Shown: positions 1-64,000 of the stretch, one piece after another | How positions within the stretch are numbered: the stretch's first letter is position 1 | Layout of the letters: every line of letters begins with the position of its first letter | NCBI GenBank assembly: GCA_036273715.1 | Contig: DASUHB010000066.1 | Span: 62,001-126,000 of the forward strand | Direction of reading: 5' to 3' | DNA length: 64,000 bases | Origin: Gemmatimonadaceae bacterium | GTDB lineage: Bacteria; Gemmatimonadota; Gemmatimonadetes; Gemmatimonadales; Gemmatimonadaceae | Notes under the pieces: generated by a model | What the model saw: the letters and a program-made list of their open reading frames with translations, nothing else | What the model was told of the DNA's origin: nothing | Databases searched by the model: none | Program-made: the position numbers and the translations under genes

Positions 1-603
1 GGCTCGCTCGACGAAGACGAGTGGCGGATGGTGTGCAACCACCCGTGGATGGGCGTGCTGCAGCTCTTCCAGATGCGCGGCCAGAACGACATCCCCTACC
101 GCGCCATGGTCGTCGCGTTCGAGCACCACAAGAAGACGGACCTGAGCGGCTATCCGCGCCACGTTAGGCCTCGCGAGCTGAGCATCTACAGCAAAGTGGT
201 GGCCGTGTCCGATGCGTTCGACGCCGCCACGTCGCGGCGCGTCTACCAGACCGTGCCGCTCACGCCCGCCGACGTGCTCCAGGAGATGCGCGTCAACCCG
301 CGCCGCGGCATGGACCAGGTGCTGGTGAAAGCGTTCATGAGTCTCGTCGGCCACTATCCGGTGGGCACGCTGGTCGTGCTCGATACGTTCGAGCTCGCGC
401 TGGTTCATGCGGCCAGCCCCTCCCCGGATTCGATCTCGCGCCCTATCGTAAAGGTCGTCAGCGACGAGCGCGGCAACGTGCTCTTCCCGGGCACGCTCGT
501 GGATCTCACGGAACGGGATGCAGGCGGCGTGTTCAAGCGCACGATCATCAAGGTGGCAGATCCCGACCGCTATGGTATCCGCGTCAGCGACTACTACATC
601 TGA
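1..603 (+). CDS. HD-GYP domain protein, C-terminal part
   Basis: The reading frame is open from base 1 to the TGA at 601-603, so the N-terminus lies outside the window. About 40 residues in it shows HHKKTDLSGYP, which matches the HHExxDGxGYP signature of HD-GYP phosphodiesterase domains, followed by the usual helix (KVVAVSDAFDAATS) that carries a metal-site Asp. Family members hydrolyse cyclic di-GMP, but the first HD metal ligands are upstream of the window, so activity cannot be judged. The last roughly 80 residues form a small beta-rich tail. Its stop lies just inside the start region of trpA, suggesting co-transcription. Confidence 0.75.
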   Translation, partial: GSLDEDEWRMVCNHPWMGVLQLFQMRGQNDIPYRAMVVAFEHHKKTDLSGYPRHVRPRELSIYSKVVAVSDAFDAATSRRVYQTVPLTPADVLQEMRVNPRRGMDQVLVKAFMSLVGHYPVGTLVVLDTFELALVHAASPSPDSISRPIVKVVSDERGNVLFPGTLVDLTERDAGGVFKRTIIKVADPDRYGIRVSDYYI

Positions 604-1381
604 CCCGATCGCTCATACCTTCGCCGCGCTGGCCGAGCAGCGGCGCAAAGCACTCGTTGCCTACATCACCGCAGGACACCCGGACCGCGCGCGATCGCTG
701 GCGCTGATTCGCGCCATCGCGCGCGCCGGCGCCGACATCATCGAAGTCGGTGTGCCGTTCTCGGATCCGTTGGCCGACGGTCCCACCATCCAGGCCAGCT
801 CGCAAACGGCGCTCGCCAATGGCATGACGTTCGACGGAGCGCTCGAGCTCATCAGCGAAGCGGCTGTCGAAGTTCCGACCGTCGTGTTCACGTATCTCAA
901 TCCGCTGCTGGCGGCAGGCCGGGACGCGCTCGTTCGCGCGGCCCGGGCTGGAGCGAGCGGGTTGCTGCTCACCGATCTCCCGGTGGGCGCCGATCCTGAG
1001 CGAGAGGCGCGGATTGCGGCCGGGCCGCTCGCGTTCGTCCGGCTCGTGGCGCCGACGACGCCCGCAGCGCGCATGGCCGACATCGCGCGACACGGCAGCG
1101 GGTTCGTCTATCTCATCAGTCGGTTAGGCGTCACCGGCGCGCGGGACGACATCCCGGCCGATCTGCCGGCCACCGTTGCTCGCCTCCGCTCCGCGACGTC
1201 GCTGCCGATCTGTGTCGGCTTCGGCATCGCCCGGCCGGAGCAGGCGGTGGCCGTCGGACGCCTGGCCGATGGCGTCGCGGTGGGCAGCGCGCTGGTTCGA
1301 CGCGCGGGCGAGAGCGTGGACGCGGCGGCGGCGTTCGTCGCATCGCTCCGCGCCGCGCTCGACGCCGGCGTCCGTGGATGA
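572..1381 (+). CDS. trpA: Tryptophan synthase alpha chain
   Basis: TrpA cleaves indole-3-glycerol phosphate to indole and glyceraldehyde-3-phosphate in the last step of tryptophan synthesis, normally in complex with TrpB. The product is 269 aa, close to the 268 of E. coli. The signature VGVPFSDPLADGPTIQ is present with the catalytic pair Glu58 and Asp69, and the phosphate-binding glycines appear in VGFGI and VAVGSALV. The ATG at 572 overlaps the preceding gene by 32 nt. It was chosen because it gives a normal-length leader before the first beta strand (ALVAYITAG); an ATG at 518 would add 18 unlikely residues. No trpB or other trp gene is nearby. Confidence 0.93.
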   Translation: MVSASATTTSDPIAHTFAALAEQRRKALVAYITAGHPDRARSLALIRAIARAGADIIEVGVPFSDPLADGPTIQASSQTALANGMTFDGALELISEAAVEVPTVVFTYLNPLLAAGRDALVRAARAGASGLLLTDLPVGADPEREARIAAGPLAFVRLVAPTTPAARMADIARHGSGFVYLISRLGVTGARDDIPADLPATVARLRSATSLPICVGFGIARPEQAVAVGRLADGVAVGSALVRRAGESVDAAAAFVASLRAALDAGVRG

Positions 1382-1426
1382 CCTGCCGGTCGGCCTAACG
1401 CATCTCCCCCGAATCCCATCGATGCC

Positions 1427-1945
1427 ATGATTGTCCGCCTCTCGCTCCTGGGCGCGCTCGCGCTCGCCTCGCTGGTCACGGTGTCCGCATCGGCGCAGTA
1501 CGCGCACCCACGCGGCCAACCCATCGATGGCATCGCCTGCGACGCGCTCGAGGGACAGCGCATCCACATTCACCAGCATCTGGCGATCTATGATCACGGG
1601 ACGCCGGTGGACGTGCCGTACGACGTGGGCCGGCCGCACGACGTCCCGTGCCTCTACTGGCTGCACACGCACACGCCGGACGGCATCATCCACATTGAAG
1701 CGCCGGTGAACCGATCGTTCACGTTAGGTAACTTCTTCGACGTGTGGGTGCAGCCGCTGAGCCGGACGGAGGCGGCGAGCGCCGAGCTCGCAGCGGGCGA
1801 GCAGATGCGGGTGTGGGTAAACGGGACGCCGTACACCGGGGACCCGCGGGCCATCGCGCTCGGGAACCACACCGACATCGTGATCGAGGTCGGACGGCCG
1901 TTCGTCACACCGCGGCCGTTCACGGCGTGGAACGGCGCGCAGTGA
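1427..1945 (+). CDS. Secreted protein of unknown function, His-rich motif
   Basis: The protein is 172 aa with a clear Sec signal peptide (MIVRLSLLGALALASLVTVSASA, cleavage near residue 23). The mature part contains IHIHQHLAIYDHG, then YWLHTHTPDGIIHIEAP and FTLGNFFDVWVQP. The paired histidine strings suggest metal binding, but this is inference. I have seen the HTHxxDGIIHIE / FTLGxFFDVW pattern in uncharacterised proteins of several high-GC phyla; no function is established to my knowledge. It sits between trpA (45 nt upstream) and the convergent RqcH-like gene and may be transcribed with trpA. Confidence 0.6.
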   Translation: MIVRLSLLGALALASLVTVSASAQYAHPRGQPIDGIACDALEGQRIHIHQHLAIYDHGTPVDVPYDVGRPHDVPCLYWLHTHTPDGIIHIEAPVNRSFTLGNFFDVWVQPLSRTEAASAELAAGEQMRVWVNGTPYTGDPRAIALGNHTDIVIEVGRPFVTPRPFTAWNGAQ

Positions 1946-1952
1946 CGCGCGC

Positions 1953-3389
1953 CTAACGGGAGTCGCGCAGCGCCCGCTCGAGCGCGTCGTCGGGACGCAC
2001 CATCAGGGTGCGCTCCTCGCGCAGGATCACCGTGCCGGGCGCCGCGCCGCGCGGTTTGCGCACGTGCTTGCGCCGCGTCCAGTCGACCGGTACCACCGCG
2101 GACCCGCGCGCCTTGCTGTGCCAGGCGGCGAGCACCGCGGCTTCGCGGAGATCGCGGGCGGGCGGGGCATCGGCGTTGCTCCAGCGGAGCACGACGTGGG
2201 CGCCGGCCGCGTCGCGCGCGTGCAGCCACACGTCGTTGGGCGCTGCGGCGCCGAAGGTGAGCGCATCGTTCGACGCGGCGCCGCGACCGACCCAGATCGC
2301 CAGGCCGCCCGACGACCGGTACGTCCGATAGGGCAGCCGCGGCGCGGCGCCCGGCGACCGGCCCCCGGGACGGCCGCGCGCGCCTAACTCGGTTGGGCGC
2401 CCGGACGGCGGGCCGGCCGCGGCCGCCTCGAGGCGCGCCGGCAGCAGGGCCAGCGCCCGCTCCTTCGACCGCGCATCGGCGTAGAGACGCGCCGCCGCCG
2501 CCGGCGCCCGCTCGCGCGCCCGCGGCGCAATCGGCCACTCGAGGCCGCCGGGCAGCGACACCACCGCCGGCGCGGGAACGTCGCCCATGGCAAGGAGCAC
2601 GTCGGCCGCCGCGCGCACCCGCGCCGCGTCGCGCGCGCGGTCGAGCTCCCCGCGCATCCGTTCCATGGCGCGCCGCCGTCGCGCATCGATCGGCGCCGTC
2701 GCCGGCGACTCCGGAGCGAGGATCTCGCCGGAGTCGAGCAGAGAGCCGACCAACTCCGCCTCATCGCAGAACGGAAACGGCACGAGCCGCTCGCCGCACC
2801 GCGCCGGATGAGCGGGCGCATCCGAACACATCAGGTGGTAGCGTTCCACGGCGTCAGCCGGATGCGCGATCATCCACGATGCGATGATCGGGCTCATCCA
2901 CCGGCCGCCCAAGAGCGTTGCAGTGTCGCCGGCGCGCGCGGCGGCGGAGAGGGCGTCGTCGACGAGCTCGGGACGCGGCTCGACGCGTGGCGGAAGCTCG
3001 GCCCCGACCGCTTCCAGTTTCGCGCCGCCGGCGTCGCGCAGCACGGCCCCGCGGGCGCGCGGCACCGCGCTCAGGATGAGATCGGCGCGTCGATCCTCCG
3101 AGCCCTTGAACCGACCCGGACGAACCAGCTCGACGACGATCCGGCGATCATCGAGCGGTGCGCGCACGGCACGTACCGTCCATCCGCGCATGACGCCGCC
3201 TGCCCGCTCGAGCGGTCCGGCATCCACTGCCCGGACGTCATCGTGGTCGAGCTCGAACCGCACTGTCCGGCCGTCGACGCCAACGGATACCGCACGCGCG
3301 TCGCGATCGAAGCGGCAGCCGTCGATGCGGCGGCCGCGCCATCGCGCGTCCAGCTCGCGCGCGAGATGCCGAGCGGTCAGGCTGTCCAC
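1953..3389 (-). CDS. rqcH: NFACT / RqcH-like ribosome quality control protein
   Basis: The product is 478 aa with an N-terminal NFACT-N domain and a C-terminal NFACT-R region (RTYRSSGGLAIWVGRG, NDVWLHARDAAGAHVVLR). Bacterial RqcH (Rqc2 homologue) binds stalled 50S subunits and adds alanine tails. The Asp-Arg pair needed for tailing in B. subtilis has a plausible counterpart at Asp81-Arg82 (PLDDRRIVVEL). The protein is about 90 residues shorter than the usual roughly 570, mainly in the central coiled-coil region, which here is Ala/Arg-rich. It is divergent from folK with a 55-bp gap and convergent with the secreted-protein gene. An alternative name is fibronectin-binding-like FbpA. Confidence 0.82.
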   Translation of the reverse strand: MDSLTARHLARELDARWRGRRIDGCRFDRDARAVSVGVDGRTVRFELDHDDVRAVDAGPLERAGGVMRGWTVRAVRAPLDDRRIVVELVRPGRFKGSEDRRADLILSAVPRARGAVLRDAGGAKLEAVGAELPPRVEPRPELVDDALSAAARAGDTATLLGGRWMSPIIASWMIAHPADAVERYHLMCSDAPAHPARCGERLVPFPFCDEAELVGSLLDSGEILAPESPATAPIDARRRRAMERMRGELDRARDAARVRAAADVLLAMGDVPAPAVVSLPGGLEWPIAPRARERAPAAAARLYADARSKERALALLPARLEAAAAGPPSGRPTELGARGRPGGRSPGAAPRLPYRTYRSSGGLAIWVGRGAASNDALTFGAAAPNDVWLHARDAAGAHVVLRWSNADAPPARDLREAAVLAAWHSKARGSAVVPVDWTRRKHVRKPRGAAPGTVILREERTLMVRPDDALERALRDSR

Positions 3390-3444
3390 GACGCGAGGTT
3401 TGACACGCGCGGACGATGCCCGTACGTTCCGGCGCTGTCAACAG

Positions 3445-3870
3445 ATGCGTGACATCGCCTACATCGCGCTCGGATCCAACCTGGGCGACAGAGCCGGATA
3501 TCTGGCCTTCGCCCGCGCGCGGCTTGCGGCGCTTCCGGGAAGCCGCCTCCTCGACGCATCTTCCGTGGAAGAAACCGCTCCGTTGGGAAACATCCCGCAC
3601 GGCGGCGGACCGTACCTCAACCAGATGGTCGCGCTCGAAACGACGCTCGCGCCCCATGTGCTGCTCGACGCCCTGCACAAAATCGAGCACGAGGCAAAGC
3701 GCGAACGCACGATCCGGTGGGGACCGCGGACACTGGACTTGGACATCGTCATGTTCGACGCGCAGACCGTTTCGGATCCGGATCTCACCGTCCCGCACCC
3801 GGGCCTGGGCCACCGCGATTTCTGGGATCGCGAGCTCGCCGAGCTCAGAGCGAAGGCGGGCGATCGATGA
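3445..3870 (+). CDS. folK: 6-hydroxymethyl-7,8-dihydropterin pyrophosphokinase
   Basis: HPPK transfers pyrophosphate from ATP to hydroxymethyl-dihydropterin in folate synthesis. The protein is 141 aa. It opens with IAYIALGSNLGDR, typical of the family, and carries the ATP/Mg motif RWGPRTLDLDIVMFD with the two metal-binding aspartates. The ATG at 3445 was chosen because it is immediately before the first conserved strand. Its stop overlaps the panB start (ATGA), so folK, panB and panC form a B-vitamin transcription unit. Confidence 0.92.
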   Translation: MRDIAYIALGSNLGDRAGYLAFARARLAALPGSRLLDASSVEETAPLGNIPHGGGPYLNQMVALETTLAPHVLLDALHKIEHEAKRERTIRWGPRTLDLDIVMFDAQTVSDPDLTVPHPGLGHRDFWDRELAELRAKAGDR

Positions 3871-4700
3871 GCAGCGAAGTCGGACCACCGCAGTCGAGCG
3901 CCAAGCGGGTCGGCATTCGCGACGTGCGCGCGCGAAAGGGTCGAGCCGAAAAACTGGTCGTGCTGACCGCGTACGACGCGCTGTTTGCGCGGCTCGTCGA
4001 TGAGAGCGGCGTCGACATCGTGCTGGTGGGCGATTCGGCCGGCACCGTGTTGTTGGGTTACGAGACGACGATTCCGGTGACGCTCGACCAGATGATCGAC
4101 CACGCGGCGGCCGCGCGCCGCGGCGTCAAGCGAGCGCTGCTCACCGTGGACATGCCGTTTCTCACCTATCAGGTGAGCGCCGAGCAAGCGGTGATCAACT
4201 GCGGCCGCGTGATGCAGGAGTCGGGCGCCGACAGCGTGAAGATGGAAGGCGGCGGCGCCGATGTGCTGCGCGCCATCCGGGCGGTGACCGACGTCGGCAT
4301 CCCGGTCATGGGCCACCTGGGCTACACGCCGCAGTCCGAGCATTCGTTAGGCAGGAGCCGCGTGCAGGGACGCGAGGAGCGCGATGCGGCGGCGTTGGTC
4401 GAGCAGGCCAAGCGCGTCGAGGATGCCGGCGCCTTCGCGATCGTGCTCGAGCTCATTCCTGCTGCGCTGGCCCGCGCGGTGACCGGCGCCGTGACGGTGC
4501 CGACGATCGGTATCGGCGCCGGCGCGGACTGCGACGGGCAGGTGCTCGTGCTGCACGACATGCTGGGCCTCAACGATCGGTTCACTCCCAAATTCCTCAA
4601 GCGCTACGCGACGCTTGCCGAAGACGTGCGGTCTGCCGTGCGCCGATTCGGCGACGACGTGCGCGCCGGCCGCTATCCCGATGACGACCATAGCTTCTAG
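3867..4700 (+). CDS. panB: 3-methyl-2-oxobutanoate hydroxymethyltransferase
   Basis: PanB makes ketopantoate from 2-oxoisovalerate using methylene-tetrahydrofolate, the first committed step to pantothenate. The 277-aa product shows the family blocks VLVGDSAGTVLLGY, TVDMPFLTYQ, VKMEGG, VMGHLGYTPQS and TIGIGAGADCDGQVLVLHDMLG, covering the Mg-binding Asp and the substrate residues. Start at the ATG inside the ATGA overlap with folK. panC starts 1 nt after its stop, so the two successive pathway enzymes are directly coupled. Confidence 0.95.
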   Translation: MSSEVGPPQSSAKRVGIRDVRARKGRAEKLVVLTAYDALFARLVDESGVDIVLVGDSAGTVLLGYETTIPVTLDQMIDHAAAARRGVKRALLTVDMPFLTYQVSAEQAVINCGRVMQESGADSVKMEGGGADVLRAIRAVTDVGIPVMGHLGYTPQSEHSLGRSRVQGREERDAAALVEQAKRVEDAGAFAIVLELIPAALARAVTGAVTVPTIGIGAGADCDGQVLVLHDMLGLNDRFTPKFLKRYATLAEDVRSAVRRFGDDVRAGRYPDDDHSF

Positions 4701-4701
4701 C

Positions 4702-5550
4702 ATGCGGATCATAGATCGGATTGCTGCGCTCCGCAGCGCGCTCGCGGAGCCGCGGCGGCGCGGGCACGCCGTGGCGCTCGTCCCGACGATGGGCTACCTG
4801 CACGAAGGACATCTGCAACTCGCCGACGAAGCGCGGCGCCATGCGGCAGTCGTGGTGGTGAGCGTCTTCGTGAATCCCATGCAGTTCGGGCCGCACGAGG
4901 ACTACACCCGCTATCCGCGCGACCTCGAGGGCGACGCGATGAAGGCCGAACGCCGCGGCGTGGATGTGTTGTTCGCGCCGTCGGTCGAGGAGATGTATGC
5001 GGGCGACCGCACGGTGGTGGTGACGCCGCTCAGTCTGGCCGATCGGTGGGAAGGCGCGGCGCGGCCGGGGCATTTCACCGGCGTGCTCACGATCGTGACC
5101 AAGTTGTTCAACATCGTGCAGCCAACGGTTGCCGTGTTTGGACAGAAGGACATTCAGCAGGCGACGCTCATTCGATCGCTGACGCGGGAGCTGGATTTCG
5201 GCGTGCGCATCATCGTCGCCCCGACGGTGCGGGAGCAGGACGGGCTGGCGATGTCGAGCCGGAACGCGTATCTGTCGAACGAGGAGCGGAAGCGGGCGCT
5301 GGTGTTGTATCGGACGCTGCGCGCCATCGCCGACGCGTTCGACGGCGGGCAGTACGACGCCGTGGAGCTGGAGCAGTTAGGCTGGGAGGTTCTGGCGACC
5401 GAGCCGGAGGTGCAAGTGGACTACCTGGCCATCGTCGATCCGACGCGGCTCGAACCCGTCGCGGTCGCGGAGCAGGGCACGATCGTCGCGATTGCGGCGC
5501 GTGTGGGGACGACACGCCTCATCGACAACGTCATCCTCGGCGGCACGTGA
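4702..5550 (+). CDS. panC: Pantothenate synthetase
   Basis: PanC joins pantoate and beta-alanine with ATP. The product is 282 aa. It shows the HIGH-type nucleotide motif (PTMGYLHEGHL), FVNPMQFGPHEDYTRYPR, the FGQKDIQQ block and the KMSKS-like SSRNAYLS region. The ATG at 4702 follows the panB stop directly. The stop overlaps a GTG start of the next gene (GTGA), so expression of the GlmU-like gene is likely translationally coupled. Confidence 0.95.
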   Translation: MRIIDRIAALRSALAEPRRRGHAVALVPTMGYLHEGHLQLADEARRHAAVVVVSVFVNPMQFGPHEDYTRYPRDLEGDAMKAERRGVDVLFAPSVEEMYAGDRTVVVTPLSLADRWEGAARPGHFTGVLTIVTKLFNIVQPTVAVFGQKDIQQATLIRSLTRELDFGVRIIVAPTVREQDGLAMSSRNAYLSNEERKRALVLYRTLRAIADAFDGGQYDAVELEQLGWEVLATEPEVQVDYLAIVDPTRLEPVAVAEQGTIVAIAARVGTTRLIDNVILGGT

Positions 5551-6377
5551 CGTGGAGTGCCGTCGTTGCAGCGCTTGATGACGGCGATACGTTCCGGTCG
5601 CGCGTCAGCGTCTACCTGCATCCGTTAGCCGGCCGGCCGATCGTCTGGCACGTGGTGCGCGCGCTGGAGACGGTGTCACCGGCGCCGGGCCTGGTGCGCG
5701 TGCTGCATCGCGCCAACACGATGTTCGCCATGCCGGAGATGTCGGTGCCGCTGATGATGGACCCGATTCCCGATGGCCAGGAGCTGATCGCGCTGCGCGC
5801 GGCGGTGACGGCGCCCGGGGTCTGCGTGCTCATGGATGGCGCGTCTCCGTTAGTCGCACCGCCGACGATTGCGCGGCTGCTGCGCGCCGGCGAGGGCGGG
5901 ATCGCGGGGCTGCCCGATGCGCAGGCCGACGGGCGGTACATCGCGGTGGGCGGCGAGGGGCCGGCGCTGGCGTCGGCGGAAGACCCGCGGCAGCCCGCGG
6001 GCGCGGTGCGCATCGCCGCGACGTCGCCTGATGAGTTGATCCGCGTGCTCGACCGCCACACGCTCGCCGACGCATCGGTTGCCTTACGGAACCGGCTGGT
6101 GCGCAAGCATGAAGCAGCGGGGGTGAGTTTCGTGCTGCCCGAGACCACGTGGGTCGACGCCGACGTCCGGATCGGCGCCGACAGCGTGATCTATCCGGGC
6201 GCCGTGCTCGAGGGACAGACCGAGATCGGCAGCGAGTGCGTGATCGGTCCGTACACGCGCATCGTCGATGCGTCCATCGGACGCGGGGCAGAGCTCAAGG
6301 GGTGGAACTACGTCGCGCGCACCAGCATCCGGAACCACGCCGTCCTCGAGCCGTATGTGCGACGCGGCTTCGATTGA
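5547..6377 (+). CDS. GlmU-like protein with degenerate nucleotidyltransferase loop and hexapeptide-repeat tail
   Basis: The product is 276 aa starting at a GTG overlapping the panC stop. Residues after about 20 resemble GlmU (YLHPLAGRPIVWHVVRALE), and the last 80 residues are left-handed beta-helix repeats (RIGADSVIYPGAVLEG, GSECVIGPYTRI). The G-loop that defines the pyrophosphorylase (LAAGxGTRMxS) is absent: the N-terminus reads WSAVVAALDDGDTFRSRV instead. The helix is short and lacks the acetyltransferase histidine region of full-length GlmU (about 450 aa). It may be a non-catalytic or altered sugar-nucleotide protein. Function unknown; the family resemblance is clear. Confidence 0.65.
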   Translation: MTWSAVVAALDDGDTFRSRVSVYLHPLAGRPIVWHVVRALETVSPAPGLVRVLHRANTMFAMPEMSVPLMMDPIPDGQELIALRAAVTAPGVCVLMDGASPLVAPPTIARLLRAGEGGIAGLPDAQADGRYIAVGGEGPALASAEDPRQPAGAVRIAATSPDELIRVLDRHTLADASVALRNRLVRKHEAAGVSFVLPETTWVDADVRIGADSVIYPGAVLEGQTEIGSECVIGPYTRIVDASIGRGAELKGWNYVARTSIRNHAVLEPYVRRGFD

Positions 6378-6900
6378 GCTGCCTGCGTGGGCGCAGGTGA
6401 CGGCGGCGCGGCGCGAGCACATCGCCCGCGTGACGGCGCTGCTCGTCGGGTGGGCGCACGCGCTTGGCCTAACGGAAGAGGCGTGCCGGGCCTGGCGCGA
6501 CGCCGGCTTGTGGCACGATGCGATGCGCGACGCGGGCGAGGCCGAGCTCCGCGCGTGGGCGCGGGACGGCACGCTGCCCGTCGGGCTGCTGCACGGGCCG
6601 GCGGCGGCCAACCGGCTCGCGCACGACGGCGAGGCGCGGCGTGAGGTGATCGAAGCGATCCGCTGGCACACGATCGGATCCGACGCCTGGGGGCAGACGG
6701 GGCGCGCGCTGTACATGGCCGACTATCTCGAGCCCGGCCGCGCGTTCTCGCGCGCCGATCGGGCGTATCTCGCGGCGCAGGTGCCGGTTGATTTCGACGG
6801 CACGTTCCGGCAGGTCGTGCGGCATCGCCTCGACTGGTCATTGCGGGAAGGACACGAGCTGTACCCGACGGCGGTGGCGTTATGGAACTCGGTCCGGTGA
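6355..6900 (+). CDS. yqeK: YqeK-like HD-domain hydrolase (Ap4A hydrolase family)
   Basis: The protein is 181 aa. It carries an HD-type metal site (GLWHDAMRD near residue 55), then AIRWHTIG and ALYMADYLEPGR, the latter being the hallmark of YqeK proteins, which cleave Ap4A symmetrically to ADP in Firmicutes. The ATG at 6355 lies within the end of the GlmU-like gene (23-nt overlap). In many genomes yqeK is followed by rsfS; here it is followed by a LytR_C-domain gene overlapping by 19 nt, as also happens near yqeK-rsfS loci in other bacteria. Confidence 0.72.
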   Translation: MCDAASIELPAWAQVTAARREHIARVTALLVGWAHALGLTEEACRAWRDAGLWHDAMRDAGEAELRAWARDGTLPVGLLHGPAAANRLAHDGEARREVIEAIRWHTIGSDAWGQTGRALYMADYLEPGRAFSRADRAYLAAQVPVDFDGTFRQVVRHRLDWSLREGHELYPTAVALWNSVR

Positions 6901-7343
6901 TCGAACGCTGGGCGATTCGCATCCTGGTCGCGCTCGTGCTTCTGGGCGCACTGATCGGCGGGGCCGTGGTGGCGACGCGGAAGCCGCCGGCGCGCGGCGG
7001 CGTCGTGGTTGCGTTAGGCGGTCAGACCGGCCGGGCGCCCGCCGGCGTGCGGGTGCGCGTCGAGGTGCTCAACGCCTCGCACGTCATCGGCCTGGCCCGC
7101 CGCGCGACGCTGTACCTTCGCGATCGCGGATTCGACGTGGTGGAGTCCGGCAACGCCGGCGGCGCGCGGCGCGACACCACGCTGGTGCTCGACCGATCGG
7201 GGCATGCGGACTGGGCTGCATCGGTGGCGCGGGCGATGGGCGAGGCCCAAACGCTCGCGCGCCCCGACAGCTCACACGACGTGGACGTGACCGTGCTCGT
7301 CGGCGCGGCGTGGCGGCCGCCGGCCGAGCCGTTCTACCCGTAG
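6882..7343 (+). CDS. Membrane-anchored LytR C-terminal domain protein
   Basis: The protein is 153 aa. Residues 10-31 form one membrane segment (IRILVALVLLGALIGGAVVA). After a short linker comes a LytR_C-type domain (VRVEVLNASHVIGLARRATLYLRDRGFDVV) that extends to the C-terminus. This domain is found at the end of LytR-CpsA-Psr cell-wall ligases, but the catalytic domain is absent, so it may bind wall or nucleotide-like ligands outside the membrane. It overlaps yqeK at its 5' end and runs 72 nt into the 3' end of the opposing rlmN gene. Confidence 0.7.
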   Translation: MELGPVIERWAIRILVALVLLGALIGGAVVATRKPPARGGVVVALGGQTGRAPAGVRVRVEVLNASHVIGLARRATLYLRDRGFDVVESGNAGGARRDTTLVLDRSGHADWAASVARAMGEAQTLARPDSSHDVDVTVLVGAAWRPPAEPFYP

Positions 7344-8354
7344 TTGGCCGCAGGCCGCGGCGATGTCCGTGCCGCGACTCTTGCGAATGGCCACCTCGAC
7401 GCCCGCGCCCCGGATGACGCGCGCGAAGCGTGCGATGTCGCGCGGCGACGTCGCACGAAACTCCGCGCCGCCGCCCTCGTGCAACGGGATGAGATTGACG
7501 AACGCGCGGCAGCTCTTGGCCAGCCGCGCCAGCTCGAGCGCGTGGGCGCCGGTGTCGTTGACGCCGCCTAACATCACGTACTCGAACGTGACGCGCCGGT
7601 CGAACGACCGCGCCGCGGCGATGACGTCGGCGAGCGGATACTTGGTGTTGATCGGCATGAGCTCGCGCCGGAGCGCATCCGACGGCGCGTGGATCGAGAG
7701 CGCGAGCCGGAACTGCTCGGGCCGTTTCGCGAGCGCGAGGATGCCGGGCAGGACACCGACCGTGGACACCGTGATGTGACGGGCGCCGATGCCCAACGCC
7801 TCGGGGGCGTTGAGGATCGTCAAGGCGGCGTCGACGGCCTTCCAGTTCATGAGCGGCTCGCCCATGCCCATGAACACGACGTTCGTCACGCGGACCGGCT
7901 CGTCGATGAGCCGCATCTCGCGCACCTGCGCCGCGATCTCCCACGCCGCAAGATTGCGCACGAATCCCATCCGGCCGGTGGCGCAGAACGCGCACTGGAG
8001 CGCGCAGCCCGCCTGCGACGAGATGCAGAGCGTGACGCGGTCATCGTCGGGAATGGCGACGGTCTCGATCGCCTGTCCGTCCGGCAAGCCGAACAGAAAC
8101 TTCTGCGTTCCATCGGTCGAGCGCTGCCGCGCGAGGAGCTCGAGCCTGGGGAGCGCGAAGCGTTCGCCTAACGTAGTGCGCATCGCTGCCGGGAGCTCCG
8201 TAGCCTCGGCGAACGACGCCGCAGGCGTGTGCCACAGGCGACGGAGCACCTGCCGGGCGCGATAGGCCGGCTCACCCCGCTCGGCGAAGAACCGCGTGAG
8301 GGCGCCGAGGGCGTCGGCGGGCGTGAGGTCGAGCAGATTGAGCGATTCGGGCAC
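7272..8354 (-). CDS. rlmN: Dual-specificity 23S rRNA/tRNA adenine-C2 methyltransferase
   Basis: RlmN is a radical SAM enzyme that methylates A2503 of 23S rRNA and A37 of some tRNAs. The [4Fe-4S] motif CALQCAFC supplies Cys117, Cys121 and Cys124, and the conserved catalytic Cys near the C-terminus is in GTDIAAACGQL. The family blocks VVFMGMGEPLMN, STVGVLPGI and LSIHAPSD are intact. I prefer the GTG at 8354 (MPESLNLLDL), which matches the family N-terminus; an in-frame ATG at 8429 would add 25 residues through a lower-GC region into a repeat element. About 24 residues after the Cys motif overlap the opposing LytR_C gene. Confidence 0.9.
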   Translation of the reverse strand: MPESLNLLDLTPADALGALTRFFAERGEPAYRARQVLRRLWHTPAASFAEATELPAAMRTTLGERFALPRLELLARQRSTDGTQKFLFGLPDGQAIETVAIPDDDRVTLCISSQAGCALQCAFCATGRMGFVRNLAAWEIAAQVREMRLIDEPVRVTNVVFMGMGEPLMNWKAVDAALTILNAPEALGIGARHITVSTVGVLPGILALAKRPEQFRLALSIHAPSDALRRELMPINTKYPLADVIAAARSFDRRVTFEYVMLGGVNDTGAHALELARLAKSCRAFVNLIPLHEGGGAEFRATSPRDIARFARVIRGAGVEVAIRKSRGTDIAAACGQLRVERLGRRPPRRADEHGHVHVV

Positions 8355-8721
8355 GGATGAAATGTAGTCTGAGCTTATTCGCTCTGAAGACACGGATTGA
8401 ACGGCATGCCGGTCCCTCCTGTCTTGCATCTACGTTTATGCAGACGCGGACACAGCACGAACCCAGCGGACACGACACGAGCAACTCCAAGGCGTTGATT
8501 GTTGTCGGGGCCTTGTCCGCGTCTTCATGAGCGTAGCAGTCTGCCCGTGCGCCCTGCGAGGCTGCCGCTGTCACACCGTAGCTCTCCGCATGCATAGCCG
8601 CAGCCCTCTACGGGCGTTAAATTCAACAGGCCCAAACAGATGCCTGAAATGTGGCAGGCGCTTCCGTGAGGTAGCCGGCGTGGTTAGTCTTTCAGATTCA
8701 CCCCCAAGTGACGGAGCACAG
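8355..8721. other. Intergenic region between rlmN and ptsN-like gene, carrying a dispersed repeat
   Basis: This divergent gap of about 370 bp has lower GC than its surroundings. Its centre is the inverted-repeat element at 8430-8536. The remainder should contain the rlmN promoter (minus) and the ptsN promoter (plus). An A+T-rich pocket lies at 8616-8626, but I could not assign confident -35/-10 boxes. No convincing protein-coding gene is seen in it. Confidence 0.5.
8430..8536 (+). repeat. Dispersed inverted-repeat element, copy 1
   Basis: The 107-bp element is bounded by 23-nt imperfect inverted repeats: left arm at 8430-8452 (CTACGTTTATG...GCGGACA) and right arm at 8514-8536, with 3 mismatches between arms. 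The interior includes GGACACGACACGAGCAAC, which recurs exactly, in inverse orientation, in the copy at 42269-42392. The size, terminal inverted repeats and intergenic location suit a MITE-like or hairpin (REP/BIME-like) non-coding repeat. Confidence 0.72.
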
Positions 8722-9192
8722 GTGTTGCTTTCCGAGCTACTGTCGGCGGACCGCGTCAAAGTGCCGCTGGCGAGTCGCACGAAAGGCGATGTGCTGCGCG
8801 AGCTCGTCGCGCTCGTGGTGCCGGCCGCGGGTCGGGGCGGGGAGCGCGTGGATCCGGAGTGGATCCTGGAGTCGGTGCGCGAGCGTGAAGCCGTGCTGTC
8901 CACCGGCATCGGCGATGGCGTTGCGATTCCTCACGGAAAAACGCCCCACGTCGACCAGCTCGTGCTTGCAGCGGGAGTCGCGCACGAACCCGTCGACTTC
9001 GATGCGCTGGATGGCAAGCCGGTGCAGCTGTTCTTTCTGCTGGTTGGTCCGGAGAGCGCGGCTGGCGCGCACGTGAAAGCGCTGAGCCGCATCTCGCGAC
9101 TGCTGCGCCGCGAATCGCTGCGCGCGAGCCTCGTGGCCGCGCAGTCGGCCCCGGACTTCCTCCGCCTGATTCGAGATTTGGAGGTGGCGTGA
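8722..9192 (+). CDS. ptsN: PTS EIIA-type (PtsN-like) protein
   Basis: The protein is 156 aa with one EIIA(Ntr/Fru) domain. The phosphorylatable histidine is His71 in GIGDGVAIPHGK, followed by the family region LFFLLVGPESAAGAHVKALSRISRLLR. Such proteins accept phosphate from HPr/NPr and usually regulate nitrogen, potassium or carbon metabolism. The GTG at 8722 follows a GGAG and gives the usual N-terminus (LLSELLSADRV); a GTG at 8680 preceded by TGAGG would add 14 residues. No EIIB/EIIC genes are nearby, consistent with a regulatory role. aspS follows after 94 nt. Confidence 0.85.
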   Translation: MLLSELLSADRVKVPLASRTKGDVLRELVALVVPAAGRGGERVDPEWILESVREREAVLSTGIGDGVAIPHGKTPHVDQLVLAAGVAHEPVDFDALDGKPVQLFFLLVGPESAAGAHVKALSRISRLLRRESLRASLVAAQSAPDFLRLIRDLEVA

Positions 9193-9286
9193 GCGCGCCG
9201 CGTCGACTGCCGCCCGCGTCCCGGGCGGCGCGGCGTGGCATGGGACGCCCGGCCACATCCACCATCCGACGACCCGTACGAGCCGA

Positions 9287-11083
9287 ATGACAGCCAATTC
9301 CACCGAGGCAACGACACTCCGGAGCCGCCGCTGCGGCTCGCTTCGCGCCGCCGATGCCGGCTCCGACGTTCGGTTAGGCGGCTGGGTCCACGGCAAACGC
9401 AATCTGGGCGGACTCGTGTTTCTCGACCTGCGCGACCGCGACGGCATCGTCCAGGTGTCCGTCGATCCGGCGCTGGTGGGGGAGGCGGTCCGCGACGCCG
9501 CAGCCGCGGTGGGCAAGGAGAGCGTCGTGCTCGTCGAGGGAGAAGTCGCGCGCCGGCCGCCGGCCGGCGAGAACCACGACATGGCGACCGGAGAGATCGA
9601 GGTCAAGGCGCGCAGCGTGCGCGTCGTTGGCCCAGCGGTCACACCCGCGATTCCCGTTGGGCGCGCCAAGGGGGAAGCGCTGCCGTCCGAGGAGCAGCGG
9701 CTGCGCCATCGCTATCTCGATCTGCGCCGGCCCGAGCTCCAGCGGAACATCATCCTCCGGCACCGGTTGATGCAGACGGCCCGCCGCTATCTCGCGGGCG
9801 AAGGCTACCTCGAGATCGAGACGCCGATTCTCACCAAGCCGACGCCGGAAGGCGCGCGCGACTACATCGTGCCGAGCCGGCTGCACAAGGGCGAGTTCTA
9901 CGCGCTGCCGCAGTCGCCGCAGCTCTACAAGCAGCTGCTGATGGTGTCGGGCTTCGACCGGTATTTCCAGATCGCGCGGTGCTTCCGGGACGAAGACCTG
10001 CGCGCCGAGCGGCAGCCCGAGTTCACGCAGATCGACATCGAGGCGTCGTTCGTCCAGCAAGCGGACATCGTCCGCCTAACGGAAGGATTGTTCGTCGAGC
10101 TGTGGCGAGAGGGCGGCCACGCGATCGCGGCGCCGTTCGAGCACCTGACGTACGCCGACGCGATGGAGCGCTACGGCAGCGACCGTCCGGACCTGCGCTA
10201 CGGGCTCGAGCTGTTCGATGCGACCGCCATCTTCGGCGCGACCGAGCTTGGCATTGCGCGCTCCGCGATCGCGGCCGGCGGCCGGGTCCGGGGAATACGG
10301 GTGCCCAAGGGCGCGTCCCTGTCTCGCAAGCAGGTGGACGAGCTCGAGGTGCTGGCCAAGGGGGCGGGCGCGGGCGGCCTGCTGCGACTCAAGCGCGAAG
10401 GCAGCGAGCTCACGGGGCCGCCGGCCAAGTTCCTCGATGCCGGGGCGCGCGATCGGCTGGCGCTGGCCGATGGCGATCTCGCCCTGTTCGCGGCGGGCGC
10501 GGACCGTGTCACGAACGCGGCGCTCGACCGCGTGCGCCAGGAGACCGCGCGCCTGTTAGGCATCGTCCCCGACGGCATGCTGCGCTTTCTCTGGGTGACG
10601 GACTTCCCGATGTTCGAGTGCGACCCGGCGACCGGCGCGTTAGGCCCGACGCATCACCCGTTCACCGCGCCGCAGCCCGATGATGCGCGCTTGCTCGAGA
10701 CGGATCCGCTGCGCGCGCGGGCGCAGGCGTACGACGTCGTGCTCAACGGCATGGAGTTGGGCGGCGGCAGCATTCGCATCCACGATCCGGAGATGCAGCG
10801 GCGCGTGTTCTCGCTCATCGGCATCGACGAGGAGACGGCACAGCGGCGCTTCGGCTTCCTGCTCGAGGGGCTTCGCTCGGGCGCGCCGCCGCACGGTGGC
10901 ATCGCGATGGGCGTCGACCGCATCGCGATGCTGCTCGCGGGCGCGGGCTCGCTGCGCGACGTCATCGCTTTCCCGAAGACGACGACGGCGAGCGCGTTGT
11001 TCGAGGGCGCGCCGAGTCCGGTGCCCGAGGCCGACCTCCGTACGCTGCACGTGCGCATCGCGAACGGCGCCGGCGAGGAGTGA
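9287..11083 (+). CDS. aspS: Aspartyl-tRNA synthetase (bacterial type)
   Basis: The 598-aa protein has the OB-fold anticodon domain (GWVHGKRNLGGLVFLDLRDRDG), the class II core with KPTPEGARDYIVPSR, ALPQSPQLYKQLLM, CFRDEDLRAERQPEFTQID and the C-terminal GxGxGxDR-type motif (AMGVDRIAMLL). The bacterial-specific GAD insertion is present between motifs 2 and 3, explaining the length. It charges tRNA-Asp; whether it is also active on tRNA-Asn cannot be decided by eye. It heads a run of eight tightly packed plus-strand genes. Confidence 0.96.
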   Translation: MTANSTEATTLRSRRCGSLRAADAGSDVRLGGWVHGKRNLGGLVFLDLRDRDGIVQVSVDPALVGEAVRDAAAAVGKESVVLVEGEVARRPPAGENHDMATGEIEVKARSVRVVGPAVTPAIPVGRAKGEALPSEEQRLRHRYLDLRRPELQRNIILRHRLMQTARRYLAGEGYLEIETPILTKPTPEGARDYIVPSRLHKGEFYALPQSPQLYKQLLMVSGFDRYFQIARCFRDEDLRAERQPEFTQIDIEASFVQQADIVRLTEGLFVELWREGGHAIAAPFEHLTYADAMERYGSDRPDLRYGLELFDATAIFGATELGIARSAIAAGGRVRGIRVPKGASLSRKQVDELEVLAKGAGAGGLLRLKREGSELTGPPAKFLDAGARDRLALADGDLALFAAGADRVTNAALDRVRQETARLLGIVPDGMLRFLWVTDFPMFECDPATGALGPTHHPFTAPQPDDARLLETDPLRARAQAYDVVLNGMELGGGSIRIHDPEMQRRVFSLIGIDEETAQRRFGFLLEGLRSGAPPHGGIAMGVDRIAMLLAGAGSLRDVIAFPKTTTASALFEGAPSPVPEADLRTLHVRIANGAGEE

Positions 11084-12057
11084 CGGGCGTGAGCGAGGAG
11101 ACGATCACCCATCGCCTGAGCACGGAAGGCGCGGACCTGCTGACGCTCGCCGGCGTGAACGATGGCAACCTCATCCAGCTGTCGCGGATGACGGGCGCGA
11201 AAGTATCGCTGCGGGGCGACGCGCTCACGCTGAGCGGTCCGCCGGCGAGCGTCGAGCGCGCGAGGCCCATCGCCCAACGGATGCTCGATGCCGCGCGCCA
11301 GCTACTGCCGCTCGGCCCCGACGACGTGCTCCGGTTAGGCGAAGAGCCGCTGGCCGACGGCAACGGCAACGGCGCGGGCCCTGCGGACGAGACCCGCATC
11401 GTGCTGCCGGGCGTCAGGCGCATCATCCAGCCGAAGACGCCGGGTCAGGCGGCCTATCTCAACCTCATCGCCGAGAACGACATCGTCGTCGGGATCGGTC
11501 CGGCGGGCACGGGCAAGACGTATCTCGCGGTGGCCATGGCGGTGGAAGCGCTGGCGCGGAAGCGCGTCCGTCGCATCGTGCTCGCGCGTCCGGCGGTCGA
11601 GGCGGGCGAAAGCCTGGGCTTCCTGCCCGGCGACCTGCAGGCCAAGGTGGATCCGTACCTGCGCCCGCTGTACGACGCACTCGACGACATGATGCCGCCC
11701 GAGCGCATCATGAAGGCGATCGAGACCCGCGTGATCGAGATCGCGCCGCTCGCCTACATGCGTGGGCGCACGCTGGCGGATGCGTTCGTGATCCTCGACG
11801 AGTCGCAGAACGCCACCAACGCCCAGATGAAGATGTTCCTCACCCGGTTAGGCGTGAACTCGAAGGCGGTGATCACCGGCGACAAGACCCAGATCGACCT
11901 GCCGGCGCGGGAGCAGTCGGGCCTGATCGAGATCGAGCGCATCCTCAAGGGCATCGATGGCATCGGGTTCCATTATCTGACCGATGCCGATGTGATCCGG
12001 CACCGCCTGGTGCGCGACATCATCCGGGCGTACGCCCGGGACGCGGGGACTGACTAA
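11080..12057 (+). CDS. phoH: PhoH-like ATPase
   Basis: The 325-aa protein is a PhoH/YbeZ family P-loop ATPase. An N-terminal KH-like segment (DLLTLAGVNDGNLIQLSRMTGAKVSLRG) precedes the ATPase domain with Walker A GPAGTGKT and Walker B FVILDESQN, and the TGDKTQIDLP sensor region. YbeZ works with the endoribonuclease YbeY, encoded two genes downstream. The GTG start overlaps the aspS stop by 4 nt; a second in-frame GTG lies 9 nt later. Confidence 0.93.
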   Translation: MTGVSEETITHRLSTEGADLLTLAGVNDGNLIQLSRMTGAKVSLRGDALTLSGPPASVERARPIAQRMLDAARQLLPLGPDDVLRLGEEPLADGNGNGAGPADETRIVLPGVRRIIQPKTPGQAAYLNLIAENDIVVGIGPAGTGKTYLAVAMAVEALARKRVRRIVLARPAVEAGESLGFLPGDLQAKVDPYLRPLYDALDDMMPPERIMKAIETRVIEIAPLAYMRGRTLADAFVILDESQNATNAQMKMFLTRLGVNSKAVITGDKTQIDLPAREQSGLIEIERILKGIDGIGFHYLTDADVIRHRLVRDIIRAYARDAGTD

Positions 12058-12060
12058 CGG

Positions 12061-14298
12061 ATGGCGATTCGCTTGCCGATCGAGCGCAACGCCGCCGGCG
12101 CGGGCGCCCCGCCGTACTCGACGCGGGCGCGCCTCGGATACCACGGCCTGCGCATCGCGCTGCTGGTGTCGCTGGCCGTGGTGACGTACCTGCTGTTCCC
12201 GAACGCGCCGGCCATCGATTCGCCGATCTTCGAAGTGGGATCCGTCGCCACCGAGAACGTGATCGCGCCGTTCGCGTTCGTCGTTCCGAAGTCCCCATCC
12301 GCGTTGGCGCGGGAACGCGACGAGCTCGCGCAGTCGGTGAAACCGATTCTCGAGTATCGGCAGGCGGCGCTCGATTCGTCGCAGAATCAGTTGCGTGCGT
12401 TCATTGACTCGATGTCGGTGACCGTCGAGCGCGGCGCCGCGGCGCACGCCACGGCCGGCGCCCAACGGACGGCGGTCATCGCGGCGGCGGGTCTCCAGGG
12501 TGTGACGCTCACGCCGGCGGAAGCCGACTATCTCGTCTCCGCCGCGCGGCGGCGCGCGATGCTGGACGCCGTGCGCCGCGCGTATGCGCGCTGGCTGTCG
12601 GAAGGCATCGCCGCCGGCTCGACGGTGGACAACCTGCGCGGCGACGTGATCGTGCGGCGCGACGGGCAGGAACGCAGCGTGATGGTGGACAGTCTCCTGT
12701 CGTTCGCGTCGCTGCTGTCGCGATCGCGGGCCTTCGAGCCGGATCCGAACTCGTCCATCGCCAGCGCGCTCTACCTGAAACTGCTCAGCGCGTTCTTCCG
12801 CCCAACGGTGGCCCTCGACCAGGTGGCGACCGAGCAGCGGCGGCAGGAGCTGCGGAACTCGGTGAACGTGAATCAGTACATGGTGCGGGCGGGCGAGAAA
12901 ATCGTCGGCGCGCACGAGGTGGTCGGCGAACCGGAGTTCGCGAAGATGCGCGCGCTCCACGACGCGATGCAGGCGCGCACGCGCGGTCAGCGTGCGTTAG
13001 GCCGCATCGCCGGCAGCATTGCGTACAACGCGCTCGTCCTGGCCATCTTCGGCATTGCGATCGTGCTCTTCCGGCCGCAGCTGTACAGCGCCTTCCGCTC
13101 GATGGCGCTCTTCGCGGCGGTGTTCCTGCTCGTCCTGGTCGTGGCCGCGGTCGCGGCGAAATGGCAGCCGGTGCATCCCGAGCTGGTGCCGGTGGCGCTG
13201 GCGGCCATCATTCTGAGCGTCTTGCTCGATTCGCGCATCAGCATGATCGCGGCGATGATCCTCGCGGTGCTCGTCGGCGGACAGAGTGTGTACCGGGGGA
13301 CGAACGCGCTGTTCATCAATCTCGTGGGCGGGGCGGCCGCGGCGCTCAGCGTGCGCGTGATCCTGAGGCGCGAGCAGTCGTACCAATATGTGATCACGAT
13401 CGGCGTCGCCTATCTGTTCGCCGCGCTCGCCATCGGACTCACCCTCGGCTGGAACTCGGGCCAGATCGCCACGAGCGCCGGGTTAGGCGTCGGCAACGCG
13501 GTCGTGTCCGTGGTCTTCGCGATGTTCCTCGTGCCGCTCGCCGAGCGATTCACGGGCATCACGACGCACCTCACGCTCATCGAGTACTCGGACCTGAATC
13601 GGCCCTTGCTGCGGCGGCTGAGCCTCGAGGCGCCGGGCACCTATGCACACACGATCGCCATGGCAAACCTCGTCGAGGCGGCTGCCACGGCGATCGGCGC
13701 GAACGGCCTGCTCGCGCGCGTGGGCACCTACTACCACGACATCGGCAAGCTGACGAAGCCGCAGTACTTCGTCGAGAACCAGGCCGGCGGACGCAACCCG
13801 CACGACAAGCTCAAGCCGGGGACGAGCGCCGCCATCATCCGCAATCACGTGCGTGAAGGCATGGATCTCGCGGCGGAGTACCACGTGCCAATGGCGATCG
13901 CCGCATTCATCCCCGAGCACCACGGCACGGCGCCGATCGCCTACTTCCTCGAGAAGGCGCGCGAACACGATTCGGGGTCCCTGCCTAACGCAGCCGACTT
14001 CACGTATCCGGGCCCGATCCCGCAGTCCGCGGAAACGGCGGTCTGCATGCTGGCCGACGGCATCGAGGCGGCGGTGCGCGTCCTCGCCGAGCCGACGCCG
14101 CCGCGCATCCGCGACGTGATCGAACACATGGTGCGGCAGCGGATGGATCAAGGGCAGCTCCGCGATGCGCCGCTGACGCTGCGGCACATCGAGATCATCA
14201 AGGAGCAGTTTGCGCGCGTGCTCAGCGGCATGTACCACAGCCGCATCGATTATCCCGCGTCGAGCGGCGGCATCTCGTCGGAGTTCGCCTCGGCATGA
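12061..14298 (+). CDS. pgpH: PgpH-like 7TM-HD domain membrane phosphodiesterase
   Basis: The 745-aa protein has one membrane helix near residues 35-55, a large extracytoplasmic 7TMR-HDED domain (residues about 60-310), seven predicted membrane helices (about 315-500) and a cytoplasmic HD domain. The HD metal site shows HTIAMANLVEAAA, TYYHDIGKLTKPQYF and EHHGTAPI. PgpH proteins hydrolyse cyclic di-AMP. The location between phoH and ybeY, where many bacteria keep this gene, supports the call. It starts 3 nt after phoH and overlaps ybeY by 4 nt. Confidence 0.9.
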   Translation: MAIRLPIERNAAGAGAPPYSTRARLGYHGLRIALLVSLAVVTYLLFPNAPAIDSPIFEVGSVATENVIAPFAFVVPKSPSALARERDELAQSVKPILEYRQAALDSSQNQLRAFIDSMSVTVERGAAAHATAGAQRTAVIAAAGLQGVTLTPAEADYLVSAARRRAMLDAVRRAYARWLSEGIAAGSTVDNLRGDVIVRRDGQERSVMVDSLLSFASLLSRSRAFEPDPNSSIASALYLKLLSAFFRPTVALDQVATEQRRQELRNSVNVNQYMVRAGEKIVGAHEVVGEPEFAKMRALHDAMQARTRGQRALGRIAGSIAYNALVLAIFGIAIVLFRPQLYSAFRSMALFAAVFLLVLVVAAVAAKWQPVHPELVPVALAAIILSVLLDSRISMIAAMILAVLVGGQSVYRGTNALFINLVGGAAAALSVRVILRREQSYQYVITIGVAYLFAALAIGLTLGWNSGQIATSAGLGVGNAVVSVVFAMFLVPLAERFTGITTHLTLIEYSDLNRPLLRRLSLEAPGTYAHTIAMANLVEAAATAIGANGLLARVGTYYHDIGKLTKPQYFVENQAGGRNPHDKLKPGTSAAIIRNHVREGMDLAAEYHVPMAIAAFIPEHHGTAPIAYFLEKAREHDSGSLPNAADFTYPGPIPQSAETAVCMLADGIEAAVRVLAEPTPPRIRDVIEHMVRQRMDQGQLRDAPLTLRHIEIIKEQFARVLSGMYHSRIDYPASSGGISSEFASA

Positions 14299-14735
14299 CG
14301 CGCGTCGTGCACGTCTCGTCGTCGGCGGGTCGCCTGCCGCTGTCGCGCCGGCGTATTGCCGGGCTCGCCGACCGCGTGCTGCGGGCCGAGCGCGTGCGTT
14401 CCGCCGAGGTGTCGATCGCGTTCGTCACCGAGCCGGCGATCGCGCGGCTCAACGCCCGGCATCTGGGGCGCCGCGGCCCAACGGACGTGATCGCGTTTCC
14501 GTTCGCGCGGATCGACGGGGGGCCGTTGGTCGGCGACGTGTACATCGCGCCGGCCGTAGCGCGGTCGAATGCCCGACGGAACGGCGTACCGGTGCGACAG
14601 GAGCTCGCGCGGCTGGTGGTGCACGGCACGCTGCACGTGCTGGGCCACGATCATCCCGCCGTTGGGCGCGAGCGGTCGGCGATGTGGCGGCGCCAGGAGC
14701 ACTTGCTCGCGCGCGCCCGAGAGGCGTGGACATGA
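14295..14735 (+). CDS. ybeY: Endoribonuclease YbeY (16S rRNA maturation)
   Basis: The 146-aa protein carries the zinc motif HGTLHVLGHDH (H-x3-H-x5-H) that defines YbeY, preceded by the strand with RRGPTDVIAFPF and the GDVYIAP segment. YbeY trims the 16S rRNA 3' end and takes part in ribosome quality control. It overlaps the PgpH-like gene and the following CBS protein gene by 4 nt each, so the phoH-pgpH-ybeY-corC order common in many bacteria is kept. Confidence 0.93.
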   Translation: MTRVVHVSSSAGRLPLSRRRIAGLADRVLRAERVRSAEVSIAFVTEPAIARLNARHLGRRGPTDVIAFPFARIDGGPLVGDVYIAPAVARSNARRNGVPVRQELARLVVHGTLHVLGHDHPAVGRERSAMWRRQEHLLARAREAWT

Positions 14736-15967
14736 GCCTCGTGTCGTTCGTGATCTCGATTCTGGCGCTGGCGTGGGCCGCGCTCCTCGCGGCCGCGGAC
14801 GGCGCGCTTCTGTCGGTATCCGACATGACGACCAACGGCGCCGTGGTCGAGGCGCCGACGGGCGGCACGCGCGATTTCACCCACCGCGCGCTCTCGATCG
14901 CCCGGATCATCGCGCTGCTCGTCGCCGGGGTGGCCGCGGCACGCGCGTTCGAGCTCGACGCGTTGGTGCCGGGCGCCGCCATTGGGTTAGGCATCGTGAT
15001 CGCGATCCTTGCGGTGTTGGTGGGCGAGGTGATGCCGCGCGCCGCGGGTGAGGCGGTCGGCGCGCGCGCGCTGGCGGCGTTGACGCCCGTCGTGCACTCG
15101 ACCGAAGTGCTCATGCGGCCGCTCGTCGCCGGCGGCGCCATCCTCGACCGCATCCTCCGCCGCGTGCTCCCGCCGTTCACGCCGGCGCAGGGCGATCGCG
15201 AGATCACGGCCGAGCAGTTCCGGCGCATCGTGACGCCGCAGCAACCCGCGCCGCATCGCGCCATCCTGCACCGCGTGTTCTCGTTCAGCGACACCGAGGT
15301 GCACGAGGTGATGGTGCCGCGCGTCGACATCCTCGGCCTCGAGCACGGCACGCCGTGGTCCGAGGTGCTCGATCGGGTGCGCAGCTCGCAGCACGCGCGG
15401 CTGCCGGTGTACGATGAGACCATCGACCACATCACGGGCATCCTGTTCGCCAAGGATCTGCTGCCGGCGGTGATCGCCGATGAGGAACCTGCCGCGGGGT
15501 GGGAATCGATCGCGCGGCCGGCGTCGTTCATTCCGGAGAGCAAGACCATCGAAGCCCAGCTGCGCGATTTCAAGGCGACGCGCTCGCACATTGCGATCGT
15601 GGTCGACGAGTTCGGCGGCACGGCGGGCCTGGTCACGATCGAGAACATCCTCGAGGAAATCGTCGGCGACATCCGGGACGAATACGATCGGGAGGAGCCG
15701 CCCATCGAAGCCGAGGACGGACGGCGGTGGTGGGTCTCGGGCCGCGTGACGCTCGATGAGCTGTCCGACGCGTTAGGCCATCGCTTTGACCGGCCCGACG
15801 TCTCGACGGTGGGCGGGCTCATCTTCGAGGTCGTCGGGCACGTGCCCAAGGCGGGGCAGGAGCTCGAGCTGGATGGCTACCGCATCGTCGTCGAACGTGT
15901 GAACCGCCGGCGCGTGGACCGGGTGTACTTCGAGCGGCCGGACTCGCCGGTGCAGCGCGTCTCATGA
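14732..15967 (+). CDS. CorC/HlyC-type CBS and transporter-associated domain protein (first copy)
   Basis: The 411-aa protein has an N-terminal membrane domain of the CNNM/DUF21 type, though shortened (helices near 1-25, 50-70, 85-105), then two CBS motifs (VMVPRVDILGLEHG, HIAIVVDEFGGTAGLVTIE) and a C-terminal CorC_HlyC domain (RVTLDELSDALG). Family members are linked to Mg/Co transport. The ATG at 14732 overlaps ybeY; the second, related gene follows with a 4-nt overlap. Confidence 0.85.
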   Translation: MSLVSFVISILALAWAALLAAADGALLSVSDMTTNGAVVEAPTGGTRDFTHRALSIARIIALLVAGVAAARAFELDALVPGAAIGLGIVIAILAVLVGEVMPRAAGEAVGARALAALTPVVHSTEVLMRPLVAGGAILDRILRRVLPPFTPAQGDREITAEQFRRIVTPQQPAPHRAILHRVFSFSDTEVHEVMVPRVDILGLEHGTPWSEVLDRVRSSQHARLPVYDETIDHITGILFAKDLLPAVIADEEPAAGWESIARPASFIPESKTIEAQLRDFKATRSHIAIVVDEFGGTAGLVTIENILEEIVGDIRDEYDREEPPIEAEDGRRWWVSGRVTLDELSDALGHRFDRPDVSTVGGLIFEVVGHVPKAGQELELDGYRIVVERVNRRRVDRVYFERPDSPVQRVS

Positions 15968-17220
15968 GCATCTCGGGCCTGCTGCTCGCGTTAGGCGTGG
16001 TCGTCGTGGCGTGGCTCACGGCCGCCGCGACCGCCGTGCGATCGGTGAGCCGCGTCTGGCTCAGGCGTTGGGCCGAGCAGCGGCTGGCCACGCCGGCCGG
16101 ATTGGGCGAGAGCGCGCTTCTGGCGCGGCCGCAGCGTCTGGTGCTCGCCGCCGGGGCCGGCACGGCGTTGATGGTCGCGGCGGCCGGCGCATTGTTAGGC
16201 GGCGGCGACGGGCGCTCCCCCTGGGTGCTCGTTGGCGAAACGGTGCTGCTCGCGCTCGCGTTCCTCATCGCCGGACAGCTGGTGCCGCGGGCCGTTGCGC
16301 GTCGCTGGGCGCCCGGCCTGCTGCCGGTGCTGGTGCCGCCGCTCGATGTCGCCGCGTTTCTCCTCGCGCCCGTGCTCGACGCTGCTCGCGCCGTTGGGCG
16401 TTCGCTCACGCCGGCATCGCGCCGGGCGCTCGCGCCGGCGCGCGAAGGGATCGAAGATCTGCTGCGGGAGGGCGAGCTCGAGGGCATCGGCGAGCATGCG
16501 GAGATCGACATCATCGCGGGCCTGGTCGAGTTCGGCGAGAAGGTCGTGCGCGACGTGATGACGCCGCGCACTGCCGTCTTCGCGGTGGATGAAGCGATTC
16601 CGCCCGAAGCGATGGCGCGCGCGATCGCGCAGTCCGGCTACAGCCGGATCCCGGTCTATCGCGGGTCCATGGATCACATCATCGGCATGGTGCACGTGTT
16701 CGACGTGCTCGAGACGGGCGGCCAGCGGCCGGCGCCCATCCGGCAGGTCGCGCACGCACCGCTCAGCACGCGCCTCAGCACGGTGCTCTATGAGATGCTG
16801 CGGGCCCAACGCCATCTGGCGGTGGTGCTGGATGAATTCGGCGGCACGGCGGGGATCGTGACGCTCGAGGACTTGCTCGAGGAGCTGGTGGGCGACATCC
16901 GGGACGAGCACGACGAGCCGGCCGCCGTCGAGCAGGCGGGCGCCGAGCGGCGGCCGGTGGTGCTCGATGCGTCGACGCCGCTGGAGGAAGTGGACCGGCG
17001 CATCGGTTTGTCGTTAGGCGGCGACGGCGACCGGACGCAAACGTTAGGCGGCGCCATCGTGCGCGCGCTCGGCCGCATCCCGTCCACCGGCGAGCGCTTC
17101 CGCCTGGCCGAGCACGAGTTGACGGTGGTCGACGCCGAGCCGTCGCGCATCCGCCGGGTGCTGGTGCAGCGCGCCGAGTCCGCCCGGGCGGTGGATCTCA
17201 AGCCGCCCGCGCCCCGCTGA
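15964..17220 (+). CDS. CorC/HlyC-type CBS and transporter-associated domain protein (second copy)
   Basis: The 418-aa protein has the same architecture as the gene before it: membrane helices in the first 130 residues, then CBS pair (VMTPRTAVFAVDEAI, GYSRIPVYRGSMDHIIGMVHVFD, LAVVLDEFGGTAGIVTLEDLLEELVGDI) and a CorC_HlyC C-terminal domain. The two share the VVLDEFGGTAG block but differ greatly elsewhere, so duplication is old. The tandem arrangement suggests a hetero-oligomeric transporter or regulator, which is inference. Confidence 0.85.
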   Translation: MSISGLLLALGVVVVAWLTAAATAVRSVSRVWLRRWAEQRLATPAGLGESALLARPQRLVLAAGAGTALMVAAAGALLGGGDGRSPWVLVGETVLLALAFLIAGQLVPRAVARRWAPGLLPVLVPPLDVAAFLLAPVLDAARAVGRSLTPASRRALAPAREGIEDLLREGELEGIGEHAEIDIIAGLVEFGEKVVRDVMTPRTAVFAVDEAIPPEAMARAIAQSGYSRIPVYRGSMDHIIGMVHVFDVLETGGQRPAPIRQVAHAPLSTRLSTVLYEMLRAQRHLAVVLDEFGGTAGIVTLEDLLEELVGDIRDEHDEPAAVEQAGAERRPVVLDASTPLEEVDRRIGLSLGGDGDRTQTLGGAIVRALGRIPSTGERFRLAEHELTVVDAEPSRIRRVLVQRAESARAVDLKPPAPR

Positions 17221-17221
17221 C

Positions 17222-18853
17222 GTGCGCCCGTTCGTCGTCTTCTTCCGGCTGTTTCCGTTTGTGATCGCGTTCCTGCGAGACCGGCGGCGATGGATCGTCG
17301 TCGGCGGGCCGCGTCGGGCGAGCGAAGCCGCGCATCGCCGCCGCGCCCAACGCCTCACCGCCACGCTCGCGGCCCTCGGGCCCGCGTTCATCAAGCTGGC
17401 CCAGGTGTTCGCCTCGCGCGCCGACATCTTGCCCGAGCCGTATCTGAGCGAAGTGGGGACGCTCACCGACAGCGTGCCGCCGCTGCCCTCGAAGGACATC
17501 GAGGCCGTCATCGTCCGCGAGCTCGGCAAACCGGTGTCCGAGTTGTTCGACCGGTTCGACGAAGAGCCGCTCGCGGCCGCATCGTTGGGGCAGGTCCACC
17601 GCGCGTCGTTAGGCGGCAGGGAAGTAGCGGTGAAGGTGCTCAGGCCGGGCGTCGAAGAAATGGTGGCCGTCGACCTCGACGCCGCGTTTCGGATTCTCTA
17701 CTACCTCAACATTCTCTTCCCGAACCACCACACGCGTGCGATCACGACGATCGTGCGCGAATTCGCCAAGCGCATCGAAGAGGAAATGGATTTTCGCCAG
17801 GAAGGGCGGAACGCCGACCTCATCCGGGCCAATTTTGCGCGCGACACGCGGGTGGCGGTGCCGGAAGTGATGGGTGCGCTCACGTCCCGGCGCGTGCTCG
17901 TGCTCCAGTACATGGAGGGCACGAAGATCGACCAGCTCCAGGGCCGCATCGCCTCGGGCGACATCTCGCTCGAGACGCTCCTGCGGACGGTGGTCGAGGT
18001 CTACACCCAGATGATGCTGATCGACGGGCTCTTTCACGCCGACCCGCACCCGGGCAACCTGCTGGTCTCGCCTAACGGCACGCTCGTGCTGCTCGACTTC
18101 GGCATGGTGGTCCGCGTCGAGCGGGAGACGCGCGTGCGCCTCATCGAAACGGTGCTCGCGGCGGTGCGCAAAGATGTCGACGGCGTCATCGCCGGCTTCT
18201 ACGAGCTCGGCGTGCTCGATCCGGAAGTCGATCGCGGCACCGTGCGCGATGCGGCCGGCGCGCTCATGTCGGTCGCCTTCACGCCCGACGCCCAGCCGCG
18301 ACAGGTGCAGCGCATCGTGAACGAGGTGATGGCCACGTTCTATCGCTGGCCGATCATGCTGCCCAGCGAATTCGTGTACCTCGGCCGCGCCGCGGCGCTG
18401 GCGGAAGGCATCGCGCTGCGCTACGATCCCGCGTTCAACGCGGTGCAGTTTGCATCGCCGGTGATCCGCCGCATGGGCGCGACGCTGTTGGCATCGGTCG
18501 GCGCCAGCGATGCGCGCGACCGCATGCAGGATGTGCTGGGCGAGATCACCGGCATCGCGCGCGAGCTGCGGGACGTGCTGCGGCGCGCGGGCCGCGATGA
18601 GCTGCGCGTGCGCGCGCACCCGCGCGACGTGATGGAGATGCAGCTCTTCATCGCGGGACAGACGCGCCGGGTCGTGCTGTGCATGGCAACGGGCGTGCTG
18701 GCCGTCGTCGGCGCGCTGCTCTACGTGGCGGACCACAACACCTACGTTCTCGTGGCTACGTTGTTCGTGACGCTCGTCATGTTCGTGCTGTTTCTCCTCG
18801 TGCCGTGGCACCTGTTGTCGCGGCCGCTGCAAGGCTTGCGCCGGCGCCGATGA
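17222..18853 (+). CDS. ABC1/UbiB-family atypical kinase
   Basis: The 543-aa protein is a UbiB/ADCK-type kinase-like ATPase. The alanine-rich nucleotide loop (AAASLGQVHRA), the catalytic-core Lys (REVAVKVLRPG), the LFHADPHPGNLL loop and LLDFGM metal motif are intact. The KxGQ motif reads KLAQ (AFIKLAQVFASRADILP), with Ala in place of Gly. Two C-terminal membrane helices (about 480-530) anchor it. Homologues support quinone or isoprenoid-lipid metabolism. GTG start 1 nt after the preceding gene. Confidence 0.85.
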   Translation: MRPFVVFFRLFPFVIAFLRDRRRWIVVGGPRRASEAAHRRRAQRLTATLAALGPAFIKLAQVFASRADILPEPYLSEVGTLTDSVPPLPSKDIEAVIVRELGKPVSELFDRFDEEPLAAASLGQVHRASLGGREVAVKVLRPGVEEMVAVDLDAAFRILYYLNILFPNHHTRAITTIVREFAKRIEEEMDFRQEGRNADLIRANFARDTRVAVPEVMGALTSRRVLVLQYMEGTKIDQLQGRIASGDISLETLLRTVVEVYTQMMLIDGLFHADPHPGNLLVSPNGTLVLLDFGMVVRVERETRVRLIETVLAAVRKDVDGVIAGFYELGVLDPEVDRGTVRDAAGALMSVAFTPDAQPRQVQRIVNEVMATFYRWPIMLPSEFVYLGRAAALAEGIALRYDPAFNAVQFASPVIRRMGATLLASVGASDARDRMQDVLGEITGIARELRDVLRRAGRDELRVRAHPRDVMEMQLFIAGQTRRVVLCMATGVLAVVGALLYVADHNTYVLVATLFVTLVMFVLFLLVPWHLLSRPLQGLRRRR

Positions 18854-19929
18854 CCACGTCCTCGGCGCCGCGCGAAGCGCACCGCACCCTGCTCGCCGAC
18901 TTCGACGCGCGCCGGCCGGCGGCGCTCGCGCGCGCGGTGAGCATCGTGGAAAATCATCGCGCCGGGTTCGAGGATCTGTTAGGCGCGCTGCACCCGCGGT
19001 TGGGGCGGGCGCGCCGGATCGGCATCACCGGGCCGCCGGGCGCCGGCAAGAGCACCATCACCACCCGGCTCGCCGCGCGCTATCTCGCGTCCGGGCTCTC
19101 CGCCGGCATCATCGCGGTGGACCCGACGTCGCCGTTCACCGGCGGCGCGCTGCTGGGCGACCGCATCCGCATGGAAGCGGTGGCGCTTGACGAGGGCATC
19201 TTCATCCGGTCGATGGCGACGCGCGGATCGTTAGGCGGGCTCGCGGCCAGCACGCGCGAGGTGGCCGACGTGCTCGATGGCTACGGGTTCGACCGCATCC
19301 TCATCGAGACTGTGGGCGTCGGACAGAGCGAGCTCGACATCGCGCGCACCGCGGACACTACCGTCGTCGTGCTCGTGCCCGAGTCCGGCGATTCCGTCCA
19401 GGCGATGAAGGCGGGCCTCATGGAGATCGCCGACGTGTTCGTGGTCAACAAGGCCGACCGGCCGGACGCCGAGCGCTTGCGGCACGAGATCCAGATGACA
19501 CTGGGTCTCCGGTTGGGCGGCACGATGCGAACCGTTCCGGCGCACCACGGCGTCGATCTCAAAAAACTGCGTAACCCGGCGCACGCCGCGCGTCAGGCCG
19601 CGCAGGACGATGCATCCGACGACTGGACGCCGCCCGTGTTAGCAACGATCGCCGACAAAGGTGAAGGCATCGACGCAGTGGCGGACGCCCTCGACCGGCA
19701 CTTCGACTATCTTTCACGCAGTGGCACGTTGGATGTCCGGCGGCGGGAACGGCTGCGCGAACGGGTGGTGGAAGCGGTGGAACGCCGTCTGCGGCAGCGC
19801 CTGTGGGGAAATCCGGACATCGCCGCCTGGGTGGATGCGCAGCTGCCGGCACTCGAGGCGGGAACCCTGACACCGTTCGCGGTGGCGGATACGCTTCTGG
19901 CGCGGAACGCCGCGCGCCTAACGCAATGA
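18850..19929 (+). CDS. meaB: MeaB-type G3E GTPase, acyl-CoA mutase chaperone
   Basis: The 359-aa protein belongs to the MeaB/ArgK family, which gates B12 loading and protects adenosylcobalamin mutases. Motifs: Walker [10 protein letters not shown], the switch region [19 protein letters not shown], the G3 region ETVGVGQSE and the base-specificity motif NKAD. The ATG overlaps the ABC1 kinase stop. The mutase large subunit starts 34 nt downstream, so the chaperone and its client share a transcription unit. Confidence 0.93.
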
Positions 19930-19963
19930 CCGGCGCACGGCGCCGGAGACGAGGAATCGACGC

Positions 19964-21658
19964 ATGACCACCATCCGAGATGCGGCCGACCTGAGTCGCG
20001 ACGAGCACGCCGAGCTGGAACGCCTGCGCGCGGAAGTCGCTGCGTGGCGCGCCCGGTTCGACGCCGACCGCAAGCGCGACCTGGCGTTCACCAATTCCGG
20101 CGGCGACGTCGATCCGCTCTACACCGCGCTCGACACCGCGAGCCTCGATCCCGCGGCGCTCGGCACGCCGGGCACGTATCCGTTCACACGCGGCATCCAT
20201 CCGACCGGATACCGCGGCCGCCTCTGGACCATGCGCCAGTTTGCCGGGTTCGGCAGCGCGCGCGACACCAACGAACGCTACAAGTATCTGCTCGCGCACG
20301 GACAGACGGGCCTGTCGGTCGCGTTCGATTTCCCGACGCTCATGGGCTACGACTCCGACCATCCACGGTCGGAGGGCGAGGTGGGGAAGTGCGGCGTCGC
20401 CATCTCGAGCGTCGCCGACATGGAGACGTTGTTCGACGGCATTCCGTTAGACCAGGTGTCCGTCTCCATGACCATCAATGGTCCGGCGATCATTCTCTAT
20501 TGCTTCCTGATCGCCGCCGCCGAGCGGCACGGGGTTCCATCGGAAAAGCTGCGGGGGACCATCCAGAACGACATCCTGAAAGAGTACATGGCCCAGCACG
20601 CGTGGATCTATCCGATCGAGCCCGCGCTGCGTCTGATCGTCGATGGATTCGAGTGGTCCGCCAAGCACGCGCCGCAATGGAACACGATCTCGATCTCGGG
20701 CTACCACATTCGCGAGGCCGGGGCGACGGCGGTCCAGGAGCTGGCCTTCACGCTCGCCGACGGATTCACCTACGTGGAGCGCGGCCTCGCGCGCGGCCTG
20801 GACATCGATGACTTTGCTCCCCGCCTCTCGTTCTTCTGGGACATCCACAACGATTTCTTCGAGGAGATTGCGAAACTGCGGGCGGCGCGGCGCATCTGGG
20901 CGCGGCACATGCGCGACCGCTACCGGGCGCGCAACCCGCGTTCGTGGATGATGCGCTTCCACTCGCAAACCGCCGGCGTCACGCTCACGGCGCAGCAGCC
21001 GATGAACAACATCGTGCGCGTCGCGTATCAGGCGTTGGCCGCCGTGCTCGGCGGTACGCAGTCGTTGCACACCAACTCGATGGATGAAACACTGGCGCTG
21101 CCCACGGAGGAGTCGGTGCAGGTGGCGCTGCGCACGCAGCAGGTCCTGGCCTACGAAACCGGCGTGCCCAACGTGATCGACCCCTTGGGCGGCTCGTACT
21201 ACATCGAAAGCCTAACGGAAAGCATGGAGCGCGACGCCGAGGCGCTGTTCGAAGACATCGCGCGCGCCGGCGGCGTGGTACGCGCCCTCGAATCGGGGTG
21301 GCTGCAGCGCAAGATCGCCCAGTCCTCGGCGCGCCAGCAGTGGGAGCTCGAGCAGCACCGCAAGCTGGTCGTCGGCGTCAACGAATTCGTGACCGACGAG
21401 CCCGAGTTGACGATTCCCTTGCTCCGCATCGGCGCCGACGCCGAGGAAGATCAGCGGGCACGACTCAGAGCGCTGCGCGCGAACCGCGACGCCGCAAAGT
21501 GCACCGCCGCGCTCGCCGCGCTCCGCGATGCTGCGCGCACTTCGGCCAACCTGATCCCGCTCATCCTCGACGCCGCCCGCGCGGACGCCACGCTGTACGA
21601 GATTCGCGCCGCCATGGAAGAGGTGTTCGGCGCGTATCGGGAGCCGGTGTTCTTTTAA
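19964..21658 (+). CDS. icmA: B12-dependent acyl-CoA mutase large subunit, isobutyryl-CoA mutase-like
   Basis: The 564-aa protein is a methylmalonyl-CoA mutase family catalytic subunit without a B12 domain, matching the size of IcmA (about 566 aa) rather than full MCM (about 700). In MCM the residues Tyr89 and Arg207 (P. shermanii numbering) select methylmalonyl-CoA; isobutyryl-CoA mutase has Phe and Gln. Here the aligned residues are Phe93 (TMRQFAGFG) and Gln211 ([10 protein letters not shown]), with the same spacing of 118. The separate 136-aa B12 subunit is at 23373. It probably interconverts isobutyryl-CoA and n-butyryl-CoA. GAGG-type ribosome site upstream. A simple MCM annotation is the alternative. 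Confidence 0.8.
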
Positions 21659-22063
21659 GGCGGACGAGGCGGACAGGGCCGGACAAAAAGCGGAGACAGC
21701 GGTAAGGCGGAAAGGGCGGACAAGGCCGGATAGAAAGCGGAGACAGCGGTAAGTCGGACGAAACCGGCGGTGTCCGTCGTCAGCCTTCTTCCATGATCTC
21801 GCCCCGGATCCGATCTCGCCTCATGCGTGGGGTCCCGCCCTTCGTTATCCGGCTTTGTCCGGCGAAGTCCGGTTCTGTCCGCCTGTCGCTTTTTTGGGGG
21901 TCCGACCCTGCACATTCCGGTTCTCGGCCCGGATCCGATCTCCCCTCCCAAGTCCCGCATTGTCCGGCGACGTCCGGTCTTGTCCGCCTGACGGTTTTCG
22001 GTCCGACCCTGCGCATTGTTCGGCGGGCAGGGCCGTCAACCGATCGCCACAGGAGGATGGACA
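21659..22063. repeat. Intergenic repeat region: 47-nt tandem pair and two longer direct repeats
   Basis: The icmA stop codon runs straight into two tandem 47-nt units (21658-21704 and 21705-21751, 41 of 47 identical) rich in GGCGGACA and GCCGGACA. Downstream, two related blocks (about 21854-21916 and 21959-22019) repeat GTCCGGCGA.GTCCGG, TTGTCCGCCTG and GGTCCGACCCTGC; each is linked to CGGATCCGATCTC. The second set is inverse in sense to the first (GGACAGGGCCGGACA versus TGTCCGG...TGTCCGCC), so the whole region could fold. No coding gene is seen. The secreted-protein ribosome site is at 22051-22056. Confidence 0.7.
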
Positions 22064-23197
22064 ATGCGAGCCACCCGGATTTCACGGTGGGCGGCCGTCG
22101 CCGCCTTTGTCACCGCGCCCGCGCTGCACGCGCAAGGCGCACCCCCAGCACAACCCGCTGCGGCTCCGGCAGCCGCGCCTGCAGCCGCGCAGGCAACGCA
22201 ACCGCCTAACGTCTGCGGCAGCACGCCCAACTGCGTCGAGACGAACGATTTTGCGGCCGTGATCACGAACTTCCGGACGAGTGATCTGCGCGGCTACAAG
22301 ATGATCGATGTCGTGATGCATTTTCAGAACAAGACGGCGAACTCTCTCGTCCTCGCCTACCTGACCAACTCCGGCACCATCATCGATGACAAGGGCAACC
22401 GCTACGTGGTGTACGGCCCGAACGGTGTGCGCGGCATCGGGCAGGTCTACGGCGGCAGCTTCGACCCGAAATTCACGCTCAATGCAGGCGGGAGCGGCGA
22501 CGCGCAGTTCGAGCTGGCGTGGTATCCGGGACAGCAGATCTACGGATTCAGCTTCTCGTTCGACCTCACGATCGACGAGATCAACTCCTATCAGGGCGGC
22601 CAGCACTCGTTAGGCGGCGAGTTTCCGCTCCACTTCCAGAACCTGGCCAACGGCGTCTCGAGCGGCGGACAGCTTGCGTCCGTGGCCGGTGCGGCCGGCG
22701 CTGCCGCGGGCGGCACGGGCAGCGCGGGCGGCGCGGCCGGCCAGCCCTGCGCGGGCGGCGCGGCAGGAACGGCCACGCAGGTGGCGAATGCGACCGGGTC
22801 GCAGGCAGTCCAGGGAGCGGCGGCGCAGGGTGCGGCGACCGTCTCACAGGCAGCGACTGCGGTGCAGAACCTGACGTCGATCTTCAGCAAGAAAAAGAAT
22901 CAGCCGGCCAAGCAGGCAAACCCGTGCGGTGCTGCGGGCGGCACGGTGACGCAGGCGTCGACGGGAAGCGTTGCGCCTGCGGCTGGAACCACGCCGGCGA
23001 CGCCGTCCGCGAGCAAAGCGACGACGACCGCCAGTCCGGCGGCCATGAAGGCGGGTGGCGTTCGTCCCGGCACGACGCCGACCGTTACACCGCCCAAGGC
23101 GACGACCACGCCGGCAACGACGACCACGCCGGTCAAGCCGACGCCGAGGACTGGCACCAAGAAGACGGTCACGCCGGACACGACGAAGCACCCGTAG
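22064..23197 (+). CDS. Secreted protein of unknown function with low-complexity tail
   Basis: The 377-aa protein starts at an ATG 7 nt after a perfect AGGAGG. A signal peptide ([24 protein letters not shown]) is followed by an Ala/Pro stretch, then a plausible folded domain at about 45-200 ([49 protein letters not shown]). After about residue 205 the sequence is Gly/Ala-rich and ends in a Thr/Pro/Lys tail ([15 protein letters not shown]). I do not recognise the domain. It separates the large and small mutase subunit genes; nothing suggests a functional link. Confidence 0.6.
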
Positions 23198-23221
23198 CAC
23201 TCGACGTTTCGATGACGCGCA

Positions 23222-23252
23222 ACGCCGCGGGCTCGCCAAGAGTCCGCGGCGT
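23222..23252 (+). terminator. Candidate hairpin terminator
   Basis: A perfect 9-bp stem (ACGCCGCGG paired with CCGCGGCGT) closes a 13-nt loop 25 nt after the secreted-protein stop codon. There is no T tract, so termination would be weak or factor-assisted. Confidence 0.4.
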
Positions 23253-23279
23253 GTGTGCATCAGGCGATTGCGGAACGCC

Positions 23280-23308
23280 TTGGCGCTCTCATGGGACGTC
23301 GATAGAAT
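23280..23308 (+). promoter_or_regulatory. Candidate sigma-70 promoter for the icmB operon
   Basis: TTGGCG at 23280-23285 and TAGAAT at 23303-23308 are separated by 17 nt and lie about 65 nt upstream of the icmB start, just after the hairpin. Spacing and -10 box fit a housekeeping promoter. Confidence 0.4.
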
Positions 23309-23372
23309 TACGCAGCCGTGTATCGCGGCGCTTTCCTCGTTTTTCCGTCCCAACGGACGCTACTTTTCGCAC

Positions 23373-23783
23373 ATGCGACCCATTCGGGTGCTCATAGCCA
23401 AGCCCGGTCTCGATGGCCACGACCGCGGCGCCAAAGTCGTTGCGGCGGCGCTTCGCGATTCGGGCATGGAAGTGATCTATACTGGTCTCCATCAGACGCC
23501 GGAAATGATCGCCAACGCGGCGGTGCAGGAGGATGTGGATGTGGTCGGATTGTCGATCTTGAGCGGCGCGCACATGACGCTCTTTCCGCGCGTGCGAGAG
23601 CTGCTCCGTAAGGCAGGACGCGACGACATTCTGATCACCGGCGGCGGGATCATTCCGAAAGAAGACATCGACGCGCTGCGCGAGCAGGGCGTCGGGCAGC
23701 TCTTCGGACCGGGAACGCCGACGACGGCGCTGGTGGATTACATCAAGGCGTGGTTCGCCGAGCGCGAGCAGCAGGAAGCGTGA
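23373..23783 (+). CDS. icmB: B12-binding small subunit of acyl-CoA mutase
   Basis: The 136-aa protein consists of one cobalamin-binding domain. It carries the base-off/His-on motif DGHDRGAK (DxHxxG), then the SILSGAHM and [11 protein letters not shown] blocks that complete the signature. Its length equals that reported for IcmB of Streptomyces, and the large subunit at 19964 lacks exactly this domain. The ATG at 23373 precedes the first strand ([18 protein letters not shown]). Its stop overlaps the GTG start of the carboxylase subunit, placing it in the carboxylase/AtuA operon rather than next to icmA. Confidence 0.9.
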
Positions 23784-25399
23784 CCGCGACGCCACGACTG
23801 CGCGAGTTGTCGACCGACTTGCGCGCGCTCGAAGAGCGTCTTCGGTTAGGCGGCGGCGCCGACAAGATCGAGCGCCAGCACCGGCAGGGCAAGCTCACCG
23901 CCCGCGAGCGCATCGCGCTGCTGTGCGACCCCGGCGCGCGGTTTCTCGAGGTGGGACTGCTCGTCGCCTACGACCAATACGACGGCCAGGCGCCGGGCGC
24001 CGGCGTCGTGACCGGCGTCGGCATCGTCGAGGGGCGCGAAGTGGTGGTCGTCGCCAACGACGCGACGGTGAAAGCCGGGTCGTGGTGGCCCGAAACGATC
24101 CGCAAGATGCTTCGCGCCCAGGAAATCGCGATGCGCTGCCGCATCCCGATCATCTACCTGGTCGACTCCGCCGGCGTGAATCTGCCGTATCAGGGCGGCG
24201 TGTTCCCCGGGCAATACGGCGCGAGCCGGATCTTCTACTACAACTCGGTCATGCGGCGCTACCTGCGAATTCCGCAGCTCGCCGCAGTAATGGGACCCTG
24301 CATCGCGGGCGGCGCCTACCTGCCGGCGCTCTCCGACGTGATCCTGATGGTGGAAGGCACGTCGTTCATGGGGTTGGGTGGTCCGAATCTGGTCAAGGGC
24401 GCCACCGGACAGGTGGTGGACGGCGAGTCGTTAGGCGGCGCCCACACCCACACCGAGATTTCCGGCGTGGCGCACTACGTCGTCAAGAACGACGAGCGCT
24501 GCGTCGAGAAGTTGCGCGCGCTCGTGTCGCGCCTTCCCCGGCCCGTTAGGCGGGGGGTGCAGGATGGGGCGCCGCCCGCGACGGCCCCCGATGCGCTGTA
24601 CGACCTGCTGCCGCAGGACCACCGCATGTCGTACGAGATGCACGAGGTGCTGCGCGCGATCGTCGACCGCGGCGAGCTGGACGAATTCCAGAGCGGCCGC
24701 GCCAAGGAAATGATCTGCGGCGACGCCGCCATCGACGGCATGCCGGTGGGCGTCATCGCCAACCATCGCGGGCTGATCAAAGGACGCCAGGGCGAGCGCC
24801 CGCGCTTCGGCGGCATCATCTACACCGAAAGTGCGGAGAAGGTGGCCTACTTCATCGACCGCTGCGACCGCGAGCGCATGCCGCTGCTGTTCGTGCAGGA
24901 CGTCTCGGGTTTCATGGTCGGTCCCGAGGCCGAGCACGGCGGCATCATCCGCGCGGGCGCGCAATTCGTCGAGGCGATGGCGACGGCCACGGTGCCCAAG
25001 CTCGTTCTCACGATCAATCATGCATCCGGCGCGGGATACTACGCGATGGCAGGGCAGGGGTTCGACCCGGATTTCATCTTCACGTGGCCCACTGGGCGGA
25101 TGGGTGTGATGGAAGGCGAATCGGCAGTGCAGGCCGTGCACGGGCCAGCGCTCGACGTGGCGCGCCGCGCAAACAAACAACCCGATCCCGACCTGGCCGC
25201 GGCGGTCGATGCGATGCGGGCGGACTACGATCACCAGCTGGATGCGCGTTATGCCGCGGCTCGCGGATACGTGGACGCAGTGATCTATCCCGAAGAGACG
25301 CGCGACGTTCTGGCAATGGCGCTGCGCAGTTCCCTCAACAATCCCGGGCCGCACCTCGGCGCGTTCGTGCTGCCGCCGCATCTCGGAGAACACGCATGA
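23780..25399 (+). CDS. Acyl-CoA carboxylase carboxyltransferase (beta) subunit
   Basis: The 539-aa protein has the two crotonase-fold halves of biotin-dependent carboxyltransferases. Visible blocks are [63 protein letters not shown] and in the second half [13 protein letters not shown] and [11 protein letters not shown]. Length and motifs fit the methylcrotonyl-/geranyl-CoA carboxylase beta group (LiuB/AtuC) better than propionyl-CoA carboxylase. The biotin carboxylase (alpha) partner is not in the window. GTG start overlaps icmB; stop overlaps atuA. Confidence 0.85.
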
Positions 25400-26760
25400 C
25401 ACGCGTCGTGCGCGTTGCGAGCGGCCAGGGATTCTGGGGCGACTGGTTGGAGGCGCCTCGCCGCCAGGCCGATGGCGGACCGATCGACTACCTCATGCTC
25501 GACTATCTGGCCGAGGTGACGATGTCGATCCTGCAGAAGCAGAAGGAGCGGGATCCATCGTTAGGCTACGCGCGCGATTTCATCGGCGCCATGGAGAGCG
25601 TATTCGCCGCCGTCGCCCAACGGGGCGTGCGCGTGGTCGCGAACGCCGGCGGCGTGAACCCGGTGGCCTGCGCCGCCGCGGTCCGCGAGGCGGCGCGACG
25701 CGCCGGCGTGTCGGAGCAGATCCGCATCGGCATCGTCACCGGCGACGACTTGCTGCCTCGCATCGACGCACTGCTGGCCGAGGGCCACGCGCTCGCCAAC
25801 ATGGAGACAGGCGAACCGCTCTCGACCATCCGCGACCGCGTGCTGTCGGCGAACGCCTACCTTGGCGCACCGCCGATCGTCGACGCGCTGGGGCGCGGCG
25901 CCAACGTCGTCGTCACCGGGCGGTCGACCGACACGGCGCTCACCATGGCGCCCCTCCTTTACGAGTTCGGCTGGCGTCTCGATGACTGGGACAAGCTCGC
26001 TGCGGGCATCGTCGCCGGACACATCGTCGAGTGCGGCGCGCAGTGCTCGGGCGGCAACTGCCTGTACGACTGGCGCACGATTCCCGACCTCGCGAACATC
26101 GGCTACCCGATCGTCGAGGGGCACGAGGACGGCAGCTTCGTGATCTACAAGCATCCGAACACCGGCGGCCGCATCGATGTGCACAGCGTCAGCGAGCAGC
26201 TGGTGTACGAGATGGGCGATCCGCACTCGTACATCACGCCCGACGTCATCGCCGACTTCACGACGATCCATCTCGAGCGCGCGGGGGCGGATCGCGTGCG
26301 CGTGTTCGGCATCCGCGGCCGGCCGCCCACCGACAAGCTCAAGGTATCGATCGCCTATCGCGCCGGGTTCAAGGCGTTAGGCACCCTCGTGTACGCGTGG
26401 CCCGACGCGCTCGAGAAGGCGCGCCTTTCCGACCGCGTGCTGCGCGAGCGTCTCGACCGGCTCGGCCTGGCGTTCGACGCGGTGCACACCGAATTCCTCG
26501 GCGCGTCGGCGACGCACGGCGCGCTGGCCGGACCCGCGGGCGACGTGCCCGAGGTCCAGCTGCGCATCGGCGTGCGCGGGCCCGACCGGAAGGCGGTCGA
26601 ACGGTTCACCCGCGAAATCGCTCCGTTAGTCCTGAACGGACCGCCCAGCGTCACCGGGTTTGCCGGCGGCCGGCCGAAAACCGAAGAGGTGGTGGCGTAC
26701 TGGCCGGCCCTCGTCGACAAGCGCGTCGTGACGCCGGCGGTCACCATGGATGAGCCATGA
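25396..26760 (+). CDS. atuA: AtuA-like DUF1446 protein, N-terminal module
   Basis: The 454-aa protein matches the DUF1446 part of AtuA: GQGFWGDWLEAP, YLMLDYLAEVTMSIL, NAGGVNPVACA, GRGANVVVTGRSTDTALTMAPL, VECGAQCSGGN and the CxxGN-type motif. AtuA is required for acyclic terpene (citronellol/geraniol) use in Pseudomonas, but its reaction is not known to me. In Pseudomonas the protein has a further C-terminal domain; here that domain is the next gene. ATGA overlaps join the carboxylase, this gene and the next. Confidence 0.83.
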   Translation: MTRVVRVASGQGFWGDWLEAPRRQADGGPIDYLMLDYLAEVTMSILQKQKERDPSLGYARDFIGAMESVFAAVAQRGVRVVANAGGVNPVACAAAVREAARRAGVSEQIRIGIVTGDDLLPRIDALLAEGHALANMETGEPLSTIRDRVLSANAYLGAPPIVDALGRGANVVVTGRSTDTALTMAPLLYEFGWRLDDWDKLAAGIVAGHIVECGAQCSGGNCLYDWRTIPDLANIGYPIVEGHEDGSFVIYKHPNTGGRIDVHSVSEQLVYEMGDPHSYITPDVIADFTTIHLERAGADRVRVFGIRGRPPTDKLKVSIAYRAGFKALGTLVYAWPDALEKARLSDRVLRERLDRLGLAFDAVHTEFLGASATHGALAGPAGDVPEVQLRIGVRGPDRKAVERFTREIAPLVLNGPPSVTGFAGGRPKTEEVVAYWPALVDKRVVTPAVTMDEP

Positions 26761-27113
26761 AGATTCGGCTGTTGGACATCGCGCACGCGCGCTCGGGCGA
26801 CAAGGGCGACACCGCCAACGTCGGCGTGATCGCGCTCGAGCCCCGGTGGTACCCGCTGCTCGAGCGGGAGCTGACGCGCGACCGGGTGGCGCGGCATTTC
26901 GCCGGCGCCATCACGGGCGGCGTCGAGCGGTACGCGCTGCCGAATCTGGGCGCGCTCAACTTTCTGCTGCACGGTGCGTTAGGCGGCGGCGGCACGTTGT
27001 CGCTCAAGACCGATGCGCAGGGCAAGGTGTTTTCGACCGCGCTGCTCCGCCTCGAGCTCGACGTTCCCGACGCCGAGGCGCGCCGGCTCGGCCTGCCGGG
27101 CGCCGGCGGGTGA
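26757..27113 (+). CDS. AtuA C-terminal-domain-like small protein
   Basis: The 118-aa protein opens with IRLLDIAHARSGDKGDTANVGVIAL, the hallmark of the ferredoxin-fold domain found at the C-terminus of AtuA, and ends with GALGGGGTLSLKTDAQGKVFSTALLRLE. It overlaps the DUF1446 gene by 4 nt and probably forms a complex with it, in place of a single fused polypeptide. Confidence 0.78.
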   Translation: MKIRLLDIAHARSGDKGDTANVGVIALEPRWYPLLERELTRDRVARHFAGAITGGVERYALPNLGALNFLLHGALGGGGTLSLKTDAQGKVFSTALLRLELDVPDAEARRLGLPGAGG

Positions 27114-27895
27114 ACCGGATCCGCGTCGCAGCGGCCGACGGCGTGGGACGCATCACGCTGGCGCGCCCCGAGAAGAAGAACGCGCTCGACCGCGCGGCGG
27201 CCGACGAGCTGGTGGACGCGCTCAGACGCTGCGGCGCCGACCCGGCAGTGCGCGTCGTGCTCCTCGCCGCCGACGGACCGGACTTCTGCGCCGGCGCGGA
27301 CCTCGCCGCGCTGGCCGCGCTCGTCGACGCCGGCGCCGCCGCGCAGCACGAGGACGCGATGGCGTTAGGCAACGCGTTCATCGCCATGCGCGAGATGCCC
27401 AAACCCGTCGTCGCCGCGGTCCGCGGGCGGGCGCTGGCCGGCGGCGCGGGCCTGGCAAGCGCCTGCGACATCGTGCTCGCCGACGAGGACGCGCGGTTCG
27501 GCTATCCCGAAGTCCGGGTCGGCTTCGTGCCGGCGATGGTGATGACGATGCTGCGCCGGACGGTGGGCGAGAAGCAGGCGTTCGACCTCGTCGCGACCGG
27601 GCGCGTGCTCTCGGCCCGCGAGGCGCTCGATGCGGGCCTCGTCTCGCGGGTGGTCGCGGCGGGCACGCTCGATGCCGCCGCCAACGATGTGGTCCGCGGG
27701 CTCGCGGCGTCGCCGCCTGGCGCGGTCGCGTTCACCAAGCGGCTGTTCTACGACCTGGACGGCGTCGGCTTCCGCTCCGGCATTGCGTTAGGCGCGCGCG
27801 TCAACGTGGACGCCCGCGCGACGGCCGAGTTCCGCGACGGCGTCCGCCGCTTTCTCGACGCCAGAGCGAAGGGCAGGGAGGGACGCACCCCATGA
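27110..27895 (+). CDS. Enoyl-CoA hydratase, methylglutaconyl-CoA hydratase-like
   Basis: The 261-aa crotonase-fold protein has the oxyanion-hole strand CAGADLAAL and the second Glu in FGYPEVRVGFVPAM; the first catalytic Glu position is Gly (LAGGAGLASACDI). This one-Glu pattern followed by VGFVPA is typical of LiuC/AtuE 3-methylglutaconyl-CoA hydratases, which act directly after the methylcrotonyl-/geranyl-CoA carboxylase. That fits the two upstream genes. GTG start overlapping the previous stop. Confidence 0.78.
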   Translation: MNRIRVAAADGVGRITLARPEKKNALDRAAADELVDALRRCGADPAVRVVLLAADGPDFCAGADLAALAALVDAGAAAQHEDAMALGNAFIAMREMPKPVVAAVRGRALAGGAGLASACDIVLADEDARFGYPEVRVGFVPAMVMTMLRRTVGEKQAFDLVATGRVLSAREALDAGLVSRVVAAGTLDAAANDVVRGLAASPPGAVAFTKRLFYDLDGVGFRSGIALGARVNVDARATAEFRDGVRRFLDARAKGREGRTP

Positions 27896-28056
27896 AGCGC
27901 ATCGACCTGCTCAAACTCGTGATGCTGTTCGTCGCGCTCGCGATCTGGGCGTACGGCGCACACTCGGGCCGGCGGAGCCTGATGATCGTCGGCATCGCCT
28001 TCCTGGTCGTCGCGCTGCTGCTGCGCTTCGTGCCGAAGATCGGAGGACGCTCCTAG
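27892..28056 (+). CDS. Small two-helix membrane protein
   Basis: This 54-aa protein starts at the ATG inside the ATGA overlap with the hydratase, preceded by GGGAGG. It has two hydrophobic segments (LLKLVMLFVALAIWAYGA and LMIVGIAFLVVALLLRFV) separated by a short basic loop (HSGRR). No family is recognised. The good ribosome site and overlap make it likely a real gene of the same operon. Confidence 0.6.
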   Translation: MKRIDLLKLVMLFVALAIWAYGAHSGRRSLMIVGIAFLVVALLLRFVPKIGGRS

Positions 28057-28059
28057 CAG

Positions 28060-28497
28060 TCATCTCACAGGCGATGTTGGCGGTTCTTCGGGACGCGAGG
28101 CCGGGGCGAGGCGCACTTCGCTCATGAGGGCGAAGGGATGGCCCTCCGAGTCGCGGTACTCGCCTAACCAGAGGTCGTGATCGCTCATCCGTGCGATCAT
28201 CGCCGGCGGAGTGATCGTCTCGACGCCGCGCTCGGCCAGCGCCCGAGCGGCCGCCTGGATGTCCGCAACCCGATAGTACAACAGCCCGGCGCCCACCGGC
28301 TCCGCGTTCGGCTCGGCCACGCCCAACATGAGGCGCACGCCGCCGCAGTCGAAGAACGCCATGCGCTGCGGCACCTCGAACAGGAAGCGCATGCCGAGCG
28401 TGTCACGGTAGAAGGCCGTCGCACGCGGGAGATCGGTGACCGGAATGAGCACCTGGCCGATCTGGGAGAGCGAAAGCATGGGGGTCGTCGCCGGCAT
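28060..28497 (-). CDS. Glyoxalase/VOC superfamily protein
   Basis: The 145-aa protein has one vicinal-oxygen-chelate domain: LIPVTDLPRATAFYRDTLGM, then FDCGGVRLMLG and the closing HDLWLGEYRDSEGHPFALMSEV. Metal ligands such as Glu in the RDSEGHP strand fit the family, but the substrate is unknown. It is divergent from a MarR-type regulator with a TTAG-N5-CTAA palindrome between them, which suggests regulation by that protein. Confidence 0.82.
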   Translation of the reverse strand: MPATTPMLSLSQIGQVLIPVTDLPRATAFYRDTLGMRFLFEVPQRMAFFDCGGVRLMLGVAEPNAEPVGAGLLYYRVADIQAAARALAERGVETITPPAMIARMSDHDLWLGEYRDSEGHPFALMSEVRLAPASRPEEPPTSPVR

Positions 28498-28570
28498 GGG
28501 GCCTCCGCGGCACGTGGGACGGTGCGCACCCGCGCGCAGGCGCCCGGGTGGCGTCTGGCGCGTCAGTTAG

Positions 28571-28583
28571 TTAGTATTGCTAA
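28571..28583. promoter_or_regulatory. Candidate MarR operator
   Basis: TTAGTATTGCTAA is an inverted repeat (TTAG, 5-nt spacer, CTAA) ending 5 nt before the MarR ATG, in the 91-bp divergent gap with the VOC gene. This is the usual kind of self-regulatory site for MarR proteins. Position and symmetry support it; binding is inferred. Confidence 0.5.
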
Positions 28584-28588
28584 ACACT

Positions 28589-29038
28589 ATGGCCCCTCCG
28601 CCCCGTTCGCGCAAGAGCCCCGATCCCGACGTCGTCGCCGACCGGCTCCACTCCGCCGCCATTCACATCCTGCGCCGCGTCCGCCGCGAGGACACCGGCA
28701 TGGGCCTGAGCGCGCCGCGCGCATCGGCACTCTCCGTCGTCGTCTTCGGCGGACCCATCACCCTCGGCGCCCTTGCCGCCACCGAGCAGGTGCGGCCGCC
28801 GACCATGACACACCTCGTCCGCGCGCTCGAAGCCCTGGGCCTCGTCACGCGCGTCGCTGATCCCGAAGACGGCCGCATCGTCCGCATTGCCGCTACCCGC
28901 AGAGGCACGAGGCTCCTCGCCGCCGGACGAGCACGCCGGGTGAGAGTCCTGTCGCGCCAGCTGCGCACGCTCTCGAAACGCGACCTCGCCACCCTGGCCC
29001 GTGCGGCGGAGCTCCTCGATGGACTCTCCCACGACTGA
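28589..29038 (+). CDS. MarR-family transcriptional regulator
   Basis: The 149-aa protein has the winged-helix layout of MarR: GLSAPRASALSVVVFGGPITLGALA, recognition helix region VRPPTMTHLVRALEALGLV and the wing TRVADPEDGRIVRIAAT, followed by the dimer helix. The ATG at 28589 is preferred to a TTG 12 nt upstream, which falls in the presumed operator. It is likely autoregulated and may control the divergent VOC gene, for example in response to a phenolic or electrophile (inference). Confidence 0.83.
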   Translation: MAPPPRSRKSPDPDVVADRLHSAAIHILRRVRREDTGMGLSAPRASALSVVVFGGPITLGALAATEQVRPPTMTHLVRALEALGLVTRVADPEDGRIVRIAATRRGTRLLAAGRARRVRVLSRQLRTLSKRDLATLARAAELLDGLSHD

Positions 29039-29224
29039 CGTCGTCGCCGGAAACCGCCGGCCGTCCAGGCAACGAAAAATCCGGGAAACGATCTCGAATT
29101 AGGCGGGTACTGGCACTGGCCAGCCCGTTCGCGGATTCATACCAACGACCTGAAGCAGACCGCGGTCGGGCATGTTGTCCGGTTCGGTTGTTGCTGAACG
29201 AAGGCCTCACAGGGAGGAGTAGAC

Positions 29225-30115
29225 ATGGCCCAGGAGAAGCGCCGCCGCACGCGTGCGACTCCCGCCGACATCACGCCGGCGGAAGCCGATCGCGACATCC
29301 TCGATCAGTACTTCGCCGAAGTGAGCCGGTACTCTCTGCTCCACGTCGACGAGGAGCAGGCGCTCGCCCGTCGGATACGCCGCGGCGATGAAATGGCGCT
29401 CGACGAGCTGGTACGTCGGAATCTCCGTTTCGTCGTCTCGGTGGCCAAGAAGTATCAGAACCGCGGGCTGCCCCTCATCGACCTGATCGGCGAGGGTAAC
29501 GTCGGCCTCATGACGGCGGCCCGGAAGTTCGATCCAGACCAGGGCGTGAAGTTCATCTCCTATGCGGTGTGGTGGATCCGCCAAGCCATCCTTGCGTCGC
29601 TCGCGCGCCAGGGACGCACTGTGCGCGTGCCGCTCAACCGCACGGCCGACCTGTCGCGCGTAATCAAGGCGGCTGGCGTGCTGCGCGATCGCTTGCGTCG
29701 CGAGCCGACGCCTGACGAGATCGCGCAGATCACGGATATCCCGACAGAGATCGTCAGCGCGCTCACCGCGCTCAACGCAGCCGATGTGCGGCTCGACGCT
29801 GCGGTAGGCAAGGACAGCGACCGCGCGCTCATCGAGCGCTTTGCCGCCGACGAGATGCCCGACCTCGAGCAGGAAGTGCTCGACCGGTTCCGCCGCGCCG
29901 AGCTCGCGCGAGCGCTGTCCACGCTGCCCGCCCGCGACGCCAAGATCCTCGAGTTGTATTTCGGTCTGCAGGGCGATCGCGAGCACACGCTCGACGAAAT
30001 CGGCAAGATGCTGGGTGTGACCCGCGAGCGCGTGCGACAGCTGCGCGACCGAGCGTTGCGCCGTCTGCGGCACGGATCCGTCGGCGCCGCATTGCGGGAT
30101 CTTTCCGCGGCGTAG
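29225..30115 (+). CDS. Sigma-70 family RNA polymerase sigma factor (SigA/RpoD-like, no region 1.1)
   Basis: The 296-aa protein has region 1.2 (DQYFAEVSRYSLL), region 2 (NLRFVVSVAKKYQNRGLPLIDLIGEGNVGL, KFISYAVWWIRQAI), region 3 and region 4 (TLDEIGKMLGVTRERVRQLRDRALRRLR). It lacks region 1.1 and the long non-conserved insert of the E. coli RpoD type, as in many group 1/2 sigma factors of other phyla. It could be the housekeeping factor or a second, RpoS-like one; this cannot be settled here. A strong GGAGGAG precedes the ATG. Confidence 0.88.
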   Translation: MAQEKRRRTRATPADITPAEADRDILDQYFAEVSRYSLLHVDEEQALARRIRRGDEMALDELVRRNLRFVVSVAKKYQNRGLPLIDLIGEGNVGLMTAARKFDPDQGVKFISYAVWWIRQAILASLARQGRTVRVPLNRTADLSRVIKAAGVLRDRLRREPTPDEIAQITDIPTEIVSALTALNAADVRLDAAVGKDSDRALIERFAADEMPDLEQEVLDRFRRAELARALSTLPARDAKILELYFGLQGDREHTLDEIGKMLGVTRERVRQLRDRALRRLRHGSVGAALRDLSAA

Positions 30116-30178
30116 TCCGGCGCTCGTGGGCAGCGGCGGGGTGCGACGGCCGCTGCTCAATCGGTTAGTTTCCTTCGC

Positions 30179-32680
30179 ATGCCTCCACAGCGCGTTCCCG
30201 AGCTGCTCTCGCCGGCCGGCTCGCTCGACGCCGTGCGCGCGGCGTTGGCCAACGGAGCCGACGCGGTCTATCTGGGCGCCGAGCGGTTCAACGCGCGCGA
30301 CGAGGGAGCGCAGCTCACGCCGGACGATCTCGCCGAGGCGTGCCGGCTCGCGCGCTCGCGCGGACGACGCATCTATCTCACGCTCAACACGCTGGTCAAA
30401 CCGTCGGAGCTGGCGGACGCGCTGACATTGTTAGGCGAGTGCCTCGACCGCGGCATCCACGCCGCGATCGTCCAGGACCTGGGGCTCGTCCGCCTGGCGC
30501 AGCAGGTCTATCCGGGCGTCGAGCTCCACGGCTCGACGCAACTCACGGTGCACGATCCGGACGGCGCCGCCTTTCTGTCTGCGTTAGGCATCGAGCGCGT
30601 GGTGCTCGCCCGCGAGAACACCCTCGACGATATCGACGTCATCCACAGGGCGGTCCCCGGCCTGCTGCTCGAGTCGTTCGTCCATGGCGCGCTCTGCATC
30701 TCGTACTCGGGCCAATGTCTCATGTCGGGCATGATCTCCGAGCGGAGCGCGAACCGCGGGTCGTGCGCCCAGTCGTGCCGGAAGGACTATGTGCTCACCG
30801 ACGCGGCGAGCGGCGAGACGCTCGACAGCGGTTTTCTCATCTCGGCCAAGGACCTGGCGGCGCACGAACACCTGGACGCGATTGCGCGCGCCGGCATCCA
30901 CACACTCAAGATCGAGGGTCGGAAGAAGCGGCCCGAGTACGTGGCGACGGTCACGCAGAGCTATCGCACGTCGCTCGACCGGCTGTCCCGCGGCGAGCCG
31001 TTTCTGCCCGACGGCGACGAGCGTCGCGACCTGGTGCAGATCTTCAGCCGCGGCTTCACCGGCGGCATGTACGGCGGCCGCGCGGGCCGCGAGTACGTGA
31101 CGCGCGATCAGCCGGACAACCGAGGGGTGGAGCTCGGCGTCGTGGTGGGTCACGACCGCGCGGCGCACCTCGTGGAGGTGACGGCGCCGCTGGCCGCGGG
31201 CGACGGCATCGTGCTCCTTCCGCCTAACGGAAGCATCGGAGCGCCGAACGGTGCCGCCGCCACCGATGTGCGAACGCTCGCCCAACGCGACGGCATCGTC
31301 AGACAGGCGGTCACCGCGCCGCTGCGCGGCCGGGCGCCCGTTGGGTGGCGCGTCTTCCGGACGTCGCACAACGCGCTGCTGGCGCGCGCACGCGAGAGCT
31401 TCGCCGGCGTGGCGTCCGGCACAGGCGGCGGGCGCGTCCGCCTCGACGTCCGCGCCGCCGGCAGCGCAGGCGCGCCGCTCGAGCTGACGTTCGGCGCGGG
31501 CTCGGACCACATCGCGGTGCGCGGCGAGGCGCCGCTCGCCCCGGCGCGGGCGCACGCCCTCGATGAGGCGCAGCTCCGCCAGCAGCTGGGCCGGTTAGGC
31601 GAGACGCCGTTCGCCCTCGGCGCCGTCGACACCACCGCGCTCGAGCCGGGATTGTTCCTCCCCGTGCGGGAGCTCAACACGATGCGCCAGCGCGCCGTGG
31701 CCGAGCTCGCCCGCATGCGCGCCGCGGCGCACGAGCACCGCGTGATCGCGCGGCGCGCCGCCATTCAAGCCGCGGTCGCGCACGTACCCGTGTACGATGC
31801 CGGCCCAGCGCGCGGCGTCGCCATATATGTGCTGGCTGCCGACGTCCACACGCCGGACGATGCGCGCGCCGCCGCCGACGCCGGCGCCACCGAAATTACC
31901 TTCGACCCGTTCCTCCGCCACCCGGTGCCGCCGCGGGCGCGCATCGTCGCGTTAGGCGAAGAGCTCGCCGCGCGCGGCATCGCCTTCCGCCTGCGCACGC
32001 CGACCATCGTGCGGCCCGAGGAACGCCGCGACGTCGACCGATGGCTCGACCTCGGCCTCCCCCTCCTGTCCGGACACGCCGGACTCGTCGCATCGCTCGG
32101 CGCCCGTGGACGGGACGTCGTCGCCGATTACGCCGTCAACTGCTTCAACCAGCACAGTGCAGCGGTGCTGTTCGATCACGGCGCGCGCCGCATCACGCTC
32201 TCCGTCGAGCTCACCGTGGGCGAGATCGCCGAGCTGGTGGCGCCGTGGTCCGGCCGCGGATTCGACGCCGTCGTGTACGGCCGGCCGGAGGGCATGACCA
32301 TCGAGCACTGTGTGCTCTCGGCCGCGTTCAACCGGGAACCGACGACGTGCCGCGACCTGTGCGTGCAGAAGCATCCACGCGTCGAGCTCACCGACCCGGC
32401 CGGCTACACATTCCCCGTGGCCACCGACTCCGCCTGCCGCAACCGCTTGTTGCACTCGCGTCCCATCGAAGCCTCCGAGTTTCTGCCCCAGCTCTGGAGC
32501 CTGGGACTCCGCGGGTACCGCATGGTGTTCAACATGCCTGGCGATCCGGTGGCGGAGCTCGTGGCGCGCACCCGCGCCGCGCTCGATGCGCTGCACGGCC
32601 ACGAGCCGGCTGCGTTAGGCGATATCCGCGCGCTGGTCGGCACACGGTTCACGCGCGGCCATTTCGTGCGCGCCGTGTAA
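30179..32680 (+). CDS. U32 family peptidase/RlhA-like protein
   Basis: The 833-aa protein starts with the U32 barrel (PELLSPAGSLDAVRAALANGADAVYLGAERFNAR) and contains the U32 signature around ESFVHGALCISYSGQCLMS with conserved cysteines (GSCAQSCRKDY). A DUF3656-like middle region and a second U32-type region (FNREPTTCRDLCVQKHPRVELTDPAGYTFPV) follow. Related proteins such as RlhA hydroxylate C2501 of 23S rRNA and others act on tRNA or ubiquinone. At 833 aa it is longer than E. coli RlhA (about 650 aa). Specific role undetermined. Confidence 0.82.
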   Translation: MPPQRVPELLSPAGSLDAVRAALANGADAVYLGAERFNARDEGAQLTPDDLAEACRLARSRGRRIYLTLNTLVKPSELADALTLLGECLDRGIHAAIVQDLGLVRLAQQVYPGVELHGSTQLTVHDPDGAAFLSALGIERVVLARENTLDDIDVIHRAVPGLLLESFVHGALCISYSGQCLMSGMISERSANRGSCAQSCRKDYVLTDAASGETLDSGFLISAKDLAAHEHLDAIARAGIHTLKIEGRKKRPEYVATVTQSYRTSLDRLSRGEPFLPDGDERRDLVQIFSRGFTGGMYGGRAGREYVTRDQPDNRGVELGVVVGHDRAAHLVEVTAPLAAGDGIVLLPPNGSIGAPNGAAATDVRTLAQRDGIVRQAVTAPLRGRAPVGWRVFRTSHNALLARARESFAGVASGTGGGRVRLDVRAAGSAGAPLELTFGAGSDHIAVRGEAPLAPARAHALDEAQLRQQLGRLGETPFALGAVDTTALEPGLFLPVRELNTMRQRAVAELARMRAAAHEHRVIARRAAIQAAVAHVPVYDAGPARGVAIYVLAADVHTPDDARAAADAGATEITFDPFLRHPVPPRARIVALGEELAARGIAFRLRTPTIVRPEERRDVDRWLDLGLPLLSGHAGLVASLGARGRDVVADYAVNCFNQHSAAVLFDHGARRITLSVELTVGEIAELVAPWSGRGFDAVVYGRPEGMTIEHCVLSAAFNREPTTCRDLCVQKHPRVELTDPAGYTFPVATDSACRNRLLHSRPIEASEFLPQLWSLGLRGYRMVFNMPGDPVAELVARTRAALDALHGHEPAALGDIRALVGTRFTRGHFVRAV

Positions 32681-32741
32681 TCGATGCGCCCCGCATTCCT
32701 TCGATGACGCCGCTCCCCGCGCGCGGCGCGATGCTCCCGGC

Positions 32742-34907
32742 GTGAGCGACTCCTTTTCGCCCGACCAGGCCCGCGCCGCGCTTCGCCAACACTTCGGCTT
32801 CCCCGACTTCCGACCGGGGCAGGAGCGCGCCGTCGCCGCCGTCGCCGCCAAGCGCGACACACTCGTCGTCCTGCCCACCGGCGGCGGCAAGTCGCTCTGC
32901 TATCAGGTGCCCGCGCTGCTCCTCCCGGGCGTCACCCTCGTCGTCTCGCCGCTCATCTCGCTCATGAAGGACCAGGTGGACGCGCTCGAAGCGCGGGGGC
33001 TGCCGGCGGCGTTCATCAACTCGACGCTCACCTCGAGCGAGGTGTCCGACCGCCTCGCGCGCGCCGAGCGCGGCAAGCTCAAGATGCTCTACGTGGCGCC
33101 GGAGCGGTTCGATTTCGGCAGCGCCGCCGAGCGGCTCAAGTCCATCGGCGTCTCGCTGCTCGCCGTGGATGAAGCCCACTGCATCAGCGAATGGGGGCAC
33201 GACTTCCGGCCCAGCTACCTGCGGGTGGGCCAGGTGCGCGAACGGTTAGGCAATCCGCCCACCATCGCGCTGACGGCAACCGCCACCCCGGAAGTGCGGC
33301 GCGACATCGTTCGGCAGTTGGGCCTCGAGAAACCCGAAGTCGTCATCACCGGTTTCGACCGGCGTAATCTACGGTATCACGTCATCCGCACGCGCACCGA
33401 TCGCGACAAGGATGAGTCGCTCATCCGCGGGCTGCGCGAGCACGAGGGACAAGCGGTCGTGTATGCGTCCACACGCCGCGCGGTCGAGCGAGTCACGTTG
33501 ATGCTCCGCCGTGCGCGCATCAGCGCGATCGCCTACCACGCCGGTCTCGACGACGATCACCGCCACGATGTGCAGGAAGCGTTCATGCGCGAGGATGCGC
33601 GCGCGATCGTCGCCACCAACGCGTTCGGGATGGGAATCGATAAGCCGAACGTCAGGCTGGTGGTGCACTATGCGATGCCCGGGACGCTCGAGGCGTACTA
33701 CCAGGAGGCAGGCCGCGCCGGCCGCGATGGGCTCACGTCCGACTGCGTGCTCCTGCATGCATTCCAGGACCGTTTCACCCACGAGTACTTCATCAAGAGC
33801 GCGTATCCCGAGCGAGCACTGGTGGAGCGCGTGTACGCCGTCCTGCAGCGCGCCGCCGATCGGCACGGACTCGCTCCGCTCACGCCGGCTGCGATCGCCG
33901 TGCGCTCCGACGGCGGCGTCAAAGAGCGCGAAGCCGAGTCGGCCCTCCGCCTGCTCACACAAGCCAAGGCGATCGCATCGGAGCAGGCGTCCACCTCGAG
34001 CCTCTGGGTGCGGCTGCTGGCGACGCCGGCGCGGATCCGCGCGGAGTTAGGCGAGAGCGACGCCGCGGCGCGCGGCCTCTTGCGCGAACTCTGGCGCGGC
34101 GCGGGGAAGCGCTTCTACGATGGCATTCCCGTGTCGCCCGACATGCTGCCGCCCGGCTTCGGCGGCGCCGGCGGCGTGCGCATGCTGCTCGATGACCTCC
34201 AGGACCGCCAGTTCGTCGTGTGGCACGGCACCGGCGGCGGCATTCGCCTAACGGAGCCCGCCGCCGCGCTCACGCGCTTTCGCATCGACTGGGAAATCCT
34301 CGACCGCCGGCGCCGCGCCGAGCTGTCCAAGCTCGACGCGATGCAGATGTACGCCTACACGAAGAGGTGCCGGCGCGCATTCGTGCTCCGCTACTTCGGC
34401 GATCCGGCGGCGCGCTCGTCCTGCGATGGATGCGACATCTGCCTCGGCACGCATACGGCGGACCGCGCAGTGGCCGATGCGCCGGCCGTCCGACGGTCGC
34501 GCCGGTCCGACGCAACGAAGCCGGCGACCAAGGCGGCGACTCGACCGAACGCGACTGCCCCGCAGAAACCGGCGCCGGCGCCGCGCCCCACCGCGCGCCA
34601 CGCCGACCGCGCGTCCACCGGCTCGGACGCCGCCGACCTGCCCGACCTCGGGCCGGTCGAGATCGCACTCATTGGCGCGCTCCGACATCTGCGCACCGAG
34701 CTCGCCCGCCAGGAGCGCATCCCGTCGTATTGTGTTTTCCCCGACCGCACGCTGGTCGAGATGGCCATCCGGCGTCCCGATTCCTTCGATGCCCTCGCTA
34801 ATGTTCATGGCGTCGGGCCGGCCAAGCTCGATCGCTACGGCGAGCGATTCCTCGCCGTCATCCGGCTGTCCGCCGAACCTGCACCTGCATCCACATCTCG
34901 TTCATGA
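32742..34907 (+). CDS. recQ: RecQ-type ATP-dependent DNA helicase
   Basis: The 721-aa protein has the RecQ order: motif 0 ([10 protein letters not shown]), Walker A ([12 protein letters not shown]), DEAH box ([18 protein letters not shown]), motif VI region ([12 protein letters not shown]), a zinc-binding block ([20 protein letters not shown]) and, after an Ala/Pro/Lys-rich linker near 590-635, an HRDC domain at the C-terminus ([23 protein letters not shown]). It acts in recombination and replication-fork repair. GTG start; stop overlaps the next gene by 4 nt. Confidence 0.93.
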
Positions 34908-36121
34908 GCGATCTTCCGTACTTCACCGAACAGCACACGGCCGTCCGCGACATGGTGCGCGAATTCGCCACCACCGAAGTCGCGCCGATCGCGGCCAAAG
35001 TCGACGCCGACGCCAAGTTCCCCTGGCACACCGTCAAGAAGATGGGCGAGCTCGGCTTGTTGGGCGTGCCGTGGCCGGAATCGTTGGGCGGTGCCGGCAT
35101 GGACTACATCAGCTACATCATCGCCATCCACGAGATGGCCAAGGTCGATGCCTCGCACGCCATCACGATTTCCGCGCACACCACGTTAGGCACGTCGCCG
35201 ATCGTCAATTTCGGCACGCCCGCCCAACGCGAACGCTTCGTGCCGTTCCTCGCCCGCGGACAGGTGCTCGGCGGCTTCGGCCTCACGGAAGAAGCCGCGG
35301 GCAGCGACGCCGGCGGCACGCGCACGCGCGCCGAGCGCCGCGGCAGCCACTACGTCCTCAACGGGTCCAAGCGATTCATCACCCACGGCGGCGTGGGCGA
35401 AATCTTCGTCGCCACCGCCGTCACCGATCCGTCCGCCGGCCGTCACGGCATCTCGTCGTTCATCCTCACCAAAGAGACGTGCGACCTCGAGGACGCGCGC
35501 GCGGCCGGATTTGGCCACGAGCCCTCGCTGCCCAACATGCGCGGCTTCACCGCCGGCAAGAAAGAAGACAAGCTCGGCTGGCGCGCCTCCGACACGCGCG
35601 AGCTGCTGTTCGAGGATGTCGAAGTGCCGGTCGAGAACCGCCTCGGCGACGAAGGAAAGGGGTTCGTCAATTTCATGCGGACGCTCGACTCCGGGCGCAT
35701 CGGCATCGGCGCGCTTTCGTTAGGCATCGCCGAGGGCGCCTTCGAACAGGCGCTGCAGTACGCATCGGTGCGCAAGCAGTTCGGCCAGACGATCTCGTCC
35801 TTCCAGGGCGTGCAGTTCCAGTTGTCCGACATGGCTACCGAAATCGAGGCGGGCCGCCACCTCGTCTATCACGCCGCATGGCTCGCGATGCACGGACAGC
35901 CCTACGGCAAGGAAGCCGCGATGGCCAAACTGTTCTGCTCCGAGCTGGCCATGCGCGCCACGATCAAGGCCGTCCAGATCCACGGCGGATACGGCTACAC
36001 CAAGGATTATCCGGTGGAGCGCATGATGCGCGACGCGAAAATCTGCGAGATCGGGGAGGGGACGTCCGAGATCCAGCGCATCGTGATCGCACGGCATCTG
36101 CTCAAGACGCTCGAGGATTAA
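34904..36121 (+). CDS. Acyl-CoA dehydrogenase
   Basis: The 405-aa flavoprotein has the ACAD blocks [14 protein letters not shown], the FAD-binding region ([30 protein letters not shown]) and the C-terminal [34 protein letters not shown]. The base Glu lies in the EIGEGTSEI block, as in short-chain butyryl-CoA dehydrogenases. It oxidises an acyl-CoA to the 2-enoyl-CoA with ETF as electron acceptor. The chain-length or branched preference cannot be told by eye; coupling to recQ by overlap looks incidental. Confidence 0.92.
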
Positions 36122-36718
36122 AGGCGGACAAGACGGGACCTAGCCGGACACTGCCGGACCATCGCCCAGTCCACGACGCTTGGGGACGGCTCATTGCTAA
36201 CACAGGCCGTCGACGCCTATACTTCTCACACCAGCAACGCCGGTCGAGTTTGCATCGTCAAGTGCGATGCGGCGCGCCGCCGGCGCGAATGGCAGTCACG
36301 CGCTCAGGCGCGCACACTCAGCAGCCAACAACGAGTTTTTCCATGCGCGTACCCGGTCGAAGCGACCCAAGACCGACGGTGCGCGTGAGGTATCAGGGAG
36401 CGCGGAGGGCAACGCCAAGCGTTGTCGCCGCCGCTCCGCGCGAACCGCAGCCCATGCCCACGATTGACCGCACACCGGCCGGACAGATCCTCGCGCTACT
36501 CGTCTTCGCACTCGCCGTTCTGGCGATTGCGATGAAACGATGCGGCGACGAGGCTGGCTCGGTGTGGACGGTCGGCCGCCGAACGAGACGTCAGAGCGCG
36601 GCCCGGGCCTTTGGCCCAATCGCAACGCCCACGGGGCCGGTGCGCGATCACTCCACCCAGAGACGCAGCCTCCCACCGCATGCCGGGTCGCCATCCGGCG
36701 GAGGGGCCGCGCCCATGC
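36122..36718 (+). promoter_or_regulatory. Long untranslated region upstream of RNase E/G
   Basis: The first 45 nt after the stop (GGCGGACAAGACGGG..GCCGGACA..) resemble the tandem units at 21658-21751. A good promoter-like pair follows, TTGCTA (36194-36199) and TATACT (36218-36223), 18 nt apart. From there to the RNase E/G start is about 490 nt. A weak open frame 36342-36783 with one hydrophobic segment crosses it but has poor codon bias and no clear ribosome site. E. coli rne has a long autoregulatory leader, so this may be one too (inference). Confidence 0.45.
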
Positions 36719-38284
36719 ATGAAGCGAGAGATTCTCATCAATGCGAGTCCGCGAGAGACTCGCGTGGCCATCCTGGAGGATGAGCAGTTCGTCGAATTGA
36801 TGATCGACCGCCCCGACAACCGCCGCATGGTCGGGGACATCTATCTGGGCAAAGTGGAAGCTGTGCTGCCCGGCATTCAGGCGGCGTTCGTCGACATCGG
36901 AACGGAGAAGCAGGCGTTCTTGCACGCGAGCGACCTGGTCTTCCCCGAATCTGAGGCGGACGGGGAGGACGACGCGGAGGACGAGTCATCCGAGGACGAC
37001 GAGGACGGCCAGAGCAACGGCCGCCGCAAGCGCGTCAAAGCGCCGCCGATCCAGGACCTGCTCAAGCGCGGGCAGGATGTCATCGTCCAGGTGTCCAAGG
37101 AACCCATCTCCACCAAGGGACCGCGCGTCACGGCGCAGGTTTCGTTAGCCGGGCGCTTCCTGGTCTACATGCCGTTCGCCTCACGCGTCGGCGTGAGCCG
37201 GAAAATCGGCGACCGTGCCGAGCGCCAGCGTCTGCGCGAACAGATGCAGGCGGTGCTGCCCAAGGATTCCGGCGGCGTGATCGTGCGCACGGTAGGCGAG
37301 GACGTCACTCAGGAGACGTTCCGCCGCGAGTACAACACGCTCTCGGCGCAGTGGAAGAAGATCCAGCGCAAGACGCGGTTTCTGCGCGCGCCGGCGCCGG
37401 TACATCGCGAGACGAGCCTCACCCGCGGCCTAACGCGCGATCTGTTCAGCACCAAGGTCGACTCGCTGGTCGTGGACAGCAAGCAGGTGTACAACGAGAT
37501 CGTCGAATATCTGAAGGGCATCGCGCCCGAGCTGATCGACCGTGTGAAGCTGTACGATGACCCCGTGCCGATCTTCGACAAGGCCGAGCTCGAGCCGGAG
37601 ATCCGGGACCTGTTCAAGCGGCGATGTGATTTGCCGTCGGGCGGCTATCTGATCATCGAGCAGACGGAAGCGCTGGTGTCGGTGGACGTGAACTCCGGCC
37701 GCTACACCGGCAAGCGCGATCCCGAGAAGACCATTCTCAAGACCAACACCGAGGCTGCACGCGAACTGGCGCGGCAGCTCCGCCTGCGCGACATCGGCGG
37801 CATCATCGTGTGCGACTTCATCGACATGGAGACCAAGGCCAATCGCGACAAGGTGCTGCAGGAGCTGCGCAACCACCTTGCGCGCGACCGCGCGCGGACG
37901 AAGGCGTTCGCGGTGTCGGAGTTAGGCTTGATCGAGATGACGCGGCAGCGCGTGCGGGCGAGCCATTATCAGAACATGACCGAGGCGTGTCCGACGTGCG
38001 GCGGCACGGGGCGCGTGTTCACGCCCGAGAGCACGGTGCGGCGCATGGAGCGCTCGATCAAGCGCATCGCGGTCGACGGGAAGAAGGACCACCTGTTGGT
38101 CAAGGTGCATCCGGACGTGGCGCTGTACGTGCTGGAGCACGAGCACGACCTGGCGAAGAAGCTCGAGAAGGGCGCGGGCTTCCAACTCGAGCTGCGCGAC
38201 GATCCGCTGCTCAAGCCCGATGAGTTCAAGCTCGTCGTGAAGGGCGCCGAGCGGGATGTCACGCAGCAATATGCCGTGGCGTGA
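36719..38284 (+). CDS. rng: Ribonuclease E/G family endoribonuclease
   Basis: The 521-aa protein begins with the RNase H-like and S1 parts (MKREILINASPRETRVAILED, GDIYLGKVEAVLPGIQAAFVDIG) and has the DNase I-like catalytic region with VSVDVNSGRYTGKRDPEKTILKTN and the metal-ligand Asp block IIVCDFIDMETKANRDK. A zinc-link CPTCGGTGRV follows, as in RNase E. An acidic insert (about 80-102, Glu/Asp/Ser) interrupts the S1 domain, and the disordered RNase E scaffold is missing, so RNase G is the nearer name. ATG preceded by GGAGGGG. Confidence 0.93.
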   Translation: MKREILINASPRETRVAILEDEQFVELMIDRPDNRRMVGDIYLGKVEAVLPGIQAAFVDIGTEKQAFLHASDLVFPESEADGEDDAEDESSEDDEDGQSNGRRKRVKAPPIQDLLKRGQDVIVQVSKEPISTKGPRVTAQVSLAGRFLVYMPFASRVGVSRKIGDRAERQRLREQMQAVLPKDSGGVIVRTVGEDVTQETFRREYNTLSAQWKKIQRKTRFLRAPAPVHRETSLTRGLTRDLFSTKVDSLVVDSKQVYNEIVEYLKGIAPELIDRVKLYDDPVPIFDKAELEPEIRDLFKRRCDLPSGGYLIIEQTEALVSVDVNSGRYTGKRDPEKTILKTNTEAARELARQLRLRDIGGIIVCDFIDMETKANRDKVLQELRNHLARDRARTKAFAVSELGLIEMTRQRVRASHYQNMTEACPTCGGTGRVFTPESTVRRMERSIKRIAVDGKKDHLLVKVHPDVALYVLEHEHDLAKKLEKGAGFQLELRDDPLLKPDEFKLVVKGAERDVTQQYAVA

Positions 38285-38311
38285 CCCGCGCTCGCCGTTA
38301 GGCGGCGCGGG
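38285..38311 (+). terminator. Hairpin after RNase E/G
   Basis: CCCGCG (38285-38290) pairs with CGCGGG (38306-38311), and an inner CGCC/GGCG stem closes on a GTTA loop, giving a GC-rich hairpin directly after the stop. There is no T run at once downstream. The inner loop carries one copy of the dispersed TTAGGC motif. Confidence 0.45.
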
Positions 38312-38321
38312 CCGCAGATGC

Positions 38322-38858
38322 TCAGCTTTTCGGGCTCGGCCGGCTCGACGGCGGGACCATCCCGCGCATGCGCATGTACGTCACGAGGTTGCCGTAATGC
38401 TCGTTGTCGTGCGTCGCGTTGAGCATCAAGGCATAGAAGCGCGAATGCGCTTCGCCGAACAACTTCGTCGAGCCCGCCACCTGATCGTCCGACTGCGCAT
38501 AGGCCCGCGCGCAGTATTCGTTGGACGCCTTGAGCGCCGCCAGAATGTCCGCCTTGGTGGTCTTGCTCTTCTCCACGTCGTCCTCGCTGCCGCCCGGCTC
38601 GCCTAACGCAGCGGCGCACATGAGGTGCTGCGAGCCGGCGATGTGCGCGATGATCTGACCGAACGTGCGCACCTCGGGCGTCGGGCGGAACGCATAGTCG
38701 GAGTCCGACATGTCTTCCGCCGACTGCGTGACGTACGCCGACACGTCGGACCAGATCGCACGCGCATCGGTCACCGAACCGCTGGCAACCCGCGGCCGGG
38801 ACGTGAAGGGCAGTGACGCGACGGCAACCAACGCGGCGGCAAGGCTGATGCGATGCAT
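38322..38858 (-). CDS. Exported DinB-superfamily protein
   Basis: The 178-aa protein starts with a probable signal peptide (MHRISLAAALVAVASLPFTS) followed by a DinB/YfiT-like four-helix bundle: FGQIIAHIAGSQHLMCAAAL with a first metal His and NATHDNEHYGNLVTYMRMRGMVPP with the closing HxxxH. The family binds a divalent metal through three histidines; many are thiol-transfer or unknown enzymes. The ATG at 38858 was chosen for the signal peptide; it is followed on the same strand by nothing overlapping. Confidence 0.78.
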   Translation of the reverse strand: MHRISLAAALVAVASLPFTSRPRVASGSVTDARAIWSDVSAYVTQSAEDMSDSDYAFRPTPEVRTFGQIIAHIAGSQHLMCAAALGEPGGSEDDVEKSKTTKADILAALKASNEYCARAYAQSDDQVAGSTKLFGEAHSRFYALMLNATHDNEHYGNLVTYMRMRGMVPPSSRPSPKS

Positions 38859-38946
38859 GTGGCGAGCTCCGTCGTAGTGGTAGTGAAAATCGACTGCTTG
38901 ACGATATGCGGTCCGGGCGCGGCACGCAAACGCCGCTTGGCCGCGG

Positions 38947-41616
38947 TCAGTCCAGCCGCAACGCCACCAACGGGTCGACGCGCGTGGCGCGCCGCGCCGG
39001 CACGACGCACGCCACGAGCGCCACCCCCAGCATGAACACCCCAACCGCCGTGAACGTGAGCGGGTCGGTGGGCCGCACGCCGAACAGCAGCGAGCGCACC
39101 ACGCGCGTGACCGCGAGCGCACCAGCCAGCCCGACCACGAGGCCGATGCCGGCGAGCAGCATTCCCTGGCGCAGCACCAGCGTTAGAACGCCGCCCTCGG
39201 TCGCGCCGAGCGCCATACGAATGCCGATTTCGCGGCGGCGCTCCGTGACCGCGTACGCCAGCACGCCGTACGTTCCCACCGCTGCCAGCGCGAGCGCCAC
39301 GACGGCGAAGATCACCAGCAGCAGGGCAATGAACCGCGGCCGCGCGAGCGCTTTCGCAAACACCTCATCCATGGTGCGGAGACCGACAATCGGAAGCGAT
39401 GGATCGATCGCACCCACGATGCGCCGAATCGCCGGCGCGAGCGCTTTGGGCGTGAGCGTCGAACGCACCACCACGTTCATGTACCGCGGTGCGTAGCCCA
39501 GGTACTTCGGCGCCTGGTCGTATAGCAGGTAGAGCTCCGTTCCCGTCTTTGCGTCCATGCCGCCCTGTTTCACGTCCTTGGCGACGCCGACGATCGTATA
39601 CCATTGCGTCGTGTCCACCATGCCGCTCGGTTGGATGCGGTGCCCAACGGCGCTCTGTCCGGGGAAAAAGAGTCGCGCGAGGGTCTGATTCACCACGGCC
39701 ACCGGCGGCGACGTCGCGCCGTCCATGGGACCGAACGCACGACCCTCGATCATCGGGATGCGCATGGTCGCGATGTAGTTGGCCGTGACCCAGTTGTAGT
39801 AGTCGACATTCTGCGGCGGGATGCCGGGCTTGGCGACGTAGCCCTCGAACCGCGTGTCGTTCGCGTTCACTTGGCGCAGGGGCGGCAGGCCGGACATCGC
39901 GGCCGCACTCTGGACGCCAGACACCTGCTGCAACTGATCGGTGACCTGATGGAAGAAGGCGACGCGGCGCATGCTGTCGGCGTACGTCGCGCCCGGCAGG
40001 ACGAGGCCGAACGTCGACAATCGCGACCGATCGAAGCCGGAATCGACTTGCGTCAGGTTCTCGAAGCTGCGCAGCAGGAGGCCGGCGCCGACGAGCAGCG
40101 TGACCGCGAGCGCCATCTCGGCCACGACCAGGGCGCGCCTCACGCGAGACGCGCCGGCGTGCGCGGTGGTCCGGCTTCCCGCTTCGCGCAGCGAGAGGCT
40201 CATGTTGGCGGTGCTCAGGCGGAGCAGCGGCGTCAGGCCGAACACGATGCCGGTGCCTAACGCAAGAACGAGCGTGTAGAGCAGCACCCGCCCATCGAGG
40301 CCCACCGTGGTGGCGCGCGGAATGCCGGCGTCGTTCGACAGCACGAGCGCGTGCAGCCCCCACCGCGCCACGAGCAGTCCCACCGCCGCTCCGGCCAGCG
40401 ACAGCACGAGGCTCTCGGCCAGGAACTGGCGCACCAGCCGGCCGCGGCCCGCGCCTAACGCCGCCCGCAGCACCAGCTCCTTGTGGCGCGTCTCGGCGCG
40501 CATGAGGAGCAGGTTCGCGAGATTGGCGCACGCGATGAGCAGCACCAGGAACACGGCCGCCTGCAGCACCCACAGCGCGCGTCCCGCACTGCCCACGATG
40601 TCGGTCAGGAGATCATCGTAGCGCAGCCGGTGGTTCTCGGCGTCGGGTGTGTGGACCCTGTTCTGCGTCGGATCCGCCGAACCGCCGTCGGTCTGTCGCC
40701 ATTGCTGGAGCAGCGGCTCGAGTTGGACGCGCGCGGTGGCGAGCGAGATGCCGGGCTTGAGGCGACCGACGAGATTCAGGTAGTGGCTGCCGCGATAGTC
40801 GGCGAGCTTGGCCGGGTCGAGCGTCAGCGGGAGCCAGAGGCGCACGCCTTGATCGTGGATGTCGAAGTGCGGCGGCATGACGCCCACCACCTGCGTCTCG
40901 ACGCCGTCGACCTGGATCTTCCGGCCGATGATCGCGCGGTCGCCGCCGAAGCTCGACCGCCACAGCTCGTCGGACAGCAGCGCCACCGGCGCTGCGTTAG
41001 GCAACGTCTCGTCGGCCGAGAACCAGCGTCCTGCTTCGGGCGTCACGCCGAGCGTCGATAGCAGGCTCGCCGAGATGATCGCCGAGGGCACGCGCGCCGG
41101 ACCGGTCTCGCTGCCCACGTTGACCGAGGTGGCGTAATAGGCCCCGACGTCGGAGAACGACCGGTTCCGCTCGCGGAATTCAATGAATTCGGCCGCGTCC
41201 ACCGGGAATTGATCGAAGCCCAGCCGCGGGAACTGGCTGGTGACGAGGACGAGCTGCTCGGGATGCGGATAGGGCAGGGGCCGCAGGATGACGCCATTGA
41301 CAACGCTGAAGATCGCCGTGTTGGCACCGATGCCTAACGCAAGAGTGATGATGGCGACCGCGGCGAACCCAGGGGACCGGAGCAGCGAGCGCGCGGCGTA
41401 TCGGAGCTCGCGCCGTAGCTGCTCGAATCCGCCGCCCCACATGTCGCGCGTTACTTCCTTCACGATGCCGACGTTGCCGAATTCCTTGCGTGCGGCGGCG
41501 GCCGCCGCTTCGGGCGATTCGCCGCGCGCGACCCGTTCGCGCGTCGCCATGTCGAGATGCGACTGAATCTCGACGTCGAGATCATCGTTGCGGGCATCGC
41601 GATCTTCGGAGCTCAT
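38947..41616 (-). CDS. MacB/FtsX-type permease (ADOP family)
   Basis: The 889-aa protein combines a short N-terminal cytoplasmic helix-rich domain (DDLDVEIQSHLDMATRERVARGESPEAAAAAARKEFG) with two FtsX-type permease units and MacB_PCD-type periplasmic domains. Membrane segments are near residues 100-125, 365-395, 415-445, 460-490 and three at the C-terminus ending in the family motif VPARRATRVDPLVALRLD. No ATPase is encoded next to it. Such proteins are multiplied in Acidobacteria and Gemmatimonadota, usually paired with a PadR regulator, as here (ATGA overlap). Substrate unknown. Confidence 0.87.
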   Translation of the reverse strand: MSSEDRDARNDDLDVEIQSHLDMATRERVARGESPEAAAAAARKEFGNVGIVKEVTRDMWGGGFEQLRRELRYAARSLLRSPGFAAVAIITLALGIGANTAIFSVVNGVILRPLPYPHPEQLVLVTSQFPRLGFDQFPVDAAEFIEFRERNRSFSDVGAYYATSVNVGSETGPARVPSAIISASLLSTLGVTPEAGRWFSADETLPNAAPVALLSDELWRSSFGGDRAIIGRKIQVDGVETQVVGVMPPHFDIHDQGVRLWLPLTLDPAKLADYRGSHYLNLVGRLKPGISLATARVQLEPLLQQWRQTDGGSADPTQNRVHTPDAENHRLRYDDLLTDIVGSAGRALWVLQAAVFLVLLIACANLANLLLMRAETRHKELVLRAALGAGRGRLVRQFLAESLVLSLAGAAVGLLVARWGLHALVLSNDAGIPRATTVGLDGRVLLYTLVLALGTGIVFGLTPLLRLSTANMSLSLREAGSRTTAHAGASRVRRALVVAEMALAVTLLVGAGLLLRSFENLTQVDSGFDRSRLSTFGLVLPGATYADSMRRVAFFHQVTDQLQQVSGVQSAAAMSGLPPLRQVNANDTRFEGYVAKPGIPPQNVDYYNWVTANYIATMRIPMIEGRAFGPMDGATSPPVAVVNQTLARLFFPGQSAVGHRIQPSGMVDTTQWYTIVGVAKDVKQGGMDAKTGTELYLLYDQAPKYLGYAPRYMNVVVRSTLTPKALAPAIRRIVGAIDPSLPIVGLRTMDEVFAKALARPRFIALLLVIFAVVALALAAVGTYGVLAYAVTERRREIGIRMALGATEGGVLTLVLRQGMLLAGIGLVVGLAGALAVTRVVRSLLFGVRPTDPLTFTAVGVFMLGVALVACVVPARRATRVDPLVALRLD

Positions 41617-41978
41617 CGCGCCTCCTCGGGAGGCGGCGCCGCGAACAGCTCGGCGACCGCCAGGGAGAATTGTTCCCACTTCGAGCGTTCGATGGCCAGT
41701 TGCTTCCGCCCCGCCACGGTGAGCCGATAGACACGCACGCGCTGGTTGTTCTCGGACACCTCCCACTCCGCCTGGATCCAGGCCTGGCGCTCGAGGCGGT
41801 GCAGGGCAGGATAGAGCGACCCGGTGTCCACCTGCAGCACGCCATGCGACATGCTGCGGATCACCTGAAGCAGTCCATAGCCGTGGCGCGGTCCCCAGCG
41901 CAGGCTCTGGAGGATGATGAGATCGAGCGTGCCCTGGAGCAGCTCGATGCGGGTGAGGGGTGCTTTCCGTTTGGACAC
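41613..41978 (-). CDS. PadR-family transcriptional regulator
   Basis: The 121-aa protein has the PadR winged helix: LLQGTLDLIILQSLRWGPRHGYGLLQVIR and SLYPALHRLERQAWIQAEW, with the wing RVYRLTVAGRKQLA. GTG start. The permease gene begins inside its stop codon. A repeated AGGGTGTA..TACACCCT element lies just upstream and a TTGACG -35-like box (minus strand, 42043-42048) sits 7 nt beyond, so autoregulation is likely. Confidence 0.88.
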   Translation of the reverse strand: MSKRKAPLTRIELLQGTLDLIILQSLRWGPRHGYGLLQVIRSMSHGVLQVDTGSLYPALHRLERQAWIQAEWEVSENNQRVRVYRLTVAGRKQLAIERSKWEQFSLAVAELFAAPPPEEAR

Positions 41979-41990
41979 GACGGGCGGGCC

Positions 41991-42035
41991 AGGGTGTAGA
42001 CAGCCTACGGCCAGGGTGTAAGGTGCCTACACCCT
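41991..42035 (-). promoter_or_regulatory. Candidate PadR operator
   Basis: AGGGTGTA (42013-42020), 7-nt spacer, TACACCCT (42028-42035) is a perfect 8-bp inverted repeat. A second copy of the left half, with CCTAC spaced as in the first, lies at 41991-42008. The site falls between a -35-like box at 42043-42048 and the padR start, as expected for a self-repressing PadR. Confidence 0.55.
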
Positions 42036-42170
42036 CGCGGCCCGTCAATGGTTCTGTCCGTCAGGGTCCCGTTAAGCCATCGGCTCGTCGGGAATTTCCG
42101 GGAAACGTGGCCAGAAAAAATCGAACGAATGAGGGAAGGAAGATGGATCCTGGGGCTGGAGGGCAGAGTG

Positions 42171-42192
42171 CTACGCTCATGAAGACGCGGAC
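42171..42192 (+). repeat. Half copy of dispersed inverted-repeat element
   Basis: These 22 nt (CTACGCTCATG...GCGGAC) are identical to the reverse complement of the right arm of the copy at 8430-8536. The matching second arm is missing, so it may be a remnant. Confidence 0.6.
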
Positions 42193-42268
42193 GTGGTAAT
42201 GGGTCCGATCCACTACCGCGGACGTGGTACCGGTTCAGTTTGGGGCGCCGTTCCATCATGGCTTGCAT

Positions 42269-42392
42269 CTACGTTCACGAAGACGCGGACACGCAGGACA
42301 CAACGGACAAAGCACTGACAACAAACCAACGCTTGGTGTTGCTCGTGTCGTGTCCGTTCTGTCCTGCTTTGTCCGCGTCGTCATGAGCGTAG
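42269..42392 (-). repeat. Dispersed inverted-repeat element, copy 2
   Basis: This 124-bp copy has arms at 42269-42291 and 42370-42392. Read on the minus strand, it aligns with the copy at 8430-8536, including an exact 18-nt interior match (GGACACGACACGAGCAAC). The interior has further inverse GGACA/TGTCC units, so the transcript would fold into a long hairpin. It lies between divergent promoters of padR and rplU. Confidence 0.72.
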
Positions 42393-42471
42393 CACTCTAC
42401 CCCTCCGGCCTGCAACGAGTCTCATCGGGGTACGGACCAAACTGTACCTCTTCCGCCCGGACGTCCGTCTG

Positions 42472-42500
42472 TTGACGCGGCTGACTCGAGCGAGTAGCTT
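42472..42500 (+). promoter_or_regulatory. Promoter of the rplU-rpmA operon
   Basis: TTGACG (42472-42477) and TAGCTT (42495-42500) are 17 nt apart. The expected transcript start is about 20 nt before the rplU ATG. The near-consensus -35 box fits a strongly expressed ribosomal protein operon. Confidence 0.55.
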
Positions 42501-42526
42501 ACTGGACTGTATTAACCAGCCTTCAA

Positions 42527-42844
42527 ATGACTTACGCCATTATTCGCACCGGCGGCATGCAGTTCCGAGCCGAGCCGGGAAAGACGATTCGCATTCCGTC
42601 CCTCGAAGCCGAGGTCGGCGCCGCCGTCACGTTCGACGAGGTGCTGCTGGGCTCCGACGGCACCACCGTGCACGCCGGTGCCCCCCTCGTGAGCGGCGCC
42701 TCCGTGACCGGCGAAATCGTGAAGCACGGCAAGGGCGACAAGATCGTCGTCTTCAAGTTCAAGCGCCGGAAGAACTACGCGCGGAAGCAGGGACACCGCC
42801 AGAAGTTCACCGACGTCAAAATCAACGACATTTCACTCGGCTGA
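42527..42844 (+). CDS. rplU: 50S ribosomal protein L21
   Basis: The 105-aa protein has the L21 pattern: YAIIRTGGMQFRAEPGKTIRIP at the start, and the conserved C-terminal KRRKNYARKQGHRQKFTDVKI. Length is normal for bacteria. rpmA follows after 9 nt, the usual rplU-rpmA order; obgE, often third, is replaced here by a convergent amidohydrolase gene beyond a terminator. Confidence 0.97.
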   Translation: MTYAIIRTGGMQFRAEPGKTIRIPSLEAEVGAAVTFDEVLLGSDGTTVHAGAPLVSGASVTGEIVKHGKGDKIVVFKFKRRKNYARKQGHRQKFTDVKINDISLG

Positions 42845-42853
42845 CGGTTCGCC

Positions 42854-43135
42854 ATGGCTCACAAGAAAGGCGTAGGCTCGAGCCGCAACGGTCGCGACAG
42901 CGGCCCAAAGTATCGCGGCGTGAAAAAGTTCGGCGGCGAACGCGTGCGCGCCGGCAACATCATCGTCCGCCAGTGCGGCACCAAGATCCATCCCGGCCGC
43001 AACGTCGGCCTCGGCACCGACTTCACGATCTATTCGCTCATCGACGGCGTCGTGAAGTTCGAGCACAAGAACAAGCTGCGGTTCAAGGTGTCCGTGTATC
43101 CCGATAACCGGGAAGCAGCAGCCGGCGCCGCCTGA
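42854..43135 (+). CDS. rpmA: 50S ribosomal protein L27
   Basis: The 93-aa protein begins [16 protein letters not shown], the unprocessed L27 N-terminus that reaches the peptidyl-transferase centre, and continues with [31 protein letters not shown]. Normal length plus a few C-terminal residues. Confidence 0.97.
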
Positions 43136-43178
43136 ACAGCACCGCGCCTAACGGCGTTCGGACAACCCGCAAGGGAAA

Positions 43179-43213
43179 AAGAACCTCAATGGCAACGGGC
43201 CATTGAGGTTCTT
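43179..43213. terminator. Bidirectional terminator between rpmA and the amidohydrolase gene
   Basis: A perfect 14-bp stem (AAGAACCTCAATGG with CCATTGAGGTTCTT) encloses a 7-nt loop (CAACGGG). On the minus strand it is followed by TTTTTCCC, a typical U tract, so it serves the minus-strand gene well; on the plus strand the tail is GTCGTTT, which is weaker. Confidence 0.8.
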
Positions 43214-43282
43214 GTCGTTTCCACTACACGTCCGTGTTAGGCGAACAGTCCGCCGGCCTGCCTCCGCAACCGCTCGCCGCGA

Positions 43283-44575
43283 TCAGGGCTTCCCGTAGCT
43301 CGGCGGCAGCTGCTCGTACCGCTTCGTCAACAGATCCTGCCGCGACACGTCGTTCTGCTTCTTTCCGTGCACGTAGACCGCAACCGCTCGCGTCGCAAAC
43401 TCGAACGGATCGCCATCCCACACCACGACGTTTGCTTCGTGGCCCGCCTGCAGCGTGCCGATCTTGTCGGCCACGCCGAAGATCTCGGCCGGCGCCTGCG
43501 TGATCGCCTTGAGCGCGTCATTCCACGACAGGCCGTAGCCCACCGCGTTCCCGGCTTCGTACCGGATGTTGCGCACGTTGAACAGCGATTCGTCGCCGGC
43601 GCCGTTGCCGATGAGCGCCACCTCGACCCCCGCCTTCCGCAACAGCGCCACGTTGTCCTGGCGGGCGCCTAACGTGCTGAACGAGCTCGGAATGTTCGAC
43701 TCCGCGCCGGCCAGCACCGGGATCTTCGCGGCCGCCAACCGGTCGGCCACTTCCCAGGCCTCCTCGCCGCCGCCGATGATGACCTTGATCCCGAATTCCT
43801 TTGCGAGATCGATCGCCGACTGAATGTCGCTCGCCTGGTCCGCGTTGATGAGCAACGGCACTTTGCCCTCCAACACCGGCACCAGCGCGGCCAGCGACCC
43901 CGGATTCAAGGGCATCTGGCGAGATTGGCCGCGATCGAATTCGGCGACGTGCTTCTGGTAGTACCGCGTGTCCTGCAGGATCTCGCGCAGTTTGGCGATC
44001 TGCTGGCCCTTGGCCGGCGCGCCATCGCCGCCTTCATCGCCGATGCTCGCGATCATCGCGGCCGGCGCGCGCAGAATCATCTCGGCGCGCGTGTCGCCGA
44101 ACAGATCGATCATCGCCGCCTGTCCGGCAATGAGGCCGCCGCCCGGCGTCGACATCACGCTCGTGACGCCCTCCTCGCGCGCCGGCGGAATCAACACCGA
44201 GCGCGGATTGAGTCCATCCCACGACGTGAAATCCGGCGTGATGCCTTGCTCGCTGCGCGCGCGCGACTCGTTCGCCCCGGCCCCGAACCCGACCTCGACC
44301 AGTCCTAACTGCGTCTCCGCGTCGACCAACCCGGGTGTCACCCATTTGCCCGATGCATCCACTTTCTCGGCGTCTGCCGGAACGGTGATGTTGGCGCCGA
44401 CGGCGACGATCTTGCCGTCCTTGATCAGCACCGTCCCGTTTTCGATCGGCGGACCGCTCACCGGATACACCTTGCCCCCGGTGATCGCGACCGTCTGCGC
44501 CGCCAGCGTGCTAACGGGAGCGATGAACGCGGCCGCGCATGCGGCGGCCATGACGTACAGCGTGCGCGATGTCAT
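43283..44575 (-). CDS. Exported amidohydrolase-like protein lacking the HxH metal motif
   Basis: The 430-aa protein has a signal peptide (MTSRTLYVMAAACAAAFIAPVSTLAA) and the imidazolonepropionase-like fold outline: TGGKVYPVSGPPIENGTVLIKDGKIVAVG and the closing EIFGVADKIGTLQAGHEANVVVWDGDPF. At the first metal site, where the family has PGLIDxHxH, it reads PGLVDAETQLG, so both histidines are missing; the next site reads LLINADQ instead of a His. It is probably catalytically inactive or uses other ligands. It overlaps the intact paralogue upstream by 4 nt, suggesting a heteromer. Confidence 0.75.
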   Translation of the reverse strand: MTSRTLYVMAAACAAAFIAPVSTLAAQTVAITGGKVYPVSGPPIENGTVLIKDGKIVAVGANITVPADAEKVDASGKWVTPGLVDAETQLGLVEVGFGAGANESRARSEQGITPDFTSWDGLNPRSVLIPPAREEGVTSVMSTPGGGLIAGQAAMIDLFGDTRAEMILRAPAAMIASIGDEGGDGAPAKGQQIAKLREILQDTRYYQKHVAEFDRGQSRQMPLNPGSLAALVPVLEGKVPLLINADQASDIQSAIDLAKEFGIKVIIGGGEEAWEVADRLAAAKIPVLAGAESNIPSSFSTLGARQDNVALLRKAGVEVALIGNGAGDESLFNVRNIRYEAGNAVGYGLSWNDALKAITQAPAEIFGVADKIGTLQAGHEANVVVWDGDPFEFATRAVAVYVHGKKQNDVSRQDLLTKRYEQLPPSYGKP

Positions 44576-46059
44576 CGCTGGGTCCCTCCCGTCGTCTCAT
44601 CCGGCACGAAGCCTAACTCGAAGTCGCTGCGCCACTGCGCCTTTGGATCGCTCCGGTCGTAGAGCAGCGCGCCATCGATCCACACTTTTTCCGTGTGCGT
44701 GTACACGCTGAATGGATCGCCCGACCACAGCACGACGTCGGCGTCCTTGCCCGTCTCGATCGACCCGATCTTGCTGTCGAGATCGAGCGCCCACGCGGGA
44801 TTGATGGTCATCCATTTCACTGCGTCTTCTTCCGTGATGTTGAGACCGATCGCGCGCCCCGCCGCCATCGCCTTCGCCACTTCCTGGTTCAACCGCTGCG
44901 AGCCCGACGGATCATCGGAGTGGATCATCACCTTGACGCCCGCCTTCCACAGTAGCGCCATGTTGGCGCGCACCGCATCCAGCGCTTCCATCTTGAAGTC
45001 GCCCCAGTCAGCCCACACCGCGGCGCCGATGCCTTCCTTCGCCAGGAGGTCGGCGATCTTGTACGCTTCGACCCCGTGATGGAACGCGCGAACTTTGTAG
45101 CCGAACTCGTGCGACATGTCGATGACTTGCGCCATCTCGTCCGCACGGTAGCAGTGCATTTGCGGAAGAATGTTGCCGCGCAGGACTTCGGCGAGCGTCT
45201 CGAGTCCCAGGTCGCGCGTCGGCGGCTCGCCCTTGCGGGTCTTGAGCCACGCGTCCCACTTGCGGCGATACGCTTCCGCCTTGATCCACTCGGCGCGATA
45301 GCCGGCCATGTTGCCCATGCGCGTTTGCGGCCCGCCGCGATTGCCGTACACGCGCTTGGGGTTTTCGCCGCACGCCATTTTTAGGCCGTACTTGGCGCCG
45401 GGGAACTTCATGCCCTGAACCGTGCGCGCCGGCACGACTTTGAGGATCGCGCTGCGTCCGCCAAAGAGGTTGCCCGATCCGGGCAGCACCTGGAGCGTCG
45501 TCACACCGCCGGCGAGGTTGCGCGGAAACTGTGGATCCTGGGGCCAGATCGAATGCTCCGCCCACACGTACGGGGTGACCGGGTTCACGAGCTCGTTGCC
45601 ATCGCTGTTGGACTCGACCGCCGGCGCAGGATAGACACCCAGGTGCGAGTGCACGTCGATGATGCCGGGCGTGACGAACTTGCCCGCGCCGTCGATCACT
45701 ACGGGCGCTTCGCCGCCTTCGGCCTGCTTGATCGCGGGATCGTCGGCGCCCTTGCCCACGGCGGCGATCTTGTTGTCCTTCATGAGCAGCGCGCCGTTCA
45801 CGATGCGCGGCCCGACGGCGGTGAAAATGGTGACGTTCTCGATGAGCGTCGGCTTGGACGGGAACGGTTTGTACGTGCTCGGATACGGATCTGCGTTAGG
45901 CACCGAGAGGGCGCCGGGCCCGTAGGTCGCTGCCGGCGTCGAGTCACTCGAACCGGCAGTCGTCGGAGCGGCGCGGGCCGGGGTGGGCGCTTGCGTGGCG
46001 GGCGCTTGCTTCGCGCATCCAGCCACGGTGATCGCAAGCGCGAGAGCGAGCATGCGCAT
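44572..46059 (-). CDS. Lipoprotein amidohydrolase with intact metal site
   Basis: The 495-aa protein starts MRMLALALAITVAGCAKQ with a lipobox (VAGC), so it is likely a lipoprotein; GGAGG precedes the ATG. It has the amidohydrolase motif FVTPGIIDVHSHLG (HxH), later histidines in LPQMHCYRADEM and RAFHHGVEAYK and the Asp of MIHSDDPSG. Family members hydrolyse cyclic amides, peptides or related bonds. The next gene is a paralogue without the HxH motif. Substrate unknown; export suggests peptide or amide scavenging (inference). Confidence 0.82.
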   Translation of the reverse strand: MRMLALALAITVAGCAKQAPATQAPTPARAAPTTAGSSDSTPAATYGPGALSVPNADPYPSTYKPFPSKPTLIENVTIFTAVGPRIVNGALLMKDNKIAAVGKGADDPAIKQAEGGEAPVVIDGAGKFVTPGIIDVHSHLGVYPAPAVESNSDGNELVNPVTPYVWAEHSIWPQDPQFPRNLAGGVTTLQVLPGSGNLFGGRSAILKVVPARTVQGMKFPGAKYGLKMACGENPKRVYGNRGGPQTRMGNMAGYRAEWIKAEAYRRKWDAWLKTRKGEPPTRDLGLETLAEVLRGNILPQMHCYRADEMAQVIDMSHEFGYKVRAFHHGVEAYKIADLLAKEGIGAAVWADWGDFKMEALDAVRANMALLWKAGVKVMIHSDDPSGSQRLNQEVAKAMAAGRAIGLNITEEDAVKWMTINPAWALDLDSKIGSIETGKDADVVLWSGDPFSVYTHTEKVWIDGALLYDRSDPKAQWRSDFELGFVPDETTGGTQR

Positions 46060-46141
46060 TGCTTCGCGTGACCTCCATCCTGTGAGGGGTGGTGCGTTGT
46101 CGGGGGCGGAAGCTATGGGGCGACGCACAAGGTCGCCAGGG

Positions 46142-47023
46142 TCACCGCGCGGGCAACAACCGCTGCGCGTTCGTTTCCAGCGCCGCGCGCTTGACCCGCT
46201 CTGCCAACGGCAACGCCAGAAACTGGTCGACGTTCTTCTTCATGCTCTCCACGCCGGGACTCGGCCAATCCGTCCCCCAGAGCAGCTGGGACCCGAGCTC
46301 CTCGATCCGCGGGAAATACTCGAGCAACGAACGCGGCGGAATGCCCGACAGGTCGAGCCACACGTGCTTGTGCCGGCGCAGAATGAAGAACGCCTCCTTC
46401 ATGTACAGCGGCCGGCCGCCGTGCGCCATGATCAATCGCAGATCCGGAAAATCGATCGCCACATCGTCGAGCTCCATCGGGTTCCCGTACTTGCTGCGCG
46501 CGCCCGGGAAGATGCTCGTGCCCGTGTGCACCAGCACCGGCAGCCCGCGATCTTCACACGTCTTGTAAATGGTCGCGAGCGCATCGAGCCCGCGCGTGTA
46601 ATCGTTGGCCGCGAACGCCTGGTGCGGCGGGTGCAGCTTGAGCACGCGCGTGCCTAACTCGAGCAGCCGGGCCACGCCGCCGGCGGCGTCGCGGGTGGTG
46701 ACGGGATCCACGCCGCCGTACGGCAGCAGCCGCGACGGATCGGCCTGCGCGTAGCGTGCGGCGAAGTCATTCGTGTCGTCGCCGAATCCCATGATGTTGG
46801 GACTCGGATAATTCACCATGCCCACCCGCTGGATGCCCTGCTCGTCCATGATCGAGAGCAGCAACCGCGGATCATCCATCAAGGCGAGCAGAAACTCGAA
46901 GTGCTGCTCCTTCCCGCGCCGCATCGTCTCCATTACCGCCGGCTTGAGCTGCCGCCACGGCTGGATGTGGATGTGGAAATCGGTGACGACGTACCGCTGG
47001 TCGGTCGCGGCGGCGCCGCTCAT
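46142..47023 (-). CDS. Amidohydrolase (ACMSD/Amidohydro_2 family)
   Basis: The 293-aa protein has the TIM-barrel hydrolase pattern: VTDFHIHIQPW (HxH), RVLKLHPPHQAF, VLVHTGTS, LRLIMAHGGRPLYMKEAFF and LLWGTDWPSPG with the metal-binding Asp. Similar proteins are decarboxylases or hydrolases of ring-derived acids. It is the last gene of the catabolic cluster and overlaps the hydratase gene by 4 nt, so it may act on a pathway intermediate (inference). Confidence 0.8.
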   Translation of the reverse strand: MSGAAATDQRYVVTDFHIHIQPWRQLKPAVMETMRRGKEQHFEFLLALMDDPRLLLSIMDEQGIQRVGMVNYPSPNIMGFGDDTNDFAARYAQADPSRLLPYGGVDPVTTRDAAGGVARLLELGTRVLKLHPPHQAFAANDYTRGLDALATIYKTCEDRGLPVLVHTGTSIFPGARSKYGNPMELDDVAIDFPDLRLIMAHGGRPLYMKEAFFILRRHKHVWLDLSGIPPRSLLEYFPRIEELGSQLLWGTDWPSPGVESMKKNVDQFLALPLAERVKRAALETNAQRLLPAR

Positions 47024-47802
47024 TTCCCGGTGAACTGCGCGGCGCGCTTCTCCAGAAACGCGCGCACACCTTCGGCGCGGTCGTCGCTCGCGAAGCACAG
47101 CTGGAACAGCGCGGTCTCGAGCTTGAGCCCATCGTCCAACGGAAGATTGAGCGCGGCACGTGTGGCTTCCTTTGCCGCCGCCACGGCCACGGGACTTTTG
47201 GCCGCGATGGTCTCGGCGAGCGCCAGCGCGCGGTCGAGCAGGGCACTGGGGTCGAGCACTTCGTTCACCAAGCCTAACCGGAGCGCCTCGTCGGCGCCGA
47301 TCATCTCGCCGGTCAGAATCATCTTGAGCGCCGCGCCTAACCCGACGATGCGCGGCAGGCGTTGGGTGCCGCCGCCGCCGGGAATGATGCCCAGATTCAC
47401 CTCGGGCTGCCCGAACCGCGCCGACGCACTCGCGATGCGAATGTCGCAGGAGAGCGCGAGCTCCATGCCGCCGCCCAGGCAGTAGCCGTTGACGGCGGCG
47501 ATCACCGGCGTGGGGCAGCGCTCGATCGCGTCGAAGATCGTCGGGCCCTTCATGACACGCCATTGCTCGACCGTCGTGCGCTCTTCGAATTCGCTGATGT
47601 CGGCGCCGGCCACGAAAGCCTTGTCGCCCGCGCCCGTCACGACGATCGCGCGCACCGCGTCGTTCGCCCGCGCCGCCGCGATCGCGTCGAGAAACTCGGA
47701 CCGCACCTGGCGGTCGAGCGCGTTGCGCTTTTCCGGGCGGTTGATCGTGATCAGCATTGCCCGCCCGCGCACTTCGTGTATCACCACGCCGCCGTCGCTC
47801 AT
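47020..47802 (-). CDS. paaF: Enoyl-CoA hydratase (two-Glu crotonase)
   Basis: The 260-aa protein has both catalytic glutamates (CLGGGMELALSCDIRIAS and FGQPEVNLGIIPGGGGTQRL), the oxyanion-hole FVAGADISEF and the C-terminal ECH motif. It hydrates 2-enoyl-CoA, the PaaF/FadB-type step before the hydroxyacyl-CoA dehydrogenase encoded just upstream. ATG at 47802 chosen for the ATGA overlap with that gene; a GTG 15 nt earlier is possible. The gene symbol is by pathway analogy. Confidence 0.85.
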   Translation of the reverse strand: MSDGGVVIHEVRGRAMLITINRPEKRNALDRQVRSEFLDAIAAARANDAVRAIVVTGAGDKAFVAGADISEFEERTTVEQWRVMKGPTIFDAIERCPTPVIAAVNGYCLGGGMELALSCDIRIASASARFGQPEVNLGIIPGGGGTQRLPRIVGLGAALKMILTGEMIGADEALRLGLVNEVLDPSALLDRALALAETIAAKSPVAVAAAKEATRAALNLPLDDGLKLETALFQLCFASDDRAEGVRAFLEKRAAQFTGK

Positions 47803-48656
47803 CCCGTCGTCTCCCACGTGTAGAACCCCTGGCCCGTCTTTTTGCCTAACTCGCCGCGCGCCACCTTGTCGCGCAAGAGCGCCGGCGGCCGATACGTGTC
47901 ATCGCGCAGCGTCTCGTACAGGTGCTCGGCGATCGCCAGCCGCACGTCGAGTCCCACGATGTCCGTCAGGCGGAGCGGACCCATGGGATGATTGTAGCCC
48001 AGCTCCATGGCCCGGTCGATGTCGGCGGCCGAGGCGACGCCCTGCTCGAGCATGCGGATCGCTTCGAGCCCCAGGACGACGCCCAACCGGCTGGTCGCGA
48101 ACCCCGGTGTGTCGCGAACGACGATCGCCTCCTTGCCGAGGAGCGATGCGAACGCGCGCGCCCGCGCCACCGCGTCCGCGCTCGTCGCGTGGCCGCTGAC
48201 GATCTCGAGCAGCTTCATCACCGGCACCGGATTGAAGAAGTGCATGCCCAACGCGCGCTCCGGATGGCGGAGCGGGCCGGCGATCGCCGAGATCGACAGC
48301 GACGATGTATTGCTGGCCAGCAGCGTGTCGTCCGCGACGACGCGCTCCAGCCGCGCGAACAGCTCCTGCTTGAGCACGATGCGTTCGGGGATGGCCTCGA
48401 TGACGATGGTTGCGTCGGCGGCGCATTCCTCGGGCGTCGGCGCGGTCGCGAGCCGCACCAGGGCCGCGTCCCGCTCGGCGGCCGTGCACTTGCCCTTGTC
48501 GATCGCCTTGTCGAAGGCCCGGCCGATCGCCTGGACGGCGCGCGCCAGCTCTTCGGCGCTGACGTCTGTTAGGCATACGCGGCAGCCGGCGAGCGCGGCC
48601 ACGTAGGCAATGCCGTGGCCCATCGTGCCCGCGCCGATGACGGCAACGACCGGCAT
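47799..48656 (-). CDS. paaH: 3-hydroxyacyl-CoA dehydrogenase
   Basis: The 285-aa protein has the NAD-binding N-terminus (VVAVIGAGTMGHGIAYVAALAG), the SNTSSLSI block, catalytic His in MHFFNPVPVMKLLEIV and the C-terminal NHPMGPLRLTDIVGLD. It matches short 3-hydroxybutyryl-/adipyl-CoA dehydrogenases. In phenylacetate and benzoate pathways this step (PaaH) oxidises 3-hydroxyadipyl-CoA; its neighbours favour that role, but a butyrate-type role cannot be excluded. Confidence 0.87.
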   Translation of the reverse strand: MPVVAVIGAGTMGHGIAYVAALAGCRVCLTDVSAEELARAVQAIGRAFDKAIDKGKCTAAERDAALVRLATAPTPEECAADATIVIEAIPERIVLKQELFARLERVVADDTLLASNTSSLSISAIAGPLRHPERALGMHFFNPVPVMKLLEIVSGHATSADAVARARAFASLLGKEAIVVRDTPGFATSRLGVVLGLEAIRMLEQGVASAADIDRAMELGYNHPMGPLRLTDIVGLDVRLAIAEHLYETLRDDTYRPPALLRDKVARGELGKKTGQGFYTWETTG

Positions 48657-48664
48657 GGTGCGCG

Positions 48665-49429
48665 TCACGACGACAGCGCCGCCGGCCGCAGGACCTGCTG
48701 CAGGAGGGGAAGATGATCCGTACACAGGCCGTCCACGCCTAACGCAGCCAGCGCGGCCGCCGGCTCGGTCCGGTTCACCGTCCAGGCGATCACGCGCCCG
48801 CCGGCGCCGTGCACCGCCGCCACCAGCCCGGCATCGATGAGATCCCACCGCGGCCACGCGTCGAGCGCGTCGGCGGCACGCATCGCCGCCGGTACGTCGC
48901 CCAGCGCACGGTCGAACAGGATCCCCCCGCGAATCTCCGGCGCGATCGCATGGGCCCGCCGCACCGCCTCGTGGTCGAAGCTGTGCACCGCGCATCGGCC
49001 CGGGGAAGGCGATTTCCGTATCGCGTCGACCGCGGCCGCTTCCACGCCCGCGCCTTTGAGCTCGATGAACACGTCGGCGCGCCCGCGCACCGCCGCCAAC
49101 ACTTCGGCAAGCGTCGGGATGAGCGCCATGCCGCGCACCGAAAAGCCCTGCAGCTCATCGAACGTCAGCGCATCGATGCGCTTTCCCGTTAGGCGGCCGC
49201 TCGGCGCCGCCGCGCGGGGCACCTCGTCGTGGTGGACCACCACCACGCCGTCTTTCGTGGCGTGCACATCGAGCTCGATGCCGTCCGCGCCCAGCTCGAG
49301 CGCGCGCATGAACGACGGCAGCGTGTTCTCCGGCCGCTCCCGCGGCGCGCCGCGGTGCCCGATGAGCAGGGGACCCGGCCGGCGCGCCGGCCCCGCGCCC
49401 GGCCCCAGTTCACTTGCGTTAGTCGTCAC
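48665..49429 (-). CDS. Glycerophosphodiester phosphodiesterase
   Basis: The 254-aa protein shows the GDPD motif LIGHRGAPRERPENTLPSF followed by GADGIELDVHATKDGVVVVHHDE, with the Glu/Asp metal ligands and His pair, and the closing TVNRTEPAAALAALGVDGLCTDHL. It splits glycerophosphodiesters to alcohol and glycerol-3-phosphate. No signal peptide, so cytosolic. GTG start overlapping the oxygenase stop by 11 nt, and 8 nt before the dehydrogenase gene; its place in a CoA-thioester catabolic cluster is unexplained. Confidence 0.88.
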   Translation of the reverse strand: MTTNASELGPGAGPARRPGPLLIGHRGAPRERPENTLPSFMRALELGADGIELDVHATKDGVVVVHHDEVPRAAAPSGRLTGKRIDALTFDELQGFSVRGMALIPTLAEVLAAVRGRADVFIELKGAGVEAAAVDAIRKSPSPGRCAVHSFDHEAVRRAHAIAPEIRGGILFDRALGDVPAAMRAADALDAWPRWDLIDAGLVAAVHGAGGRVIAWTVNRTEPAAALAALGVDGLCTDHLPLLQQVLRPAALSS

Positions 49430-50534
49430 TCTTCTTGGGCTGGATCCAGTCGTTCTCCTTGAAGATCGAGCGCAACAGCTCGCGGTCCGCCGCCGTCGGC
49501 ATCACCGATTCCACATACGCCTTGTAACCCTCGCGCGGAATCGGCTCCCCGTCCAGGTTGAACGTCTGCCCTTTGTACTGGCCGATGCGCCGGTTGAACT
49601 TGATGCTCGGCACCTTGAGCTTGGGCTGATGTTCCGGCACGTGCAGGTTCAGCCGGTCGATCAACCCCTGGACCTCCTGCCGGTACAACTCGCGTGCGTA
49701 CTCGTTGAGACGCGCCGGGTCCGGCGACTGCGGGTTCGTCCGCTCGTCGAACCGCCCCTTGAGCCCCCACGTGTACGCCCACTGCGCCGACGACGATCCA
49801 TCGGTGCCGAACAGGTCGAACGCCGTCGATACCCACTTGTTGAAGTAGCGCTGCATGACGTCGGTCGGAATGCGCCCCGCCTTGATGATGCGCAGGAGGC
49901 CGTTGTTGCCCGTGCCTAAATGGAACGACTCCTCGCGCAACATCGGCTTCATCGATCGCGACAGCGGCGCGAACGCCGACGTCGACATCATCTGGAGCTG
50001 GTACTTGCCGTCGCGATCGATGAACTCGGTGTAGGCGAAGAAGTCGAGCCAGTTCTCGACGCTCTCGTTGAACGAGCCTAACAGGCGCTCGTGCTCGTCG
50101 GCGCGGCGCTGGAGCAGCTTTTCGGCTTCGCGCTTGCCCTCATCCCCGAAGTGCGACACGAGCAGATACGACATCTGCCATCCGTGCCGCATCTCCTCCG
50201 CCATCACCCGATAGATCGCGAGCAAATCGTAGTCGCTCGGCGCGTGCTCGAGCAGCGCGCGCTGCTGCTCCACCGACGCGAACTCGGTGTCGCCCTGAAA
50301 GATGATGAGCGTCTGCAGCGCGTCGCGGATGCGCTGATCCGGGATGTGCATCACGGTGGGCCACTTGTGATTGCCGCGGTAGTGGCCGAACTCGATCTCC
50401 GGCACGTCCAGATCGCCGAGCTTCACGTCGAACTTGTAATCCTTGAGCTCCCTGGCCTCGAGACCGATGTCGTCCTGCCAGACCTTGAACAGGTCCACCC
50501 AGTCGTCGAAGTTCGTGATTTTCGTCAACGCCAT
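49419..50534 (-). CDS. BoxB/PaaA-like di-iron CoA-ester oxygenase
   Basis: The 371-aa protein belongs to the phenylacetyl-/benzoyl-CoA epoxidase group. A full set of di-iron ligands can be read: Glu84 (GDTEFAS), Glu114 and His117 (EEMRH), Glu170 (YTEF), Glu202 and His205 (EESFH), with spacings typical of the four-helix bundle. The segment GAFNE-like LLGSFNESVENWLDFF, FNRRIGQYKG and LFGTDGSSSAQ.. resemble BoxB, which epoxidises benzoyl-CoA, but it is about 100 residues shorter than the roughly 470-aa BoxB. No reductase (BoxA/PaaE) or PaaBCD is in the window. GAGGAG precedes the ATG. The substrate is inferred only from neighbours. Confidence 0.78.
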   Translation of the reverse strand: MALTKITNFDDWVDLFKVWQDDIGLEARELKDYKFDVKLGDLDVPEIEFGHYRGNHKWPTVMHIPDQRIRDALQTLIIFQGDTEFASVEQQRALLEHAPSDYDLLAIYRVMAEEMRHGWQMSYLLVSHFGDEGKREAEKLLQRRADEHERLLGSFNESVENWLDFFAYTEFIDRDGKYQLQMMSTSAFAPLSRSMKPMLREESFHLGTGNNGLLRIIKAGRIPTDVMQRYFNKWVSTAFDLFGTDGSSSAQWAYTWGLKGRFDERTNPQSPDPARLNEYARELYRQEVQGLIDRLNLHVPEHQPKLKVPSIKFNRRIGQYKGQTFNLDGEPIPREGYKAYVESVMPTAADRELLRSIFKENDWIQPKKSDD

Positions 50535-50562
50535 GATGTGGTGCTCCTCTGGTGAACTGCCT

Positions 50563-50588
50563 CCGGCCCCTACGCCTACCGGGGCCGG
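50563..50588 (-). terminator. GC-rich hairpin between paaG-like gene and oxygenase gene
   Basis: CCGGCCCC (50563-50570) and GGGGCCGG (50581-50588) form a perfect 8-bp stem around a 10-nt loop within the only sizable gap (58 nt) of the operon. No T run; it may attenuate transcription or protect a processed end. Confidence 0.4.
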
Positions 50589-50592
50589 CGTG

Positions 50593-51393
50593 TCAACGGG
50601 CCGCCGACTGACCGAACGCCGGCCGCCGCTTCTCCAGGAACGCCGTGATGCCTTCCACCGCATCGCCGCTCCGGAAGCACCGGAGCTGCGCGTCCAGCTC
50701 ATAGTCGAGCATCTCGGGCAGCGACCGCTCGAGCGACGCGTACACCGCGCGCTTGGCCATCGCGATGGCCAGGGGCGGCTTGGCGGCGAGCGCCGCCGCC
50801 AGCGCACGCGTCTCGGTGCCTAACGCATCGTGCGGCACCACGCGGTTGAACAGCCCGAGGCGCAGCCCTTCGGCCGCGTCGACCATCTCGGCCAGCCAGA
50901 ACAACTCGAGCGCTTTCGCGGGACCGACCAGTCGCGGCAGGAAGTACGTGCCGCCCCAATCGGGATGCAGGCCGATGCGGTTGAACGTTTGGCCTAACGA
51001 AGCGCGGTCGCTGGCGATGCGGAGGTCGCAGGCCAGGGCGAGGTTGGCGCCGCCGCCCGCCGCCGGACCGTTGATGCTGCCGATCACCGGTTTGGCCGAC
51101 GCCCGCATCGTCAGGACCACGCGCCGGCCGGCTTCGACCAGTGCCGCCATCGCCGCTTCGTCGCGTGCGGCGATGAGCTCGGACATGTAGCCGATGTCGG
51201 CGCCGGCGCAGAACGCACGCCCCGCGCCGGTGAGCACGATCACGCGCACGGCGTCGTCGTCCTCCAGCTCGTCCAACGCATCAGCCACTTCCCGGCGCAT
51301 CGTCCCGGCAAACGCATTCAGTTTGTCGGGGCGGTTGAGGATCAGCGTCCCGATGCCATCCTCGCGCTCGACGCGAATGTGCTCGTAGCTCAT
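50593..51393 (-). CDS. paaG: Enoyl-CoA isomerase/hydratase, PaaG-like
   Basis: The 266-aa crotonase lacks both hydratase glutamates ([31 protein letters not shown]) but keeps the Asp in the LHPDWGG loop. That pattern, with the AGGGANLAL and GLxPDxGGTxxLPR strings, is characteristic of PaaG, the isomerase that converts the ring epoxide of phenylacetyl-CoA to the oxepin and shifts double bonds. ATG overlaps the thiolase stop by 4 nt. It lies directly before the oxygenase gene, as expected for an epoxide-processing partner. Confidence 0.8.
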
Positions 51394-52592
51394 CGCACGC
51401 GCTCCACGACCATCGCGATCCCCTGGCCGACGCCGATGCACATCGTCGCCAGCCCGCGCGCCGCCTCCCGCCGCCGCATCTCGTGCACCAGCGTCGTCAG
51501 CACCCGGGCGCCCGACGCGCCTAACGGATGACCCAACGCAATCGCGCCGCCGTTCACGTTCGTGCGCGCGGGGTCGCATCCAAGCTCACGCATGCACGCC
51601 ACCGACTGCGACGCGAACGCTTCGTTGAGCTCGACCAGATCGATGTCCGACATCCGCAGGCCCGCTCGCGCCAGCGCCTTGCGCGTCGCCGGCACCGGAC
51701 CTAACCCCATCACCTCGGGCGATACCCCGGCCACCGCCGACGCGACGATCCGCGCCATCGGCTGAAGCCCGGCGCGCTGCGCCGCCGGCTCCGACATGAC
51801 GACGAGCGCGCTCGCGCCATCGTTGATCCCGCTCGACGACCCCGCGGTGACGGTGCCGTTCTGTTTCACGAACGCCGGCTTCATGGCCGCGAGACTCTGC
51901 ATCGTCACGTCGGGACGCGGATGTTCGTCGCGGGACACGACGGTCGCGTCACCGCGGCGTCCCGGCGCCGTCACCGGCACGATCTCCTCATCGAAGCGCC
52001 CATCGGCCATCGCGCACGCCGCTCGCCGCTGGCTCTCGACCGCGAACGCATCCTGTTCCTCGCGCGACACGCCGCAGCGCTTCGCCACTTCCTCTGCCGT
52101 CTCGCCTAACGAAATCGTCCACTCGCGCGGCATCTTCGGATTCGTGAACCGCCAGCCGACCGTCGTGTCCGCCGCGACCGGAGCGGAGCGGGGAAATCCT
52201 TCCTCCGGCTTGAGCATGACCCAGGGCGAGCGCGACATGCTCTCGACCCCGCCCGCGACGAACACGTCGCCTTCACCGGCGCGAATCGCCTGCGCCGCGC
52301 TCGCCACCGCCTGCAGGCCGGAACCGCACAAGCGGTTGACCGTCTGCCCCGGAATCTCCACCGGCAACCCCGCCAGTAGCGATGCCATGCGCGCCACATT
52401 CCGGTTGTCCTCGCCGGCCTGGTTCGCGCAGCCCAGAATGACGTCGTCGATGCTCGACGGCGCGATGCCGGTGCGTTCGACGAGCGCGCGAATCACGCCC
52501 GCCGCCAGATCGTCCGGCCTGACGCGTGCGAGCGCGCCGCCATGACGGCCGATCGGCGTCCGGAGCGCGGCGACGATCACCGGAGCACTCAC
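51390..52592 (-). CDS. paaJ: Acetyl-CoA acyltransferase (thiolase)
   Basis: The 400-aa thiolase has the acyl-enzyme Cys in [16 protein letters not shown], the His in [16 protein letters not shown] and the second Cys in [12 protein letters not shown]. It matches the 3-oxoadipyl-CoA/acetyl-CoA thiolase group (PaaJ/PcaF). It would perform the last step, releasing acetyl-CoA and succinyl-CoA or an equivalent. GTG start overlapping the aldehyde dehydrogenase stop by 4 nt. Confidence 0.87.
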
Positions 52593-54052
52593 GAGAGATC
52601 CACCCACACCGACTTCACCTGCGTGTATCCGTCGAGCGCGTACGATCCCAGCTCCCGTCCGAATCCCGACTGCTTGTAGCCGCCGAACGGCGAGCCGGCG
52701 TCGTACATGTTGTACGTGTTCACCCACACCGTGCCCGCGCGCACCGCCCGCGCCGTGCGCAGCGCCTTCTTGATGTCGCGCGTCCAGATGCCGGCGGCGA
52801 GGCCGTAGATCGTGTCGTTGGCTAACGGAATCGCGCCATCCATTCCGCCCCGGAACGTCATCATCGCCAGCACCGGGCCGAAGATCTCTTCCCGCGCGAT
52901 GGTCATGCCGGGATCCACGTCGCCGAAGATCGTCGGCGCAACGAAATAGCCTTTCCCGTTCACCGGCACCCGCTCGCCGCCCGTGAGCAGCGTCGCGCCT
53001 TCCTTGCGGCCGCTCTCGATGTAGCCGAGGACGCGCTCCATCTGGGCCCTGGAGACGATTGCGCCTAACCGGGTCTTGGGGTTGAGCGGATCGCCGGCCA
53101 CCATTTTCCTGGCGCGCTCGAGCATCTTGCCGCGCAGCGCGTCCTCGATCTCGGCTTCCACGAGCAGGCGCGAGCCCGCGGCGCAGACCTCTCCCTTGCC
53201 GTAGAAAATACCGGTGAGCGCGCCGCGCGCCGCCGCATCCAGATCGGCATCGGCGTACACGATGTTCGGCGACTTCCCGCCCAACTCCATCGACATCTTC
53301 TTCACCGTGCCGGCCGCAGCGCGCATGATCTCCTTGCCCACCTCGGTCGAGCCCGTGAACGCGATCTTGTCCACGCCCTCGTGCTGTACCAACGCCATGC
53401 CGGCCACGCGACCCGGCCCCGGCACGCAGTTGAACGCGCCCGCCGGGAACCCGGCCTCGAGCGCCAGCTCGGCCATGCGCAGCGCGGTGAACGGCGTCTC
53501 CTCCGACGGCTTGAGCACGATCGTGTTCCCGCACGCGAGCGCCGGCCCGATCTTCCACGCCGCGAGCGACATCGGGAAGTTCCACGGCACGATGGCGCCG
53601 ATCACGCCTAACGGCTCGCGCAGCGTGTAATTGAGGAACGGCCCGTCCACGGGGATCGTCTCCCCATACACCTTGTCCGCCCACCCGCCGTAATACATGA
53701 ACGTCTCGGCTGTTAGGCGAAGATCGATCGCGCTTTCGAAGATGGGTTTCCCGTTGTTGAGCGTCTCGAGGCGCGCCAGCTCGTCCTTGTGGGCCAGACA
53801 GAGCTCGCCTAACCGATACAGCATCTGCCCGCGCCCCCGCGCCGACAGGCTGCGCCAGGCGTCGCTCTCGAACGTGCGCCGCGCCGACTCCACCGCGCGA
53901 TGCACGTCGTCCACGCCGGCCTCGGCGACGTGCGCAATCGTCGCTTCCGTCGCCGGGTTCACCACCCCGAACGATTTGCCCGAGGATGCCTCCACCGGCT
54001 CACCGTGAATGATGAGCCGCGTGGGGAACCGCTCCGTTTCCACTGCCGTCAT
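52589..54052 (-). CDS. NAD(P)-dependent aldehyde dehydrogenase
   Basis: The 487-aa protein has the ALDH features [44 protein letters not shown], the Glu of [12 protein letters not shown] and the catalytic Cys in [11 protein letters not shown], and EEIFGPVLA. In the box pathway a stand-alone ALDH (BoxD) oxidises the ring-cleaved semialdehyde; in paa pathways it is the PaaZ fusion with a MaoC hydratase. Here there is no MaoC domain. Its exact substrate is unknown; position suggests a ring-cleavage semialdehyde. Confidence 0.85.
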
Positions 54053-54061
54053 CGCCGGCGC

Positions 54062-54877
54062 CTACTTGCCCTTGAACGTCGGCTGCCGCTTCTCGACGTA
54101 CGACCCGATGCCTTCCTTCGCGTCGAGACTCTTGAACAACAGGCTCTGCAGCTCGCGCTCCATCGCCAGCCCATACTCGAGCGGGACCTCGGCGCCCGAC
54201 TGCACCGACCGCTTGATGTGCCCGACCGCCATCGCCGCCTTGTTGGGCAGACAGAACTGCCGCGCGTACAGCAGCACGCTTTCCCACCAGTTGTCCTTCG
54301 GATACACCTCGTTCACGATGCCTAACGTCTGCGCTTCCTCGAACGAGAACGTCCGCCCCGTCACCATGAGCTCGATCGACTTCGCCTTGCCGACCAACCG
54401 CGCCAGCCGCTGCGTGCCGCCCGTGCCCGGAAGCACGCCCAGGTTCACCTCGGGCAGCCCGATCTTGCCGGCGTCCTGTTTGGCCAACCGAATGTCGCAC
54501 GCCATCGCGATCTCGAGACCGCCGCCCACGCAGTGCCCGTTGATCGCCGCGATCACGAGCTTGGGCGTCTGCTCGAGGCGGCTCAACGTCTCGTTCGCGT
54601 GCAGACAGAAGTAGTACTTGAACGTCGGATCCATCTCGTTGAGCATGTTGATGTTCGCGCCCGCCGAGAAGAACTTGTTGCCCGCACCGCGAAGAATGAT
54701 CACCTGCACGGTGTTGTCGAACCGCGCCCTCAGAATGCATTCGTCCAACTGCCGCATCATCTCGTGCGTGTACGTGTTGGCCGGCGGATCGTTCAGCTCG
54801 ATGATCGCGATGTTGCCATCCTGGCTGTACGTGACCAGCGTCGCCGACTCGCGGTCAGTTACTGTGGCGGTAGCCAT
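54062..54877 (-). CDS. Enoyl-CoA hydratase/isomerase family protein
   Basis: The 271-aa crotonase has both catalytic glutamates (CVGGGLEIAMACDIRLA and GLPEVNLGVLPGTGGTQRLA) and an oxyanion motif FFSAGANINML. Compared with fatty-acid ECHs it has an insert around residues 80-100 (MDPTFKYYFCLHANETLSR) and an unusual late region (NWWESVLLYARQFCLPNKAAMAV). It is the first structural gene after tetR, 9 nt before the aldehyde dehydrogenase gene, so a ring-acid role is likely. Confidence 0.82.
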   Translation of the reverse strand: MATATVTDRESATLVTYSQDGNIAIIELNDPPANTYTHEMMRQLDECILRARFDNTVQVIILRGAGNKFFSAGANINMLNEMDPTFKYYFCLHANETLSRLEQTPKLVIAAINGHCVGGGLEIAMACDIRLAKQDAGKIGLPEVNLGVLPGTGGTQRLARLVGKAKSIELMVTGRTFSFEEAQTLGIVNEVYPKDNWWESVLLYARQFCLPNKAAMAVGHIKRSVQSGAEVPLEYGLAMERELQSLLFKSLDAKEGIGSYVEKRQPTFKGK

Positions 54878-54942
54878 CGATCAACCTCGGGTGTAAAGAG
54901 TCCATGGTATTGTCGCGCACCGGCTGTGGAACGCGACCAGTG

Positions 54943-55566
54943 TCATCCCGCCGACGACCGGGGCAGCGCGGCATCGGACACCGGCAGCCCCACGTATCCA
55001 CCCAGGAACAGGTGGCAGATGTTCTGACTCAGCATCTCGACGCCGACATCACCCAACGGATCGTACCAGTTGTAAATCCAGTTCATCATCCCGAAGAGCG
55101 AATACGCCGCCACGCGCCGATTCAGGTGCGCCGGTCCGTGCGCGCGCTCGACGTCGGCCAGCACATCCATGAGCGCCCGCGTGTACTGGCGCTTCATCTC
55201 GTTCACCTTCTGCAAATAGTCGCCCGACAACGCGCCGGCCTCGTGCGACAACACCTTCATCTCCGCCATATGCGCGACGAAGTAGTCGAGATGGTTGTCG
55301 ATGAACCGGCCGATGCGCTCGATCGGATCGGTCACGCCGTGGAGCGAGGCGCGCATCCCGGCAAGCACCGCCTCGAAGTTGCGGCTCTGGATGAGGTAGA
55401 GCAGTTCTTCCTTGCTCTGGACGTAGTAGTACACGCCCGCCAGCGACACGCCCGACGCACGGGCCAGGTCCCGCATGCTCGTTTCATGGTAGCCCCGCTC
55501 GGCGAACACCTTTGCCGCGGCGGAGAGGAGCGAGTCGAGCTTCTGATCCCGGGTCGGTCCAGCCAT
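54943..55566 (-). CDS. TetR-family transcriptional regulator
   Basis: The 207-aa protein has a TetR HTH at the N-terminus (LLSAAAKVFAERGYHETSMRDLARASGVSLAGVYYYVQSKEELLYLI) and a C-terminal ligand domain. It heads the catabolic cluster and is separated from the next gene by 65 nt. A perfect palindrome lies 22-33 nt upstream of its start, in the divergent gap with the ECF sigma gene. Like PaaR/FadR-type regulators it may sense a CoA ester; that is inferred from context. Confidence 0.85.
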   Translation of the reverse strand: MAGPTRDQKLDSLLSAAAKVFAERGYHETSMRDLARASGVSLAGVYYYVQSKEELLYLIQSRNFEAVLAGMRASLHGVTDPIERIGRFIDNHLDYFVAHMAEMKVLSHEAGALSGDYLQKVNEMKRQYTRALMDVLADVERAHGPAHLNRRVAAYSLFGMMNWIYNWYDPLGDVGVEMLSQNICHLFLGGYVGLPVSDAALPRSSAG

Positions 55567-55587
55567 TCCACCCCCCAGCAGGCTTTC

Positions 55588-55599
55588 GAACGATCGTTC
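55588..55599. promoter_or_regulatory. Candidate TetR operator
   Basis: GAACGATCGTTC is a perfect 12-bp palindrome between tetR and the divergent sigma gene, 22 nt upstream of the TetR start codon. The AACG..CGTT core is of the type reported for acyl-CoA-sensing TetR repressors. No second copy was seen before the first hydratase gene. Confidence 0.55.
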
Positions 55600-55681
55600 A
55601 ACTGCAACCTATGCCCGGAAAAAGGGGGCGTCAAGCGATCCTTAACACCGGGCCGCGGGCTGCGTCTCACTGAGCGACGGG

Positions 55682-56236
55682 ATGACTGAGCCCAGGCGGA
55701 CGGCCGATGAGCCGGATGACGACGCGCTCATCGCTCGCTGGCGGAGCGGGGACGAGCGGGCGGCGACGCTCCTCGTGGAGCGGCACGCGACGCCGCTGGC
55801 GCGGTTCGTCGCTGCGTTAGGCGAACGGCGCGAGGTGGAGGAGGTCGTCCAGGACACGTTCGTCCGTGCCTTTGCGTCGCTGGATGGGTTTCGCGGCGAG
55901 AGCTCGCTCCGGACGTGGCTGTTCACGATCGCCCGCAATCTCGTGCGCGACCGGGCGCGCAGCCGGAAGGGCCGGCGCGACGTGGTGGCGATCGAAGACT
56001 GGCACGCGGCCACCGAGCACGACGCGTTAGACGTGGCGGTGGCCGATGAAATGGAGGCGCGGATGCGGCGCGCGGTGGCGGCGTTGACGCCGATGCAGCG
56101 CGACGTGTTCACGCTGCGGGTGACCGAGGGGATGTCGTACAAGGAGATCGCGGCCGTCGTGTCCAGCACGGAGGGCGCGGCGCGGGTACACTACCATAAC
56201 GCCATGCGCGCGATCAAGGAGTTTCTCGATGAGTGA
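55682..56236 (+). CDS. ECF-type RNA polymerase sigma factor
   Basis: The 184-aa protein contains sigma region 2 (LVERHATPLARFVAALGERREVEEVVQDTFVRAF, SSLRTWLFTIARNLVRD) and region 4 (LTPMQRDVFTLRVTEGMSYKEIAAVVSSTEGAARVHYHNA) and no region 3, as in ECF sigma factors. The next gene, overlapping by 8 nt, encodes its presumed anti-sigma factor. It probably responds to an envelope signal. Confidence 0.9.
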   Translation: MTEPRRTADEPDDDALIARWRSGDERAATLLVERHATPLARFVAALGERREVEEVVQDTFVRAFASLDGFRGESSLRTWLFTIARNLVRDRARSRKGRRDVVAIEDWHAATEHDALDVAVADEMEARMRRAVAALTPMQRDVFTLRVTEGMSYKEIAAVVSSTEGAARVHYHNAMRAIKEFLDE

Positions 56237-56888
56237 GTGTCCGCGGGACGACATGCGGGATCGCTTGCCCGACCTGCTCCACGAGCGGTTGGACCCGGCG
56301 ACGCGCGCCGAGGTGGCGCGGCACGTCGCGTCATGCGCCGCGTGCGCGGAAGAGCTCGAGCTCCTGCGCTCCATGCGGCGCGCGTTGTCGACCGCGCCGC
56401 AGGTGGATGCGGCCCGGATCGCGGCGGCGCTGGCCGCCTCGCGGGCGGCGGCGCCGGCCGAGCCTAACGTTAGGCAGCTGGCTCCCCGCGCCGCGCCTCG
56501 GGCCGGCCGGCGCGCCGCGTGGCGCATCGCCGCGGCGTTGGTCATCGCGGCGCTCGGCGTGAGCGGCTGGCTGCTCGTGCATCGCCTCCCGGGCGCGCCC
56601 GCGCTTCCGGTGGCAGCCGCGCCGTCGCACGTCGACTCGACGGCCGCCGCGCCCACCGTGGTGGCCGCGGGGCCGCGCGGGCCGAGCCATTCACATGCCG
56701 TGGCCGCGCCGCCGGCGCCGCCGACGCTGCTCGCCAGCCGACCCGGTCTCGTCATGGATGGCGGCGTGACCGACCTGTCCGACGGCGACATGCGGATGCT
56801 GCTCCAGTCGCTGGATAGTCTCTCGGCCGTCCCGGACGCCGACCCCGCGCCGATGAGTTATCAGATCGACGACGGCGGTGTGCAATGA
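56229..56888 (+). CDS. Membrane anti-sigma factor with zf-HC2 domain
   Basis: The 219-aa protein starts with an anti-sigma zinc motif (HVASCAAC, HxxxCxxC) followed by a helix-rich segment, one membrane helix near 95-120 (AAWRIAAALVIAALGVSGWLLV) and an outside Ala/Pro-rich tail ending in GGVTDLSDGDMRMLLQSLDSL. This topology fits release of the sigma factor by proteolysis or conformational change. It overlaps the sigma gene (8 nt) and the Spy-like gene (4 nt). Codons 79-83 (PNVRQ) include two fused TTAGGC motifs. Confidence 0.85.
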   Translation: MSECPRDDMRDRLPDLLHERLDPATRAEVARHVASCAACAEELELLRSMRRALSTAPQVDAARIAAALAASRAAAPAEPNVRQLAPRAAPRAGRRAAWRIAAALVIAALGVSGWLLVHRLPGAPALPVAAAPSHVDSTAAAPTVVAAGPRGPSHSHAVAAPPAPPTLLASRPGLVMDGGVTDLSDGDMRMLLQSLDSLSAVPDADPAPMSYQIDDGGVQ

Positions 56889-57424
56889 TGCGCCGCTCGC
56901 TGACCATGCTCGCGATGCTGCTCGTGGCCGGCAGCGCGTCCGCCGCCGCCCAACAGGCCACCGAGCCGGCGCCCGACACGGCCGCCGGCACGGAGACGCC
57001 GGAGCGGCGCCAGCTCGAGCAGCAGCTTCGCCTGCGGTTAGGCCAGGTGGTGCGCCGCCAGCTGCAGCTCACCGACGACCAGTACGCGCAGCTGCAAGCG
57101 GTGAACCGCAAGTACGAAGCGCCGCGCCGCACCCTCAACCAGCGCGAGCGCTACCTGCGCCTGTCGCTGCGCGGCGAGCTGGAGTTAGGCGACAAGGCGG
57201 ATCAGGCCAAAGTCGCCGGCTATCTCGACCAGCTGACCGACGTCCAGCAGTCTCGGTTGCAGCTTTTTCGCGAGGAGCAGAAGGACCTGTCCGGCTTCTT
57301 GACGCCGGTACAGCGCGCCAAGTACGCGGCGCTCCAGGAGCAGGTCCGCAGGCGAGTCACGCAGATGCGGCAGCGTCAACTCCAGCGGCAACAGGGACGA
57401 GACACGAGAGTCCGCCCGCGCTAG
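56885..57424 (+). CDS. Exported CpxP/Spy-like protein with LTxxQ motifs
   Basis: The 179-aa protein has a signal peptide (MMRRSLTMLAMLLVAGSASAAAQ) and long charged helices. Two motifs resemble the LTxxQ signature of CpxP/Spy periplasmic chaperones: LQLTDDQYAQLQ and FLTPVQRAKYAALQ. The C-terminus is Arg/Gln-rich (RRVTQMRQRQLQRQQ). It is the third gene of the sigma/anti-sigma operon, so it may report on or counter envelope stress. The family name is by motif resemblance. Confidence 0.75.
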   Translation: MMRRSLTMLAMLLVAGSASAAAQQATEPAPDTAAGTETPERRQLEQQLRLRLGQVVRRQLQLTDDQYAQLQAVNRKYEAPRRTLNQRERYLRLSLRGELELGDKADQAKVAGYLDQLTDVQQSRLQLFREEQKDLSGFLTPVQRAKYAALQEQVRRRVTQMRQRQLQRQQGRDTRVRPR

Positions 57425-57550
57425 CGTCGCTGCGCTCTCGAGGGGAGGGAAGGGGCGGCCAGTCAGTTGCCCTCCGCAGGAAATTGCGTCGGTCGGCGCG
57501 TGCTTCATGCGGTTGAGCCGAACTCACCGGGGCGCTAGATTGCGCCTCGC

Positions 57551-57634
57551 GCCCGGGTGGCGGAACTGGTAGACGCACGGGACTCAAAATCCCGCGCCGG
57601 CAACGGCATGCGAGTTCGATTCTCGCCTCGGGCA
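57551..57634 (+). tRNA. tRNA-Leu(CAA)
   Basis: The sequence folds into a cloverleaf: acceptor GCCCGGG with CTCGGGC (one G-T pair), anticodon stem CGGGA/TCCCG around CTCAAAA (anticodon CAA, reading TTG), a long variable arm (class II) and a T arm containing GTTCGATTC. Length 84 nt; CCA is not encoded. It cannot read TTA, which is the codon of the frequent TTAGGC motif. Confidence 0.95.
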
Positions 57635-57730
57635 CTTCCACGTTAGGCACAACGCCGGTCCGGGTTGCCATCCGCGCCGCCCGTGCGCTGCGTTCGCGTC
57701 TGCGACTTCCCCCCGCATCCACCACGTACC

Positions 57731-59254
57731 ATGCGAGCACGACTGTCCGCGATGCTCATCGCAGCCGCGCTGTGCGGCAGCACGACGCCCGGCGACGGAC
57801 TCAAACGCCAGGTGGATGCATGGCGGGCCGCCCACGAGCAAGAGATCATCGCGCAGTTCGACAGTCTGCTGCGCTTTCCAAGTGTTGCGGCGGACCCCTC
57901 GGGCACCGCGGCAGCGGCCGCCTTCCTCGAGCAGCAGCTGCGGTCGCGCGGGTTCGACGCCCGGCTGCTCAGCGTGCCCCAAGCGCCGCCGGTCGTGTTC
58001 GGGTCGCTCACCACGCCGGGCGCTACGCGCACCGTCGTATTCTACGCGCACTACGACGGGCAGCCGGTCACCCCGTCCCAGTGGGCGACGCCTCCGTTCG
58101 CGCCGGTCCTGCGCACGGGAACGTTAGGCGCGGGCGGACGCGTCGTCGACCTGGCGGCCTCGGCGCCGCCCTACGACGGCGAGTGGCGCCTCTACGGACG
58201 CTCGACCGGCGACGACAAGGTCTCCGAAATCGCGTTCCTCGCCGCGTTCGACGCGCTCAAAGCGTTAGGCAAAAAGCCGGCGGTGAACATCAAGGTCATC
58301 TGGGAAGGCGAGGAAGAAGCCGGCTCCCCGCATCTGCGGGACATCCTGCTTGCCAACCGCGGCGCGCTGGCCTCGGATCTCTGGCTCATCGGCGATGGAC
58401 CCGTCTACCAGTCGGGACTACCGCTGCTCTACTTCGGCGCCCGGGGCACCACCGGATTCGATGCCACGATCTACGGCCCGATCCGCGCGCTGCACGACGG
58501 ACACTACGGCAACTGGGTGCCGAACCCGGCGGCCATGGCCGCCGAGCTGATCGCCGAGCTGCGGACGCCCGACGGCCGCGTGCGCATTCCCGGGTTCATG
58601 CGCGATGTCCGCCCGGAAACGCGCGCCGAGCGCCAGGCGATCGCCGCGTTGCCGCCGGTCGAGTCCGAATTGAAGGACGAATTCCAGATTGGCCGCAGCG
58701 AGTCGCCCGGCAGTTTGATGGACGCGCTCATGCGGCCGGCGCTCAACGTGCGCGGGATCAGAGCCGGGTCGGTGGGCGGCGCAGCGACCAACGCGATTCC
58801 CGTCGACGCCGAAGTCTCGATGGACTTCCGGCTCGTGCCTAACCAGAAACCGGACACCGTGCGCGCGCAGCTCGAGGCGTTTCTCCACGCGACCGGATGG
58901 ACCATCGTCACCGACACGCCCGACTCCGCCACGCGGCGCGCCCACGCAAAGATCATCAAGCTCGACTGGGACGTCGGCTATGCTGCCTTCCGCTCGAGCA
59001 TGTCGTCGCCCGCCGCCCGCGCCGTGATCGCGGCCGCCGGACGCGCATCCGATCGGCCGGTCGCGGTCGTGCCGACGCTCGGCGGCAGCGTGCCGCTCTA
59101 TGTCTTCGATGATCTCTTTCACGAGCCGCTGGTGGGTCTGCCGGTAGCGAACCACGACGACAATCAGCACGCGGCCAACGAGAACATTCGCCTCCAGAAC
59201 ATCTGGGACGGCATCGACGCCTACGCCGCCATGATCGGTGAGCTGAGGTGGTGA
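57731..59254 (+). CDS. Exported M20-family metallopeptidase
   Basis: The 507-aa protein has a signal-peptide-like start (MRARLSAMLIAAALCG, ATG at 57731). The M20 zinc site is visible in VVFYAHYDGQPV (His, Asp), STGDDKVSEIAF, WEGEEEAGSPHL (Glu-Glu) and NHDDNQHAANENIR. These peptidases remove residues from dipeptides or small peptides, or deacylate amino acids. An earlier in-frame ATG at 57665 is less likely because it gives a Pro-rich leader. A tRNA-Leu gene precedes it by 96 nt. Confidence 0.85.
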   Translation: MRARLSAMLIAAALCGSTTPGDGLKRQVDAWRAAHEQEIIAQFDSLLRFPSVAADPSGTAAAAAFLEQQLRSRGFDARLLSVPQAPPVVFGSLTTPGATRTVVFYAHYDGQPVTPSQWATPPFAPVLRTGTLGAGGRVVDLAASAPPYDGEWRLYGRSTGDDKVSEIAFLAAFDALKALGKKPAVNIKVIWEGEEEAGSPHLRDILLANRGALASDLWLIGDGPVYQSGLPLLYFGARGTTGFDATIYGPIRALHDGHYGNWVPNPAAMAAELIAELRTPDGRVRIPGFMRDVRPETRAERQAIAALPPVESELKDEFQIGRSESPGSLMDALMRPALNVRGIRAGSVGGAATNAIPVDAEVSMDFRLVPNQKPDTVRAQLEAFLHATGWTIVTDTPDSATRRAHAKIIKLDWDVGYAAFRSSMSSPAARAVIAAAGRASDRPVAVVPTLGGSVPLYVFDDLFHEPLVGLPVANHDDNQHAANENIRLQNIWDGIDAYAAMIGELRW

Positions 59255-59378
59255 CATCGTAGTCGGCGCCGCTGGGCGCAGAGTCGGTTTGTACCGACGG
59301 GTGTGACTCGACCGCCCGACTCGACGTCCTTTCGAGAGGACCGCTCTCGAATTCTCGCTCACGACTCGCCGGACACCA

Positions 59379-60116
59379 GTGCCCTCGTCACTCAACTGTC
59401 CCAACTGCGGCGCGCCCGCGCAGCCCGATGCCACGCAATGCGTCTATTGCGGCTCGCGCCTCGCGACGGTCGCATGCCCCGCGTGCATGGGATCCATGAT
59501 CGTCGGCTCGCAGTTCTGTCCGCACTGCGGCGCGAAAGTCATCGATCCGAGCGCCGTCGGCGGACCAGTGCTCCATTGCCCGGGATGCAACGGCGACATG
59601 CCGGCGGTGCAAGTAGGGCCGACGACCATGCACCAGTGCTCCAAGTGTGGCAGCTCGTGGCTGTCGCCCGATGCCTTTACCGCACTCTGTACCGACAAGG
59701 ATGCCCGCGGCCTCGTCGCCGCCGCGACAGGATGTTTGCCCGGCGCGACGCGCGTCGCGCCCGGCGCACCCGTCCGCTACGTCCACTGCCCCGACTGCGG
59801 GAAGGTGATGAACCGCGTCAACTTTGCGCATTCGTCGGGCATCGTCATCGACGTCTGCAAGACGCACGGCGTGTGGTTCGAGAAGGATGAGCTGCGCGGC
59901 GTGCTGGATTTCATCGCCAAGGGCGGCATGCAGCAGATGCGCCAGAACGATGATGCGCAGCGCGCGCTCGAGCAGCGTGCGTTAGGCTTTGTCGACCCGG
60001 GCCTGCTGCGCGCGGGCGCGGCGAGCGCGCTCGGCGTCCGATCGATCACCGTAAACGTGCAGGCGGGTGGGCAGGCCGTCACGCTGCGCTCGCTCCTCGA
60101 CGCGATTTTCCATTGA
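59379..60116 (+). CDS. Zinc-ribbon protein with TFIIB-type zinc finger
   Basis: The 245-aa protein has two N-terminal CxxC pairs (NCPNCGAP, CVYCGSR; CPACMG, CPHCGA), then LHCPGCNGDMPAV..HQCSKCGSSWLS, a TFIIB-like zinc-finger repeat, and VHCPDCGKVMNRVNF..VDVCKTHGVWFEKDEL as a second. This CxxC..HxxWFDxxEL pattern is common in small uncharacterised zf-TFIIB proteins. GTG start. The SPFH/GYF gene follows after 25 nt, so the two probably act together. Role unknown. Confidence 0.78.
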   Translation: MPSSLNCPNCGAPAQPDATQCVYCGSRLATVACPACMGSMIVGSQFCPHCGAKVIDPSAVGGPVLHCPGCNGDMPAVQVGPTTMHQCSKCGSSWLSPDAFTALCTDKDARGLVAAATGCLPGATRVAPGAPVRYVHCPDCGKVMNRVNFAHSSGIVIDVCKTHGVWFEKDELRGVLDFIAKGGMQQMRQNDDAQRALEQRALGFVDPGLLRAGAASALGVRSITVNVQAGGQAVTLRSLLDAIFH

Positions 60117-60141
60117 CCACCTGCGGCACACCGGAGCCCCA

Positions 60142-61218
60142 ATGACGCTACGAGACTTCATCAGCGGCGAGCTGGTCGACATCATCGAATGGCCCGACCA
60201 GACCGATACGACGATGGCCTGGCGGTTCTCGCGCCCCAACAACGAAATCAAGAACGGCGCCCAGCTCATCGTTCGGCCCGCGCAGACGGCGATGCTCATC
60301 GACCAGGGACGTATCGCCGACGTCTACCAGCCCGGCCGCCACGAGCTCTCGACCGCCAACATGCCGGTGTTGTCGCGGTTCGAAGGATGGAAATACGGCT
60401 TCGCGAGTCCGTTCAAGGCGGACGTGCTCTTCCTCAGCACGCGGCAATTCGTCGACCAGAAGTGGGGCACGACCAACCCGGTGATCGTACGCGATGCCCA
60501 ACTGGGACCGGTTCGCCTGCGCGCCTACGGCACCTACGCCATGCGCCTCGTCAACCCGCGCAAGTTCGTCGAGCAACTGAGCGGTACGACGGGCGACTTC
60601 GCGACCGATCGCATCGCCGACCAGATGCGCGACCTGATCGTTGCCAAAGTCAGCGGCGTCCTCGCCGAGGGCAGCATCTCGATCTACGAGCTGTCGGCAA
60701 AGTACGCCGAGGTCGGCGCGGCGGTCCAGCAGCGCGTGGCGCCGCAGTTCGACCAATACGGGTTGAGCATCACGCAATTCGTGATCGAGAACGTCTCACT
60801 GCCGTCGGAGGTCGAGTCGACGCTCGATCAACAGACGCGCATGAGTATGCTCCGCGGGCAGCTCGATACGTACACACAGCTGCAGAGCGCCGATGCGATT
60901 CGCGATGCGGCGCGCAATCCAAGCGGCGGCGCGGCAGCCGGCGTGGGTATCGGTATGGGCGCGGCGCTCGGACAGCGCGCCGCCGCGGCAGCCGCAGCGC
61001 CGGCCCCGGTGGTGGGCGCGTACGAGCCGCCGCCGCTCCCCGCGGTTGCCTGGTACTATGCCGTGGGCGGCGAGCGCAGAGGACCGGTGGATCAGAGCGC
61101 GCTCGCAGCGCCGGGCACGCTGACCGCCGAGACCCTGGTGTGGCGGCACGGCATGACAGGGTGGACGGCGGCCGGCCAGGTTCCGGAGCTGGCAGCGCTG
61201 TTCCCGCCTAACCGTTAG
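60142..61218 (+). CDS. SPFH-domain protein (YdjI-like) with C-terminal GYF_2 domain
   Basis: The 358-aa protein begins with the YdjI/virion-core-protein-like SPFH region (FISGELVDIIEWPDQTDTTMAWRF, LIVRPAQTAMLIDQGRIADVY, SRFEGWKYGFASPFKADVLFLSTRQF) and ends, after a Gly/Ala linker, with WYYAVGGERRGPVDQSAL, a GYF_2-type domain. B. subtilis YdjI is a membrane-stress SPFH protein. The stop codon lies within a palindromic pair of TTAGGC motifs. The zinc-ribbon gene is upstream in the same operon; function unknown. Confidence 0.8.
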   Translation: MTLRDFISGELVDIIEWPDQTDTTMAWRFSRPNNEIKNGAQLIVRPAQTAMLIDQGRIADVYQPGRHELSTANMPVLSRFEGWKYGFASPFKADVLFLSTRQFVDQKWGTTNPVIVRDAQLGPVRLRAYGTYAMRLVNPRKFVEQLSGTTGDFATDRIADQMRDLIVAKVSGVLAEGSISIYELSAKYAEVGAAVQQRVAPQFDQYGLSITQFVIENVSLPSEVESTLDQQTRMSMLRGQLDTYTQLQSADAIRDAARNPSGGAAAGVGIGMGAALGQRAAAAAAAPAPVVGAYEPPPLPAVAWYYAVGGERRGPVDQSALAAPGTLTAETLVWRHGMTGWTAAGQVPELAALFPPNR

Positions 61219-61236
61219 GCAGCCGGCGGCCATCCA

Positions 61237-62304
61237 TCAGCGGGGTTTCGCCCGCAGATATTGCGGCGGCCACCGCACCTCCTGGCCGAGCTCGCGCGCG
61301 GCATCGAGGGGCCAGTGCGGGTGGCGCAACAGCTCGCGCGCCATCACCACCAGATCCGCCTGGCCCGAGCGCACGATCGTATCGGCCTGCGCCGCACCCG
61401 TGATGAAGCCCACCACCGCCGTTCGGACACCGGACTCCCGCCGGATCCGCTCCGCGAATCCAACGTGGTAGCCCGGGCCGGTGGGAATCTGCACATGCGG
61501 CACGACGCCGCCTGAGCTGCAGTCGATGGCATCGACGCCCGATTCGCCTAACCGGCGAGCCAGCGCGATCGACTCGTCGACCGTCCAGCCGTCGTCGCGC
61601 CAGTCCGTCACCGACAGCCGCGTTAGAAGCGGCAAGCGCTCCGGCCATACCTCGCGCACGCCCGCCGCCACCTCGAGCGTGAGGCGGATCCGATTCTCGA
61701 ACGAGCCGCCGTAGCTGTCGGTGCGCACGTTCGATAACGGCGATAGAAATTGGTGCAGCAGGTATCCGTGCGCCGCGTGCAGCTCCAGCGCGTCCATGCC
61801 GGCTGCCAGCGCGCGTGCGGCCGCCTCGCGAAACGCCGACACGATGCGCGCGATCCCGCGGGTGTCCAACGCATCCGGCGTCTGATACTTCTCGGCAAAG
61901 GGCAGCGCGCTCGGCGCCGTGAGATGCGTCCAGCCTCCCGCATCGACACCCACCGGCCCGCCGTCTTCCCAGGGCCGGCCGGTGCTCGCCTTGCGACCCG
62001 CGTGCGCCAGCTGCATCCCGAACACCGCGCCCTGCGATTTTACGAACCGCCCGATGCGCGCCAGCATCTCCACGTGTGCGTCATCCCAGATACCGAGGTC
62101 CTGCGGACTGATGCGCCCGTCCCGGGTGACGGCGGTGGCTTCCGTTAGGACCATGGATGCGCCGCCCGACGCAAACTGGCCGAGGTGCACGAGGTGCCAG
62201 TCCGTCGCCAAGCCGTCGGTGCTCGAGTACTGGCACATGGGCGAGACGACGATCCGATTGCGCAGCGCGACGCCGCGCAGCGTCAGTGGGGCAAAGAGAG
62301 ACAT
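61237..62304 (-). CDS. namA: NADPH dehydrogenase NamA-like (old yellow enzyme family)
   Basis: The 355-aa flavoenzyme matches YqjM/NamA: NRIVVSPMCQYSSTDGLATDWH with the regulatory Cys and Tyr, QLAHAGRKASTGRPW, ELHAAHGYLLHQFLSPLSN (active-site HxxH) and R-SGQADLVVMARELLRHPHWP at the end. It reduces activated alkenes, nitro compounds or quinones with NADPH. It is convergent with the SPFH gene (18 nt) and alone on its strand with the DUF3052 gene. Confidence 0.92.
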   Translation of the reverse strand: MSLFAPLTLRGVALRNRIVVSPMCQYSSTDGLATDWHLVHLGQFASGGASMVLTEATAVTRDGRISPQDLGIWDDAHVEMLARIGRFVKSQGAVFGMQLAHAGRKASTGRPWEDGGPVGVDAGGWTHLTAPSALPFAEKYQTPDALDTRGIARIVSAFREAAARALAAGMDALELHAAHGYLLHQFLSPLSNVRTDSYGGSFENRIRLTLEVAAGVREVWPERLPLLTRLSVTDWRDDGWTVDESIALARRLGESGVDAIDCSSGGVVPHVQIPTGPGYHVGFAERIRRESGVRTAVVGFITGAAQADTIVRSGQADLVVMARELLRHPHWPLDAARELGQEVRWPPQYLRAKPR

Positions 62305-62337
62305 GCGTGATGTGAACGGGTCGACGAGGGAGGGACG

Positions 62338-62742
62338 TTATCGCAGCGCTTTTCTGACCACGAGCTTGAGCCCCGACCAGGTGTCATCCACGGCGCACAC
62401 TTTCACGTCGACGAAACCGAGAGGAAGCGCGAGCGCGCGCACCGTGTCTTCGGTGATGTCCGTTGCCACCCTGGCCGACTGCTTCGGCCACGACACCCAG
62501 ACCGTCGCCGATGGGCCCAGCGTCCGGCGGTATCGCTCGAGTGCTGTCCCGAGCTGCGCCGCGTGCGTTGCGAACACGTGCACGATGTCCGTGTTCCGCG
62601 TCGCGCGGGCGACGAGCGTCACGCCATCGGGGAGCGGGTGGAGCAGGGCGGCGTAGTCGCCGGGCGCACCGGATGCGTGCAGCGACATGCCGGCTTTGAT
62701 GCCGAGCTTGGCGACGAGCGGTGTCCCGGAATACGCAGCCAT
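62338..62742 (-). CDS. DUF3052-family protein
   Basis: The 134-aa protein starts at an ATG preceded by GGAGGG. It carries the DUF3052 pattern: LVAKLGIKAGMSL..LLHPLPDGV, FATHAAQLGTALERYRRTLGP and WVSWPKQSARVATDITEDTVR, ending VDDTWSGLKLVVRK. No biochemical function is known to me for this family. A GTG 12 nt upstream is possible but adds nothing conserved. It lies 33 nt before namA in the same direction. Confidence 0.8.
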   Translation of the reverse strand: MAAYSGTPLVAKLGIKAGMSLHASGAPGDYAALLHPLPDGVTLVARATRNTDIVHVFATHAAQLGTALERYRRTLGPSATVWVSWPKQSARVATDITEDTVRALALPLGFVDVKVCAVDDTWSGLKLVVRKALR

Positions 62743-63076
62743 GTCTCCCTCCACAAGGTGTGCCCGGGCAAGTTTGCTGCGTCCCGCGCCTCAATTCAAT
62801 ACAATGAGTGCAGCCGGCCGAACGGCTATCCGTTAGGCGAAGGCGGCTGCGCCGGTATGGGCGTCCGGACACACGCCGGTCACCTGGTGCAATACGGCCG
62901 GAACCACAGGGGTTCCGTGTGGTAGAAACCGCGGTAACTTCCAGCGGATTTCGGCCTCTCGCCTCAGCCCGCGCCTATCGGGGTTCGCGGTGCTCGCGTG
63001 AGATTCGGTTCATCACCTGCCGGAGCGCGCGCGGCACTGCCGCGTTCGCTCCGTTGCTCACTGTGGAGCCCGGACA
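62743..63076. other. Divergent intergenic region between DUF3052 and pepA genes
   Basis: These 334 bp should carry both promoters. An A+T-rich pocket (about 62790-62807) near the DUF3052 start and a small hairpin (GGAACC 62900-62905 with GGTTCC 62911-62916) are the only structures seen. One TTAGGC copy lies at 62831-62836. No coding gene is supported. Confidence 0.4.
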
Positions 63077-64000
63077 ATGCCCCTTCGTGTCAGCACACGC
63101 CGGTCCGCCGCCGACTCCGTCGATGTTCCGCTGCTCGTCCTGGCGTTGCGAAAACATCCGACTGTGGCGCCCGGTCTCGCGGCGCTCGACGCGAAGCTGG
63201 GCGGAGCGCTGTCCCGCACCCTGGATCGCCGCGAGTTCCGCGGCGCGCGCGATGAGGTGCTGCACCTGGCGGGCGCCGCGGGAATGGCGAACCCGCAGCG
63301 CGTGCTGCTGGTTGGGTTAGGCGATCCGTCGGACGCCGCCGGCGCGCTGCGCCGCGCGGCGAGCATCGCGGCGCGCCATGCGCGAAAGCTCGGGGCGGCT
63401 GCGCTCGCCTGGTACGACGGCAGCCGCGGCGACGAATCGGTCGAAGCGGTGACGGTGGGACTGCTGGCCGGCGCCTGGGAATACGCCGACCTGAAGACGC
63501 CGCCGCCGGCGGATGAGCGTCGCCCAGAGCTCGAGTCGGCCGTGATTCTGTGCGATGACGAGGCGGCGCCGCAAGCTGTCGAGCGCGGAATGGCGATCGG
63601 CGAGGGAATGGCGCTCGCCCGCCGGCTCGCCATGATGCCGGGCAACCTGTGCACACCGGACTATCTCGCCGGCGTCGCGCGAGAGATCGCCGCGCGTCAC
63701 CAAATGCAGGTCACCGTCCTCGGCCGCGCCGAGCTCGAGCAGGAGAAGATGGGATCGTTTCTCTGCGTCGCGCAGGGGACGCCGCAGGATCCGAAGTTGA
63801 TCGCGCTCGAGTACCGTCGCGGACGCGCGGACGCGCAACCGATCGCGCTCGTGGGCAAGGGGCTGTGTTTCGACTCGGGCGGGATCTCGATCAAGCCGGC
63901 GCAGGGCATGGAGGCCATGAAGTTCGACATGTGCGGCGCGGCCGGTGTGTTAGGCGCGATGGACGCGATCGCGCGGCTCGCGCTGCCGGTGAACGTCATC
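63077..64000 (+). CDS. pepA: Leucyl aminopeptidase (M17), N-terminal part
   Basis: The frame is open from the ATG at 63077 (preceded by GGAG) to the window edge, 308 codons. It shows the N-terminal macro-like domain (HLAGAAGMANPQRVLLVGLGD) and the start of the M17 catalytic domain: ARRLAMMPGNLCTPDYLA and VGKGLCFDSGGISIKPAQGMEAMKFDMCGAAGV, including the conserved Lys/Asp metal and substrate residues. The C-terminal half is outside the window. The enzyme removes N-terminal residues from peptides in the cytosol. Confidence 0.92.
   Translation, partial: MPLRVSTRRSAADSVDVPLLVLALRKHPTVAPGLAALDAKLGGALSRTLDRREFRGARDEVLHLAGAAGMANPQRVLLVGLGDPSDAAGALRRAASIAARHARKLGAAALAWYDGSRGDESVEAVTVGLLAGAWEYADLKTPPPADERRPELESAVILCDDEAAPQAVERGMAIGEGMALARRLAMMPGNLCTPDYLAGVAREIAARHQMQVTVLGRAELEQEKMGSFLCVAQGTPQDPKLIALEYRRGRADAQPIALVGKGLCFDSGGISIKPAQGMEAMKFDMCGAAGVLGAMDAIARLALPVNVI

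Follow-up and report, generated by a model that had tools for sequence, protein, structure and literature searches.

GTTAGGC sites in the analysed window

The window, i.e. the whole analysed stretch of 64,000 nt, belongs to the 4.34 Mb genome (MAG) of a member of the Gemmatimonadaceae. It carries genes for an aspartyl-tRNA synthetase, a member of the peptidase U32 family and tRNA-Leu(caa) (Table 1). The hexamer TTAGGC occurs in it with 103 copies, 61 on the forward and 42 on the reverse strand. As 100 of them have a leading G, the repeat unit is GTTAGGC. A preliminary description had spoken of about 100 TTAGGC copies, mostly GTTAGGC, on both strands, and the excess proved to be even stronger than claimed there. 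The word TTAGCC/GGCTAA, which it had called rare, has just three copies (at 5625, 37145 and 52820), and the gap sites it had named were present as well (29099, 43146, 57642 and 62832), the first of them as ATTAGGC.

The copies within the aspartyl-tRNA synthetase gene show the motif in a conserved core gene, which was also the basis for finding relatives and for the tree. The inverted pair GCCTAACCGTTAGGC at the junction of two convergent genes could be a hairpin terminator. Inverted pairs are not in excess in general: only two perfect pairs abut each other genome-wide, and 355 kb contained 4 (-+) pairs no more than 12 bp apart.

Table 1. GTTAGGC sites and selected features of the window (exact matches for all words).
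Feature	Position	Strand	Remark
GTTAGGC, 59 sites	163 1123 4346 5376 7013 9373 10555 10639 11334 11847 12996 13482 14986 15772 15990 16194 17013 17043 17608 18978 19230 22609 23845 24430 24545 25560 26376 26978 27364 27787 30430 30583 31594 31951 32614 33245 34046 35185 35719 37921 38297 40996 43236 45895 48568 49188 53712 55816 56469 57037 57184 57642 58123 58264 59981 61214 62832 63316 63949	+	first base G (TTAGGC position minus 1)
GTTAGGC, 41 sites (GCCTAAC on +)	1393 1951 2382 6467 7566 8166 10074 13983 18070 19916 21210 22204 28162 31222 34246 37428 38601 40255 40453 41332 43146 43667 44611 46652 47272 47335 47844 48737 50076 50818 50992 51519 52104 53063 53606 53807 54320 56462 58837 61206 61546	-	first + strand base
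Aspartyl-tRNA synthetase gene	9287..11083	+	Pfam tRNA-synt_2, E 5e-117; 4 motif copies (2.2/kb)
ATTAGGC	29098..29104	+	one of three TTAGGC lacking the leading G
Peptidase U32 family gene	30179..32680	+	6 motif copies (2.4/kb), densest among tabulated long genes
Motif copy in intergenic gap	43146..43152	-	between genes 42854-43135 and 43283-44575
TTTAGGC, two sites	45380; 49914	+; -	remaining TTAGGC lacking the leading G
GCCTAACGTTAGGC, two abutting motif copies	56462..56475	.	one of only two perfect abutting inverted pairs genome-wide
Motif copy outside protein-coding sequence	57642..57648	+	directly 3' of tRNA-Leu(caa) 57551-57635
GCCTAACCGTTAGGC, inverted motif pair	61206..61220	.	junction of convergent genes 60142-61218 (+) / 61237-62304 (-)

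Over-representation of the motif

An order-2 Markov model predicts 2.6 copies of GTTAGGC in the window compared to the 100 observed (Poisson P ~1e-118). The complete genome contains 5,785 copies (2845 on + and 2940 on -) at a density of ~1 per 750 bases, and no overall strand bias was found. The reversed word, which served as control, occurs 850 times in the whole genome. Most word statistics were computed on 355 kb of the source genome. With 1.43/kb, the motif is ~190-fold denser than in motif-less relatives (0.0076/kb), and the excess thus held in the comparison with related genomes that had been suggested in the preliminary description. We know of few 7-mers that are enriched as strongly. 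A count against a Markov model of order 4-5 had been suggested as well; the genome-wide excess was confirmed, but the high-order model itself was self-masking and uninformative because most occurrences of the sub-words GTTAG, TTAGG and TAGGC belong to motif copies (maximal-order expectation of 100.1 copies in the window). Codon-context, relative-genome and spacing controls are valid tests, and excess or non-randomness was observed in all of them.

GTTAGGC is asymmetric with the reverse complement GCCTAAC and not a palindrome of the HIP1 type. Like the DNA-uptake sequences DUS and USS, it is a single short word that is strongly over-represented throughout the genome. Among one-off forms, enrichment was limited to changes at certain positions (GTTGGGC, GTTAGNC, GTTAGGA and TTTAGGC), which fits a graded recognition by a protein. 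The commonest of them was GTTGGGC with an enrichment of ~4-fold.

Codon context, spacing and gene distribution

When the preceding codon ended in G, Leu-Gly was encoded as TTA-GGC in 290 of 650 cases; when it ended in A, C or T, this was so in only 5 of 292 (P ~1e-50). Since the use of TTA-GGC depends on the preceding G, GTTAGGC is a DNA word and not a codon choice, and codon preference was rejected as cause in agreement with the preliminary description. The motif is used in four reading frames, and its density is about equal in coding sequence and gaps.

The copies are more evenly spaced than random. The coefficient of variation (CV) of the spacing was 0.850 compared to 1.017 for random positions, and none of 2000 shuffles was as low; all of ~55 control 7-mers had a CV of at least 0.94. 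Between motif copies, 74 gaps were shorter than 200 bp while 126 were expected, and short gaps were not in excess in the 355 kb. Even spacing was also seen in Gemmatirosa as a weaker trend. The motif density increased from 0.63 to 1.76/kb with rising codon typicality, while other TTA codons showed no rise. In codon-atypical genes, the motif was approximately three times rarer.

Conservation and origin of the copies

Motif copies are conserved between sister species. In the comparison with G001, the motif was kept at 35 of 44 sites, while the background was 33% and the matched Leu-Gly word GCTCGGC was kept at 18 of 41 sites. Together with the even spacing and the highest density in native-looking genes, this demonstrates a selective or driving force that holds GTTAGGC site by site. 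The source genome and Gemmatirosa, both motif-rich, had 0 of 66 sites in common, so that the gains were independent and took multiple steps; at many sites, the motif was acquired separately in different genera. Aligned sites without the motif often read GCTCGGC, CCTCGGC or similar and were two or three changes away from it. Only 5 of 23 such sites were one-off forms versus 54% expected (P 0.002), i.e. differences of two or more bases exceeded the background. According to the aligned sites, the dispersed copies arise via base substitution in conserved genes and not by cassette insertion.

The preliminary description had also considered a directed mutation of GTTGGGC. A single directed or hypermutable change from GTTGGGC to GTTAGGC, or else ordinary codon usage, is very improbable as an explanation. 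GTTGGGC is likely the last step before the motif, being the commonest one-off form, but it is enriched and not depleted, the aligned sites without the motif are too rarely one-off forms, and independent mutation would not give even spacing. Directed mutation was discarded due to this enrichment and the aligned states, while codon usage is contradicted by the codon-context control.

Within the order Gemmatimonadales, the trait has a patchy distribution; among its bearers is the cultured Gemmatirosa kalamazoonensis with 5148 motif copies. Exactly the same core word is also found in a second family, with motif-less lineages in between. In Gemmatirosa, the megaplasmids and a 21-kb high-copy integrase/primase element carry the motif as densely as the chromosome. 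No sufficiently close viral relatives of this element were found that would show whether the motif occurs in phages. G003, which is listed in the same genus and motif-less, was left out as its sampled contigs had 47% GC.

Methylases and integron integrases

A methylation target, as proposed in the preliminary description, is disfavoured. In a by-product scenario like that of HIP1, a methyltransferase would mark the word or a sub-word, and mismatch repair would ratchet one-off words into the motif, which would itself be functionless. This is quite unlikely for GTTAGGC. The cyanobacterial HIP1 (GCGATCGC) resembles it in its extreme enrichment, its genome-wide density of the same order (~one per kb) and its patchy replacement among relatives, and Elhai proposed a modification/repair ratchet for HIP1 (PMC4390886). 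The co-enrichment of GTTGGGC would be in line with such a process. However, HIP1 is a palindrome with links to GATC/CGATCG methylases, whereas GTTAGGC is asymmetric and lacks a matching methylase distribution. The SMRT methylome of Gemmatirosa comprises only RGATCY, ATGCAC and CCAGN7TCA, and GTTAGGC is not among its published methylated motifs (PMC3974934; SMRT detects 5mC poorly). PF00145 (C5 methylase) was found neither in the source genome nor in three other motif-rich ones; G000, G021, G025, G035, G033 and G038 all lacked it, and PF01555 was not found in G000, G021, G025, G010 and G038. The single Eco57I-like methylase of the source genome has relatives in all sampled Gemmatimonadaceae, motif-bearing or motif-less, and none in the motif-bearing G096. 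The methylases covered were of the C5, N4/N6 and MmeI/Eco57I types, and these were discarded as cause because their distributions do not match the trait. Both methylation and a single directed mutation are disfavoured by the lack of the motif in the methylome, the absence of the searched methyltransferase families and the diversity of the aligned states.

Integron attC sites have GTTAGGC/GCCTAAC as their consensus core (GTTRRRY, commonly GTTAGGC), and an integrase could have created the dispersed copies or selected for them through binding or secondary-site activity. In related genomes, attC arrays show precisely the arrangement GCCTAAC...GTTAGGC at a distance of ~85 bp, and the source genome encodes an integron integrase (375.7 bits). 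Integrases above the cut-off were, however, detected in >20 motif-less genomes (e.g. G007, G017, G024, G026), while the motif-bearing G096 had none above the family cut-off, and it is substitutions within conserved genes, not cassette insertions, that give rise to the dispersed copies. Despite the identical 7-mer, attC sites are paired 80-130 bp apart, whereas GTTAGGC occurs as single dispersed copies without association with integrase presence. Paired inverse core sites at 60-130 bp from each other beside cassettes and an integrase were not found in the window; true attC arrays occur only elsewhere. An integron origin is thus largely refuted by the phyletic pattern and extremely improbable, and the integrase was rejected as cause.

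Chi-like signals and abundant DNA-binding proteins as possible explanations

GTTAGGC might also act in self-protection or recombination like Chi, with a helicase-nuclease (AddAB/RecBCD/AdnAB type) or another DNA-degrading defence that halts or changes its activity at the motif. If a nuclease halted there, all resident DNA including plasmids and satellites would gain from one copy per stretch. The equal density on chromosome, megaplasmids and high-copy element of Gemmatirosa, the even spacing and the lower density in codon-atypical, presumably recent DNA are consistent with this. Chi sites (RecBCD/AddAB) are likewise short, asymmetric and over-represented on all replicons, and an asymmetric 7-mer has the size of known Chi words. 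These are enriched a few-fold, though, and GTTAGGC ~190-fold. The KOPS- or Chi-like polarity considered in the preliminary description is disfavoured, too: motif orientation followed the gene strand and no replication polarity was seen in Gemmatirosa. In the chromosome half with most genes on +, the sense fraction was 43/55 for genes on + and 15/20 for genes on - (a small sample with unmapped replichore boundaries). Overall, a Chi-like role is unlikely.

Similarly doubtful is a binding site for another abundant protein that organises the nucleoid or compacts the chromosome and requires sites at intervals of a few hundred bases. Even spacing, lack of polarity and graded tolerance of one-off forms would fit any sequence-specific binder. 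However, we know of no nucleoid or compaction protein that imposes thousands of strict 7-mers inside coding sequence, and no candidate protein emerged from the analysis.

GTTAGGC as a putative self-DNA signal

Few signals are known that are written thousands of times in a bacterial genome, and several of them led to a mechanism (transformation, repair, segregation). GTTAGGC looks like an undescribed genome-wide DNA signal with a behaviour comparable to the DNA-uptake tags of Neisseria and Haemophilus, because it is far above chance, evenly spaced, kept in sister species and apparently unmethylated. No description of GTTAGGC as a genomic motif in Gemmatimonadota was found in PMC (open-licence papers). 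From the interpretation given in the preliminary description, the rejection of codon preference stood and an uptake-like or protein-bound sequence was upheld as a possibility, while methylation, directed mutation and polarity were disfavoured.

We tentatively favour a self-DNA signal of the DUS/USS kind that is upheld by biased uptake or recombination. A putative sequence-specific protein would read the short asymmetric word genome-wide, and the force acting on it would be a biased transfer process. Fragments with at least one motif copy would preferentially be taken up and then recombined into the chromosome. New copies born by mutation would spread and decayed copies would be overwritten, so that the motif would accumulate until a typical fragment (~0.75 kb) carries about one copy. 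In lineages that lost the reader, the motif would erode, which would account for the patchy distribution.

Similar to GTTAGGC, DUS (Neisseriaceae) and USS (Pasteurellaceae) are asymmetric, occur in thousands of copies (~one per kb) without strand preference in genes and gaps and are kept between sister species (PMC3630211, PMC7811141). DUS and USS are also enriched in native or core genes and depleted in foreign DNA; GTTAGGC has one third of the density in codon-atypical genes, but is as dense on the megaplasmids and the integrase/primase element of Gemmatirosa as on the chromosome. With 7 bp, GTTAGGC is shorter than DUS/USS (9-12 bp) and shows no excess of inverted terminator pairs, which counts against the uptake reading. 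The same applies to the motif-rich megaplasmids and 21-kb satellite element of Gemmatirosa, and to the on/off occurrence of one core word, found also in the second family, without drift into dialects. Mobile elements of Neisseriaceae tend to be without DUS. The gene of the uptake channel ComEC is present in the source genome and all other sampled motif-bearing genomes. It was dropped as a discriminator as it is nearly universal (20/21 genomes, motif-bearing or not); motif-less relatives possess it almost as often, and the presence or absence of the motif is not explained by it.

Possible, albeit rather unlikely, is a further independent class of signal that lacks methylation and Chi-like polarity and does not serve as an uptake tag. 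The 7-mer would then mark self DNA (chromosome, megaplasmids and satellite) for a novel Gemmatimonadota system that was repeatedly switched on and off in the evolution of the order.

The phylum concerned is a major one in soil, and few of its members have been cultured. Should GTTAGGC prove to be an uptake tag, no earlier case would be known to us from this phylum, and natural transformation would be implied there. The on/off pattern among close relatives lends itself to a search for the reader protein through comparative genomics. As the motif occurs in the cultured, sequenced and methylome-typed Gemmatirosa kalamazoonensis, uptake, nuclease-protection and pull-down tests are feasible. The preferred extended context of the motif is CGTTAGGCR.

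Abundance of GTTAGGC and placement in genes

The window (GC 68%) corresponds to bases 62001-126000 of contig C66 of the source genome, which comprises 4.34 Mb in 81 contigs and is 98.7% complete. Its aspartyl-tRNA synthetase (AspRS) is nearest, within the named collection, to those of Gemmatimonadaceae/Gemmatimonadetes MAGs (64-67% identity), which places the genome in the phylum Gemmatimonadota. The preliminary description had reported about 100 copies of TTAGGC, mostly GTTAGGC; 103 were counted, 100 of them as GTTAGGC, against an order-2 Markov expectation of 2.6. A test of order 4 or 5, as proposed earlier, would mask the signal because GTTAG, TTAGG and TAGGC are largely the motif themselves. 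The excess extends over the whole genome with 2845 + 2940 copies on the two strands compared to 850 for the reversed word. Word statistics were mostly obtained from 355 kb of the source genome and roughly 430 kb of the cultured, motif-rich Gemmatirosa kalamazoonensis KBS708 (G021), with approximate gene calls from our own simple gene caller. The 355 kb contained 508 copies (13.5 expected). This density of 1.43/kb is about 190-fold that of motif-less Gemmatimonadaceae (0.0076/kb in about 395 kb). CGAGCAG/CTGCTC and CTCGAG words were moderately over-represented in the window and many relatives, in motif-bearing and motif-less Gemmatimonadaceae alike.

GTTAGGC is a DNA-level word and not a codon habit, in line with the preliminary description. 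The cleanest control is internal to the source genome: Leu-Gly was written TTA-GGC in 290/650 cases after a codon ending in G, but only in 5/292 after A, C or T (P about 1e-50). The 508 copies were placed as xxG-TTA-GGC (290), G-CCT-AAC (71), GC-CTA-AC (45) and GTT-AGG (17) or within gaps or at gap edges (85), with about equal density in genes and gaps. The motif supplied most TTA codons (290/368). It is densest in native-looking genes, climbing from 0.63 to 1.76/kb between the least and the most codon-typical fifth, while the TTAGGC share for xxG-Leu-Gly rose from 18% to 52-61%. No such correlation with the codon typicality of the gene was seen for TTA codons that lie elsewhere than in the motif.

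Distribution, conservation and spacing

Over 99 relatives and 346 genomes of the phylum, GTTAGGC followed an on/off pattern. Motif-rich genomes were those of the source genus (G001, G002, G004 and G005) as well as G021, G025, G050, G032, G035 and G054. Genera g6, g12, g26, g29 and g34 and genus g48 of a second family were intermediate; the motif was near absent in most remaining genomes and low in every other order and class sampled. The same core recurred across genera, with C preferred before and usually a purine after it. The one-gene AspRS tree requires the motif label to change a minimum of nine times, and well-supported branches make four of these changes unavoidable. G003, listed in the source genus, is probably misbinned or misplaced.

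GTTAGGC is maintained site by site. In the sister species G001 (about 83% DNA identity), 35/44 sites were identical compared to a 7-mer background of 33%, and the matched Leu-Gly word GCTCGGC was kept in 18/41 cases. In the deeper comparison with G002, 17/54 sites were kept, which is modestly above the background of 22% and equal to GCTCGGC. Changed sites in G001 and G005 differed by one base in 5/23 cases vs 54% expected (P 0.002); these sister genomes are fragmented and the turnover counts small. Few sites were common to other motif-rich genera (Gemmatirosa 0/66, G025 2/30, G035 3/42), and GTTAGGC was there frequently aligned with GCTCGGC or CCTCGGC, from which it is separated by two or three changes. 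Motif gains were therefore independent and multi-step.

The gaps between copies had a coefficient of variation of 0.850 compared to 1.017 at random placement (0/2000 as low) and a mean of 1.10 (minimum 0.94) for control words of similar count. Gaps below 200 bp numbered 74, with 126 expected. Even spacing was weaker in Gemmatirosa (0.935; 2% of shuffles equally low). Independent mutation does not produce such spacing, but a benefit saturating within a few hundred bases does.

Candidate explanations

Directed mutation of GTTGGGC/GCCCAAC, one of the initial candidates, was discarded as GTTGGGC was enriched and not depleted. The proposed methylation target is disfavoured. In the published Gemmatirosa methylome, RGATCY, ATGCAC and CCAGN7TCA are the sole motifs reported (PMC3974934), and none of the methylase families covered had a matching distribution: PF00145 was found neither in the source genome nor in G021, G025 and G035, and PF01555 was missing from the first three of these. 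The source genome has a single Eco57I-like methylase, which appears to be an orphan enzyme belonging to the core of the family. Its relatives occur in every Gemmatimonadaceae genome sampled, with and without the motif, and G096, which bears the motif, has none. The case is strong but not complete, SMRT being weak for 5mC and PF02086 lying outside the families covered. GTTAGGC is also identical to the core of integron attC sites, arrays of which are present in related genomes, but integron integrases (above cut-off in 50/99 Gemmatimonadales genomes) do not track the motif, and integrons were rejected as its source.

A polar Chi- or KOPS-like signal is disfavoured in the Gemmatirosa sample, where the motif is oriented by gene strand to the same degree in either gene class. 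Biased uptake with recombination produces features of the kind found here: conservation, a distance-saturating benefit, a bias towards native genes, absence of polarity and a graded acceptance of particular one-off forms. The closest working analogue is DUS/USS. The uptake-like sequence suggested at the outset is favoured tentatively, at somewhat under even confidence. A Chi-like or other self-marking role, beneficial to any resident DNA, is favoured by the resident 21-kb element of Gemmatirosa, on which GTTAGGC is as dense as on the chromosome.

Coordinates of individual features and side observations
Feature	Genome	Location	Observation
Contig C60	Source genome	L018 (2294 bases)	Reads as GC 0.00, probably N-masked
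Eco57I-like methylase	Source genome	C34, about 22405 (L280)	Roughly 1050-1200 aa over the sampled Gemmatimonadaceae
Sampled contigs	G003	L133-L138	47% GC, no motif; other four members of the genus 67-70%
Integron cassette array	G074	C109 (L145 100-192)	Classic attC (GCCTAAC ... GTTAGGC, about 83-90 bp apart)
Integron cassette array	G059	C43	As for G074
Integron cassette array	G097	C5	As for G074
21-kb element	Gemmatirosa	L152; L158 1-14513	High-copy, circular, encoding integrase and primase-like functions; the chromosome has its unit of roughly 15 kb too, and plasmid 1 a diverged part
AGGTATC short tandem arrays	Another Gemmatimonadota MAG	L022 5609-5643 and 11757-11791	Heptanucleotide; resemble ordinary satellite repeats

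Follow-up and report, generated by a model that had tools for sequence, protein, structure and literature searches.

The window analysed here is a stretch of 64,000 nucleotides from a soil-type Gemmatimonadaceae bacterium (GenBank assembly GCA_036273715.1, contig DASUHB010000066.1, forward-strand positions 62,001 to 126,000), and positions given below are those of the window unless another locus is named. Ten minus-strand genes run from 46142 to 55566, most of them overlapping or separated by a few bases, and from this spacing we infer that they form one transcript (Table 1). The genes are named after their best NCBIfam matches; among the rows listed for them, the general thiolase model TIGR01930 was the only one whose curated cut-off was passed. 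PaaC-like, PaaB-like and reductase genes were looked for in the operon and none was seen. Elsewhere in the window, a gene run at 19964-26760, judged by eye, presumably encodes a methylmalonyl-CoA mutase, a carboxyltransferase and an acyclic-terpene-utilisation-like protein.

Table 1. Genes of the operon, in order of transcription, and features at related loci (the latter in the numbering of each locus)
Feature	Position	Strand	Remarks
TetR-type regulator, operon head	54943..55566	-	
Single-domain crotonase, candidate ring-opening enzyme	54062..54877	-	BoxC-like Cys91/Glu122/Glu143
Aldehyde dehydrogenase with a putative BoxD- or PaaZ-like role	52589..54052	-	
Thiolase, best match 3-oxoadipyl-CoA thiolase	51390..52592	-	PRK09050 560.9 bits, pcaF 552.2, both under cut-off
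PaaG-like enoyl-CoA isomerase/hydratase	50593..51393	-	Start inferred from family match
Compact BoxB-like di-iron epoxidase, 371 aa (P0001)	49419..50534	-	Frame, BoxB match, predicted model, ligands
Glycerophosphodiester phosphodiesterase-like gene	48665..49429	-	Start overlaps end of epoxidase gene by 11 bases
3-Hydroxyacyl-CoA dehydrogenase	47799..48656	-	Start inferred
PaaF-like enoyl-CoA hydratase	47020..47817	-	
Amidohydrolase-type gene, co-conserved with epoxidase	46142..47023	-	Start inferred
NuoE-bearing loci: L061, L066, L068, L069, L070, L076, L077, L079, L081			
GlpC-like protein, L063	1733-3265		
GlpC-like protein, L073	2300-3571		
GlpC-like protein, L075	5052-6320		

The original prediction placed a BoxB-like oxygenase gene at 49419-50534, and we observed there an uninterrupted minus-strand frame of 371 codons; the plus-strand reading of the same segment is interrupted by stops. 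The product, here called compact BoxB, passed the PF05138 cut-off (51.6 vs 28.5 bits), and its closest solved relative is indeed BoxB (E 6.7e-55). With the BoxB profile TIGR03225 it scored 236.3 bits, far under the cut-off of 499.1, and with the PaaA profile TIGR02156 only 39.8 bits, under the cut-off of 280. It is about 40% identical to BoxB and, close to the shortfall of about 100 residues first estimated, has 104 amino acids fewer than the annotated 475-residue protein, from which it differs in missing N-terminal and loop segments and in a shorter C-terminus.

An AlphaFold2 model of compact BoxB, for which 47 homologues served as input, had a mean pLDDT of 93.0 and a pTM of 0.91. In a Foldseek search with this model BoxB ranked first (TM 0.89 by query length), and VIA-align superposed it on BoxB 3q1g_D with a Z of 42.3, aligning 362 of 371 residues at 2.2 Å. 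Other folds gave a Z of 25 (PDB 4mud) and about 21 (PaaA), and below BoxB, 4mud, PaaA and PaaC the VIA-align list held methane monooxygenase and R2-like oxidases, which are taken as general di-iron relatives. The 4mud entry is SSO1313, a Sulfolobus 'ring oxydation complex / phenylacetic acid degradation-like' protein that shares the core, yet has 223 residues and spans model residues 48-313 only. The superpositions on BoxB and PaaA had been proposed as a check at the outset; a four-helix di-iron core, whose absence would have refuted the original prediction, is predicted and strongly supported by the model, and 'minimal epoxidase', the term then used, is a fair description. As 362 of its 371 residues find a counterpart in BoxB, the compact protein is therefore judged to be a complete BoxB whose loops and ends are shortened, and no fragment. 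We also considered a truncated or degenerate BoxB, which is ruled out by a model that spans the BoxB fold and by ligands that are all invariant. Compact BoxB thus resembles BoxB (TIGR03225; PDB 3per, 3pm5, 3q1g) in its near-full-length fold, its six ligands and its lack of a structural partner subunit, and differs in size and in having no BoxA. With PaaA of the PaaABCE complex it shares the di-iron ligand set and several Paa-like enzymes in the operon, and it differs in a weak profile match, the lower Z, another pocket and a genome without PaaC or PaaE.

The iron ligands of BoxB are Glu120, Glu150, His153, Asp211, Glu240 and His243, as stated in the accessible text of PMC5489048, and their equivalents by alignment are Glu84, Glu114, His117, Asp173, Glu202 and His205 of compact BoxB. 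Each of the six columns was invariant in 81 compact proteins, that is, in the query and in those of 80 loci (the best 80 of 309 relatives). The ligands first proposed, Glu84, Glu114/His117 and Glu202/His205, thus hold; the remaining one, Glu170, does not, its place being taken by Asp173, which aligns with Asp211 of BoxB and was found in 81 of 81, so that six ligands are present. Glu170 is ruled out as an iron ligand by its variable column (E 14, Q 59, S 4, D 3, N 1; n=81), which aligns with a tyrosine or phenylalanine of BoxB.

Seven second-shell residues of BoxB are named for orientation of the benzoyl group in the accessible text of PMC5489048, which gives Phe203 at one point and Phe206 at another; both were entered in our comparison of seven residues. 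Gln116, Thr119, Ser123 and Phe193 of BoxB correspond to Gln80, Thr83, Ser87 and Phe155, present in all 81 compact proteins, and Phe203 to Phe165, present in 78. The other two positions are changed: Phe206 is replaced by Tyr168 throughout (81/81), and Thr210 by Ile (66) or Val (15) at position 172. Five of the seven benzoyl-orienting residues are therefore conserved, and two haloarchaeal PaaA proteins deviate at four of those five; both also carry Ile/Val in the Thr210 column. Since the two changes occur in several phyla in place of the Phe and Thr of BoxB, the substrate could be another aryl-CoA, for example a substituted benzoyl-CoA whose extra group is read by Tyr168 and Ile/Val172, and the linkage of an amidohydrolase-type gene, described below, would suit such a substrate. 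We consider this unlikely, because the five conserved residues, together with the 4-hydroxybenzoyl-CoA reductase and BoxR-type neighbours of relatives (see below), indicate plain benzoyl-CoA.

In the species-genome collection, 309 of 314 candidate stretches encode relatives of compact BoxB. The titles of the best 80 of these 309 name Gemmatimonadota, Acidobacteria, Chloroflexi, Armatimonadetes, Planctomycetota, Binatia, Rokubacteria and Deltaproteobacteria; the records are mostly metagenome bins, and individual assignments may be wrong. The gene is real and conserved, as the occurrence of relatives in nearly all candidate stretches and a shared context at tens of loci go far beyond chance. Compact BoxB is the sole PF05138 match in 38 of 47 carrier genomes, and one further carrier (L055 and L059) has two matches, both of them compact copies. 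A hand count of PF05138 matches in 249 Gemmatimonadota genomes gave exactly one weak match, similar to that of compact BoxB, in 28 and three matches in 7. In a tree, BoxB formed one group (100/100) and the compact proteins did not (2 changes; 0% of bootstrap trees); the root is unsure owing to long branches, and we make no claim as to the ancestral form.

Neighbours were counted at the loci of the best 80 of the 309 relatives, and the counts are lower bounds, since many contigs are short. The most frequent linked gene was the crotonase (at least 51 of 80), followed by the aldehyde dehydrogenase and the PaaG-like gene (at least 49 each) and the thiolase (at least 45). The glycerophosphodiester phosphodiesterase-like gene, for which a metabolic connection is not obvious, was linked at at least 48 of the 80 loci and was not found at those of other phyla. 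The amidohydrolase-type gene was linked at at least 44 of the 80, including an Acidobacteriota locus (L080) at which the homologue has a PF04909 domain; we know of no step in the Box or Paa pathways that requires an amidohydrolase.

The linked crotonase is the top match of the genome to the BoxC profile TIGR03222 (85.1 bits, with 67.4 for the runner-up), at a level below the cut-off of 712.3 bits. In the alignment with an annotated BoxC, its Cys91, Glu122 and Glu143 fall on the catalytic positions Cys111, Glu146 and Glu168, of which Cys111 presumably has a catalytic role of its own; an FC..NET-like motif is a further likeness. The BoxC-type cysteine was present in 45 of 49 orthologous crotonase hits (the others having 2 Ser, 1 Gly and 1 Ala). 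The same loci gave 77 further crotonase hits, and not one of these has the cysteine, 12 of them being gapped there. BoxC consists of two crotonase domains in 556 amino acids, whereas the linked crotonase is a single domain of 271, with one crotonase-type match each to PF00378 and PF16113; the accessible text of PMC4498308 locates the BoxC active centre with its two glutamates in the N-terminal half only. A full BoxC was found over cut-off in 1 of 48 carrier genomes. From these alignments, the linked crotonase is a candidate for the ring-opening enzyme. The likeness may not be specific to BoxC, however: in a PDB search with this protein, ordinary hydratases outscored BoxC. The closest structure was an enoyl-CoA hydratase, 2ppy (2ppy_A), which also has the BoxC-type cysteine and which we take to be from Geobacillus.

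With regard to the substrate, 4-hydroxybenzoyl-CoA reductase genes, whose products would yield benzoyl-CoA, were linked at at least 5 of the best 80 of 309 loci, all of them in Acidobacteriota; the alpha subunit at L080 passed its cut-off (1001.7 vs 994.55 bits), and the beta and gamma subunits scored under theirs. Regulators of the BoxR/BzdR type, in which an HTH is joined to a shikimate-kinase-like domain, are encoded near the epoxidase at three loci: those of L073 and L075 score 269.3 and 310.1 bits against a cut-off of 204, and that of L063 is BoxR/BzdR-like by its domains. BoxR is a repressor of box genes, according to the accessible text of PMC6449761. These benzoyl-CoA neighbours were observed in Acidobacteriota and not in Gemmatimonadota. 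Of 48 carrier genomes, 22 have a benzoate-CoA ligase that scores above its cut-off, as does one of 14 controls, which were unmatched for lineage and lifestyle; in the genome studied here, the best match was 219 bits, under the cut-off of 375.25. For the family as a whole, gene context and alignment favour benzoyl-CoA as the probable substrate; for this genome it is less certain, because the TetR regulator and the PaaG-like gene leave phenylacetate possible. The suggestion that the enzyme has its own substrate was not borne out, as the evidence leans to benzoyl-CoA, though two pocket residues differ throughout the group.

Were phenylacetyl-CoA the substrate, compact BoxB would be a stand-alone epoxidase replacing PaaABC(E). 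The operon would then be of Paa type: it would encode PaaG-, PaaF-, PaaH- and PaaJ-like enzymes, and an aldehyde dehydrogenase and a hydratase, as separate proteins, would substitute for PaaZ. Most Paa enzymes do have counterparts in the operon, but the fold and pocket of the epoxidase are BoxB-like, unlike those of PaaA, and the linked crotonase carries the BoxC cysteine. The frequent linkage of the PaaG-like gene, the status of compact BoxB as sole PF05138 match in most carriers and the PaaA-like Ile/Val172 are likewise as expected for phenylacetate; yet benzoyl-CoA genes adjoin relatives, the best match to phenylacetate-CoA ligase in this genome is 44.9 bits against a cut-off of 646.3, and, in the accessible text of PMC4498308, BoxB reportedly rejects phenylacetyl-CoA. 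We regard this phenylacetate reading as improbable.

BoxB is described as monomeric, with neither a structural nor a PaaC-like subunit, in the accessible text of PMC4498308. The genome has a single PF05138 gene, so the original prediction was right that a partner subunit is missing; this is the usual arrangement, and is expected because BoxB needs none. The electron donor is another matter. In this genome PaaE gave zero matches at E 0.001, and BoxA gave only ferredoxin-sized partial matches (best 31.6 bits); in none of 47 carrier genomes did BoxA exceed its cut-off, and no linked reductase of any type was found in Gemmatimonadota loci. In other phyla, a NuoE-like gene (PF01257) lies beside the epoxidase gene at at least 9 of the best 80 of 309 loci, and a NuoF-like gene (PF01512 and PF10589) at at least 7; a tenth, weak NuoE hit at L055, 5 kb from the epoxidase gene, was left out of the count. 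At eight loci the NuoE-like gene starts no more than about 110 bases from where the epoxidase frame stops, and at L061 the two frames share 4 bases. At L066 the pair is divergent, with a crotonase in between, and at L076 the 2 kb following the NuoE-like gene contain no NuoF hit. The linked pair carries the same domains as NuoE and NuoF of complex I, but the NuoE-like protein is short (107-112 aa) and encoded beside a di-iron oxygenase, and the linked NuoF-like gene scores 335.5 bits with the NuoF profile, under the cut-off of 558.65. On the basis of a NuoF search, a dedicated NuoEF in the genome studied here was rejected, since its two NuoF matches (35-37% identity) sit in other clusters, which by eye are complex I-like (L086) and formate dehydrogenase-like (L087). 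The reductase of its own that was proposed for the enzyme is thus not found linked in its own genome, whereas in other phyla the NuoE/NuoF-like pair could fill that role. We know of no NuoE/NuoF-type reductase that serves a di-iron monooxygenase.

Whatever the substrate, the NuoE/NuoF-like pair could instead be part of an NAD-dependent formate dehydrogenase that clears formate released on ring opening; in the genome studied here, the NuoE/NuoF-containing cluster L087 resembles, by eye, a formate dehydrogenase cluster. We take COG1894 to be the NuoF family. Formate dehydrogenase genes, including COG1894, occur in BoxR regulons and possibly oxidise the formate made by BoxC, as set out in the accessible text of PMC6449761. 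Against this, at the two NuoF-bearing loci inspected gene by gene, NuoF is followed by a crotonase (L061) or by short unrelated frames (L077), with no formate dehydrogenase catalytic subunit seen directly behind it, and the NuoE-like gene is placed tightly against the epoxidase gene, even overlapping it at L061; we find the formate explanation somewhat unlikely. Separately, a GlpC-like iron-sulfur protein, possibly concerned with electron transfer, is encoded near the epoxidase and a BoxR-like regulator at three Acidobacteriota loci (Table 1), and that of L073 passes the PRK11168 cut-off (310.1 vs 278 bits).

The best explanation of these observations, to which we give a probability of roughly 0.6, is that compact BoxB is the benzoyl-CoA 2,3-epoxidase of a pared-down Box pathway, served in some phyla by a NuoEF-type reductase. 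In such a pathway, a reduced carboxylate/histidine di-iron centre would activate O2, and the stand-alone enzyme would epoxidise the ring of an aryl-CoA, most likely converting benzoyl-CoA to 2,3-epoxybenzoyl-CoA. The single-domain crotonase, which shares its active-site positions with the N-terminal half of BoxC, may then open the ring; the semialdehyde so formed would be oxidised by the aldehyde dehydrogenase, and the operon's isomerase, hydratase, dehydrogenase and thiolase would convert the C6 chain into acetyl-CoA and succinyl-CoA. The electron source would be neither BoxA nor PaaE. In Acidobacteriota, Binatota and related 'Deltaproteobacteria', electrons would probably pass from NADH through the NuoE-like [2Fe-2S] protein and the NuoF-like FMN/[4Fe-4S] protein to the epoxidase, and in Gemmatimonadota the donor would be encoded away from the epoxidase locus. 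Counting against benzoyl-CoA are the score with the BoxB profile, Tyr168 and Ile/Val172, the lack of a benzoate-CoA ligase in the genome itself, the lack of a linked reductase in Gemmatimonadota, and a TetR regulator and PaaG-like gene that suit phenylacetate equally well. More tentatively, and at somewhat less than even odds, we propose that several poorly cultured phyla have a pared-down Box pathway in which compact BoxB works with a single-domain crotonase of the BoxC type; in Acidobacteriota and Binatota, a NuoE/NuoF-type NADH module would supply its electrons.

Aerobic epoxidation of benzoyl-CoA is known through BoxA, BoxB and the two-domain BoxC. The experimental Box work covered in the accessible text of PMC10803450 concerns Alpha- and Betaproteobacteria, and that of PMC10581226 mentions benzoyl-CoA degradation genes in some Gemmatimonadota with reference to the anaerobic pathway; in the freely available literature on BoxB or benzoyl-CoA in Gemmatimonadetes or Acidobacteria, we found no description of the compact form. 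A search by the BoxA cut-off misses 47 of 47 carrier genomes, and one by the BoxC cut-off 47 of 48. The operon of compact BoxB seems to swap the usual helper enzymes for simpler ones. If our reading is correct, too little aromatic ring opening has so far been called in Gemmatimonadota, Acidobacteriota and Binatota. In that case the NuoEF-type donor would also give a di-iron oxygenase a new electron path, one that can be tested directly.
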